Shown here piece by piece: positions 1 to 41,230 of a DNA stretch of 41,230 nucleotides (its first letter is position 1; each line of letters begins with the position of its first letter). Source of the DNA: a virus; the IMG/VR virus record IMGVR_UViG_3300033148_008287, positions 1 through 41,230 of that record; one strand, given 5' to 3'. The notes beneath the pieces were generated by a model, which did no database searches, was not told the origin of the DNA, and saw only the letters and a list, made by a program, of their open reading frames with translations. A program made the translations under genes and the position numbers.

Positions 1-955
1 GAACCTTTGCCAGAGTCTCACCACGGCCATTAGTGAAAGTATACCATGCTCCAGCCCTTTGCACAAACCCATGGGCCTCAGCGTCCTCTAGAAGCCCCGA
101 ATATTTTAAAATGCCGTCTCGGAATGACAGCAACACATTAGTTGATTGGCCCTCTGGCACATCCCTGTTTTTCATGGAAGTCATTTTCATCACCATACCG
201 TCACCACGGCCAATAACACTATCTTTCGGAACCAGCTTTCGTTCCACATGGATGATAATATGTGGATTGTGCTTGACCTTATAACCACCAATCATAGCTG
301 GGCGATTGAGAATATCCGACATGTCATTATACATGTGATTTGTGAAAACCAGTGGGGCACGGTACTTGCTCAAAGCTGCGTTAATCACCCTAAAGGCAGA
401 ATTACCGGCCTTTGCCAATAGCCCCTGGTCACCGGCATCGCTGCCGCTGACCGCATCCCCAAGTTCTTTCTTGGATGATAGGTTTCCCCAACTATCCAAC
501 CCAACGAAGATTTTTAAATCCGGTCGGCCCCACTTGCCCTTTGCGTCCTCTTGACGCAACTTGGACAATACCATAACCAACTTGTGTCTTAATTCCTCAT
601 AATGGGTAACTTGGCAACGGAGAACCCGCCCAGTGTCTACACCAATGCGCTGGTAATATGTCTCATCAACTGCCCTTTCAGAATCAAAAATAGCAGACAC
701 ATAGCCACATTGCTGTGCACCACGCACAATATTTGCTAACAAAAACGACTTGCCTGCATTCGGGAATCCACACAGCGCACAGATTTTGTCTGAGCGCAAC
801 CCACGAAAATAGCTTCCAGTCAGTAGACGATTGAAAGCATAGATGCCCGTGTCAAAAAAATCAACAGGCGGAATATCATCAAGGCGATACATTTCATGGG
901 GAAAATCCTTTATGATATCCCCAAACACATCATCACTGGTCGCTTGTTTACTCAA
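1..955 (-). CDS. uvsX: UvsX/RecA-like recombinase (C-terminus outside window)
   Basis: Strand-exchange recombinase of the T4 UvsX family, which coats single-stranded DNA and drives recombination-dependent replication and repair. I translated the reverse strand by hand. It has a Walker A loop GFPNAGKS at residues 63-70, and LDSWGNLSSKK at 153-163 closely matches the UvsX Walker B segment (IDSLGNLASKK in T4). A RecA-like stretch FVQRAGAWYTF lies near the visible end. About 318 codons are visible before the window edge, and T4 UvsX is ~390 aa. The start is TTG at 955, overlapping the TGA of the upstream deaminase as TTGA. A strong GAGGAAGG ribosome site at 965-972 sits 9 nt upstream, and no in-frame ATG occurs before residue 22. 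It is the last visible gene of the minus-strand operon that also encodes the polymerase. Confidence 0.93.
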   Translation of the reverse strand, partial: MSKQATSDDVFGDIIKDFPHEMYRLDDIPPVDFFDTGIYAFNRLLTGSYFRGLRSDKICALCGFPNAGKSFLLANIVRGAQQCGYVSAIFDSERAVDETYYQRIGVDTGRVLRCQVTHYEELRHKLVMVLSKLRQEDAKGKWGRPDLKIFVGLDSWGNLSSKKELGDAVSGSDAGDQGLLAKAGNSAFRVINAALSKYRAPLVFTNHMYNDMSDILNRPAMIGGYKVKHNPHIIIHVERKLVPKDSVIGRGDGMVMKMTSMKNRDVPEGQSTNVLLSFRDGILKYSGLLEDAEAHGFVQRAGAWYTFTNGRGETLAKV

Positions 956-1569
956 TATTCATTTCCTTCCTCAAACTTTGGCTCATTAAAATCCGGTCGA
1001 GGCATTCCGCCTTGATCCAACCGCCAGCCATAGGCATGTAATAGTGGAATATGTCGAAACGAGTCTTGTGGTCTGTCGGCTACGCGAAGAATTTTTCCAT
1101 TATCAGTAAGAGCATATTCGACGGTTTCATTCACACCCGCGGCAAGCATCATCTTTGTACATAAGAGACACCCACCAGTTCCTTTATAGATGGCATTTTT
1201 TTCTATATCCCACCCAAATATGTACATTGTGCCGCCTTTTGCTTTCTGCCCGGCTTGAAGTAGTGCCATTTGTTCGGCATGGACAGAATAACATTTCTCA
1301 TAATTACTGCCAGATGGAATGTTATTATCCTGACGCCAACACCTACCGCGTTCCACACAAGATTGCATATTAGGAGACAGCACCGTTTCATTGCGACCAG
1401 TTCCAACAACAAAACCATTTTTATCAACCAAAATAGCCCCAAATTTACGCCGTAGGCATGTTGCTTGTGTACTCTCTTGTGCCGCCATAAGCATAAATTT
1501 TTCGTCCGTCATATGTGGGGCATTTACAGCCAGCCGCATCATTTCTTCAATACACTCATTCAATGACAT
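952..1569 (-). CDS. dCMP deaminase-like zinc deaminase
   Basis: Zinc-dependent deoxycytidylate deaminase family. Such phage enzymes convert dCMP to dUMP to feed dTMP synthesis. HAE at residues 97-99 supplies the zinc histidine and catalytic glutamate, and C134/C137 supply the two cysteines. The usual PCxxC proline is glycine here (GCLLC). At 205 aa it is near the T4 cd protein (193 aa), with extra cysteines (C71, C77, C93) that could bind a second zinc as in T4-type enzymes. An AGAAAGGA site precedes ATG 1569. It lies between DNA polymerase and uvsX in the same operon. Family assignment is firm. dCMP specificity is inferred from phage context, and action on a modified nucleotide cannot be excluded. 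Confidence 0.88.
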   Translation of the reverse strand: MSLNECIEEMMRLAVNAPHMTDEKFMLMAAQESTQATCLRRKFGAILVDKNGFVVGTGRNETVLSPNMQSCVERGRCWRQDNNIPSGSNYEKCYSVHAEQMALLQAGQKAKGGTMYIFGWDIEKNAIYKGTGGCLLCTKMMLAAGVNETVEYALTDNGKILRVADRPQDSFRHIPLLHAYGWRLDQGGMPRPDFNEPKFEEGNEY

Positions 1570-1589
1570 TTTATATATCCTTTCTGGAA

Positions 1590-4157
1590 TTAGGAAAATA
1601 ATCCCTGTAAATCATGAGAGGCCATATTCGGAATTGTCCACTCAAGAATTGCAAAAATCGGAAGCAACGGCTTCATGAAATTCCTTTCGAACATTCTATC
1701 ATAATCTACATAATTTTGTAAGCCAAATTCCTCTGGTAAACCAGCAACAGTAAACCCAATGGCATTATTGCCGACAGGATTCCGATCAAACAAGTATGTG
1801 TAACGCATCTTACCACCATCAGGGATTTTCTCATATTTGTTATCCACAGATGCAAGGCTAATCAAGTGATTGTATAAAAGAGCCGCTTTAACGTGTAAAG
1901 GTGCGCCTTTACGCCATTTCCCATCACCCGTAGAATACTTAGTCAAGCCATTAACAGACGTGGGAGATGCAATATCTTCTACAGGTGAAGCCATGAAAGC
2001 ACTTCGAATTTTCTGCATATACTCAATCACTTCGGTACGATTGCGGTTCATAAGAATCAGTTTACACGTCTCGCGCAACCATCCACGCACAACTTGTGGA
2101 GTTGAGCTACGGACAATCTCAATACCCGTAACTTCCAAAACTATCTCACCCTTTTTCTCTTTTAAGGCTAGATATCTCTTTTTTGTCACAAAGGCAATAA
2201 CGCGAGCCATATACTCATGATCAAAATGAATTAATTGCTCGTCCATTTGCAATTTTTTATACGTAAGCAGATCATTTGCTTCCTCAACTATCCGCAGACA
2301 ACGCTCATTAATCTTGGCCAAAATGGCATCACGATCATCTGGTGGCGTGGTTTTGTGAACGAACTTCCCAACATGCACAAAAATACTGTCTGTATCAGAT
2401 GCCTTGACAATATCAGTAGTATCTTGTGCAACCCAATTGACTTCTGCACACTCTTGACAATATTTCCGAAACTTGGCATTACACACAGCAATAGCATTTT
2501 TGATATACAACTGTCCTGTTGTTGTTACGGCTTCTGCATTGTCCAAGTCAAACAATTTACTGTGCTTGTTACCAACATATCCATATATGGAATTCATGAT
2601 GATCTTCAAGGAATACTGCACAATGTCAAGACGCTTCGCATCATGCTCAGACGCAGTTTTCATTGCTATTTTTGTCTTGATTCTGTTATTGTACAAATCA
2701 GCCAATACACGCGGAATAATGCCCATCTTTGTTGCCGTGTTTTGGTAAATTGTGCCATTCGCAGCCAAAAGCCACTTGTTGGTTTTTATTGCCACAAACA
2801 GCTTGCTACGGGTAGTTCTATGTAATGCACCTTTTGCAGTCAAAAACTCAAACGGAGTATTGTCATCGAAAACTGGATCGACGGCATCTAGTCCCATTTC
2901 AATAATCTCCGTTGCTACATCCAATGGAATTTTTGCTATTTTTGTTTCTGGTGAAATGTTGAACTGTCGCATAAGACTGGGGTAAAGGCTCGATACATCA
3001 AAACAGGAAACCCAATCAAATATACCCTTCTGCGGGTCCATTACATATCCGCCGGGTAATGGACGACTCAACTCTGCCCCATGCTGGTCTTCAATCAGTT
3101 GACCGTCTGGCCGAATATACGATAAGATAAGCGCATCTGTTTTAACAAGTGTTGTGAATACATCGGTAAACGGGATTTGACAGATGTAGGATATTGTCAC
3201 AGCAGAGTTGATATACCCAAGAGCATCCTCTAAATCAATTAGTCCTGTGATATCACGTTTGTTGTACTCCACATACTTTTGCCAATCAGTAGAATAGAGA
3301 TTCTTGAAAGTGCCCTCAAACTCAACCTTGCCACGCCCTAACTCATAATCAAGAATGTATCCTAACGTATAGTTCTCTCTGCCGCCTCTAGAGAATTTCT
3401 TGTACAACTCCATGTAATCCAACACTGCAATAAGCCCCAATGAATAGCTATGGACTTCACCCATTGGAGTTTTCTTTGTGGTTTGTGTCACAGCCCCCAC
3501 CGGCGACAATCGAGATACGTAATGTTCACCTAAAATCATTCGCACTCGATTTACGATATACGGGATATCAAAACCGTAAACATTCCATCCAGTTACAATA
3601 TCTGGTTCTGCTGCTTGCCATGAAGTTATAAAGGAATCCAACAAGACCTTTTCCGTTGGGCAATGAACGTAGGTCAAGCCAGGGATAGGGGTTTTCAAGG
3701 GCTCTAATCCAAACGCCACATGTTCGTCATGTTTACTATAATACACACTAAGCAAATTGATTCGCTGAGTTGGGTTCATCGGCCCGCCATAATCGCCCTC
3801 TGTCTCTGTTTCAATATCAAGAAATGCACAATTTAGCAGATTCGGAGAATTGCTCAGGTCTTTGCCACAATAATATTCGGTGAGATAGGCAATCTCAGGT
3901 GAAATGTCACCCATCCAAGAACGTTTTCCCATAGATGATGCAAATCGGGATGATTCCTTATACTTGAAAAAGGACGAAAAGACTTTTTGAGTGAGTGGCT
4001 CGCCTAGTAAACTATGTGCATCAACTGAATTATTGCCCTTGGCTAGAACATATAACGACGGCACCCACTGACACGAATCAATATTACGCACACCATCCAC
4101 GTACATGGAATGGTACATAGTAGATTTTCGCGCGTCATAATAGATGCCTGCGTACAT
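1590..4157 (-). CDS. 43: Family B DNA polymerase (T4 gp43-like)
   Basis: Replicative DNA polymerase with 3'-5' proofreading exonuclease, 855 aa (T4 gp43 is 898). The exonuclease motifs are complete: DIE at 114-116, a GFD aspartate at 197 and YxxxD at 298-302. The polymerase motifs are complete: DVSSLYPS from 387 (motif A), KIIMNSIYG around 518-526 (motif B), DTDS at 588-591 (motif C) and a KKRY motif further on. The extreme C-terminus DLQGLFS resembles the hydrophobic tail by which gp43 (LDFLFG) docks on the sliding clamp, so a clamp gene should exist elsewhere in the genome. The ATG overlaps the TAA of the upstream gene as TAATG, behind a very G-rich ribosome site. No intein or split is present. 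Confidence 0.97.
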   Translation of the reverse strand: MYAGIYYDARKSTMYHSMYVDGVRNIDSCQWVPSLYVLAKGNNSVDAHSLLGEPLTQKVFSSFFKYKESSRFASSMGKRSWMGDISPEIAYLTEYYCGKDLSNSPNLLNCAFLDIETETEGDYGGPMNPTQRINLLSVYYSKHDEHVAFGLEPLKTPIPGLTYVHCPTEKVLLDSFITSWQAAEPDIVTGWNVYGFDIPYIVNRVRMILGEHYVSRLSPVGAVTQTTKKTPMGEVHSYSLGLIAVLDYMELYKKFSRGGRENYTLGYILDYELGRGKVEFEGTFKNLYSTDWQKYVEYNKRDITGLIDLEDALGYINSAVTISYICQIPFTDVFTTLVKTDALILSYIRPDGQLIEDQHGAELSRPLPGGYVMDPQKGIFDWVSCFDVSSLYPSLMRQFNISPETKIAKIPLDVATEIIEMGLDAVDPVFDDNTPFEFLTAKGALHRTTRSKLFVAIKTNKWLLAANGTIYQNTATKMGIIPRVLADLYNNRIKTKIAMKTASEHDAKRLDIVQYSLKIIMNSIYGYVGNKHSKLFDLDNAEAVTTTGQLYIKNAIAVCNAKFRKYCQECAEVNWVAQDTTDIVKASDTDSIFVHVGKFVHKTTPPDDRDAILAKINERCLRIVEEANDLLTYKKLQMDEQLIHFDHEYMARVIAFVTKKRYLALKEKKGEIVLEVTGIEIVRSSTPQVVRGWLRETCKLILMNRNRTEVIEYMQKIRSAFMASPVEDIASPTSVNGLTKYSTGDGKWRKGAPLHVKAALLYNHLISLASVDNKYEKIPDGGKMRYTYLFDRNPVGNNAIGFTVAGLPEEFGLQNYVDYDRMFERNFMKPLLPIFAILEWTIPNMASHDLQGLFS

Positions 4158-4648
4158 TACATCCCCCCTTGCCCAGTGAGGAATGTCGTCAATGGCGCAC
4201 CAGATTCATCCGACAGTATAACAGCTTCCAATACCCATCGAGTTTCAATTGAATTCGAGTCTGTACCATCATCTGCTTTTGAGTTTACCGCTGTTTCCAT
4301 ATTGCTAATAATAATGCTAGCAATCATTGCAGCAACGGTGCAATCATCTGGAATACTAGGCAACACCACAATATCCGTATTAAAATGTTCTGGGAATTGC
4401 AGGCTTGCAAGCTTTTTCACAATACCATTATCACCAGACGGCAAAAGAATGTTGTTATGAAAAATGGCTATAGCATTATCAATAATTTCCATCAACCAAG
4501 ACGGCGGCACTTGTGCAGGTTCGTCATAGTCAATGTCCCACGCATGATGTAGCACAATATCAACTTGGTAAGTGTGACCGTGTAACGCTTCATCTGCACT
4601 TCTCCGATGGATAAACGACAGTGTGTGTTTGCTGTTCACTTTTTGCAT
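4157..4648 (-). CDS. 6-pyruvoyl-tetrahydropterin synthase / QueD-fold protein
   Basis: 163-aa protein of the PTPS/QueD fold. In the family, three histidines hold a zinc that activates a dihydroneopterin triphosphate substrate. H14, H23 and H25 (LHGHTY) match these ligands, and PDDCTVAAMI resembles the later PTSEN helix. The catalytic cysteine, normally four residues before the HGH pair (C27 in E. coli QueD), is aspartate here (D19), so classical QueD chemistry is doubtful. Phages carry QueD for 7-deazaguanine base synthesis in DNA or tRNA, but no QueC, QueE, FolE or transglycosylase gene is visible in this window. The upstream neighbour may also be queuosine-related. GAGAGGGA precedes ATG 4648. 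The fold is fairly sure, the reaction is not. Confidence 0.65.
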   Translation of the reverse strand: MQKVNSKHTLSFIHRRSADEALHGHTYQVDIVLHHAWDIDYDEPAQVPPSWLMEIIDNAIAIFHNNILLPSGDNGIVKKLASLQFPEHFNTDIVVLPSIPDDCTVAAMIASIIISNMETAVNSKADDGTDSNSIETRWVLEAVILSDESGAPLTTFLTGQGGM

Positions 4649-4661
4649 TATTAGTTCCCTC

Positions 4662-5645
4662 TCAATAGTAAGTGCCGCTAATTGTATGCACCTTCATACC
4701 CAATTTATCGCCCATGGCATAGGCGGACTTGCACCAAAACCCAAACAGATACGCCCCAAGCAAAAATGGAGATACATCCAATTTTGTTGCTAAGTCCATT
4801 CCGGCTTTCATTGTCGCAGACCGCATTTCCCCGACTAAACTATTCTCAGTTGAAAGCACAAACCCACCATCAACAAAGCTCTGTAATGATGGAGAATACT
4901 CTATTATACCAAACAATCGTAAACTGTGTGACATAAAGTTTGTTGCCGGGAACGGTAGACCAGCATAGAAAGTGGACAGGGATTCCTTTTGGTATTTCTC
5001 AATAACCCTCTGGGTGATCATCGCCCCAACAAAATTTGCGCGAGTTTGATATATCGGGTCATCAAATCCGGGGAAATCTGCCACAAGATTAGCTACATCT
5101 TGTGCCATTGTTGGTGTCGCTGTTGCTTGTATAGCTGCAATTTGCGGATAGATTACTGTCTTATACTGTGTTGTTTTGGAAGACAAAAACGCAGACAATT
5201 TCGACAATGTGAAACATTGTTTGTCTCGCAATAGTGTAAATTGTGTAGAACTCTCATATAACCTATCATAGTCAATATGTCCCCCCTCTATAACTAGCTT
5301 TACAAGACGCCGACCCCGTGTTTTGAGCAATTTCGATAGACGTAACAATGATTTTCTAATCTCCACGCATTTTGTCGATGTTGGGGTTCCCTGTTGTTTA
5401 CTGGAAGACAAAACCACATTATGAAACAAAGCACCAACAATCAAGGCATATAGAACAAACTCTGTGTTTGACTTTATTCGAACATCCTGGGCAAACATTT
5501 CATATGACCCACCACATGAAAATGGATTAGTCCGCTGTATGTCTGCCACACAACCATTTTCATTGAATAACGCAACACAATCATCTATGGCATCCATGTG
5601 GATGCAGACATGTTTGCTATCATGTGCATTATTGAAATTTTTCAT
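4662..5645 (-). CDS. Unassigned protein, possible queuosine-salvage (QNG1/DUF2419)-like nucleosidase
   Basis: 327 aa, no signal peptide, no obvious nucleotide-binding loop. Its second half recalls the queuosine 5'-phosphate N-glycosylase family (QNG1, Q_salvage). FPGFDDPIYQTRANF resembles that family's FRD...KRAQ segment. The run from GIIEYSPSL through LVGEMRSATMKA resembles the family's GxLxYSxxL ... EVEIRxATIxA pattern. These are recollections of the family pattern and were not aligned. QNG1 proteins share a helix-hairpin-helix glycosylase-like fold, so a base-releasing enzyme for modified nucleotides is another reading. The PTPS/QueD-like gene directly downstream supports a deazapurine theme. 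The ATG overlaps the TAA of the dehydratase gene as TAATG. Function is uncertain, but the gene is clearly real. Confidence 0.45.
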   Translation of the reverse strand: MKNFNNAHDSKHVCIHMDAIDDCVALFNENGCVADIQRTNPFSCGGSYEMFAQDVRIKSNTEFVLYALIVGALFHNVVLSSSKQQGTPTSTKCVEIRKSLLRLSKLLKTRGRRLVKLVIEGGHIDYDRLYESSTQFTLLRDKQCFTLSKLSAFLSSKTTQYKTVIYPQIAAIQATATPTMAQDVANLVADFPGFDDPIYQTRANFVGAMITQRVIEKYQKESLSTFYAGLPFPATNFMSHSLRLFGIIEYSPSLQSFVDGGFVLSTENSLVGEMRSATMKAGMDLATKLDVSPFLLGAYLFGFWCKSAYAMGDKLGMKVHTISGTYY

Positions 5646-6739
5646 TATCTTTTTAGGCGATCAACACACCATTGAATCGTCTCATTCATTGCTTTCGTAA
5701 ATGGTACTGTTGTAATTGTTCCCATAGTGGGACACGAATAATCAAACATACTATCAAGCCTGTAAGCAAAATCGTGTCCTGGTCGGTCGCTTGAATAATA
5801 CACTTCTGGAGCAAACCCACAATCAACCAACATAGGCACCAAATAGCGCCTGATTAACTGCTCATTCGACAAAAAGGCATTGTTAGACGAATCTGCTATA
5901 TGCAAAATTGGTTCTTGGTATGCGCCAGCTTGCACGGCTTTCATCATTTGTGCAATAATCTGTACAGTTGTTGGACAATATGACCATTGCCTATGCTGAT
6001 ACCCACCACCATACAAACGAATTGGGTTGCCCTTAACAACTTCCGCAACGCTATGTGGTATCATTTTTTCTGTGTATTGATATGGTCCAAACTGGTTAGA
6101 AAGCCGCATAACAACAACTTTGATAGACCCATATGTCTGCTCAATTGACCGGAGAAAATGCTCCTGTGCGGCCTTAGATGCCGCATATGGGTTGGCTGGA
6201 CAAAAATCCCCACTGATTGGTGTTGGTGTTCCTGTTGTGTTTGCACCATATACTTCATCAGTGCTAATATGGTAAATGGTTGGTATTGATTGCGCGTGTG
6301 ACCTTGCTTCCGTAATAGCACGAACTAGCCGCACCACGCCCATAATAATACAATTGTTTGAACAGAACAATTCATATGGTTTTTCGATTGCGTTGTCTAC
6401 ATGACTCTGTGACGCAAAATTGAGAACATCAATGCCACAATTGTCTGGTAACTCTCTAACCCAAGACACAACTTTATTTGATGGACATGGCGATATGCTC
6501 GCCCACGCAGCCAAATTACCAGAAGACCAGGCCACCTTCACTCCTCGCTTTTTCAGTCTTTCCATAAGAACAACATAGTCTTTCATATTGTATCCAGTGA
6601 CGGGGTCCATACTTGCTGCCAGATGAATTCCGACAACAAAACTTGGAAGCTCATTGTCTGGCACATTGTCTACCATGTTGCGTAAATAGTTCATTCCAAT
6701 AAAGCCAGTGTCCCCAGTTATCAGTAATGCTCTATTCAT
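5645..6739 (-). CDS. rmlB: dTDP-glucose 4,6-dehydratase-like (RmlB)
   Basis: Extended short-chain dehydrogenase. RmlB converts dTDP-glucose to dTDP-4-keto-6-deoxyglucose in the cytoplasm, the common precursor of rhamnose, fucosamine, viosamine and similar sugars. The N-terminal Rossmann motif TGDTGFIG (G9, G12, G15), STDEVYG at 159-165 and the catalytic YxxxK pair (Y185, K189) are all present. Length is 364 aa, typical for RmlB. Its substrate would be made by the RmlA-like enzyme at 35267, almost 30 kb away on the other strand. AAGGAA lies 9 nt before ATG 6739. A related NDP-sugar dehydratase with another nucleotide cannot be ruled out, but the STDEVYG segment favours RmlB. Confidence 0.85.
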   Translation of the reverse strand: MNRALLITGDTGFIGMNYLRNMVDNVPDNELPSFVVGIHLAASMDPVTGYNMKDYVVLMERLKKRGVKVAWSSGNLAAWASISPCPSNKVVSWVRELPDNCGIDVLNFASQSHVDNAIEKPYELFCSNNCIIMGVVRLVRAITEARSHAQSIPTIYHISTDEVYGANTTGTPTPISGDFCPANPYAASKAAQEHFLRSIEQTYGSIKVVVMRLSNQFGPYQYTEKMIPHSVAEVVKGNPIRLYGGGYQHRQWSYCPTTVQIIAQMMKAVQAGAYQEPILHIADSSNNAFLSNEQLIRRYLVPMLVDCGFAPEVYYSSDRPGHDFAYRLDSMFDYSCPTMGTITTVPFTKAMNETIQWCVDRLKR

Positions 6740-6751
6740 GTTCTTTATTCC

Positions 6752-7903
6752 TTATCCAAGTGGTGCTGTAAAAGTCCCCATTCGTTTTGTTGTTGCCCCA
6801 CCAGTGTAAAAATCAACCCACTGTTGGATATTGTCTTCTAGCCAACGATTCGTAATGTACTGGTAATGTGATTCACGAACTGCCGCATAGTATACATCAT
6901 CTTCAAGCAAATTACAAATGGATTCAACCCACATTTTGGGTGAGTTTTCCACCTTTACCGGGGCATTGACGTATGGGCCATTCGGCCCAATATCTGAAAA
7001 CACAGACGGGAGCCCAACAGCACCAAACTCCAACAGCTTCAAATCACTTTTACCATAGTTAAATGGAATGTCAACTAGTGGGACAACTCCAATCGTAGCA
7101 TCCAGCGCATAGAGTGCCTGTGGATAGGTGTAAAAATCAACCCACGGCACCACACGAACAGCAGCATCATTCTGAACAAATCCTGGGGCCGTCCCGAAAA
7201 ACACCCATTCAACGCGCTTTCCATATCGCTTCGTTATCTGTGACACGATGTAACGCAAAATAGCAGTGTCATTACTTGCGCCATGGTGAGTTGATGATCC
7301 GGTCCACAAGATTTTCCATCTATTTTCTTGACTTGGAACCTTCTCGCGGTGCGGGAATTGCCACAGGAATTTGGGCAATGTGTTGGGAATAACACGATAC
7401 CTGTTTACACCAAGTCGCGCATAATATTGTTGCAAATATGGTGTTGAAAATGACACTTCGTCTGCCTCTCGCATCATAGAAAGGACATTTTCGCAATGCT
7501 CTGGTGTGTAAAATCGATGGGCAATGGTGCTTTCCTTGTGAATTTCATGCACAATATCATCAAGTTCATACACAACACGTAATGGCTTTCGGATAGCTTT
7601 CGCATAACGCAGCATAAGCCTAAAGTATTTTAATTGTGTGTCTGTACACTGCCTCTGGAAAATTATCGTGTCGAAGAAATCGTTGTTGTTCAGAGACGTG
7701 AAAAACCACGAATGGGCCTCTGCACGAATAATCCCCATTGCTGTGCCCAACTGGAACGGGAGTCGCATCCGATAATGACCACATCCAGCGTTATCTGCGG
7801 GGAACCCAAGAACAGAGGGTGCCTGTTGAACATTTGGATTATATCGTTTCGAGATAAGACCAAAACCAGGGTTGTTTGCAGCCGTCACTTTATCATTACT
7901 CAT
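6752..7903 (-). CDS. GT-B fold glycosyltransferase
   Basis: 383 aa, resembling the GT4-like glycosyltransferases found in many large phages. YELDDIVHEI near residue 113 is the typical motif of phage and bacterial glycan transferases of this type. The C-terminal half ends in a nucleotide-sugar-binding stretch, NYGKSDLKLLEFGAVGLPSVFSDIG, where the glutamate (LLEF) matches the conserved acidic residue that contacts the donor sugar. It is the first gene of the minus-strand operon, with GAAAGGGT before ATG 7903, and lies just downstream of the leftward promoter at 7971. Co-transcription with rmlB suggests it may use a dTDP-deoxysugar. Donor and acceptor are unknown. Confidence 0.75.
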   Translation of the reverse strand: MSNDKVTAANNPGFGLISKRYNPNVQQAPSVLGFPADNAGCGHYRMRLPFQLGTAMGIIRAEAHSWFFTSLNNNDFFDTIIFQRQCTDTQLKYFRLMLRYAKAIRKPLRVVYELDDIVHEIHKESTIAHRFYTPEHCENVLSMMREADEVSFSTPYLQQYYARLGVNRYRVIPNTLPKFLWQFPHREKVPSQENRWKILWTGSSTHHGASNDTAILRYIVSQITKRYGKRVEWVFFGTAPGFVQNDAAVRVVPWVDFYTYPQALYALDATIGVVPLVDIPFNYGKSDLKLLEFGAVGLPSVFSDIGPNGPYVNAPVKVENSPKMWVESICNLLEDDVYYAAVRESHYQYITNRWLEDNIQQWVDFYTGGATTKRMGTFTAPLG

Positions 7904-7940
7904 GAAGTAAACCCTTTCATATCCAAGAAATACTACATCG

Positions 7941-7981
7941 TGTGGTATAATGTTGACTGTAGGTCACAGCATTATACCACA
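7941..7981. promoter_or_regulatory. Divergent control region: 12-bp inverted repeat with two face-to-face extended -10 promoters
   Basis: TGTGGTATAATG at 7941-7952 is repeated as its exact reverse complement at 7970-7981, separated by 17 bp. Each arm carries an extended -10 element TGGTATAAT. The left one (7943-7951) points right toward gene 55. The right one points left (-10 at 7971-7976) toward the glycosyltransferase and polymerase operon. No clear -35 box sits at 17 bp from either, which fits extended -10 promoters. The predicted start sites lie inside the 17-bp spacer, so the two polymerases would collide or exclude each other. The spacer also contains TTGACT. The symmetric repeat could equally be an operator for a regulator. 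Confidence 0.7.
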
Positions 7982-8024
7982 TATGGTAAAATCATCCCCA
8001 TAATAGAGATACGCAAGGAAAATA

Positions 8025-8450
8025 ATGGCCAAGACAAAACAGCACAAAGATTACAAATACATCGACCCAAAGGAACTCAAAAAAGAAATTATTGCATGGC
8101 AACAATCGGGCGTCATGTCTGAGCGGCTTGGGATACTATTTACTATGTTGGCGGAAAACATCTCTTTTAGCAAAAATTTCATCAACTACACATGGCGAAA
8201 CGACATGATTCAAAATGCCGTTCTGCATTTATGCAAATACGCGCGGAGCTTCAAACCAGAACACCCCAAAGCCAACGTGTTTGGATATTGCACACAAATT
8301 GTGTGGCGTTCTATGGTGCAATATATCAAGAAAGAAAATCGATATCACAGGACAAAAAAGGAACTTTTCGAACACGGGCTTGAACTGCAAAAAAAACTTG
8401 CTTGCCTCCCGCATAACATTGACCCAAACGATGGAGTATCTATAATATGA
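8025..8450 (+). CDS. 55: T4 gp55-like late-transcription sigma factor
   Basis: Small sigma-70 relative that directs host RNA polymerase to phage late promoters, in T4 coupled to the sliding clamp. The 141-aa sequence follows gp55 along its length: an N-terminal DYKYIDPKELKKEIIAW matching T4 NYVNNKELLQAIIDW, SERLGILFTMLAENIS, NYTWRNDMIQNAV (region-2-like helix), then FGYCTQIVWRSMVQYIKKE matching the T4 ITQACFNAFVQRIKKE segment. It is shorter than T4 gp55 (185 aa), missing part of the C-terminus. AAGGAAAA lies 6 nt before the ATG. First gene of the rightward recombination operon, and its TGA overlaps the next ATG. Confidence 0.88.
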   Translation: MAKTKQHKDYKYIDPKELKKEIIAWQQSGVMSERLGILFTMLAENISFSKNFINYTWRNDMIQNAVLHLCKYARSFKPEHPKANVFGYCTQIVWRSMVQYIKKENRYHRTKKELFEHGLELQKKLACLPHNIDPNDGVSII

Positions 8451-9517
8451 AACTTGCCATTACAGCCGATTTTCACTACGGCATTTCAAACGACAGCGCC
8501 CAGTTTCTAACCATCGGCACGGAGTTTGTGAATAAGCTATTACTACCAACACTACAGCGGGCAGATGTAATGGGATTGGCTATTCTTGGAGACATCTTCA
8601 ACAATCGCAAATCTACCAGTTGCCGCACACTTAACGTGGCCATGGATATAATGGAAAGGCTGGTTGCTGTCGGGAAACCTATTTGGGCTATCCTAGGGAA
8701 TCACGACATTTATTATAATCGAACAAAAGATGTCCATATGTTCAAGATTTTCGACCAGTTCCCAGATACCTTTTGCTATTATACCACACCTACAGTAGAA
8801 ATAATAGCAGGTCAATCAGTTTTGTTCGCGCCATGGCTACATAAAGAAGATATTGTAGATTTCGTGGCCATGGTCAAAAAGCGCCCGGACATCTGCCTTG
8901 GTCACCTAGAAATCATTGGATTTGATTTGGTGCGAGGATTTATAAACAACCGGGGCCTATCACAAAAATTCATGGAGTCACATGTACAGCGCACATTCAG
9001 CGGTCATTTCCATCTGCGAAGCACTAAGGGCAATATTACGTATACTGGGTGCCCATATCCACTGACATGGAACGATTACCGCAATTCCAAGGGCATTTAC
9101 CTTTTGGACATGGATACGCTACAAACCACCTTTATAGAAAATGTAATTTCCCCACAATATGTCATGCTATCAATGCAGGAAATAGAAGACAGTTCATTTG
9201 CGCAACTGGCTGATCGTGTTCACAACAATTTCGTTAAAATCAACATCACGAATAACATGAGCCAAAAGACCATCACTGATGCAATTTTAACTGTAGAATC
9301 ACATGACCCGTTATCCTGCACAACAGCATTCATTGCTGATATCTCCGACGAACAAACAGCAGAACTTGAAACAAAAATGGAAAATGTGGTTGGTCTTAGC
9401 CCAATTGATTTCCTGTCGGCCTACCTGGACCAAATAGGAGTACCAGAAGGGCTTGACAAATCCCTCTTGTTAGGCAAAGTATTTGAAATAGAAAGGAATG
9501 TGAGACAAGAACAATGA
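8447..9517 (+). CDS. 47: SbcD/Mre11-type nuclease subunit (T4 gp47-like)
   Basis: Metallophosphoesterase nuclease subunit of the gp46/gp47 complex, which resects double-strand ends to make 3' tails for UvsX. All Mre11 metal motifs are visible: DFH at 8-10, GD at 48-49 (LGDIFNNR), GNHD at 84-87, GH at 152-153 and GHFH at 186-189. 356 aa against 339 in T4. It overlaps gp55 upstream and the ATPase gene downstream by ATGA junctions, so the three are translationally coupled. Late-region residues after ~270 are the capping/ATPase-docking part and are poorly conserved, as expected. Confidence 0.95.
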   Translation: MKLAITADFHYGISNDSAQFLTIGTEFVNKLLLPTLQRADVMGLAILGDIFNNRKSTSCRTLNVAMDIMERLVAVGKPIWAILGNHDIYYNRTKDVHMFKIFDQFPDTFCYYTTPTVEIIAGQSVLFAPWLHKEDIVDFVAMVKKRPDICLGHLEIIGFDLVRGFINNRGLSQKFMESHVQRTFSGHFHLRSTKGNITYTGCPYPLTWNDYRNSKGIYLLDMDTLQTTFIENVISPQYVMLSMQEIEDSSFAQLADRVHNNFVKINITNNMSQKTITDAILTVESHDPLSCTTAFIADISDEQTAELETKMENVVGLSPIDFLSAYLDQIGVPEGLDKSLLLGKVFEIERNVRQEQ

Positions 9518-11325
9518 CTGACATAACACACAAAATTCAGTTTCACTCAACAACCATACGGAACTTTTTGAGTTTTGGGGATACACCGACCACAATCAAT
9601 TATGAGCCAGGACTACATCTAGTCACAGGATATAACCACGATAAACAACGATCAAATGGATGTGGGAAAACCGCATACATAGTAGACTCGCTAGTTTATG
9701 CTCTGTTCGGAACCCCAATCCGCAATGTAAAACAGGCAAGCCTAGTAAATCGTATCAATGCCGGTGATTGTGTAGCTTCTACCACATTCAATGTAGGAAA
9801 AGACGAATACACAGTCACTCATGGAGAAAAACCAAAAATAAGAGAAGTTGTACACAATGGCAAAACCGTCGATTTTCAGACAGTGTGGGATATGCGCGAG
9901 CGTCTTATTTCCATTCTTGGCGGCGACATCGAAACATACAAAATGTTGATAGTGCTGACTGATCGCTGGACTACACCATTCATCGATCTGTCATTACAGG
10001 CCAAAAGGGACTTGATCGAGAACGTGCTGAACATTGGCATTTACGGAGATATTGCCGATGCCGCCAAAATAGAAATGAAGGCAAGAACTTTGACTGCTGA
10101 TGCCATTGAACGCGAACTCTCTATTCTAAGTGCCACAATTTCTGAAAGAGAGGGCACACTAGAACGGTTAGACGCAATGATTGCGGAGCGCAAGCAACAA
10201 ACACTACACATGCTACAAACCATCAAAGCAAAATTGCAGGAACTATCGACTGCCAACACGCAATCTCAGGCAGAACTAGATAGCCTTGGTGATATAGACA
10301 CAACAGAATTTGAAACATCTGCTGCAATAGCTGATCTCATATCACAATGCGCAGATGCTACGGTGCAACTAAAGGAAATTAGTACCACCGCAAAGCAAAA
10401 ACAAGAGTATATAAACCGAATGGACCAAACCAAGGCGTGTCCGTTCTGTGGAATAACCTTTGATAAAGAAACAGCAAAAGACCACAAAACACACCTGTCA
10501 GCAGAGTTAGACAAACTGTCTATTAAACAAACTACAATAAAGGCACAAATTACACACTTTCAACAACTCATCAATGACCAAAAAACAAAACTATCACACA
10601 TCAAATCACAATTGGTGCTACGGGCCAAAACAGAAAAAGCCATCAATAACAACAATACAGAAATACTCCATCTGAAAGAGCAGTGGGAAACAATCAAAGC
10701 AGACACCAACCGTGGATGGAATGATAATCTAGTTGACGAACACGAATTACACCAAATGAAGACAACTCACGCAAGCAAAACAATAGCACTCAATGCCGCG
10801 CGGCAAGAACAAGCGTACTATGATGCAATTAATACCATTGTTGGAAAAAACCTAAAGCAATTTTGCATCAATCGGGTTCTACCATATCTGAACAAGAGAA
10901 TCAATTTCTACCTGCAAGCATTCGGGGCGGAATGGCAACTCGCGTTTGACTCCAACCTGAAAGAGAGAATTAGTGAAAGAGGGTGTGATAACATTCAATA
11001 TGGCACCCTGTCAGGTGGAGAATTGAAGCGAACAGATGTGGCGCTACTATTGGCCTTTTACGATTTGGCGTGTAGACAAAATAATGTAGTTACAAATGTC
11101 CAAATCTTTGACGAAATTCTTGACTCCGGTCTAGACATGGAAGGCACACTTCGGCTCATTACTACCCTGAGAGAATTAGCACACAAAGAGGGTAGGTGCA
11201 TTTATCTGATTACGCACAGGGACGAACTGAAAAAACTCTCCGCTTTTGATACAATCATCAATATAGACTTCACACACAACTTTTCAGAGGCCACCATACA
11301 AAATATGGGGAAATCGATCATATGA
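9514..11325 (+). CDS. 46: SbcC/Rad50-type ATPase subunit (T4 gp46-like)
   Basis: ABC-type ATPase partner of gp47. The Walker A region is GYNHDKQRSNGCGKT (39-53), longer between the glycines than usual. Long coiled-coil arms flank a zinc hook CPFC at 309-312. The C-terminal half has the ABC signature LSGGELKR, Walker B VQIFDEILDSGLD and the H-loop ITHRDE. 603 aa, slightly longer than T4 gp46 (560 aa). Start ATGA overlaps gp47 and its own TGA overlaps uvsY. Together with uvsX, uvsY and uvsW this makes a complete T4-style recombination-dependent replication set apart from helicase and SSB genes, which are not in the window. Confidence 0.96.
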   Translation: MTDITHKIQFHSTTIRNFLSFGDTPTTINYEPGLHLVTGYNHDKQRSNGCGKTAYIVDSLVYALFGTPIRNVKQASLVNRINAGDCVASTTFNVGKDEYTVTHGEKPKIREVVHNGKTVDFQTVWDMRERLISILGGDIETYKMLIVLTDRWTTPFIDLSLQAKRDLIENVLNIGIYGDIADAAKIEMKARTLTADAIERELSILSATISEREGTLERLDAMIAERKQQTLHMLQTIKAKLQELSTANTQSQAELDSLGDIDTTEFETSAAIADLISQCADATVQLKEISTTAKQKQEYINRMDQTKACPFCGITFDKETAKDHKTHLSAELDKLSIKQTTIKAQITHFQQLINDQKTKLSHIKSQLVLRAKTEKAINNNNTEILHLKEQWETIKADTNRGWNDNLVDEHELHQMKTTHASKTIALNAARQEQAYYDAINTIVGKNLKQFCINRVLPYLNKRINFYLQAFGAEWQLAFDSNLKERISERGCDNIQYGTLSGGELKRTDVALLLAFYDLACRQNNVVTNVQIFDEILDSGLDMEGTLRLITTLRELAHKEGRCIYLITHRDELKKLSAFDTIINIDFTHNFSEATIQNMGKSII

Positions 11326-11720
11326 ACATTGATGAAATCAAGGAACGAATTCAAGAAGATTTGCGTATCGACACTTCTGATCTCAGCGAAGAAGTACGCA
11401 ATCAACCTGCTGTACACCATCGATACATATCACTACTTCAAACAGAACAACACAAACTGGCAAAAATCAAAAGAGCTATGAACACACTTCATTCACTGTT
11501 GTTTGAATCTTTCCGCTGGAATGGAAATATCAGGCGACGCACAACGGCAGAACTGGAAAGTGCTATTACATCAAACACCAAATTCCAGGAAATTGCTGAG
11601 AAGTTTGATGCGCAAACTAATTACGTTACATATTTGGAGCATGTACTTGACCTATTCAAATCGCGCGGTTTTGCCCTAAAAAACCTGGTTGACCTTGAAA
11701 AAATGGAAAATATGGTATGA
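11322..11720 (+). CDS. uvsY: UvsY-like recombination mediator
   Basis: 132 aa, close to T4 UvsY (137 aa). UvsY loads UvsX onto single-stranded DNA covered by gp32. The C-terminal LDLFKSRGFALKNLVDLEKME matches T4 LDAIKSRGFAIKHIQDM. The N-terminus (DEIKERIQEDLRIDTSDL) also follows T4 (EDLQEELKKDVFIDSTKL). The middle is helical and basic, as in the family. ATGA overlaps with gene 46 before it and with the nuclease gene after it. In T4, uvsY and uvsW are near each other as well, which supports the call. Confidence 0.9.
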   Translation: MNIDEIKERIQEDLRIDTSDLSEEVRNQPAVHHRYISLLQTEQHKLAKIKRAMNTLHSLLFESFRWNGNIRRRTTAELESAITSNTKFQEIAEKFDAQTNYVTYLEHVLDLFKSRGFALKNLVDLEKMENMV

Positions 11721-12394
11721 AAAAAACCAAAATGTTCCGACTTGATCCATCTACAACAGGCGCGGCATTCCGTGATATTATTGCTATGGCAATTGAAGCC
11801 CATATCAATGAGTACTACCCAGACCAATATGAACTCACGACAGAATACCCCATTCACGCCTTTTGGTATATCGCAGAAGCAGCTATCTCAAACAGCGAGA
11901 AGTGGTTGTGGAATCCACCAGATAAGCCGAAACAAAACAACATTTACCTGCATCATCGCAAATTCAAAGATGGTAATAATCGAGATGCTGGGACACAGGT
12001 TAATTACAAAATATGGAAAAAGGGAAAATGGATAGAAGGAAATGCGGTGCGGGATAGCACCAAACTAGATATATGTATTCGGAATATTCGCACCCGGCGC
12101 ATTTTCCTAATCGAAACCAAATTCCAAAACATCAATGGCAGTGCATGGGAACGAGTAGCAAGCCAGCTTCTACCGGGGTATATTAACGGAGTCAAGAGCG
12201 CAATTGGAACCAGGAATACGTTACCAATAGGTTTTGTGTTTGGTGGTAAATACTATTTAGATGAAAAAAACTTAAGACGTTTACGTGTAATGACTTACCA
12301 TATTCCAAATAAACACATTCTTGTCGTTGGACCAAAAAACCACAACGCCCTGATTCGATGGTTTGAAACTCTCATACGGAAACAGATAGATTGA
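11717..12394 (+). CDS. Putative PD-(D/E)XK nuclease
   Basis: 225 aa. The pattern STKLDICIRN followed 11 residues later by RIFLIETKFQN gives the D...(E)xK active-site signature of the PD-(D/E)XK nuclease superfamily (roughly D120 and E135/K137). WERVASQLLPGYINGV could be the following conserved helix. Restriction enzymes, Holliday resolvases and repair nucleases share this fold, so the substrate cannot be read from the motif. It sits between uvsY and uvsW with an ATGA overlap upstream and a TTGA overlap downstream, so it is made with the recombination proteins. No T4 gene at this position was recognised. Confidence 0.6.
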   Translation: MKKTKMFRLDPSTTGAAFRDIIAMAIEAHINEYYPDQYELTTEYPIHAFWYIAEAAISNSEKWLWNPPDKPKQNNIYLHHRKFKDGNNRDAGTQVNYKIWKKGKWIEGNAVRDSTKLDICIRNIRTRRIFLIETKFQNINGSAWERVASQLLPGYINGVKSAIGTRNTLPIGFVFGGKYYLDEKNLRRLRVMTYHIPNKHILVVGPKNHNALIRWFETLIRKQID

Positions 12395-13899
12395 ACCAAA
12401 TAGAAATCACTCCCATCAATGAGACATGGTGTCGCATTAAGGCACCAGCGGAAATTATGTCTCTATTGATTGACCATTATGCTATTCCTGCCCAAAACTT
12501 CTGGTTCCATCCTCTATACAAGGCATATAAGGCAAACACAACTAACGACCCATCAATTAAGACATGGGATGGAAAAATCCGCTTTATGCGGAAAAACGGA
12601 CTACTGTATGCCGGACTGGCAAATGAAGTTGTAGAATTTGCACCAGATAATGTAACTGTGATCGATAAACGCAAACAGTATAACATCACTGTAAGCACAC
12701 AGGATTACGTAGGAGCGCTTAAGTCTGGTATACGCCTGGATATTCACCTACCATACGAATATCAAAACAGGGCAGCGCTAAAGGCCCTCAGAATGAAACG
12801 TGGTGTGATTCTACACGCAACAGGCAGTGGAAAGACATTCACAGCAGCGATTATCATCAACTATCTGCTCCAAAACACAGACAGGCTGCCGATTCTTATC
12901 ATCTGTCCGCAAATTCAACTAATTGAACAAACCGCCAAAGAAATCGAAGCTCTCACCAGAATATCCAAAGAAGATATTGGACGTTACTACGGAAGTGCAC
13001 ACGAAACTAATACACCTATTGTCATTGCCTCTTGGCAATCACTATCCAGCAGAAAAAAGGAATTAACATCATTTTTCAAATCTGTGCGGGCAGTGCTTGT
13101 AGATGAAGTCCATTTGGCACAGGCAAAGGAACTTCGTTCTGTCATTGGAAAACTCATTCGAGCTGACTTCCGTATTGGGTTCACAGGCACCCTGCCAGAC
13201 CAAAATAACAAAACAGCAAATACGCTCATTAAAGGCATTATTGGACCAGTGATAGACAAAGAAATGGAAACAGAGCTTATAAAGAAAAAAAGGCTATCAC
13301 CACTAAATATCATCATTCCGTTCATTGAACACGAAGACAACTTGGTATTTGAGAATTATGCCGACGAACGCGCATACTTGGAAAAATGCCCATACAGACA
13401 AGAACTTATCGGTGATATCGCGGCTGCGCACAAAGCCCACCAAGACAATGTGCTTATTTTGGTTGAAAAAATCAAGAAACACGGAATCCCACTGCAACAA
13501 TATCTGCTGAGTCGCGGCATTTCGTCTGATTTCATACAGGGTAACGTGAGTGTTGAAGACCGCGAGCGAGTACGCGAAAAACTATCACAGACTGGATCGA
13601 ACGTAACAATTGCAACTTATGGCACATTCCAACTTGGCATCAATATACCAAGACTGCACGCAATCATTATGCCAGCGTCAACCAAATCCAAAATACGCAC
13701 CGTGCAGAGTATTGGACGTGGACTGCGAATTCACCCAACAAAAACCATACTAACGGTATATGATTTTGCTGATTCAACCCAATACTCATCCGCTCATTTG
13801 CAACAACGCATTGATATTTACATCAAACGAGAATTCCCACTTGAAGTATTATCAATGGATGATGTTCGAACACGCCTAACTTCTTTGTCTACATCATAA
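12391..13899 (+). CDS. uvsW: UvsW-like superfamily 2 helicase
   Basis: 502 aa, the length of T4 UvsW (503). UvsW is an SF2 helicase that unwinds R-loops, reverses stalled forks and branch-migrates recombination intermediates. Motif I is ATGSGKT at 143-149, motif II DEVH at 238-241, motif III FTGT near 264, and motif VI QSIGRGLRIH near the C-terminal quarter. The N-terminal ~110 residues correspond to the small DNA-binding domain of UvsW. The start is TTG at 12391, overlapping the upstream stop as TTGA, the same arrangement as uvsX. GGAAAC lies upstream. The next in-frame ATG would remove 22 residues of the N-terminal domain. Confidence 0.94.
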   Translation: MNQIEITPINETWCRIKAPAEIMSLLIDHYAIPAQNFWFHPLYKAYKANTTNDPSIKTWDGKIRFMRKNGLLYAGLANEVVEFAPDNVTVIDKRKQYNITVSTQDYVGALKSGIRLDIHLPYEYQNRAALKALRMKRGVILHATGSGKTFTAAIIINYLLQNTDRLPILIICPQIQLIEQTAKEIEALTRISKEDIGRYYGSAHETNTPIVIASWQSLSSRKKELTSFFKSVRAVLVDEVHLAQAKELRSVIGKLIRADFRIGFTGTLPDQNNKTANTLIKGIIGPVIDKEMETELIKKKRLSPLNIIIPFIEHEDNLVFENYADERAYLEKCPYRQELIGDIAAAHKAHQDNVLILVEKIKKHGIPLQQYLLSRGISSDFIQGNVSVEDRERVREKLSQTGSNVTIATYGTFQLGINIPRLHAIIMPASTKSKIRTVQSIGRGLRIHPTKTILTVYDFADSTQYSSAHLQQRIDIYIKREFPLEVLSMDDVRTRLTSLSTS

Positions 13900-13936
13900 A
13901 TACTATCGATACACCAAATAGGTAATAACAACACGA

Positions 13937-14347
13937 ATGAATACATATGAACTATTACAACACCTGAATGAAGCTTTGGCCAATAAAACCCCTGCTCCAA
14001 CTGCACCGCAAGGCCCGCGTTTGGGGAAAAAACTAACTGTAGAACAAGCTATTTCTGTACTCGATTTATTGCGTGAAATCGATCCAGGCAATACAACCAC
14101 TTTTGATGTTGTTGAAAATTTGATAAAACACAGCTTCATGACACATTATAACGATTGTCGAAAAGCTATTCAAAAACTTTTGGTGTCATATGGAGTATTT
14201 GCACCACAGATTAACGTTATGGACCACAAAACACATTTAGTTGTTGGAAAAAACAACCAGCTAACACGAACTCCAATTTTAACAGAGGCTTTATTACAGC
14301 GCTTTCATACACCAAAAATGCAGGCCATTCTGGACCTTATACAATGA
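13937..14347 (+). CDS. Hypothetical protein, 136 aa
   Basis: Not recognised. A predicted soluble, mostly helical protein with a short Pro/Ala-rich linker (residues ~17-28) after an N-terminal helix. It has no cysteines that would suggest a metal site and no membrane segment. An AGGTAA ribosome site sits 11 nt before the ATG. It starts a run of small genes after uvsW, and CATAAATA at 13895-13902 just upstream resembles a T4-type late promoter, weakly. In T4-like phages this neighbourhood can hold replication accessory proteins such as the helicase loader, but nothing here supports that assignment. Confidence 0.8.
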   Translation: MNTYELLQHLNEALANKTPAPTAPQGPRLGKKLTVEQAISVLDLLREIDPGNTTTFDVVENLIKHSFMTHYNDCRKAIQKLLVSYGVFAPQINVMDHKTHLVVGKNNQLTRTPILTEALLQRFHTPKMQAILDLIQ

Positions 14348-14751
14348 CAGAGATAAATGTTGCAACATGGTCAAAAAAGACCATCCAAGACACAGACAAA
14401 GACACCGCAGCATTCTTACAACTGCTTCGCAGACGGTTGAATTTGCATCTGTCCATTCCCGACGACGTCAATCGATCCCACAGATTGACAAATACCATCA
14501 TTGAACTGCTAAATACCTATGAACTACGCGACATAGTAAAATTGCTCTGTAGCAATTCCTTTGAAAAACCACAACAACAAGCACTAACGACATTCATTAT
14601 TGAAATAGCGGGAGACATATCACCAAAAATACTAGAACGATTTAAGTTGCTTATGGACATAGCGAACCACGAGCCAACACAATCGGTGTTAACCGCGCTG
14701 CAAAATTTGCGAAAACGCAAATTGCTTGATATCAAGGAACAACGTAAATGA
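14344..14751 (+). CDS. Hypothetical helical protein, 135 aa
   Basis: Not recognised. Almost entirely predicted helix, rich in Leu and charged residues. It ends in a basic tail (NLRKRKLLDIKEQRK) that could contact nucleic acid. ATGA overlaps at both ends couple it to the genes before and after. No signal peptide or membrane segment. Confidence 0.8.
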   Translation: MTEINVATWSKKTIQDTDKDTAAFLQLLRRRLNLHLSIPDDVNRSHRLTNTIIELLNTYELRDIVKLLCSNSFEKPQQQALTTFIIEIAGDISPKILERFKLLMDIANHEPTQSVLTALQNLRKRKLLDIKEQRK

Positions 14752-15062
14752 TAGACCAAATTGAGTCCATTGATCCAACAGCAAGGTATTACATCCATGT
14801 TGATTTTTATGGTGGACACAGTATTTGGGAACGAGACAGTATCGATATCATGAAGGCATTGGCGTATCATCCAAAAAACGGGTATCAAATTGAACAAGAA
14901 AAAATGACCATCAGTGTGGATGGAAAACACATGGCAGAACTTTGTATTGCTTTGCAAGAAAACAATTACGTAGGAGACGAAATCGAAATCATCAAAGACG
15001 GGGACATTGACCCAATTGTGGAAAGCTGGTCCGATCTTCGCCAAATGGGAATAGCCATCTAA
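14748..15062 (+). CDS. Hypothetical acidic protein, 104 aa
   Basis: Not recognised. A small acidic alpha/beta protein: alternating hydrophobic strands (YYIHVDFYGG, KMTISVDG) and a C-terminal helix. Its only cysteine is in AELCIALQ. Overlaps the previous gene by ATGA, and the next start follows its stop after one base. Likely a cytoplasmic accessory protein of the same operon. Confidence 0.78.
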   Translation: MIDQIESIDPTARYYIHVDFYGGHSIWERDSIDIMKALAYHPKNGYQIEQEKMTISVDGKHMAELCIALQENNYVGDEIEIIKDGDIDPIVESWSDLRQMGIAI

Positions 15063-15063
15063 T

Positions 15064-15534
15064 ATGCCCACAACTGACAAACCAATCAAAGAACAATTGC
15101 GTGTCCTGACAGAGTCACAATTTGCTGACTATGCCATGATCTATATTCTTGTGTCAAGACTTGTCAAACCAATTCGTGACTGGGATGCCTATAAACTGGG
15201 CCTTATTGATAATGCAGGGATAAAATTGCGGGACCCAGTAACATCCAAAGAAAAGGCATCATATGGATTGGTGGACAAGTTCGTGCTGAAAATCAAGAAT
15301 CTGGTTGGACACAACAAACTACGAACATTGGCCGCATTCCTCTTGCTGAAAGAAGCAACGGAGAACGATCCGCTTCTGACAGACGAAGAATTACTATTGT
15401 ATTATAACAAACAGAGGATAGCACAACATCTATTTACAGAATTAATGGAATCCCTAGCCGAAAACGATATTTCAGAATCGTGTTTCTGGAACTTACTCAT
15501 ACAAGGAATCTCCAATGAAAACAATCAAGGATAG
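15064..15534 (+). CDS. Conserved-looking phage protein, 156 aa
   Basis: Function unknown. The stretch RDWDAYKLGLIDNAGIKLRDP, followed by KFVLKIKNLVG, looks like a family I associate with phages of this superfamily, but I cannot attach a function to it. Mostly helical, with a hydrophobic segment LRTLAAFLLLKEA that is too short and polar-flanked to be a confident membrane helix. It overlaps the next gene by 20 nt. Virion assembly or replication are both possible. Confidence 0.75.
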   Translation: MPTTDKPIKEQLRVLTESQFADYAMIYILVSRLVKPIRDWDAYKLGLIDNAGIKLRDPVTSKEKASYGLVDKFVLKIKNLVGHNKLRTLAAFLLLKEATENDPLLTDEELLLYYNKQRIAQHLFTELMESLAENDISESCFWNLLIQGISNENNQG

Positions 15535-15760
15535 AATTCGCGAAAAACTGAACACAAAAAAGGTAGTTGAGGGCAGTGGGTTGGCAATAGGAGACAGAAT
15601 TGTCCTAATCATACCAACCATCAACCCACGATATAAAGACGGGGAAGTATTGACCGTTGTAGACCCAAATTACGACGTTGTGATGGGCAATCAACTGATT
15701 CTTGCAAGGGGTTCGGCAGGGGACATTGCCCTAACACAAGACATGTACAAACCGTTATAA
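15515..15760 (+). CDS. Small beta-rich protein, 81 aa
   Basis: Not recognised. A basic amphipathic N-terminal helix (IKDRIREKLNTKK) is followed by a small beta domain (GDRIVLIIPTINPRYKDGEVLTVVD) of KOW/SH3-like character, judged from the strand-turn pattern only. AAGGAA lies 6 nt before the ATG, inside the end of the preceding gene. The N-terminal helix resembles those of the small proteins at 17496 and 18195. Confidence 0.7.
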   Translation: MKTIKDRIREKLNTKKVVEGSGLAIGDRIVLIIPTINPRYKDGEVLTVVDPNYDVVMGNQLILARGSAGDIALTQDMYKPL

Positions 15761-15770
15761 GGAGTCTATT

Positions 15771-16679
15771 GTGAAAAAACTAATCGGCATTGGTCTTGTG
15801 GTGGCGTGTTTGTTTTGCAGCACTACTATGGGGTGTGCAAATATTTTCTCAGCCTTTAAGACAAATCATAATAACGCAGTTAATTCCGGCGCTAACGCAG
15901 AAAAGGTGACTGAAACAACCAATCCAGATACCATCAAGACTGGGGCGGTTGCAGCACAAATTGAGTTACCACTAGACAAACAAGCCGAAATAACAGTTGA
16001 AGACTTCAAAAATAACATGAAAACTTATATCGTAATCCCTGCGGGTGCGATAGTTAACATAACATCGGATATTCTGAAAAGAAGCTTCGGTGGTGGAAAA
16101 ACGGTCACAGACACTGCATCTACCCATGCAAGCAGTATTGTGTCAGATGAAGTTGGAAAAACAGGCATTAGCACATCATCACCTGGTGTTTCAGTTGATA
16201 GTGACGGACCAAAAATCGATACATCTATATCAACTGTGACAACAGACGTGCCTGAACGCCGAGACACAATGGGAAGCCGAATTCTCATTGGCCTTGGTGG
16301 AATTGCTATAATCGTGGGGTTGATCATAACAGCAATCACAAAACAACCAAAATTGGGCATCCCAATCTCAGTAGGCGGCGGCATTGTCATTTTCTTGGGA
16401 TATGCAATGAATACCATTGCTGTTCAATACCCATGGATAATGCCTGTTGGGTTTGTCTTGTTGGTCTTAGGAGCAATCGGGTTTGTGTTTTATGCGCACG
16501 CAGGAAAGAAAAAGGATGTGAGTTTGACGACCATGATTAAGACGATTGATGCATTGCCAGAAGATGTTGGTAAAACAGTAAAGGATGGAATCAGTGAAAT
16601 AGCCAAAAAATCAGGCAATTATGGCACGGTTAAGGGAACTGTGTCTGCAATCAAACGCAAAGAGAAACTAATCACATGA
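15771..16679 (+). CDS. Membrane protein with N-terminal signal, possible lipoprotein
   Basis: 302 aa. The N-terminus is a signal sequence (MKKLIGIGLVVACLFC) with a possible but poor lipobox around C22 (TMGC). A Ser/Thr-rich soluble region to residue ~165 follows. Then come three hydrophobic segments at about 171-190, 196-217 and 222-243, and a basic C-terminal tail. The start is GTG at 15771, with GGAG 6 nt upstream and no ATG nearby. Exported and membrane-anchored by prediction. An envelope function such as lysis, superinfection exclusion or receptor masking is possible, but no holin, spanin or endolysin gene was recognised nearby. Confidence 0.75.
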   Translation: MKKLIGIGLVVACLFCSTTMGCANIFSAFKTNHNNAVNSGANAEKVTETTNPDTIKTGAVAAQIELPLDKQAEITVEDFKNNMKTYIVIPAGAIVNITSDILKRSFGGGKTVTDTASTHASSIVSDEVGKTGISTSSPGVSVDSDGPKIDTSISTVTTDVPERRDTMGSRILIGLGGIAIIVGLIITAITKQPKLGIPISVGGGIVIFLGYAMNTIAVQYPWIMPVGFVLLVLGAIGFVFYAHAGKKKDVSLTTMIKTIDALPEDVGKTVKDGISEIAKKSGNYGTVKGTVSAIKRKEKLIT

Positions 16680-16927
16680 TCGAATTACCACGTGGGCAGA
16701 TAGATATTGGGTTTCCTACTGGCATGAAGATTTGGGAGTCTATTGACCAAACATTGAAATTCACAAAATTCGAACCACAAAGCGCATGGTCATATAGCAT
16801 GATAATCACTCAGTACATTCGTGAGGAAGTCCTACAAAAGCAGAATGCAACGCCTTTGGCAACTTTCATTCTGTCACATCTAGACAAATGGTGGTCACAG
16901 CAAATAGTAAAAATAAGGGAAACCTAA
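16676..16927 (+). CDS. Hypothetical protein, 83 aa
   Basis: Not recognised. No cysteines and four tryptophans in 83 residues. N-terminal beta-type start, then helices. Overlaps the membrane protein gene as ATGA and the following gene as TAATG, so it is translated in the same chain. No membrane segment. Confidence 0.72.
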   Translation: MIELPRGQIDIGFPTGMKIWESIDQTLKFTKFEPQSAWSYSMIITQYIREEVLQKQNATPLATFILSHLDKWWSQQIVKIRET

Positions 16928-17406
16928 TGGCAAAGAAAATCCATATATCATATCCACCTAATATCATTGCTGACATACAGAAGCAGACAGACAAAACTGA
17001 GGGAGCAATCAAAAAGGCGCTCAAGCAAGCCCAGACCGCTTTCAGCAAAGAATTCAGCGATGATAATAGACAGCAAAACAATGACGTATATTGGTCGTAT
17101 GTCCTGATACACGCCAAAGACCTTTTGGGAATTGCAGAAACGGAAACCAAAAGTGATAGCTTGGATCGTGTCAAACAGATTGTAGCAACAATTATAGAAA
17201 ATATTGTTGACAAAATGGCAATTGCCACATCGTATCCATGGAAAAGCACCGAGCGCACATTCGCACTTTTGCTTATTGACTTACAAAAAGCACCTAATAA
17301 TCCCAATCTGTTGAGTGCGATAAGACGACTTTGGTCTGTAATGGGTGATCAAAAAGCACAAGCCATAGCTGATAAGCTTGATATAGAGCTTCCTGCAAGG
17401 CATTAA
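16927..17406 (+). CDS. Hypothetical helical protein, 159 aa
   Basis: Not recognised. I chose ATG 16927 because it overlaps the upstream TAA (TAATG) and has AAGGGAAA in front, although the frame is open further upstream to 16888. Helical, with a Lys/Gln-rich first third (KKALKQAQTAF) and an amphipathic middle (VKQIVATIIENIVDKMA). Soluble and without metal-binding cysteines. Confidence 0.75.
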   Translation: MAKKIHISYPPNIIADIQKQTDKTEGAIKKALKQAQTAFSKEFSDDNRQQNNDVYWSYVLIHAKDLLGIAETETKSDSLDRVKQIVATIIENIVDKMAIATSYPWKSTERTFALLLIDLQKAPNNPNLLSAIRRLWSVMGDQKAQAIADKLDIELPARH

Positions 17407-17495
17407 GAGCAGAATGGGTGATTACACCACTAGGGAGTTGAAATCGCCTTAGAAATGATCTGGGGGCTTCACAAAAGAAAATAGGAGTGTATCGT

Positions 17496-17753
17496 ATGGC
17501 AAACCATGAAATCAAGAGTCGAATTCGGCAAAAACTTAACGAAATGGGGGATTTAAACAACCTAACAGAGACTGAAAAACGAGTACTTTTATTAGCACTT
17601 TTTGATGATGGGCATGTTGTTAATGTCACGGGACGGGCGGATAGTGTTGTTGTTGAAATAGAATATTCTAGTCATGCGCAACAAGTATCAAATCGGTATT
17701 GGTTGTTATCATTACAGCTAAGTACCATGCAATGGGATATTCAACCAAAATAA
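17496..17753 (+). CDS. Hypothetical protein, 85 aa
   Basis: Not recognised. ATG 17496 lies 8 nt after TAGGAG (17482-17487), so it is preferred to a GTG at 17487 that overlaps the ribosome site. It begins with a basic amphipathic helix (IKSRIRQKLNEMGD) similar to that of the protein at 15515, then a helix and a small beta part. The 89-nt gap before it (17407-17495) holds no ORF or clear hairpin. Confidence 0.7.
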   Translation: MANHEIKSRIRQKLNEMGDLNNLTETEKRVLLLALFDDGHVVNVTGRADSVVVEIEYSSHAQQVSNRYWLLSLQLSTMQWDIQPK

Positions 17754-17772
17754 AACAGAGGAGATTAAAGTA

Positions 17773-18024
17773 ATGCCAGCAGATTTTGACAAGTGTGTAA
17801 AGGACGGCGGAAAGGTGCGAACAGTTAAGGGGCCGAACAAAGAACATGGCCTGAAAGAAGGGGAGACTGTTGCATATTGTATCATTGAAAAAGACGGAAA
17901 GGAAAAGTCATTCAGAGGTGAAATCAAGAAAAGTGGTGGTGAGGACAAGGGTAGCAAGAAAGAGGAATCCGAAAATGTTACTCGTTTTCGTTCCAATCTT
18001 CAAGCACTGCTAGAAAAGCTCTAA
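17773..18024 (+). CDS. Small charged protein, 83 aa
   Basis: Function unknown. The N-terminus MPADFDKCVKDGGKVRTVKG resembles small proteins often annotated as hypothetical in phages and bacteria. The centre is a Lys/Glu/Gly-rich linker (~residues 52-66). The last 14 residues (RFRSNLQALLEKL) form an amphipathic helix. A strong AGAGGAGA ribosome site precedes the ATG. Last gene before the AT-rich non-coding stretch. Confidence 0.72.
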   Translation: MPADFDKCVKDGGKVRTVKGPNKEHGLKEGETVAYCIIEKDGKEKSFRGEIKKSGGEDKGSKKEESENVTRFRSNLQALLEKL

Positions 18025-18047
18025 GAGAATCAAACGAACTGTGTTGG

Positions 18048-18102
18048 AATTGTCTTGTAAATTTTTCTGGTTTCATGGCCCTGTAATTGCCTTGTAATTA
18101 CA
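18048..18102. repeat. AT-rich non-coding stretch with direct and inverted repeats
   Basis: AATTGTCTTGTAA at 18048-18060 recurs with one change as AATTGCCTTGTAA at 18085-18097. The second copy also lies in a 7-bp perfect inverted repeat (TGTAATT 18082-18088, AATTACA 18096-18102). A run of A/T bases follows (18103-18125). The whole gap 18025-18194 is one of the longest non-coding pieces in the window and has no ORF. It lies near the place where base skew changes sign, so it is a candidate for origin or regulatory sequence. No consensus promoter could be fitted with proper spacing. Confidence 0.4.
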
Positions 18103-18194
18103 TTATATTATTATAAGTTATTCAATTTCGATTCCAACAAGTACTAGTTATACAAAAAATCGAAACGTTGAAATTATTTTCTAGGCGGGATACC

Positions 18195-18428
18195 ATGAAC
18201 AGAGATAGATTCAACCGTATGGTAGACAGGCTTAATACTATAACAGAAGCAACTGTTGCAGGTGACATTGCTGCTGTTAGGTCTATTTTGGGAAGTGGGA
18301 AACCAGCCGTTTATCGACGAAATATAGTAAAGCGACAGGGAAATACGTATATTGTGATTGATGCACAAGGAACGCGACACATAGTGTATTCAATCAAAGA
18401 TGTTTTAACGTTCTTGCGAAAGGGTTAA
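18195..18428 (+). CDS. Hypothetical basic protein, 77 aa
   Basis: Not recognised. ATG 18195 is preceded by AGGCGGG, while a TTG at 18168 in the same frame has no ribosome site. It begins with a basic amphipathic helix (RFNRMVDRLNTITEA) like the small proteins upstream. The rest (RRNIVKRQGNTYIVIDAQGTRHIVYS) is a two- to three-strand beta unit. Basic overall, soluble. Confidence 0.68.
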   Translation: MNRDRFNRMVDRLNTITEATVAGDIAAVRSILGSGKPAVYRRNIVKRQGNTYIVIDAQGTRHIVYSIKDVLTFLRKG

Positions 18429-18432
18429 TGTT

Positions 18433-18732
18433 ATGGCAAAAACGAAAATGGTTGGTAATACAGCAAACAAGAAAGAATGGTATGGTGTGCGCCCGGACGG
18501 ATTTCATCACGATGGGTGCCCAGTTTTTCATGTTGATAACGATGATTATTATAGTGCGGTAAAGCGTGAACCTGGGCAACGACTCAAGTTTAAGGACAAT
18601 CGCATTAACACGGCTATCAAGAACAGCCGGTATACGGCTAGAAGCATGTGGTTAGTAAATAAGAATAATGGCAGGAAATACAAGTGGATCACCCCTCGAA
18701 AACAGAAGCCGAAAGATGCGACGAAGAAATGA
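18433..18732 (+). CDS. Small basic hypothetical protein, 99 aa
   Basis: Not recognised. Very Lys/Arg/Asn-rich with His and aromatic residues in the first half (GFHHDGCPVFHVDNDDYY). The basic C-terminal tail (TPRKQKPKDATKK) could bind nucleic acid. Its TGA overlaps the ATG of the resolvase gene, so the two may work together, but this is only positional. Confidence 0.7.
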   Translation: MAKTKMVGNTANKKEWYGVRPDGFHHDGCPVFHVDNDDYYSAVKREPGQRLKFKDNRINTAIKNSRYTARSMWLVNKNNGRKYKWITPRKQKPKDATKK

Positions 18733-19367
18733 TTGCACGTAAATGTGTTGTTGGAATTGATCCTTCAGTCACATCATCTGGTGTTGCCGCGCTTTGGGCG
18801 GATCGACAGATTTGTTGTGTTTCACACCAACGAATTCGACCAAAGCGCAAACCCCGTGCATATCCAGACAGATTTACACGGTATAAAGAATTGGTCGCCG
18901 GAATCAGTGGTGCTGTAATCGACGCAAACCCAAATCTGATTGTTATAGAGGGATATTCATACGCTTCTAGAGGACGATCAACAATCACTTTGTCTGAGTT
19001 TGGTGGCTTATTGCGACAGGAATTGATAGGACGATTTGATTGCCCAATTATCGAGGTTGCTCCTAGCAGACTCAAAAAATTTGTTGTTGCTGGGAATGCA
19101 TCCAAAGAGCGGGTCCACGATGTCCTGAAAGCACAATTTCCTGTTTTTGGCCCTATTACCCAACTCGATGAGCTTGATGCGTGTGTTGCGGCCACACTTG
19201 GCTTGTACGTGCTTGCAGTGCTTGACCCATCTTTTCAGGTGCAGTTACCGCAGACTTTTGCCAATGAGTGTATAATAGACACTGTTAATCGGATCAAAAG
19301 TAATGATGGTGGTGCCACTGAGCAAAATGCCGCGTGGCATGTCACGGCGTTAATAGATTTACTATAA
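18729..19367 (+). CDS. RuvC-like Holliday junction resolvase
   Basis: 212 aa from ATG 18729, which overlaps the upstream TGA (the frame is open to 18684 but would overlap the previous gene by 49 nt). It has the RNase H-like fold pattern of RuvC: VVGIDPSVTSSGVA (first catalytic Asp, D11), LIVIEGYSYAS (second acidic residue) and QLDELDACVAATLG (C-terminal acidic pair). RuvC enzymes cut four-way junctions symmetrically. In phages they trim recombination intermediates before packaging. T4 itself uses endonuclease VII (gp49), an unrelated fold, so this would be a replacement. Confidence 0.82.
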   Translation: MIARKCVVGIDPSVTSSGVAALWADRQICCVSHQRIRPKRKPRAYPDRFTRYKELVAGISGAVIDANPNLIVIEGYSYASRGRSTITLSEFGGLLRQELIGRFDCPIIEVAPSRLKKFVVAGNASKERVHDVLKAQFPVFGPITQLDELDACVAATLGLYVLAVLDPSFQVQLPQTFANECIIDTVNRIKSNDGGATEQNAAWHVTALIDLL

Positions 19368-19379
19368 AGGAATGTGTTT

Positions 19380-19652
19380 ATGCCAAAAACAGACATAATT
19401 GAGATTGATGCAACTATTGATGCCGATGATTCGGATATGTTTGCCAATATGGAAGAAGAACTGCGATTGAAACAAGACGCACGACGCGGCAGCGACCAAT
19501 ATTATATTCATATGTATGAGCAACTCATTACACAGTTTGGTCGTAATGAAAAATGCCCGTGTAACAGTGGCAAAAAGCTTAAGTATTGTTGTTTGCCATT
19601 ATTGAGAGATAAGGCAGTGCAGGCAAGAAAGGACTTGGCAGATGCAAAATGA
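19380..19652 (+). CDS. SEC-C zinc-motif protein
   Basis: 90 aa with an acidic N-terminal half and a C-terminal SEC-C motif: GRNEKCPCNSGKKLKYCC, matching the CPCxSGKKxKxCC zinc knuckle known from the SecA tail. In SecA this motif binds SecB and ribosomes. In small phage proteins its partner is unknown. ATG 19380 is chosen because AAGGAA sits 7-8 nt upstream, whereas a GTG at 19374 is too close to it. It overlaps the nuclease gene by 11 nt. Confidence 0.8.
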   Translation: MPKTDIIEIDATIDADDSDMFANMEEELRLKQDARRGSDQYYIHMYEQLITQFGRNEKCPCNSGKKLKYCCLPLLRDKAVQARKDLADAK

Positions 19653-20490
19653 GAAACCGCGCGTTGTGTTAATCGACACACCGAATATGGTATATTCCGC
19701 ATATTTTGTTTCCATAGCGGGGACCAGTGCATCACCACAGGCTGAATTGCTGCATCATGGTGTTTGGAATACGTTATTGCACATTTTGAAAATGACCAAG
19801 CCGAACAAGATTGTGTTTGCCTTAGATTCTCCCCCGACTTGGCGAGATGGGATTTACCAACACTATAAGGCCAATCGTCATATATCTGATGCGTCTGTTG
19901 CTGTAAAACACTTTATTTCAACAACATTGTGCAACTTTGATTTGGTATTGCCATGTCAGATAGTTGGGGTTCCGTCGGCGGAAGCGGATGATGTGATTGC
20001 AATTGGTGTGCAGCACTTTGATGCTAATGAATATGATGTGGTGATTGCGTCAAGTGACAAAGACATGATACAGTTATTGACATATCCACATGTTTCTGTG
20101 TGGAGTCTGTGCAAGCACAGATATATAACCCACGATGATCCTTTTCGGTATCTCCAAGAACAAATATTACAGGGAGACAGATGCGATAATATCCCACCGT
20201 TTGCTCCATTGGTTGGACCAAAAACAGCACAGAGAATGTGTGATAACACAGACCTATTAAAAGCAAAACTGGCCTCTGATGTAAAATTCCCAGAAAATCT
20301 TGAACGCAACGAAAAATTGATCGATTTGTCTAAGATTCCTATGAGCCTATCAGCAAAGATTGCAACTGCTTATGAGGCACCGACTCGTGACCCGAATCAA
20401 AAACTCATCAATTACTTTATGCACTATAATTTGACTGACATGCTTCCGCGAACAGATGAATTTGAAATCGTCTTCCAGCGACTTTTATAA
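19642..20490 (+). CDS. rnh: FEN-type 5'-3' exonuclease / RNase H (T4 Rnh-like)
   Basis: 282 aa of the FEN/5'-nuclease family. T4 RNase H (305 aa) removes RNA primers and flaps from lagging-strand fragments. VVLIDTPNMVYSAYF near the N-terminus gives the first metal aspartate. The bridge region has WRDGIYQHYKANR, where the conserved Arg and Lys act. AEADDVIAIG and IASSDKDMIQLL supply the further acidic ligands, and QGDRCDNIPP is the family's GDxxDNIPG loop with the final Gly changed to Pro. No polymerase domain is attached. Positioned next to the RuvC-like and SEC-C genes. Confidence 0.9.
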   Translation: MQNEKPRVVLIDTPNMVYSAYFVSIAGTSASPQAELLHHGVWNTLLHILKMTKPNKIVFALDSPPTWRDGIYQHYKANRHISDASVAVKHFISTTLCNFDLVLPCQIVGVPSAEADDVIAIGVQHFDANEYDVVIASSDKDMIQLLTYPHVSVWSLCKHRYITHDDPFRYLQEQILQGDRCDNIPPFAPLVGPKTAQRMCDNTDLLKAKLASDVKFPENLERNEKLIDLSKIPMSLSAKIATAYEAPTRDPNQKLINYFMHYNLTDMLPRTDEFEIVFQRLL

Positions 20491-20493
20491 ATA
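20486..20493 (+). promoter_or_regulatory. Candidate T4-type late promoter TATAAATA
   Basis: An exact copy of the T4 late -10 octamer overlaps the TAA stop of the nuclease gene and lies upstream of nrdD. The phage encodes a gp55-like sigma factor, which reads this octamer in T4. nrdD is not a late gene in T4, and the octamer can arise by chance at a TAA stop, so this stays tentative. Confidence 0.3.
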
Positions 20494-20496
20494 GAA

Positions 20497-20532
20497 TTGT
20501 GGTTGGTTATTTCCCCTCCACAACAACCATTT
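20497..20532 (+). terminator. Weak hairpin after the nuclease gene
   Basis: TTGTGG (20497-20502) can pair with CCACAA (20518-20523) across a 15-nt loop, with CAACCATTTTG behind it. The T run is only four bases and the stem is short, so termination would be weak at best. It fits the start of a new transcription unit at nrdD. Confidence 0.25.
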
Positions 20533-20601
20533 TGAGATAAACACTCATTTACATTACGCTGATCGTGTGTACGTTTTTGCTGGTTCTATTTGATACAATT
20601 T

Positions 20602-20632
20602 CACAGTGCTTTAACCGTGACTGTGGTATAAT
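20602..20632 (+). promoter_or_regulatory. nrdD promoter with inverted repeat
   Basis: TGTGGTATAAT at 20622-20632 repeats the 11-base element of the 7.9-kb control region, with the extended -10 TGGTATAAT. It partly overlaps a perfect 6-bp inverted repeat, CACAGT (20602-20607) and ACTGTG (20620-20625), 12 bp apart, which could be an operator. No -35 box is evident. A start near 20639 would give a leader of about 40 nt to nrdD with TAGGAG before the ATG. Confidence 0.65.
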
Positions 20633-20677
20633 CTGGACTCACACTTCCACTAAAAACAGATAGGAGTTTTCCAACTT

Positions 20678-22699
20678 ATGCAAGATGTTATAACTTTTAC
20701 GCAATCGTTTTCTCCTCTGTTGACACAAGCAATTGGCGATCTTAGACACAAACTCGGTGACGATGCTGTTGCTGCTCTATTTGATATTGATGGTATTGGG
20801 AAAGAGAAGACAGACTTGGCCAAACGCACGAAAACCTACTTTACGAGTTCCATGGCTTGTGCAGAGTTCTCCGCTGACCCAAACGCAAATGTTACGACCA
20901 GGTCTGCTGATCATTTCTCCCGTGAAACTATCAAGCCGTTTCTGTTTTTCAATACCCTTGATTGCATCATCAAAGAAATCTGTAATATGGATGGCCATGA
21001 TGGTGAGGATGCAAAGCGTGTAATACGTAAGCTATTGGTGGGTGAGATATTTGTGAACGATATACACAAATGGGAAAAGCCTTACTGTTTTGCCTTTTCT
21101 TTGGACAAGCTTTGTCAAGAAGGTATTTCGTTTGCATCACCTATTTTTGATATAGTTCCGCCTAAGCATTCTGCATCCTTTATTGCGCTTGTCATACAGA
21201 TGGTATCATACATATCTCAGCATATCGCTGGTGCATCGTCGTTCCCGTCGTTTTTCGTGGACTTGGACTACTTTTACCGCAAAGAGCTTGGCGACGATTA
21301 CCTTAGCAACCCAAATAAGGCAAAATACAACAAAAAGCGTATTAAGAACCAGTTCCAAAACCTGATTTATTCTTTCAATTGGCCATTCCGAGGCAACGAG
21401 TCTCCATTCACCAATCTGAGTATTTTCGATAAGGAATTTCTGACAAAGCTGTTTGCTGACTATGTCTATCCTGATTATAGTCACCCCAATTTGGATAATG
21501 TCGATAAACTACAACGCCTATTTGCAGAGTACTTTTCTGAGATTTTCGGCACTGAGGGCATCTTTACTTTTCCTGTAACCACACTTGCCATATCTACAGA
21601 CGAGAAGGGAGAAGTAGTAGATGAGGATTTTGTACAGTGGGCCAGCAAAGTAAATGCAGACAAGGCCATTTTTAACATCTATATTGGACCACCGACCAGC
21701 CTATCTACTTGTTGTCGTCTCAAAAATGGATTCTCCATGAATGGGAATAATAAGAAAGGGGGGCAATCTCTTGGGTATACCAACTCGTTCGGATCATCCA
21801 GTTTGAATGTGGGGTCACACCGGGTTTCCGGTCTAAATTTTGCACATATCGCATTGAAGGCTGTGCAAACAGGACAAGATTTTGCAGAGTTGGTGAATGA
21901 GGATGTGCATGATGTGCATTTGATTTTGCGGGCACATTATCAATTTTTGAAGCGAAACATTGATCATGGGCTACATCCATTATATAGCAACGGGTGGATG
22001 TCATTGTCCAGGCAGTACAGTACAGTTGGGTTTGTTGGTGTCTATGAAGCTCTAGAGATTTTGGGTAAATCACTAAGCAATACCAATACATTGGATTACC
22101 ACAGTGATGGCCTAAATTACATGGTGGGAATTTTGCAACACATTAATGATATGAATTCTGAGGAAGAATTGCGATTCAACCGTCCGTTCAATATTGAACA
22201 AATACCAGCCGAGTCAATGGCCGTGCGCTTGTGCAAGAAAGACAAAATAAGCTTTGGTGAACAATGCACTAACTATGATTTGTATAGCAACCAATATTTT
22301 CCTTTGATTGCGAATACGCGATTGCTGAACCGAATCAAGATACAGGGTGTTTTCGACACACAAACTGCCGGGGGCAGCATCTTGCACATTAATTTGATGG
22401 ACAGGGATGCACTAACTCCCCAAGTCATGAGCAAACTTATCCATAAGTGTGCAGCAATGGGATGCACATATTTGGCGATTAATCTTGATTTCAATAAGTG
22501 CGAAGCTGGACATATCACAATAGGAAAACAAGGTGCGGATCACTGTAGTGAATGCGGCGGAAAAATTGTAGAAAAATACACACGGGTTGTTGGGTTCATT
22601 ACGCCCGTATCCTCTTGGCAAGAAACAAGACGAGACAATGAATATGATAAACGATACAGATACGGATCAATCGACCACACTGCCAGTAGTGTTGCTTGA
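20678..22699 (+). CDS. nrdD: Anaerobic ribonucleoside-triphosphate reductase (NrdD)
   Basis: Class III ribonucleotide reductase large subunit, 673 aa, making dNTPs from NTPs with a glycyl radical under anoxia. The C-terminus has the zinc site (CEAGH then CSECGG; one of the usual four cysteines appears to be replaced by His) and the glycyl radical motif RVVGF with G639. IKIQGVFDTQTAGGSILHINL and the NxxxxNRIKIQ region match the NrdD barrel. No N-terminal ATP-cone (VxKRDG-type) is visible, unlike many cellular NrdD, so allosteric activity control may be absent. TAGGAG precedes the ATG. Its 3' end overlaps nrdG by about 60 nt. Confidence 0.92.
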   Translation: MQDVITFTQSFSPLLTQAIGDLRHKLGDDAVAALFDIDGIGKEKTDLAKRTKTYFTSSMACAEFSADPNANVTTRSADHFSRETIKPFLFFNTLDCIIKEICNMDGHDGEDAKRVIRKLLVGEIFVNDIHKWEKPYCFAFSLDKLCQEGISFASPIFDIVPPKHSASFIALVIQMVSYISQHIAGASSFPSFFVDLDYFYRKELGDDYLSNPNKAKYNKKRIKNQFQNLIYSFNWPFRGNESPFTNLSIFDKEFLTKLFADYVYPDYSHPNLDNVDKLQRLFAEYFSEIFGTEGIFTFPVTTLAISTDEKGEVVDEDFVQWASKVNADKAIFNIYIGPPTSLSTCCRLKNGFSMNGNNKKGGQSLGYTNSFGSSSLNVGSHRVSGLNFAHIALKAVQTGQDFAELVNEDVHDVHLILRAHYQFLKRNIDHGLHPLYSNGWMSLSRQYSTVGFVGVYEALEILGKSLSNTNTLDYHSDGLNYMVGILQHINDMNSEEELRFNRPFNIEQIPAESMAVRLCKKDKISFGEQCTNYDLYSNQYFPLIANTRLLNRIKIQGVFDTQTAGGSILHINLMDRDALTPQVMSKLIHKCAAMGCTYLAINLDFNKCEAGHITIGKQGADHCSECGGKIVEKYTRVVGFITPVSSWQETRRDNEYDKRYRYGSIDHTASSVA

Positions 22700-23273
22700 T
22701 GATTCCTTTATTGACTATCCTGGCATGACATCGTTAGTTGTGTTTACTCATGGATGTAATTTACACTGCAATTTCTGTTTTGTGTGGGATACCATCAATG
22801 ACAAAAGCACTATGTTTAGGAAATATCATGTAGCGGATATTGCTACATTGTTGATAGAGGAACAGGACTATTATGGCGCGCTTGTTTTGAGTGGTGGTGA
22901 GCCAACACTGCATCCGGTTCCAGTGCGGGAATTGCTTGAGCGTGTAAGGCGCGGTTCACCAACCACAAAGACGCGCATTCTAACTAATGGCACTAATTGT
23001 GATTTTCTTTCCGATCTGGTTGATGATGGATTGCTTGACAGTGTGTTGTTTAGCATCAAACACCCGTCCGACATCATAAGTTCCTACCCCGGAATTGACT
23101 ACATACAAGTACTAAATGACATGTTCGTTTTCAGTGGATTGAACCGAGACAGGTTGGCCATTGAATGGGTGTGTGTAAAAACACCATCGATTGATGATTT
23201 TTGTACAGGGTTTTTGAGAAAACTTGCAGCCGAATTTATCATTCCGCTGCATATGGTAGACGACGAAAGGTAA
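22638..23273 (+). CDS. nrdG: Anaerobic RNR activase (NrdG), radical SAM
   Basis: Radical SAM activating enzyme that generates the glycyl radical on NrdD. CNLHCNFC gives the CxxxCxxC [4Fe-4S] motif at C40, C44 and C47 of the 211-aa product started at ATG 22638. DYPGMTSLVVFTHGC before it and LVLSGGEPTLH after it (the GGE motif) are typical for NrdG. The frame is open to 22587, but that would lengthen the overlap with nrdD. A 62-nt overlap remains at the chosen start, and translation coupled to nrdD is likely. Slightly longer than E. coli NrdG (154 aa), with an extended C-terminus. Confidence 0.88.
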   Translation: MNMINDTDTDQSTTLPVVLLDDSFIDYPGMTSLVVFTHGCNLHCNFCFVWDTINDKSTMFRKYHVADIATLLIEEQDYYGALVLSGGEPTLHPVPVRELLERVRRGSPTTKTRILTNGTNCDFLSDLVDDGLLDSVLFSIKHPSDIISSYPGIDYIQVLNDMFVFSGLNRDRLAIEWVCVKTPSIDDFCTGFLRKLAAEFIIPLHMVDDER

Positions 23274-23279
23274 AAGTAT

Positions 23280-23615
23280 ATGGCAATCAAACGATATGAG
23301 AATACACATCCATTTGCCATTTTGACTGTTAATATTGGTGGTCTTGTACGCACAATCGCTCCCGGACAGCAAATTGATGGAGATGAGAATGTCCTAAAGC
23401 GCTATCCACAGCTTAAAGAGATAGGTACTATCTCTGATACAGGGGAGCACAGGCTTCCAAAGAAAAAGGGGTTTTTCGCGTCTCTCCCAACACATATGAT
23501 AATCAACTCCGAAGATGGAAACATTTTTGGAATGAATCGTGTCAATGATTATGAGCCCCCACACAGATGTAGAGCCGCCATTGCACCCAACACCGACTAT
23601 TGTTGCAAAAAGTAA
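23280..23615 (+). CDS. Small protein related to the one at 36544, possibly virion-associated
   Basis: 111 aa, not recognised by family. The N-terminal ~50 residues (MAIKRYENT...LVRTIAPGQQI) resemble the N-terminus at 36544 (MAVRFRNTLG...YVVPAYGSI) in start, spacing of hydrophobic strands and the following helix, so I think they share a small beta domain. Short phage proteins of this pattern are often structural, but that is an inference. The end (CRAAIAPNTDYCCKK) is Cys-rich and overlaps the glycosyltransferase gene. GAAAGGT precedes the ATG. First gene after nrdG, at the left edge of the glycan region. Confidence 0.65.
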   Translation: MAIKRYENTHPFAILTVNIGGLVRTIAPGQQIDGDENVLKRYPQLKEIGTISDTGEHRLPKKKGFFASLPTHMIINSEDGNIFGMNRVNDYEPPHRCRAAIAPNTDYCCKK

Positions 23616-25140
23616 GAAACAGAAAAAGGCAACATCAAATAAGTTTATTGTGCGTGATTATGTTGTGGGTGAAATGTCTGCTATTAAAGAAGAAGGCCGC
23701 AAGGTCTCAATTATTATTCTGACCAAAGACAATTATCCCTTCATTAGTAATTGTATTCGTCACATTAACAAGCATGTGCAATATCGCCCACTTGAAATTC
23801 TCATTGGCGACACCGGATCATCTGACCCAAAAGTGCTAGAATTCTATGATCTATTGGACCCAGACAAGGTGAAAATAGTTCGTGGGTTGACCTACAATTT
23901 TTCTGCTGCAAATAACAAATTGGCTGAACAGGCCACGGGTGGTTATTTGCTGTTTATGAATAATGACGTATACATGGAAAATGACTGCGTTAGTGCAGCA
24001 ATGCGCTATATTCAGACAAGTGCAATTGGTCAGGTTGGGATTCGGCTTGTGTACCCAAAAACTGGCAGGATCGATCATGATGGGCAGTTGTTGTATGATA
24101 CTATGTCAATTATTGGTCCAGGGCATGTGCATATCAACAAACACGCGAAATCGACCCCGGCAGTGGACGGGGATGTACAAGGAATTACCGGGGCTTGGTT
24201 GTTGATGCGCAAGAACTATTTTTTGGCTCGTGGTGGTTTTTCGACACAGTATAAAGACATCTACCAGGATTGTGATTTGTCCATGCGCAGCACGGCACAC
24301 GGCGAACGAAATTGGATATGCCAAACAAGCCATGCCATTCATGTTGGAAGTGGAACGAGAAAGGTGAGCAAGAAACCCATCGATGGTCATCATGATTTGG
24401 CAACACTCAAGAGCAAATGGTCAACAAAGATTCCAACTCTTGCTGCACCGAAGCATCCACGGCTTTCTATTGTGACTTGTTGTAATAATGTAGATTTGTA
24501 TAGGGATATGTTAAACAGTTTGCCCGAACACGCTACCCCAGAAGTTGAGTTAATTCCTATTTTCAACTTCGACAATTGGTTCAATATTCCACAAGCACTC
24601 AATCTTGGTATTAGCATGTCTCGGGGTGATTACGTCATGTTGAATCACCAGGATACGCTATTTGCAAAGGGATGGTATGAAGAAGCCATGGCTATTATGG
24701 ATGGGCTGAAAAATTTTGGTGTATTAGGAACTGAAGGAGTACGTAAATACAAAACGAGAGTGTCACCAAGATCATCAAAGAGGTTATCACCTGGTCACAT
24801 ATCAGAAGTGGACACAATAGATGAATTGTGTTTGCTTATTAAGGACAAAACCTTGCGGTTTGACGAAAACCTACAGTTCCATTTTTACGGGGCCGATATA
24901 TGCTTGAAAGCACAAGAGGCAGGCATGACCAACTATATCATTTCTCCAAATGTGACACATAGGTCAGGGGGTGGAGAGAATCTGCGGAGATTTCCGAAAA
25001 CGTTTATTCAGGATGCGCGTACTTTTTGGAGCAACTGGAGAAAACGCCGTAAGGGTGTTGTGACAACAACCACTGTTTTTTCACCATCCAGAATCCAATT
25101 TCTCATTCTTCCAAAACTTTTTCCTCCAATAAAGGTATAA
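23545..25140 (+). CDS. Tandem GT2 glycosyltransferase (two GT-A domains)
   Basis: About 531 aa. Domain 1 (~55-290) starts with VSIIILTKDNYPFISNCI and continues through ILIGDTGSSD, LAEQATGGYLLFMNNDVYM (DXD-type NND) and TGAWLLMRKNYFLARGGF, a full GT2 plan. Domain 2 (~305-500) begins LSIVTCCNNVDLYRDML and has SRGDYVMLNHQDTLFAKGWYEEA. Two-domain GT2 enzymes often add two sugars or alternate linkages. The end is basic. The start is uncertain among GTG 23539, ATG 23545 and ATG 23551. All overlap the previous gene by 65-77 nt, and the first ~40 residues are a Pro/Lys-rich linker. Confidence 0.85.
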   Translation: MIMSPHTDVEPPLHPTPTIVAKSKKQKKATSNKFIVRDYVVGEMSAIKEEGRKVSIIILTKDNYPFISNCIRHINKHVQYRPLEILIGDTGSSDPKVLEFYDLLDPDKVKIVRGLTYNFSAANNKLAEQATGGYLLFMNNDVYMENDCVSAAMRYIQTSAIGQVGIRLVYPKTGRIDHDGQLLYDTMSIIGPGHVHINKHAKSTPAVDGDVQGITGAWLLMRKNYFLARGGFSTQYKDIYQDCDLSMRSTAHGERNWICQTSHAIHVGSGTRKVSKKPIDGHHDLATLKSKWSTKIPTLAAPKHPRLSIVTCCNNVDLYRDMLNSLPEHATPEVELIPIFNFDNWFNIPQALNLGISMSRGDYVMLNHQDTLFAKGWYEEAMAIMDGLKNFGVLGTEGVRKYKTRVSPRSSKRLSPGHISEVDTIDELCLLIKDKTLRFDENLQFHFYGADICLKAQEAGMTNYIISPNVTHRSGGGENLRRFPKTFIQDARTFWSNWRKRRKGVVTTTTVFSPSRIQFLILPKLFPPIKV

Positions 25141-25143
25141 TAT

Positions 25144-25905
25144 ATGGCCAAAGAGAGAATCCATATTTTCATTCCTGTCTACTATAGAGAAAAAGTGGTC
25201 ATTGATGCTATTGATAGTATTCTGGCAACTTACGAATCCGCTGACTATGACGTGCGTATAATATTAATCAACAATGGCGCGGAACCTGGGTTGTTGCGCT
25301 ATATGACCGCCAATTCTATAATCAATCCCGATGTGGTGCTTGTTGATTATGGAAAAAATGAAGGGAAAACAAATGGTGTTAACAAAGCCTTTGAAATGTA
25401 TTCAGATTGCACGTGGGTCATTAGTTGTGATTCTGACATTTATCATTTAGAGGAAGGATGGCCGGGGAAGCTAGTTGATTGCTATAAAGCCCTTAAGCGG
25501 GTTGGTATGGTGTCCATAGCTTACACCAAAAACCACAGTCCAATGAATGAAGCTGCGCTTACCAACAGAGACCAGATTACGGTTAATGGGACTAAATATA
25601 GCTTTAAGTGGGGTAGGGGGGTTGCAGGGGGGTGTTTTGTCACTAGTGTCAACATGTGGAAAAAGATTGGTGGATATAAAGCGCCTGGGGTTTATGGCGG
25701 GGTTGATGGAACTTTTGTGCGGGAGGTAAATGCTGCTGGATTCAAATGTGGATATATTGAGCAGATACACGCAATCCACAAGGTCTCAACTGCTTACCCG
25801 AAATATATGGCCTGGAAAGCAAAGGTCCAAAACCAGATTCGTGCATCAAAGGGGCACGGGACGGCTTCCGACTTAGGCAATGAAAAGGGATATTGGGATG
25901 GGTAA
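25144..25905 (+). CDS. GT2 family glycosyltransferase
   Basis: 253 aa single GT-A domain. IHIFIPVYYREKVVIDAIDSIL is the N-terminal nucleotide-binding strand and helix. GKNEGKTNGVNKAFEM and WVISCDSDIYHL supply the DXD metal site (CDSD). GGCFVTSVNMWKKIGGYKAPGVYGGVDGTFVREVNAAG corresponds to the acceptor-side GGY...D segment that carries the catalytic base. No membrane helices, so soluble. AAAGGT before the ATG. Its end overlaps the next gene slightly. Sugar and acceptor unknown. Confidence 0.85.
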   Translation: MAKERIHIFIPVYYREKVVIDAIDSILATYESADYDVRIILINNGAEPGLLRYMTANSIINPDVVLVDYGKNEGKTNGVNKAFEMYSDCTWVISCDSDIYHLEEGWPGKLVDCYKALKRVGMVSIAYTKNHSPMNEAALTNRDQITVNGTKYSFKWGRGVAGGCFVTSVNMWKKIGGYKAPGVYGGVDGTFVREVNAAGFKCGYIEQIHAIHKVSTAYPKYMAWKAKVQNQIRASKGHGTASDLGNEKGYWDG

Positions 25906-26815
25906 GAAGAACTATTTACTAATTCATGGTGAGGGCATTGGGAATATCATTCAGATTTGTCCCCTATTAGCAACTCTACGTAGAGCAAAAATTGGGGTTG
26001 ATATAGCGATTTCTCATACAACTTATCCACTCCCAAAGGGGTTGTTTCGTGGTTTTCAATTTTGGCCATCAGTCAAAAAAGGACCAAAGGAGAAATGTGC
26101 TTCTTATACGGGAAAACTAGAAACTATTTGGGCACATCTTAATGAAGGCGTTCAACCAAGTGCCGTAAAGGCTCTCAAATGTTGTAATAACACTGCCAAC
26201 CAAATGATGCATGTATCACAATCGGAAGTCCAAACTTACTTGAAAATTGCCGCAGAACTTGGTGTTTCATCTACAAAATACGTTTATGATGTGAGAGATA
26301 TCCTTGGATATGACACGAGTGTTGATGAACACTTTGATGTTGTGATTGCAGATGGATACAATTACAAACATAAAGCGAAAAAATGGAAGATGAAATCCTA
26401 TCCCAATTACGAAGAAGTTGCACGACGTTTAGAGCGTGCGGGGTATACTGTGTGTAGTATTGGATCAGATAACGAATATGTAAACCGCACTACTCGCCGG
26501 ACAGGACTTCCGTTGTTGCAATCATTGGCCTTGGTGAGAAATGCGTCAGTTGTTTTGGCGAATGACACCGGGATGTATCATGCTGCGAGTGCTTTTCGTG
26601 TGCCTACATATGTGATGTTTACTTGTACGAGTCCATTGAAAAATTATGATCCACTGTACCACAAATCGGCTCATGTGTTACGCCTGAATTTGCCGTGTCA
26701 AGAAACATGCCAGCGCCAACTTAAATGGCAAAAATGTCAGCAGCCATCATGCAGACAATATTCTGCAAAGAAGGTGTTTGGTAAAATTGTTAAGGAACTT
26801 GAGCATGCAAAATAA
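25898..26815 (+). CDS. GT9 (heptosyltransferase-like) glycosyltransferase
   Basis: About 305 aa. LLIHGEGIGNIIQICPLLATLRR is the N-terminal glycine-rich loop of GT9. NASVVLANDTGMYHAASAFRVPTYVMFTCTSP is the donor-site signature (NDTGxxHxAxA) of lipopolysaccharide heptosyltransferases. LPCQETC...CQQPSC at the C-terminus is a Cys cluster like that seen in many GT9 proteins. ATG 25898 is taken because AAGGGA lies upstream. An ATG at 25880 is in frame. Overlaps the preceding stop and the DNA methyltransferase start. ADP-heptose is the usual donor, but no heptose pathway gene is visible here. Confidence 0.83.
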   Translation: MGKKNYLLIHGEGIGNIIQICPLLATLRRAKIGVDIAISHTTYPLPKGLFRGFQFWPSVKKGPKEKCASYTGKLETIWAHLNEGVQPSAVKALKCCNNTANQMMHVSQSEVQTYLKIAAELGVSSTKYVYDVRDILGYDTSVDEHFDVVIADGYNYKHKAKKWKMKSYPNYEEVARRLERAGYTVCSIGSDNEYVNRTTRRTGLPLLQSLALVRNASVVLANDTGMYHAASAFRVPTYVMFTCTSPLKNYDPLYHKSAHVLRLNLPCQETCQRQLKWQKCQQPSCRQYSAKKVFGKIVKELEHAK

Positions 26816-27779
26816 TGATGGTAGTTACAGAATCCTTAATGGGGATGCAATGGACCTGATTCCCACTCTTGTCCCAAATTCTATTCAGACTGTCATTACA
26901 TCTCCGCCGTATTGGCAAGCAAGAAAATATGATGGCAACACAAAGACTAATTTTGGTGCGTGTCTTGGAGAGGAATTTTCACCAGAGGCGTATGTTGAGC
27001 ATGTGGTTACTATCTTAGATGAAGTGCGGCATGTGTTGCGTCCAGACGGAACTATGTGGGTAAATATTGGTGATAAGTACGCTACCACAAAATTTAATTC
27101 ATGGGGAATCAAACCAAAGGATTTGATGGGGCTTCCATGGCGCATTGCCATGAAATTACAGCATCTAGGTTGGTATCTGCGTTCTGATGTTATCTGGTCA
27201 AAACCGAACCCACAACCATCCTCAGCAAAGGACCGCCCGCTGCTTTCACATGAACATCTTTTCATGTTTTCTGTTTCTGGTCACTACTATTACGATTTTG
27301 ATGCTGTTTCTATCCCTGTTGTGTGTACAAACCGAGCTTGGAGCAAGAATAACAAATCAAGGCGCAAAAATAGAAGTTCAAATAGTTTTTCTATTGATTG
27401 CGCCCGCCAAGAGGCTGCATACCAACGCCAACGATCACTAATGAGACAAGGCAAAATCCCACAGAAGGGAATTAACAGTGTGTGGAGAGTACCTACATCC
27501 CAATCACGTGACTATCACTTTGCCACATACCCACAGAAGCTCATTAGACCATGCGTATTGGCCTGTAGCGGCAAAGAAGCTCCACACAACGTGGTATTAG
27601 ACCCGTTTATGGGAAGTGGCACTACCGGCGTTCTGGCTGTGTCTGAGGGAAGGCAGTTTATTGGGATTGATATGTCTGCACTATACTGCAAAATGGCAAA
27701 GGTCAAAATTGCTAATCAAGCAAAAAATTACCATGATACGATTCAATCTAATCAAGCCCTAAAGACCCTTTTCATATGA
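26805..27779 (+). CDS. DNA methyltransferase, TSPPYW type (N4-cytosine or N6-adenine)
   Basis: 324 aa, beta-class arrangement: the catalytic motif TSPPYW (residues 32-37) comes first and the SAM motif DPFMGSGTTGVLA (from 266) last. An SPPYW motif with that order is commonest in N4-cytosine methyltransferases, though N6-adenine enzymes also occur. The HEHLFMFSVSGHYYYDFDAVSIP segment is typical of the family. No restriction enzyme gene is adjacent, so it is an orphan that probably shields phage DNA from host restriction or marks it. AAGGAA lies 7 nt before ATG 26805. It is placed inside the glycan gene run, coupled to GT genes at both ends. Confidence 0.88.
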   Translation: MQNNDGSYRILNGDAMDLIPTLVPNSIQTVITSPPYWQARKYDGNTKTNFGACLGEEFSPEAYVEHVVTILDEVRHVLRPDGTMWVNIGDKYATTKFNSWGIKPKDLMGLPWRIAMKLQHLGWYLRSDVIWSKPNPQPSSAKDRPLLSHEHLFMFSVSGHYYYDFDAVSIPVVCTNRAWSKNNKSRRKNRSSNSFSIDCARQEAAYQRQRSLMRQGKIPQKGINSVWRVPTSQSRDYHFATYPQKLIRPCVLACSGKEAPHNVVLDPFMGSGTTGVLAVSEGRQFIGIDMSALYCKMAKVKIANQAKNYHDTIQSNQALKTLFI

Positions 27780-28507
27780 ATAGAGACCAGATTGATATCA
27801 CTATGCCAGCAACCTTGAGACCAGGCATTTTTGAACGAACCCTTACGTCTTTCTGTAAAAAGATGTTCACTGACCGGGATAGGTACCGGTTAATCCTGAA
27901 TGTTGACCCGATTGGAGAGTCGGACTGCAAACCAAAACACATTATTAAAATTGCGAAGCGGTTTTTCCCTACGGTTGTGGCGCATGTACCGAAACAACCA
28001 TCATTCCCAACAGCTTTTATTTGGTGTTGGAAACAGGCATTCAATGACTGTGTGTTTCACATGAACGAGGATTGGGTATTAACTCGCCCAGTTGACATAG
28101 ATACTGTTATTGATCTATTAGAAGCTAACCCACATGTAGCAAATATGCGTTTTCCAAAGATGGATATCCCGGCGAACCTGGTTATCTTTAATTGCCAGTA
28201 TGTGGTGAAAAAGGGGTATTTGCAGGCAACTCGGAGAAATAATCAGTTTGGCACAAATCCGTCTTTATTGCGGGGAGAATTTGTGTATGCTACGCGGGAC
28301 AGGATGATTCCGACAAAAAATCCAGAGAAACAGTTTCGGCCAAGCTGCCCTGATGTTTTTGAGATAGTTGACCAATGGGATTATGCTATTTATGCTAAAC
28401 CAAAGCAAAAGGCTTTGATTAAGGATATTGGACGGGCATGGATGAATGACCATGGATTTACAAAAGGCGATGACGGGGCGCAATTCACTGTATGGAAAAA
28501 AAACTAA
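27776..28507 (+). CDS. GT-A-like glycosyltransferase, paralogue of 33298
   Basis: 243 aa. IDITMPATLRPGIFERTLTSFC opens a GT-A-like fold. FHMNEDWVLT carries a probable metal-binding NED in place of DXD. The end IKDIGRAWMNDHGFTKG is shared with the protein at 33298 (IKDLGNEWRTKMGLSKG), as are the LRGEFV and RFPK stretches, so the two arose by duplication. ATG overlaps the methyltransferase stop as ATGA. I cannot place it in a numbered GT family. Confidence 0.7.
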   Translation: MNRDQIDITMPATLRPGIFERTLTSFCKKMFTDRDRYRLILNVDPIGESDCKPKHIIKIAKRFFPTVVAHVPKQPSFPTAFIWCWKQAFNDCVFHMNEDWVLTRPVDIDTVIDLLEANPHVANMRFPKMDIPANLVIFNCQYVVKKGYLQATRRNNQFGTNPSLLRGEFVYATRDRMIPTKNPEKQFRPSCPDVFEIVDQWDYAIYAKPKQKALIKDIGRAWMNDHGFTKGDDGAQFTVWKKN

Positions 28508-28517
28508 AGGAAATACA

Positions 28518-29675
28518 ATGCAAGATACTAGACCAAAAGAGTATCATTACTGGGACCAATTGATGCAACATCTTGGTGGTGATACAAAGATTTTTGATGC
28601 GCATGGGGGCGAATTCGTTTATCCACGCCAGTTTGAGATTCATTTGCCTGGAAACCACAAAATTCCTTGCATGTTGCATTGCCCTCATTGTGCGGGAAAG
28701 CTGTTTGATAAATCGCTTGGAACTTGGGAAATGACGGGGCTTGAACTCTTGGATAAATTAAAAGGTGCAATTCCATATCACATTTATGGGGGGGCATACA
28801 CGGAGCCGATACTGAATCCATACTTCATGACATTCCTGAATATGACCAAGAAATACGGGAACCATTTTGGTATTCATACGAATGGTGTGTATCTAAAGCA
28901 ACTCGAAAACATGCAAGGATGGCTCACAGAGCTTAATCGTATTTCCTCAGATAGTGTTGATTACTTATCCGTGTCATTGGACGCCGGGTTCCCCTGGTCG
29001 TGGGCAAAAACCAAGGGCACAAAACACCAAGAGTGGTATAATGATGTCATTGAAGGTATTAGAATGGCGGTGAATATCCGAAGGAGAGTTGGGCTTGGAC
29101 ATGCTATTCGCTTGTGTTATTTGATTAGCCCACATAGTGGAACGGATGAAAACTTTGGTGCTATTGTTCAAACGGCACGTGACATTGGAGTTGATTCGTT
29201 GCGTTTTTCTATCCCCTTTGCGTGTTACAATCAGGAGTTTGATGAGGTACGCAAATACAAGGCGGGAGTTGAACAACCACTAGGCGACTTGTATGAGCAA
29301 ATGTTATCCCCTTATCTGTCAACCGACAAAGGGGAAAGACCTTACATATTCTACACTGGACCAGAATTCACCGACATCGATAAATTCACATTCAATCGCT
29401 GCCTTTATGGATATTATCAAATCACTTTTGGTGCCGATGGGTATATCTATCGGTGTTCAACCACAGCAACACCGACAGCGAAACAGTGTAGATTAGGAAA
29501 AATAACAAGCAATGTAAACACGTTCGAACAAGCTATTATTCGGAATCATGATAGGAACTGGGATTGCCAAAAGCATTGTTTTGCCAATGGTGTTCGGTGT
29601 AACCGAATGGGACTTGAAATCAATACTGCATATGCGAAGCTTCATGTTCATGAAAATGAGAATCTTCATACCTGA
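28518..29675 (+). CDS. Radical SAM enzyme with C-terminal SPASM/twitch-like cysteines
   Basis: 385 aa from ATG 28518 (AAAGGAAA upstream; the frame is open to 28446). CMLHCPHC gives CxxxCxxC at C51, C55 and C58. YGGAYTEPILNPYF takes the place of the GGEP SAM-binding motif, reading G-A-Y-T-E-P. HTNGVYL and SVSLDAG are the next conserved strands. The C-terminal part has RCLYGY...DGYIYRC and CQKHCFANGVRC, resembling auxiliary iron-sulfur cluster binding as in SPASM proteins. Such enzymes modify peptides, sugars or tRNA. In this setting a sugar epimerase or dehydratase acting on a nucleotide sugar or glycan is one option. The substrate is unknown. Confidence 0.8.
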   Translation: MQDTRPKEYHYWDQLMQHLGGDTKIFDAHGGEFVYPRQFEIHLPGNHKIPCMLHCPHCAGKLFDKSLGTWEMTGLELLDKLKGAIPYHIYGGAYTEPILNPYFMTFLNMTKKYGNHFGIHTNGVYLKQLENMQGWLTELNRISSDSVDYLSVSLDAGFPWSWAKTKGTKHQEWYNDVIEGIRMAVNIRRRVGLGHAIRLCYLISPHSGTDENFGAIVQTARDIGVDSLRFSIPFACYNQEFDEVRKYKAGVEQPLGDLYEQMLSPYLSTDKGERPYIFYTGPEFTDIDKFTFNRCLYGYYQITFGADGYIYRCSTTATPTAKQCRLGKITSNVNTFEQAIIRNHDRNWDCQKHCFANGVRCNRMGLEINTAYAKLHVHENENLHT

Positions 29676-30600
29676 AAAATGGGTTGATAAGCAAATTGTT
29701 ATGTACCGCTATGTACAGTTATTTCAATTGTGCGCGGCCAAAGAACAAGCCGTTATAGAGATTTCAGATACAATTGATCCTAACATTATTGATGAAAAGA
29801 TTGTGTTAGTTTTTAAGGCACCACAAAGCAATGCGTGTAAGCTTTTAGCTGGAGCAGCGGAACTCCCGCCAGAAAAAACACTCATTGTCTACGTAGCTGA
29901 CTGCCATGATCATCACCAAAACAACACACAGCCGGTTGCAGAGACAAGTGATTATGGAAAGGCTATGCGCGCAATGTTAGACAGGGCAAATGTGGTATTA
30001 AGCCCATACCCACATTCTTTTAAGCAACTGTGGCCACAGTATATTGACAAGTTGGTGCCATTTTACCATTTTGTTGTAGAAGGGCACTTGCCGGAATATG
30101 ATGAAGATGTGTTTGGTGATAGGGAGCGGAAAGTTTTGTTGGCTGGTCGGGTTTCCTATACCTATCCGTTACGGATGTGGTTATTCAAGAATCGAAAGAG
30201 AGAATCGATTTCCTATCTGCATCATCCAGGTTACAATTATGTAGCAACAAATGCTATTATTGATGATCGTTTTATGGCTCACATCAGTAAGCACATGGGC
30301 GCATTTGCCACTTCTTCTCACTATAAATACTTGTCTGCCAAGTATTTGGAGATTCCGGCAACGGGGACGTGTATGTTTGCAGAGCAAATTCCTGAATTGA
30401 ATGTAATTGGGATGGTGCCAATGATACACTATATTCCAATTACGAAAGACAATGTATTTGATGTATTGGAGTGGGCATTGAACGACACAATCTTTATGCA
30501 AAAAATTGGTCATAGAGGACGGCAATTTGTGCTTGAAAACTTCACGATGCAGGCACGATACAACCAACTCATGACCATTGTGAAATGTGCCATTCCTTAG
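29650..30600 (+). CDS. GT-B glycosyltransferase (CgeB/GT1_2-like C-terminus)
   Basis: 316 aa from ATG 29650, or 314 from ATG 29656; the longer frame from 29548 would overlap the radical SAM gene by over 120 nt. VLLAGRVSYTYPLRMWLFKNR starts the C-terminal nucleotide-binding half. YKYLSAKYLEIPATGTCMFAEQIPEL then DVLEWALND...IGHRGRQFVLENFTMQARYNQL matches the end of GT-B transferases of the CgeB/Glyco_trans_1_2 type (E contacts the sugar donor, and the GRxFVLENFT...R helix closes the fold). Soluble, no signal. Confidence 0.72.
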   Translation: MKMRIFIPEKWVDKQIVMYRYVQLFQLCAAKEQAVIEISDTIDPNIIDEKIVLVFKAPQSNACKLLAGAAELPPEKTLIVYVADCHDHHQNNTQPVAETSDYGKAMRAMLDRANVVLSPYPHSFKQLWPQYIDKLVPFYHFVVEGHLPEYDEDVFGDRERKVLLAGRVSYTYPLRMWLFKNRKRESISYLHHPGYNYVATNAIIDDRFMAHISKHMGAFATSSHYKYLSAKYLEIPATGTCMFAEQIPELNVIGMVPMIHYIPITKDNVFDVLEWALNDTIFMQKIGHRGRQFVLENFTMQARYNQLMTIVKCAIP

Positions 30601-30618
30601 AGATAGAGGATAACCATA

Positions 30619-31239
30619 ATGGATTGGAAGTCAAAAAAGGATCGAGCAGGGTATTATGAGGATTTTGGAAAGAACAAGTGTGTTCGGGCAGCGAATGCGC
30701 CAATGATGAGAAAATATTGGTGGATTGTGCACGAAATTACAAATAGGGTTCCATATGGCAAAACAGTTTTGGATGTTGGTTGTGCTGGTGGTGGGTTGAC
30801 CATTGCTCTAGCCATTATGGGATATAAGTGTACAGCCATGGACCTTGCCAAATCAGCGATTAAGCATGTTCGATATAAGGCCAAATGGCTGGTTCTTGAC
30901 GATAAAATTAGTCTTGCTCGTGGATTCATCGAGGATATTACCGATGTAGTAGATGGGCCATTTGATTGTATTGTGCTTAGCTCTGTACTAGAGCATGTCG
31001 ATGATCCAGTTGATGCATACAAAAAGGCTATTTCTCTGTTATCTCCTGGTGGTGTACTTTTGGCAACAGTGCCATTAGGTAAATCGTGGTATTCCCCCGC
31101 GCACATTGTAGTGTTTTCATCTAAGGATATGGCCAAGTTTGTTGTTGGTGGCGGAGTAACCGTTGTTGGGACATTGCCATATAGCAATCACCCAGCGAAG
31201 CGCGGGTGGCATACCATAATTTATACAAAAGGAAAATGA
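30619..31239 (+). CDS. Class I SAM-dependent methyltransferase
   Basis: 206 aa. VLDVGCAGGGLTIAL is the SAM-binding glycine loop (motif I), CTAMDLAKSAI motif II, FDCIVLSSVLEHVDDP motif post-II/IV, and LLSPGGVLLATVP motif VI, the typical UbiE/Methyltransf_11 order. It acts on small molecules or sugars by family, not DNA. GAGGATAA is the ribosome site. Neighbours suggest O- or N-methylation of a glycan residue. Confidence 0.85.
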   Translation: MDWKSKKDRAGYYEDFGKNKCVRAANAPMMRKYWWIVHEITNRVPYGKTVLDVGCAGGGLTIALAIMGYKCTAMDLAKSAIKHVRYKAKWLVLDDKISLARGFIEDITDVVDGPFDCIVLSSVLEHVDDPVDAYKKAISLLSPGGVLLATVPLGKSWYSPAHIVVFSSKDMAKFVVGGGVTVVGTLPYSNHPAKRGWHTIIYTKGK

Positions 31240-31242
31240 AAA

Positions 31243-32370
31243 ATGCATTTAATGGGGAAAGTTGATAAGGCACTGAAGCGCTGTAAACATATCAGAAATG
31301 GCCTTCCGTGGTTAATTGTAAATGATGTGGCATATTGTCCAAAATGTGGTGTCCGACAGGAAATTGATTGGACATTAACCCAACCAAGTTCTAGTAGAGC
31401 CGCATTGATTGGGATGGGGTATTGGGGACAAAAGCTTGTGAAATATATTGACAAGTCTTTCGATTTGCGATATGTTTGTAACAGCAAAACGGATTTGCAT
31501 TATTTACTACAAGACAAAACAGTAACTACTGTATTTGTTGCAACACCCATCGAAACACATTATGCAATTGTGTTAGATTGCCTATTGTCAGACAAAGATG
31601 TGTTTTGTGAAAAGCCACTAACACTAGATGAAAAACATACTAATGAACTTGTGAAATGTAGTGAAATGATGCGCAGATCATTGGGTGTTGACTATGTGTT
31701 GTCGTTCGGCAAGACATTGGATCAACTTCGGTTAGTGCTTGACAACCACAAGGGTGACATTGAATATGCTCATTTTGAAACGAAGCACCTAGGTCGGTTT
31801 TTGAATTACGATGTGTTTTGGCTTCTAGCACCACATTATCTATCAGTGCTGCAAAAATTGTTTGGTCTGCCTTCTGGTTGGAAAGGCTATCTAGAAACAC
31901 AAAAATGGAGTTGCAGTGGGCTTGCAAGCACTGGGCGTGTTCGTTTTGAAGGATACGATTTCCCGATTGACATTGACGTGAGTCTTGATTACCCAGGTAA
32001 GGCACTGGGTTTTGAAATATACGCCAAAGGCATGACTATAAAATGTGATTTGACTACTGTCGGTGATACTACTGCACGTATTGTGTATTATGATAATCAC
32101 AAGCAGTTACCAATTGTACCAGTACGTCAAATCGGAATGAACATATATGGTGGTGGGCGCGAAGAAAAAAAGCACGGTCTTCGTGATTACATGCAGTATG
32201 TGCATAATTGTCTTTCCTATAAGGACTATCCAAATCACCAGTATGGGGATATTGAGGCATTTTTGCGGAAGGCCGGTGCACAAACTCGTGTACCGGAGAG
32301 AGAGTATGTTAAAAATAGTCTTTCTGAGAGGGAGCGTTCCGCCCTTATCAGAACACATCGAAAAGCTTAG
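31243..32370 (+). CDS. Gfo/Idh/MocA oxidoreductase with N-terminal zinc-knuckle extension
   Basis: 375 aa. From residue ~52, RAALIGMGYWGQKLVKYI is the NAD(P)-binding GxGxxG loop, TTVFVATPIETHYAIVLDCLLSDKDVFCEKPLT is the highly conserved segment with the EKP catalytic lysine, and the rest is the substrate domain. The family oxidises or epimerises nucleotide sugars, for example at C3. The first ~50 residues are unusual: CKH at 14-16 and CPKCG at 32-36 could bind a zinc. AAAGGAAAA before the ATG. It overlaps the next gene's start by 65 nt. Confidence 0.85.
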   Translation: MHLMGKVDKALKRCKHIRNGLPWLIVNDVAYCPKCGVRQEIDWTLTQPSSSRAALIGMGYWGQKLVKYIDKSFDLRYVCNSKTDLHYLLQDKTVTTVFVATPIETHYAIVLDCLLSDKDVFCEKPLTLDEKHTNELVKCSEMMRRSLGVDYVLSFGKTLDQLRLVLDNHKGDIEYAHFETKHLGRFLNYDVFWLLAPHYLSVLQKLFGLPSGWKGYLETQKWSCSGLASTGRVRFEGYDFPIDIDVSLDYPGKALGFEIYAKGMTIKCDLTTVGDTTARIVYYDNHKQLPIVPVRQIGMNIYGGGREEKKHGLRDYMQYVHNCLSYKDYPNHQYGDIEAFLRKAGAQTRVPEREYVKNSLSERERSALIRTHRKA

Positions 32371-33301
32371 ATACTCACACATTAACGATTGTGAAGATAT
32401 GTGGACACAGCTTTTCTATTATACAACCAGGAAACTACATGGCCATGGTCTGCAATTGTATCATGGCCATGGACATAAGGTGTTAATTTCCGCGCATTTT
32501 ACAGATAAGGCGGTTGATTTATCCACCTACATGCCCAAATGGACACCGGACCTTATTTTGTGTAGAGGCGGCTTTGATTACTATGACACATTTTTGCGTC
32601 GTTATCCACAAACACCAAAAGTGTACTATGGTGCGGGCACGCGGATTTATCCAACAAGCTCGTATACAGACTATGCCTGTTTTCTGGTAGACACAGATGC
32701 GCAGCGGGACATGGTGCGCAGCAAAACCCATGCTAAAGTTTCCAAAATAATCAAGCCAGCGGCAACGTTGTTTGCTCCTGTCTATGGAACTGAAAAAACA
32801 TATGATGTTGCATTTATGGCAAATGCTGCACAGTACAAGCTTAAGCGGCACGAATTTTTTCTGAGGGCCATGGCTGGGCGCGGATTGTCGATTTTGATGA
32901 TCGGCAACAAGAGAAAGAACATTTGTGATTTGGCCACATCCCTTGGGCTTGACGTGACGTGGGCGGGTTGGCATTTGCGTAAGGATTTACCAGCACTGTT
33001 GTCAAGTTGTAAAATGGGAGCAATTTGCACAACAAGTCGGGATTCGTGCCCTCGTGTGATACCGGAATATTTGGCATGTGGGTTGCCTTTTGTTGCTACA
33101 AAAAACATGAATTTTGACCATAAGAGGTACACAAATGGTGGTCTTGGTGGTATAATAGTTGATGAAAAGGTTTTTGGGGGGGCTGTGGCCGAAGTAGCGG
33201 CCTCTTACACAACGTATAGGCCCTATCATACCTATACGGAAAAGTTGGCTATGCCGGTCGCTGTGCGCCGTCTAGTGAAGATACTGAAAGGAATCTTATG
33301 A
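32306..33301 (+). CDS. GT-B glycosyltransferase
   Basis: 331 aa from ATG 32306, preceded by GGAGAGAG (the longer frame from 32147 lies wholly within the oxidoreductase gene). The C-terminal domain carries YDVAFMANAAQYKLKRHEFFLRAM, CKMGAICTTSRDSCPRVIPEYLACGLPFVATKN (donor-site glutamate followed by CGLPFVAT), typical of GT4-like enzymes. A His/Gly-rich HGHGLQLYHGHGHK (around 45-58) is coded by a repeated 11-bp CATGGCCATGG (32438-32448 and 32462-32472). Stop overlaps the next ATG as ATGA. Confidence 0.8.
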   Translation: MLKIVFLRGSVPPLSEHIEKLRYSHINDCEDMWTQLFYYTTRKLHGHGLQLYHGHGHKVLISAHFTDKAVDLSTYMPKWTPDLILCRGGFDYYDTFLRRYPQTPKVYYGAGTRIYPTSSYTDYACFLVDTDAQRDMVRSKTHAKVSKIIKPAATLFAPVYGTEKTYDVAFMANAAQYKLKRHEFFLRAMAGRGLSILMIGNKRKNICDLATSLGLDVTWAGWHLRKDLPALLSSCKMGAICTTSRDSCPRVIPEYLACGLPFVATKNMNFDHKRYTNGGLGGIIVDEKVFGGAVAEVAASYTTYRPYHTYTEKLAMPVAVRRLVKILKGIL

Positions 33302-34047
33302 TTGACATTGTCATGACGGCTACGTTAAGGCCGGATATTCTCCGTAAGACACTAAACTCATTTTGTGAAAATCTCTTTGTTGATCAGAATCGATTTCGGC
33401 TATTACTCAATATTGATTTGGCTGGTGATAAAGGCATAAATCCATTTGATGTGTTGGATGTGGCCGCGAGTTTTTTCCCAAAAGTTGTGTATCGGTTTGT
33501 GAAAGCGCCGTCATTTCCCTTGGCAATACGCTGGGGCTGGTCGATGGTTGAATCAGAATTCTTGTTTCATATTGAAGATGACTGGCTTATGACACGCTCT
33601 GAAAGTGTCGATAACATGGTTGGTGTTATGCGTAAACACCCGACCCTTTGTGCAATGCGATTTCCAAAATTTGGTCTTCACAAGAACGAGTTTGTCTATG
33701 GCAAGCCGCGTTGTAACTGGACGTATGATAATGGGGTATATATTGCTGAGAATAGAAAGACCATGTTTTCGTTCAATCCATGTATTGTGCGTGGGGAGTT
33801 TGTTGCTCAGATTTGGCCGTATATAGTTGACGGAAAGGACCCAGAATATCAATTACGGTATGAGCATGCTGTGCCTGAGATACAGGCTACGATTGACAAA
33901 TTTGACAAAGGCATTTATGGGGACCCAGATACACCACCATTGATAAAGGATTTGGGTAATGAATGGCGAACAAAAATGGGCCTAAGTAAGGGCGAAGATC
34001 GATTTGGCCGTAGCCCTAATTTTACTACATGGAGCAAAGAAATATGA
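33298..34047 (+). CDS. GT-A-like glycosyltransferase, paralogue of 27776
   Basis: 249 aa. It shares with the protein at 27776 the opening DIVMTATLRPDILRKTLNSFC, a FPxxxxxxxKxPSFPxAIRW region, the metal motif FHIEDDWLMTR (EDD in place of DXD), MRFPKF, a VRGEFV segment and the end LIKDLGNEWRTKMGLSKG. Here the metal motif is closer to a standard DXD. Function by similarity of fold: sugar transfer to an unknown acceptor. ATGA overlaps at the start and at the end. Confidence 0.73.
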   Translation: MIDIVMTATLRPDILRKTLNSFCENLFVDQNRFRLLLNIDLAGDKGINPFDVLDVAASFFPKVVYRFVKAPSFPLAIRWGWSMVESEFLFHIEDDWLMTRSESVDNMVGVMRKHPTLCAMRFPKFGLHKNEFVYGKPRCNWTYDNGVYIAENRKTMFSFNPCIVRGEFVAQIWPYIVDGKDPEYQLRYEHAVPEIQATIDKFDKGIYGDPDTPPLIKDLGNEWRTKMGLSKGEDRFGRSPNFTTWSKEI

Positions 34048-34253
34048 AACGTCCACAGCGAAAAACCAATATCAGAGTTGTGTTTCCTGGCAGAGTTAAC
34101 AGAAAGCTCATTATAAACAGGATGGTTAGTGCTTTGCAATTTAATGGGTATATGCAATTAGCTCATGAGTGGATGAACACAGCACGGCAAATCACAGATA
34201 CGAAAACATTGTTGGAAATAGCTAAAACCTTTGCTATGGTGGAAAAAAGATGA
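34044..34253 (+). CDS. Small basic protein, 69 aa
   Basis: Not recognised. ATG 34044 overlaps the upstream TGA. Strongly basic at the N-terminus (KRPQRKTNIRVVFPGRVNRK), then two amphipathic helices (LIINRMVSALQFNGYMQLAHEWMNTA, AKTFAMVEKR region). Ends in ATGA with the next glycosyltransferase. Too small to be an enzyme alone. It could be an accessory subunit, but that is a guess. Confidence 0.65.
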   Translation: MKRPQRKTNIRVVFPGRVNRKLIINRMVSALQFNGYMQLAHEWMNTARQITDTKTLLEIAKTFAMVEKR

Positions 34254-35227
34254 AAATTGCGTTTAATGGTGTTGGTTGTGGATGGGGAAACAACGGGGGA
34301 ACGCAAAGTCTTTTTCGCATGGCGATTGCTCTATCTGCAATTGGTCATGAAGTTGAAGTTTGGTCTGACTCCGGTAACCAATTCACTTGGTTTGATCTTC
34401 CGTCAAAATACGTGAAGTATCGAAAAACGACTCTGAAAAAGGCTCCGGCAGTTGATGTTCTTATTGCTAGTGGTGCAGCAACGGTGAATAGCACCTTCCA
34501 TTACCCAAGGAAACGCATTGGAGTCAATTGGGTTCGTGCTATTGAAACATGGACTATGTCAAAAAAGAAGTTGTTTGCACAATACGCGCTGCCAATGCCA
34601 TTATGGGTAAACTCGGAGTGGATGCGGAATTACATATCCAATACCATTGGTAGGAACGACATTTCCGTAATTTACCCAGGAATACCATTTGAGCAGTTTT
34701 ATCTTGTTGCCCCAAAGTCAATGACTTTTACGATTGGGTATCTGTATAGCAAAAAGGCTCGCAAGCGTTGGGATTGGTGTGTAGCTATTCAAAAAGCGTT
34801 TCCACAGTGCCGTCACTTTGTGTTTGGAAACGCCAAAGAAAATTCTGATGATCTTCACGTGGATCGATATTTGTGTCGTCCGTCATACAAAGCAAAACGA
34901 AACTTGTATTCACAGTGCCATGTGTGGTTTGCGCCGACGGATAGTGAAGGGTTACATATCCCACCGATGGAAGCCGCATTGTGTGGGGCAACTGTTGTTG
35001 GGAATGCTATGCACAGTGCAGGATTGGAGGATACATGTATTCACAAGGAAACTGCACTGATGTTCAAAACGAAAAAGACTGCCTGTTCTAATATTAAGCA
35101 TTTAATGGCCAATCCAACAGAACGCAAGGAACTCAATGCGCGCCACGTGAAGGTGATTCGTGAAAAAATCGGGTCTGTTAGGGATAATGCACTAATAGTA
35201 GAACGCACGTTAAAAGAGTATCTATGA
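34250..35227 (+). CDS. GT4-type glycosyltransferase
   Basis: 325 aa. MKIAFNGVGCGWGNNGGTQSLFRMAIALSAIGHEVEVWS is the GT4 acceptor-domain start, with a Gly-rich loop and the helix that follows. VNWVRAIETWTM and VIYPGIPFEQF mark the domain junction. The donor site is WFAPTDSEGLHIPPMEAALCGATVVGN, matching the EGxxxPxxEAxxxG signature with the catalytic-side glutamates. No membrane segment. ATGA overlap with the small gene before. Confidence 0.86.
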   Translation: MKIAFNGVGCGWGNNGGTQSLFRMAIALSAIGHEVEVWSDSGNQFTWFDLPSKYVKYRKTTLKKAPAVDVLIASGAATVNSTFHYPRKRIGVNWVRAIETWTMSKKKLFAQYALPMPLWVNSEWMRNYISNTIGRNDISVIYPGIPFEQFYLVAPKSMTFTIGYLYSKKARKRWDWCVAIQKAFPQCRHFVFGNAKENSDDLHVDRYLCRPSYKAKRNLYSQCHVWFAPTDSEGLHIPPMEAALCGATVVGNAMHSAGLEDTCIHKETALMFKTKKTACSNIKHLMANPTERKELNARHVKVIREKIGSVRDNALIVERTLKEYL

Positions 35228-35266
35228 CAATAGGCATATGTCATATCTTTTTGGGGGGACACACTT

Positions 35267-36109
35267 ATGACAACTAAGAAGATTGTTGGTGTGATACTTG
35301 CAGGTGGGACTGGATCGCGTTTATGGCCATTAACACAAACGATCAATAAGCATTTGTTGCCAGTTGGTCCAATCCCGATGATCTATCATTGTCTTTACAA
35401 GTTTTTGGAAGTGGGTATTGAGGATGTCATTATTGTGTCTGGCAAAGAACACTTAGGTCAACTCACTACACAACTTGGCAGTGGGGCAGACTTCAAGATG
35501 AATTTGGTGTATAGGGTGCAGGATCGTGCTGGTGGTATTGCTGAGGCACTATTGTTGTGTGAAAATGTTGTGTCTTCTGATACCCATCTTTGTGTGCTTT
35601 TAGGAGATAATGTTTTCACAACAAGTCTCCAACCCCATATCAGCAATTACCAACAATTATCAGATGATTGTTGCCAAGTTTTGCTTTATGATGTGAGTGA
35701 CCCAGAACGGTTTGGAGTCGCTGAGTGTGGTGATAACAATCGCGTTACAATGATTGTTGAAAAACCGGACAATCCGACGTCGAATACCATTGTTGTTGGT
35801 GTGTATTTTTACCCACCTGGGGTTTTTGATTTGCTGCACACGTTAACTCCGTCAGCACGCGGCGAGCTTGAAATCACCGATCTAAATATGATGTACACGC
35901 CGTTACATTGTGCGTATTCTATGTTACAGGGTTTTTGGTCAGATGCAGGTCAGTATGTGTCTTACTACAAAACCAATCGTTTTGTGTGGGAGAATTTGCG
36001 CCATTTTTCTTACTTAAAGGACTCTAATTCACTGTTATGGCATACCCAAAGCCTAAACTCTACAATCCAAGCCATCCAGAAAAGTACAACGGAACTCTCC
36101 CAATTGTAA
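35267..36109 (+). CDS. rmlA: Glucose-1-phosphate thymidylyltransferase-like (RmlA)
   Basis: 280 aa nucleotidyltransferase making dTDP-glucose from dTTP and glucose-1-phosphate. GVILAGGTGSRLWPLT (8-23) is the nucleotide-binding loop with R18. K28 is in INKHLLPV and D114 in LLGDNVF is the metal ligand. VEKPDNPTSNTIVVGVYFYPP and RGELEITDLN are the sugar-binding segments of RmlA. A few residues shorter than E. coli RmlA (293 aa), missing part of the C-terminal helix set. It feeds the dehydratase at 5645. The end overlaps gene 4 by 73 nt. A G-rich ribosome site (GGGGGGAC) precedes the ATG. Confidence 0.88.
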   Translation: MTTKKIVGVILAGGTGSRLWPLTQTINKHLLPVGPIPMIYHCLYKFLEVGIEDVIIVSGKEHLGQLTTQLGSGADFKMNLVYRVQDRAGGIAEALLLCENVVSSDTHLCVLLGDNVFTTSLQPHISNYQQLSDDCCQVLLYDVSDPERFGVAECGDNNRVTMIVEKPDNPTSNTIVVGVYFYPPGVFDLLHTLTPSARGELEITDLNMMYTPLHCAYSMLQGFWSDAGQYVSYYKTNRFVWENLRHFSYLKDSNSLLWHTQSLNSTIQAIQKSTTELSQL

Positions 36110-36495
36110 TGCGGAGTAATTTGGAAAAGAAGGCGTTTAGGATGTTTGATTTGAGTTCGGCGGTTGTGTGTTGGGGCAGTGAGAGTTTGGTTATTGAGTA
36201 TTTCAACCCGGTAGATGGGCGAATGCATCGCTATTTTCCTGATCTAATTGTCAGGTACACAACAGAAGATGGGGATAAAATAGCAATTATTGAAATCAAG
36301 CCGTACAAACAAACACAGAAACCAGAACGGGGTCGAATGCGTGTAAAAACATATATGCGTGAAGTGCAAACTTATATCACAAATATGGCAAAATGGAATG
36401 CTGCTGCGCGCTGGTGCGAAAAACAAAATCGTACAAAAGGTGGTCCCATTTGTGAGTTTAGGCTCATGACAGAAAAACAGTTAGGAACTAAATAG
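36037..36495 (+). CDS. 4: T4 gp4-like head completion nuclease
   Basis: 152 aa, the size of T4 gp4 (150). gp4 finishes the DNA-filled head before tail joining and has a TnsA-like PD-(D/E)XK nuclease core. NPEKYNG-type start (NPSHPEKYNGTLPIVMRSNLEKKAF), WGSESLVIEYFNPVDGRMHRYFPDLIV (the D of the active site) and AIIEIKPYKQTQ (ExK) match the family from end to end, which supports the early start at 36037 despite a 73-nt overlap with rmlA. Its presence inside the glycan region ties that region to virion assembly genes. Confidence 0.88.
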   Translation: MAYPKPKLYNPSHPEKYNGTLPIVMRSNLEKKAFRMFDLSSAVVCWGSESLVIEYFNPVDGRMHRYFPDLIVRYTTEDGDKIAIIEIKPYKQTQKPERGRMRVKTYMREVQTYITNMAKWNAAARWCEKQNRTKGGPICEFRLMTEKQLGTK

Positions 36496-36516
36496 TAGTA
36501 GTTAGCTGTTCAATTC

Positions 36517-36524
36517 TTTAAATA
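36517..36524 (+). promoter_or_regulatory. Possible late promoter TTTAAATA
   Basis: One base from the T4 late octamer TATAAATA, 20 nt before the ATG at 36544, in the short gap after gene 4. A CTAAATAG also lies at 36488-36495. Plausible for a structural gene read by the gp55-like sigma factor, but AT-rich gaps give such octamers easily. Confidence 0.3.
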
Positions 36525-36543
36525 GTTCGAAAGGAAATTAATT

Positions 36544-37143
36544 ATGGCTGTTAGATTTCGAAACACATTGGGTAGTATCGTGACATTGATTGTGCATGAT
36601 AAGAGATATGTTGTTCCTGCATATGGATCAATTGTTGCTAATAATCCTGGGGCAGAGCAGGCTTTGCGTGGATATACATTTTTGCAGAGTGAGGGTGAGG
36701 TTGACTTGTCACAACCATCAATGACACCACAACAAGCTAGTTCTCCGCCGGTTCAACGACAGGTTGAACAACTACAGCAACCAGCCATTACTCCACCAAG
36801 GCGGACACAAATAGAGATTCAGAATGGTCCTGGATTTTTCATAGATGATGAATCACGTGGCAATCCACGGGCACAAGATGTACCTCAGGAGATTCGCGAA
36901 CAAGCACCACCAATGACCACAGCGCCACCTATTGAATCCTATAGTGGTGTAGAACGCGATTTGATTGAACAAATGATCTGGGACCCAGGAACGGGAGCAG
37001 TCGATTTTGGTAAGATTGATATGCGAAAAGTTAAGAAGGCCGAAATTGTCTTCTTGCTTGATCAAATCGGACTTCCATATACAGAAAAGGACACTTACGC
37101 GGATTTGAAAGCATATCTCAAATCCATTAAGGAAGAACAGTAA
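36544..37143 (+). CDS. Modular protein: small N-terminal domain, Pro/Gln linker, HeH domain
   Basis: 199 aa. Residues 1-50 form a small beta domain like that of the protein at 23280 (MAVRFRNTLG, YVVPAYGSI). Residues ~56-135 are a Pro/Gln/Thr-rich linker (PSMTPQQASSPPVQ and more). Residues ~160-194 (VKKAEIVFLLDQIGLPYTEKDTYADLKAYL) fit a HeH/SAP-like helix-extended-loop-helix motif, often nucleic acid binding. AAAGGAAA precedes the ATG. A virion or head-linked protein is plausible because gene 4 is next to it. The Thr/Pro linker could be a glycosylation target, which is speculative. Confidence 0.7.
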   Translation: MAVRFRNTLGSIVTLIVHDKRYVVPAYGSIVANNPGAEQALRGYTFLQSEGEVDLSQPSMTPQQASSPPVQRQVEQLQQPAITPPRRTQIEIQNGPGFFIDDESRGNPRAQDVPQEIREQAPPMTTAPPIESYSGVERDLIEQMIWDPGTGAVDFGKIDMRKVKKAEIVFLLDQIGLPYTEKDTYADLKAYLKSIKEEQ

Positions 37144-37222
37144 AAATTGATTTGATGGCTGTTTTGGTGTCTGTTATTTTAGTGTATATGCAACAAACTA
37201 CTTTAGATACACAAGGGACACC

Positions 37223-37948
37223 ATGATAAACAGAGAATTTGCAAACAGTAACCCAGCTATCTACTCCATTGATATTGACGGCACAATGGAATTTGGGATG
37301 CCAAGTGGACCTATTCATTCACTTCTAATAAAGCAATTGCACGAAGCGGGACATTATATTATTGGTGGATCAGATAGATCGGAGGATTTCACCTATGCCA
37401 TATTCAATATTAAATGTGGTGTTCGTTTGGATGGGTGGACAGGAAAAGAAGTGAGGCGCTTACTCATGTATCGCATGCGGTTTCGTGATGCAAAAAACTA
37501 CATTCATGTTGGGGATTCGATGAATGATGCGTATGCAGCAAAAGCATCCGGCTACCATCACATGTTGCCACAAGAATTCATACGACATGCGGCAGCGGGG
37601 TTCCCGCAGTATAAGGCACCACTGCCAATTCCGCCCAAAGGGTCTGTCGAACGACCTAGTTGGAGAATGCAGGAACTTCCGTTTGGTTCAACAGAAGATG
37701 ATCTTGATGATATGCCGTGGTGGCGTAATATAGACCCAGATGATGTTGCATTCAACAAGCGTAAAGTCGATGTCACACAGGGAAAGAACTATATCCTTAA
37801 TCAAGCAACAGGAGAGTTCTTAGACATGGATAGTCCAGAGGGCAAAGCCTATGCGGCATATACGCGCGCTCAACAACGAAAACGGAGAGACATTTTGAAT
37901 CATATTAATGATATGAAACGTGCCAATTGGGAAAAAATGATGAAATAA
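37223..37948 (+). CDS. HAD-superfamily phosphatase with charged C-terminal extension
   Basis: 241 aa. Residues 1-115 are a small HAD fold: DIDGT (D17, D19; nucleophile and acid/base), GGSDRSEDF as motif II, TGKEVRR with the motif III lysine, and HVGDSMNDAYAAKASG (G97, D98, D102) as motif IV. No large cap is present, so it may act on a bulky or polymer-bound phosphate, for example a sugar phosphate or nucleotide. Residues ~120-241 are a Pro-rich then strongly charged region with no recognised domain. AAGGGAC precedes the ATG. Not a glycosyltransferase itself, but fits a sugar-phosphate pathway. Confidence 0.8.
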   Translation: MINREFANSNPAIYSIDIDGTMEFGMPSGPIHSLLIKQLHEAGHYIIGGSDRSEDFTYAIFNIKCGVRLDGWTGKEVRRLLMYRMRFRDAKNYIHVGDSMNDAYAAKASGYHHMLPQEFIRHAAAGFPQYKAPLPIPPKGSVERPSWRMQELPFGSTEDDLDDMPWWRNIDPDDVAFNKRKVDVTQGKNYILNQATGEFLDMDSPEGKAYAAYTRAQQRKRRDILNHINDMKRANWEKMMK

Positions 37949-37984
37949 GTAGGTATTGTACAACATAATACAGAAAGGAAGTGA

Positions 37985-39712
37985 ATGATGGCAAATGACA
38001 CTGTTTGTCGTTTGATGAGTGGTACTTACACTCTGTGTGATACATATGCAAAATTCATTACACGAGTTTTCAATAACCAAGAAATTTTTGGAGTTGTGGT
38101 GGGCTGGGGTGGGGATGGTAAGGATTTGTCCTATCTGGTTTCAAAGGTTGGTAATATTCGGCGCGTGTACTATATTGACACGTGGCCATTTGATAACGCA
38201 ACTGCTATAGCACAGTTCATGATCAATATTAAGGTGATACGTGATCGGGTCGTTATTCTTAATAAGCCAATTTATTGCGCTAGATTTGATACATCACCCA
38301 ATACATTTAGTTTTTGTATCATCAACTTGCCGGAGAATCGTGTAGAGGAAGATGAAATTGCTATTGTTTTGGATTCTGTGGCCCATCACTTGTCTCATTT
38401 TGGTACTCGTCCACAATGTCTTTGTATGGTGTCGATTCCGTCTGAATCCCCTGCTTTGATGAAATGGGGACGCGAGCATTTAACCAACATCCATGAAGAT
38501 GTGACTACAATGAATTCTGCGTATAGCATTGTATCTGGATTTTATGAGACCGGAACAGAAAAAGGCACAGACATACAAGACCCAGAATCTCCACCAGTAA
38601 TATCTAAGGACGATGACACACACGTTCAACTTGCTGAATTCACCACAATTAATGATAAAGTTGGGGTAAGTGCATCGGTTGATGCAAGCAAACGAGTTTT
38701 GTGGATTTGCAATGGTGGTATTGGTGATGGTGTAATGATGGCATCAGCCATTAATGCACTTGCCAATGTTGGGTCCATTCCATTGCATGTCGATTTCTGG
38801 CCAATGCGAAAGGCGGCCAAAGCCATTGGTGAACTCATTGGTAAGATTCCAAATGTAAACTGTCTTGATGAAAAACCCGTTGGGGAAACCTATTTCGCTG
38901 CTTGTTGTGATACTCGCTCATCGGCTCTGGAGGAACGCGCAAAGGGTATTAACTGTGAGTATCGTATCAATCCACGTAGATGGTCTGGTGGCCCTGTGCA
39001 GTGGGCAAGAAGCATTGTGGATCAGGTCACCGAGAAGGCTATGGAAAAGTGGTCACCTAACACTATGAGTGATGGTGATTGGAAAAAGCAGTTGAGCAGC
39101 GACATTGACAAGCGTCGTAATTCAATGAAGAAACCGCCACTAGTTTCTTTGTTGCCAACCCGATTTCCGAATTATGTTGTAATTGGCACGGGGGTTGGTG
39201 GTAACGAAAAGAATGCCAAGAAGATGTGGTGTTCAGATTGTTGGCGTAAATTAACAGGTGTGATGCCGAAAGAAACGATTGTATTTGTTGGGGATTCTTC
39301 TGCCGCAGTCCCATCATTTGCAAAATGCCCGGCTTGTGGGCATGATACACTTCGATCTGAGCAAATCCAATTTAGTGGGATAAAGGAAATGTGTACCAAG
39401 GTTTCATGCACAGCGTGTGAGTGGTCAATTGTAGATTTGACAGGCAAAACACCGACCTTAATGGATTTGGTACCGGTGTTTATGAATACAAAATTGTATA
39501 TTGGGGTGGATAATGGGATTGGGCATATGGCGTCTGGTCTTGGATTACCAACAATTACCCTTTTTGGCCCAACAAATCCAAACCGGTATCTTCCAGCATC
39601 CCATAATTCAATTGGTTTGGCGGGCGAAAATGGCGCTATGCCAAATGTGCAGGTTGTTGCTAATACTGTCCTTGATTTCTTGAAGCCACTGAACGAAGAA
39701 GGGAACGCATGA
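37985..39712 (+). CDS. Two-domain protein: methyltransferase-like N-terminus plus GT9 with inserted zinc ribbon
   Basis: 575 aa. Residues ~34-190 look like a Rossmann methyltransferase-type fold (FGVVVGWGGDGKDLSYLV, then VYYIDTWPFDNAT), but no clear SAM motif order, so function is open. A linker follows (~190-235). Residues 237-570 are a GT9 transferase: VLWICNGGIGDGVMMASAINAL is the Gly-rich loop, and YIGVDNGIGHMASGLGLPTITLFGPTNP is the donor signature. Between the GT9 halves, residues ~446-482 hold C448/C451 and C475/C478 in CxxC pairs, a zinc-ribbon insert. AAAGGAAG precedes ATG 37985; a second ATG follows at 37988. Confidence 0.8.
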   Translation: MMANDTVCRLMSGTYTLCDTYAKFITRVFNNQEIFGVVVGWGGDGKDLSYLVSKVGNIRRVYYIDTWPFDNATAIAQFMINIKVIRDRVVILNKPIYCARFDTSPNTFSFCIINLPENRVEEDEIAIVLDSVAHHLSHFGTRPQCLCMVSIPSESPALMKWGREHLTNIHEDVTTMNSAYSIVSGFYETGTEKGTDIQDPESPPVISKDDDTHVQLAEFTTINDKVGVSASVDASKRVLWICNGGIGDGVMMASAINALANVGSIPLHVDFWPMRKAAKAIGELIGKIPNVNCLDEKPVGETYFAACCDTRSSALEERAKGINCEYRINPRRWSGGPVQWARSIVDQVTEKAMEKWSPNTMSDGDWKKQLSSDIDKRRNSMKKPPLVSLLPTRFPNYVVIGTGVGGNEKNAKKMWCSDCWRKLTGVMPKETIVFVGDSSAAVPSFAKCPACGHDTLRSEQIQFSGIKEMCTKVSCTACEWSIVDLTGKTPTLMDLVPVFMNTKLYIGVDNGIGHMASGLGLPTITLFGPTNPNRYLPASHNSIGLAGENGAMPNVQVVANTVLDFLKPLNEEGNA

Positions 39713-39718
39713 ATACAA

Positions 39719-40633
39719 ATGATTACACCATCAGTTACTGCAATTATGACGACACATAATGAAGGACAAGAGGTGTTGTGGACAATTGAAAATCTACGCT
39801 TAAACAGTTCTGGACTCAAACTCCAAATAATTGTCACAGATGATGCATCCACTGACCATAGCTGTGATAATCTTCCGCCTGATGTGCTTGTATTGCGTAA
39901 CGAAACCCGCAAGGGGGTTGCTCCTGGCCGAAACTTGGCAGCAAAACATGCAATTGGGGATGTGCTGGTGATGCTTGATGCCCATATGCGTGTATCACCT
40001 GACTGCCTTGCGTACATTAGCACGGTTGCTATGGAGAAAGGTGGGGTTGTCTTAGGTCAAATCAAAAATCTTTACGGTTCTGATCGCGTTTTTGGACGGC
40101 AAAAGTTGGCTATAGACAACGGTGAACGTAACCGTCTTGTGTCTGAATGGGAAAAAGTGCCTGTAAAAAATGAGTATGAGTCTGTCACTGGGTTTATTGC
40201 ACCAGGATATGGCATTCCACGAAAGGTTTTTGAACAACTTGGTGGTTGGCCATCAGCAGCCTCTGGTTGGGGGCAAACAGAAATTGCCCTGAGCCTCAAG
40301 TGTGCTATTTCCGGCACACCAATTTACATTGTGCGAGACCATATCTTCTGGCATATGTTCAAGAGTTCATTCAACTATTCCATGCATCCCCGGTTTCCCT
40401 TGTCAAACAACTATATCATGTGTAGGATGTGTTTTGACGAGAGTTTTGAGCAATTCTGGTTGCCGCTGATGAAACGGCACAGATACTTTAATGACACATG
40501 TGCTATTTGGTCGGATGCATTAGAAGTTGAACGAGAAGCGTTTCAAGCTAATCGAAAGATTTCTGATGATGAGTTTTTTGCAACTGTCCTTGATACAACG
40601 ATTGAGGAAGCAGTTGCAGAGTACTTGGTTTGA
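39719..40633 (+). CDS. GT2 family glycosyltransferase, polypeptide GalNAc-transferase-like
   Basis: 304 aa. SVTAIMTTHNEGQEVLWTIENL and IIVTDDASTDHS are the GT2 N-terminal motifs. LDAHMRVSP supplies a DXH metal site, the form used by polypeptide N-acetylgalactosaminyltransferases. GGWPSAASGWGQTEIALSLKCAISG...HIFWHMFK resembles the catalytic loop and HxFR region of that group, so transfer to a protein acceptor is possible. The ATG follows the previous TGA by 6 nt. Last gene before the terminator at 40691. Confidence 0.83.
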   Translation: MITPSVTAIMTTHNEGQEVLWTIENLRLNSSGLKLQIIVTDDASTDHSCDNLPPDVLVLRNETRKGVAPGRNLAAKHAIGDVLVMLDAHMRVSPDCLAYISTVAMEKGGVVLGQIKNLYGSDRVFGRQKLAIDNGERNRLVSEWEKVPVKNEYESVTGFIAPGYGIPRKVFEQLGGWPSAASGWGQTEIALSLKCAISGTPIYIVRDHIFWHMFKSSFNYSMHPRFPLSNNYIMCRMCFDESFEQFWLPLMKRHRYFNDTCAIWSDALEVEREAFQANRKISDDEFFATVLDTTIEEAVAEYLV

Positions 40634-40690
40634 GATAGCTAAATACTTTTATATGATATTTGTGTGTCGATGAACGGTATTTTTGATTCG

Positions 40691-40724
40691 GGATGTTTAG
40701 CATACGCTAAGCATCCTTTTTTTT
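40691..40724 (+). terminator. Rho-independent terminator
   Basis: GGATGTTTAGC (40691-40701) pairs with GCTAAGCATCC (40706-40716), an 11-bp stem with one G-U pair and a 4-nt loop, followed by eight T. This is the clearest terminator in the window and closes the long rightward gene run. The following gap to 40862 is AT-rich, about 140 nt, and I see no gene in it. Confidence 0.9.
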
Positions 40725-40862
40725 GTTAGTGGATTGGGTTTTTTCAAATAAGGGGCAACAAATGGCCAATTGAGGTCTATCAGCATAAGGGTAATGGGTC
40801 GAGCAGCTTGTATTTTGATTGAAATTATATGATAACTTCTTATTAAAATTAGGAATGGATAG

Positions 40863-41230
40863 ATGGTGAGATACTACCTGGCACCGTGGGCGTGGGTTGA
40901 GCAGGAGGGTGGAGGCTATGCCTGGGATCGTCCGGGCAAGATCGGCTGTCTTGACCTACGGTCGTTTGCCGCATGTGCACAGGCGGGTGGTACGCCGCAG
41001 GGTTTCGGGCTATTCGTAATGAAAGAGCCCGACGCGGGCCTGAGCAAGTTCGAGTTGGTGGATAGTCTTTCCGCCAATCTGACAGCGCTTCAGTTGGCCG
41101 ATATCGCCAAGGCGCTTAAATGCCCCGAGCTGCACAAGACTACTCTGCGAGACGTGCTGGTTGAGCTACTGACCACCCATGCGGACCCCGACCAGACCGA
41201 CCGTACGGCGCCCCTCGGCGTGACACGTGC
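40863..41230 (+). CDS. GC-rich partial ORF, possible phage structural/tail-region protein
   Basis: Open from ATG 40863 to the window edge (122 codons, no stop). AGGA at 40851-40854 gives an 8-nt spacing. The start MVRYYLAPWAWVEQE...GKIGCLDLR...GGTPQGFGLFV and the later TTLRDVLVELLTTHADPDQTDRTAPLG recall small phage proteins found near tail genes, but this is a memory of a pattern and not an alignment. Codon use differs sharply from the rest: rows 40921-40980, 41041-41100 and 41161-41220 are 37, 32 and 42 of 60 G+C by my count, against 19-26 of 60 in three rows taken from coding regions at 10.5, 31.7 and 33.1 kb. The sequence upstream of the ATG is still AT-rich. Confidence 0.6.
   Translation, partial: MVRYYLAPWAWVEQEGGGYAWDRPGKIGCLDLRSFAACAQAGGTPQGFGLFVMKEPDAGLSKFELVDSLSANLTALQLADIAKALKCPELHKTTLRDVLVELLTTHADPDQTDRTAPLGVTR

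Follow-up and report, generated by a model that had tools for sequence, protein, structure and literature searches.

A multi-transferase glycan-assembly region in a divergent T4-like phage, with a virion protein as its possible acceptor

Clusters of glycosyltransferase (GT) genes comparable in size to the one reported here have been described in cyanophages and in jumbo phages (PMC3037559, PMC7824862). The T4-like cyanophages P-SSM2, S-SSM7 and S-SM2 carry so-called LPS clusters; the function of the P-SSM2-type glycan cluster was stated as unknown, and the role of such clusters in large T4-like phages has been left open since those genomes were described (PMC3037559). In the moraphages, four GT orthogroups belong to the core, and that report discusses virion, DNA and serotype roles alike and cites mycobacteriophages as a precedent for virion glycosylation by phage GTs (PMC12619734). 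The Phapecoctavirus coliphages phAPEC8 and vB_EcoM_3A1_SA_NWU, which are cultured on E. coli, possess an RmlABCD dTDP-sugar operon and a block of four GTs. A sequence-only reading of the present locus had known of no described phage pathway of its composition, which stands for the exact gene set but not for the kind, given the clusters of this size in cyanophages and jumbo phages (PMC3037559, PMC7824862), the four core GT orthogroups of the moraphages (PMC12619734) and a larger cluster on the 350-kb viral contig G016 (IMGVR_UViG_3300024259_002152). The locus is of a known kind, and it differs in its GT families, in its dTDP-sugar supply and in having one GT inside the replication core.

The window, by which we mean the whole stretch of DNA that was analyzed, is the complete 41,230-base viral metagenome record IMGVR_UViG_3300033148_008287, itself a fragment of a larger genome. 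Its left end encodes UvsX (identified by eye), followed on the minus strand by dCMP deaminase, a family B polymerase, RmlB and a GT-B protein, and rightward from 8.0 kb by gp55, gp47, gp46, UvsY, UvsW, a RuvC-like resolvase and NrdD/NrdG. T4-like replication and head genes are thus represented by the polymerase, gp55, gp47, gp46, UvsY and UvsW homologues and by gp4. Since the polymerase is at most ~31% identical to those of annotated phages, with Pelagibacter phage HTVC008M and cyanophages as the best matches, the phage is, judged from its sequence, a divergent lineage of the T4-like type. No integrase was identified in the window. The features of the glycan region and its flanks are as follows.

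5645-6739, minus: RmlB, dTDP-glucose 4,6-dehydratase (TIGR01181 E 2e-49, below cut-off; TGxxGFIG, DEVYG and YAASK motifs; homologues in the clade)
6752-7903, minus: clade-core GT-B between the polymerase operon and gp55 (PHROG 7162 E 3e-34; GT4-like fold)
20622-20632, plus: putative promoter-like element TGTGGTATAAT (extended -10), lying ahead of NrdD in a gap of 187 bp
20678-22699, plus: NrdD, anaerobic ribonucleotide reductase, outside the glycan pathway (PHROG 25611 E 3e-94)
22587-23273, plus: NrdG-like radical SAM activase, true start inside the ORF (TIGR02495 E 2e-21, below cut-off; CxxxCxxC)
23280-23615, plus: small protein (no Pfam or PHROGs match)
23539-25140, plus: tandem GT2 with two GT-A domains (PF00535 at residues 57-226, PF13712 at residues 310-469); true start probably downstream
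25144-25905, plus: GT2 (PF00535 E 5e-12), with a homologue in contig G008
25880-26815, plus: GT9, heptosyltransferase family (PF01075 E 8e-12; DTGxxHxA motif)
26778-27779, plus: DNA N6/N4 methyltransferase (PF01555 E 2e-45; SPPY, DPFxGSG)
27776-28507, plus: GT-A-fold GT, first paralogue (37% identity to 33298-34047; family alignment with FH[IM]x[DE]DW)
28446-29675, plus: radical SAM protein (PF04055 E 3e-5, below cut-off; CxxxCxxC intact)
29548-30600, true start ~29659, plus: GT-B, weakly GT90/GT1-like (PF05686 E 1.4e-5, barely above cut-off; PF13524)
30619-31239, plus: SAM-dependent methyltransferase (PF13489 E 6e-17)
31243-32370, plus: Gfo/Idh/MocA oxidoreductase (PF01408 E 6e-12; GxGxxG and EKP motifs)
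32306-33301 (ORF opens at 32147), plus: GT4-type GT-B (PF13692 E 1.6e-9)
33298-34047, plus: GT-A-fold GT, second paralogue (AlphaFold2 model, best PDB match SpsA; relatives on viral contigs)
34029-34253, plus: small open frame overlapping both neighbors
34250-35227, plus: GT4-like GT-B (PF13524 slightly above and PF00534 slightly below cut-off; PHROG 2170; homologues in loci L146 and L195)
35267-36109, plus: RmlA, glucose-1-phosphate thymidylyltransferase (PF00483 E 1e-53; TIGR01208 E 5e-58, below cut-off; GTGSRL, EKP)
36037-36495, plus: gp4 head-completion protein (PHROG 218, head closure, E 7e-42)
36544-37143, plus: small protein (no Pfam or PHROGs match)
37223-37948, plus: HAD-like protein (DIDGT motif only, HAD-type DxDGT; no family match)
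37985-39712, plus: GT9 with an extra N-terminal region of ~230 residues (PF01075 E 4e-13 in the C-terminal part; DNGxxHxA)
39719-40633, plus: GT2 (PF00535 E 3e-19)
40690-40717, plus: intrinsic terminator, 12-pair stem and T-run, the strongest terminator-like site in 22-41 kb

All ten GTs that had been claimed for positions 23280-40633 are present, namely the tandem GT2, two further GT2, two GT9, three GT-B and two GT-A paralogues; Pfam supports eight of them, the other two being recognized by paralogy and a GT-A model, and Pfam also places several GT families and sugar-nucleotide enzymes together in the one run. The two paralogues, which have no Pfam or PHROGs match, belong to one coherent family, in whose alignment R, T-L-S, F-H and D-W residues are invariant. 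The AlphaFold2 model of the second (mean pLDDT 86.7) has a GT-A fold, and its best PDB match was SpsA with dTDP (E 1.8e-9, TM 0.54), a predicted resemblance that would be in line with a phage-made dTDP-sugar. The model of the GT-B at 6752-7903 was poor (pLDDT 65) and closest to MshA/BshA at low confidence, and was used for fold class only; a PDB sequence search gave no match for two GT-B proteins. The first GT9 is heptosyltransferase II-like (TIGR02195 E 2.6e-9, below cut-off), and pattern searches returned no close relatives of the GT9 fusion at 37985-39712. No credible membrane span was found in any GT. Two hydrophobic stretches were rejected as spans: that in ORF 32147-33301 falls in the upstream extension ahead of the likely start, and that in the methyltransferase at 30619-31239 falls within the SAM-binding motif. 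Several ORF starts had originally been set too far upstream, as at 32147 rather than ~32306.

The accessory enzymes reported among the GTs (RmlA, Gfo/Idh, SAM methyltransferase, radical SAM and HAD) were all recovered by Pfam or motifs, and the RmlB and additional GT-B genes described across the divergent region at 5.6-7.9 kb were confirmed at 5645-6739(-) and 6752-7903(-) by PHROG and TIGRFAM matches. RmlC and RmlD were not seen in the window, which is a fragment. The suggestion that the small proteins at 23280-23615 and 36544-37143 are structural was not borne out, as neither has a family match and they are not alike each other. The DNA N6/N4 methyltransferase at 26778-27779 had not been singled out in the sequence-only reading and is added here.

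The genes form one rightward run, as had been proposed, but the probable unit starts at ~20622, upstream of NrdD/NrdG, and not at 23280. Exactly four copies of the 11-mer TGTGGTATAAT are present in the window, at 7941(+), 7971(-), 8778(-) and 20622(+), with three of these copies lying in the gaps ahead of gp55, the GT-B/RmlB/polymerase operon and NrdD; elsewhere, only 7 copies were found in 194 other loci (2.6 Mb). The first strong terminator beyond the NrdD copy is that at 40690-40717, just past the last GT. These elements point to one transcription unit of ~20 kb, probably running from 20622 to 40717 with NrdD/NrdG first, that would have its promoter class in common with the replication genes. 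T4-type late promoters (TATAAATA) were found twice against 2.04 expected and TAAATA was under chance level; late control could therefore not be demonstrated. All motifs that were checked in the cluster genes are intact, and the GC3 of the cluster (0.399, versus 0.398 for the core replication genes) and its codon usage (correlation 0.90) match those of the core, which suggests long residence. By these same measures a degenerate or freshly captured cluster was ruled out, including the degeneracy that the sequence-only reading had asked about, and the family matches, together with the integrity of the genes, give good support to its central proposal of a phage-encoded multi-transferase oligosaccharide pathway.

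Compared with the described systems, the window resembles P-SSM2, S-SSM7 and S-SM2 in its T4-like core genome and dense run of GT and sugar-nucleotide genes, which in P-SSM2 covers 12 kb (193.4-205.5 kb) and, like the window cluster, is without a multi-span membrane protein. The contents differ, with GDP-mannose dehydratase, epimerases and annotated GT1/2/6/11/25 in P-SSM2 and RmlA/RmlB, GT9, GT90-like, GT4 and Pfam-less GT-A proteins in the window, and no homologous GTs in cyanophages appeared among the tblastn matches of the GTs tested or among the listed 6752 matches. The moraphages and ERM huge phages can be likened to it by description, being large and aquatic with core GTs accompanied by a family B polymerase, a sigma factor and UvsW (PMC12619734). 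The Phapecoctavirus phages include a homologue of GT-B 6752 in their four-GT block, but they belong to another phage subfamily, their RmlABCD set is complete and the block has only those four GTs; phAPEC8 has no annotated GT closer than 9 kb to its RmlABCD operon. Growing on E. coli and carrying a related GT as well as a dTDP-sugar operon, they offer a system in which virion, DNA and surface targets are distinguishable.

Full-length polymerase relatives syntenic with the window were found in loci L038/L107 (contig G006), L039, L109 and L114 (contig G008, 331 kb). A homologue of GT-B 6752 adjoins the polymerase in every one of these loci, at 25-38% identity in L038, L039, L109 and L114, and gp55 lies next to it in L038, L107, L039 and L114. 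G008 also has the tandem GT2 (32% identity over 470 aa) adjoining UvsW, a GT2 like that at 25144, RmlB and RmlA. RmlB is also present in G006, along with a protein homologous to the second half of the tandem GT2 (33%). From this distribution, part of the pathway looks like lineage core and the rest like a variable island; the window thereby sets a candidate lineage-core module apart from the island.

We tentatively read the region as a pathway by which a large divergent T4-like phage assembles an oligosaccharide in the cytosol, with a late virion protein as the likeliest acceptor, a reading to which we give somewhat less than an even chance. RmlA and RmlB together yield dTDP-4-keto-6-deoxyglucose. 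In the proposed scheme, NrdD/NrdG and the cluster would be expressed as one long transcription unit, the phage RmlA and RmlB would supply this intermediate, and the Gfo/Idh oxidoreductase or host enzymes might turn it into a finished deoxysugar, the other donors being presumably host-derived and possibly including ADP-heptose for both GT9 enzymes. About eleven soluble GTs would add sugars sequentially onto a cytosolic acceptor, most likely a virion protein produced late in infection, and the methyltransferase might cap the chain. Virion glycosylation in mycobacteriophages involves few GTs, whereas ten or more are present here, for a putative acceptor. The proposed mechanism, phage GTs acting on a capsid or tail protein, is that of the mycobacteriophages cited in PMC12619734. 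The virion target, which had been suggested from gp4 and the two small proteins, is compatible with the genes, but these particular grounds for it were not supported, as the small proteins match nothing and the gp4 neighborhood is not conserved. Although gp4 is embedded in the GT run of the window, it lies away from the GT genes in G008 and P-SSM2, and homologues of the other window proteins were absent from all 30 of the further gp4 loci (0/30), so that adjacency to gp4 was rejected as support. A further point against a virion protein is that the early/replication operons share TGTGGTATAAT, which is no T4 late promoter.

Among acceptors we rank a virion protein first, the LPS core second and DNA third. 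No GtrA/GtrC, Wzx, Wzy or other multi-span membrane protein was found in the cluster by Pfam and hydropathy. With mechanical gene calls in the relatives and a crude hydropathy test, proteins with at least four hydrophobic segments numbered 0 in the window, P-SSM2 and G016 clusters and in 45 phage GT-A loci, and 11 among 266 ORFs of bacterial loci encoding that same family. The exporter-free cluster leans toward a cytosolic acceptor and makes surface conversion of the Gtr or Wzx/Wzy type a disfavored reading, but the absence is weak evidence because phage loci generally contain few such proteins (6 in 1154 ORFs). Host-surface remodeling could take another form, in which the LPS/LOS core is lengthened or modified by soluble GTs on the inner side of the cytoplasmic membrane and the product is then exported by the host, resulting in superinfection exclusion or in no re-adsorption of progeny. 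GT9, GT4 and GT2 are families that build the LPS core, and the combination in the window, with its heptosyltransferase II-like GT9, resembles that pathway, which also speaks against a virion protein. Bacterial relatives of the GT-A paralogues, from alphaproteobacterial genomes, often lie near multi-span membrane proteins, and diversification of outer polysaccharides has been put forward for such clusters in a jumbo-phage review (PMC7824862). We nevertheless consider a change of the host surface unlikely, if a serious contender, since the cluster is without a flippase, polymerase, ligase, phosphoglycosyl transferase or Gtr membrane protein, the window has no identified integrase, and a complete surface change during lytic infection has been deemed futile (PMC11990801). 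Glycosylation of a modified base in the phage DNA by some or all of the GTs, as protection from restriction, would fit the position of the clade-core GT-B beside the DNA polymerase and gp55, the distant relatives of this GT-B beside primase and polymerase in Phapecoctavirus, and the presence of a dCMP deaminase and a DNA methyltransferase. Near ThyA, G008 also encodes a second thymidylate-synthase-like protein, but this is TysY-like below cut-off and its activity only putative, and no gene of the thymidylate synthase family is present in the window or G006, which are both fragments. Given also that no scanned GT matched the T4 alpha- or beta-glucosyltransferase in Pfam or PHROGs, that the 6752 model was closest to MshA/BshA, if at low confidence, and that known base glycosylation would call for fewer than ten different GTs, we regard hypermodification of DNA as quite improbable.

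The genes of the region may also differ among themselves in purpose. It is conceivable, though we think it rather unlikely, that in this lineage GT 6752, set between the DNA polymerase and the late sigma factor, makes up a core pathway with the tandem GT2 and RmlA/RmlB; its product would be a complex glycan, possibly with heptose, that is integral to the virion or the genome, and swappable GTs would elaborate it. A mosaic in which this lineage-core module serves one target and the swappable GTs were gained singly, with other targets or no essential ones, seems very improbable in view of the tight packing in a single run, the uniform codon usage and the intact motifs. In its favor, G006 and G008 have only a subset of the window genes, and single members recur in unrelated contigs (34250-like with GT-A in L146 and L195; 32147-like with GT-A in L148). 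Both GT9, the GT90-like protein and the 34250 GT were without a tblastn match in 50,697 phage records, as the 33298 paralogue was without a phage match, and stuffer DNA has been raised as a possibility for the cyanophage clusters (PMC3037559).

The GT-A paralogue family that the window defines is common to at least 45 other viral contigs, most of which, among those sampled, have several GT2 and GT1 genes in a cluster. The richest of the sampled contigs is G016, with two adjacent family members and many other GTs and methyltransferases in a larger cluster of ~50 kb (about 151-200 kb); unlike the window, this has genes resembling (by eye) those of sialic-acid and GDP-deoxysugar synthesis, and no homologue of the window polymerase was found in G016. 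A parallel set of GT9, GT4, GT-A and methyltransferase genes is present in L195, a candidate viral locus on a contig that was binned in an archaeal MAG.

The inverted repeat at 7941-7981 was found to consist of two divergent exact copies of the promoter-like 11-mer TGTGGTATAAT, placed between the gp55 (late sigma factor) and polymerase operons, and a fourth copy is located at position 8778 on the minus strand, within gp47. The genes for anaerobic nucleotide reduction are as follows:

20678-23273, NrdD (anaerobic ribonucleotide reductase) and activase

The presence of these genes suggests that the host of this phage grows without oxygen. The protein encoded at 15771-16679 begins like a lipoprotein and contains four hydrophobic segments, a type of protein that is unusual for the window.

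Glycan genes were also observed on other contigs. A phage-like glycan cluster is carried by DAOVGR010000028.1, which was binned as a Thermoplasmatales archaeon, and relatives of both the GT4-like GT-B protein at 34250-35227 and the GT-A-fold paralogue at 33298-34047 are present in it; this contig is possibly a mis-binned phage. In the 350-kb viral contig G016, approximately 50 kb of glycosyltransferase, methyltransferase and sugar-nucleotide genes (L220-L222, ~151-200 kb) include some that, judged by eye, resemble sialic-acid genes.

A second thymidylate-synthase-like protein is encoded near the canonical ThyA in the 331-kb relative G008 (L134:8324-9220). This protein was TysY-like at a score below the cut-off and could be a base hydroxymethylase.

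At the right end of the record, the open frame in the final 370 bases (40861-41230) had no match among PHROGs families. The GC content of this segment is 61%, versus 42% record-wide, and it is possibly an assembly chimera or a foreign gene.
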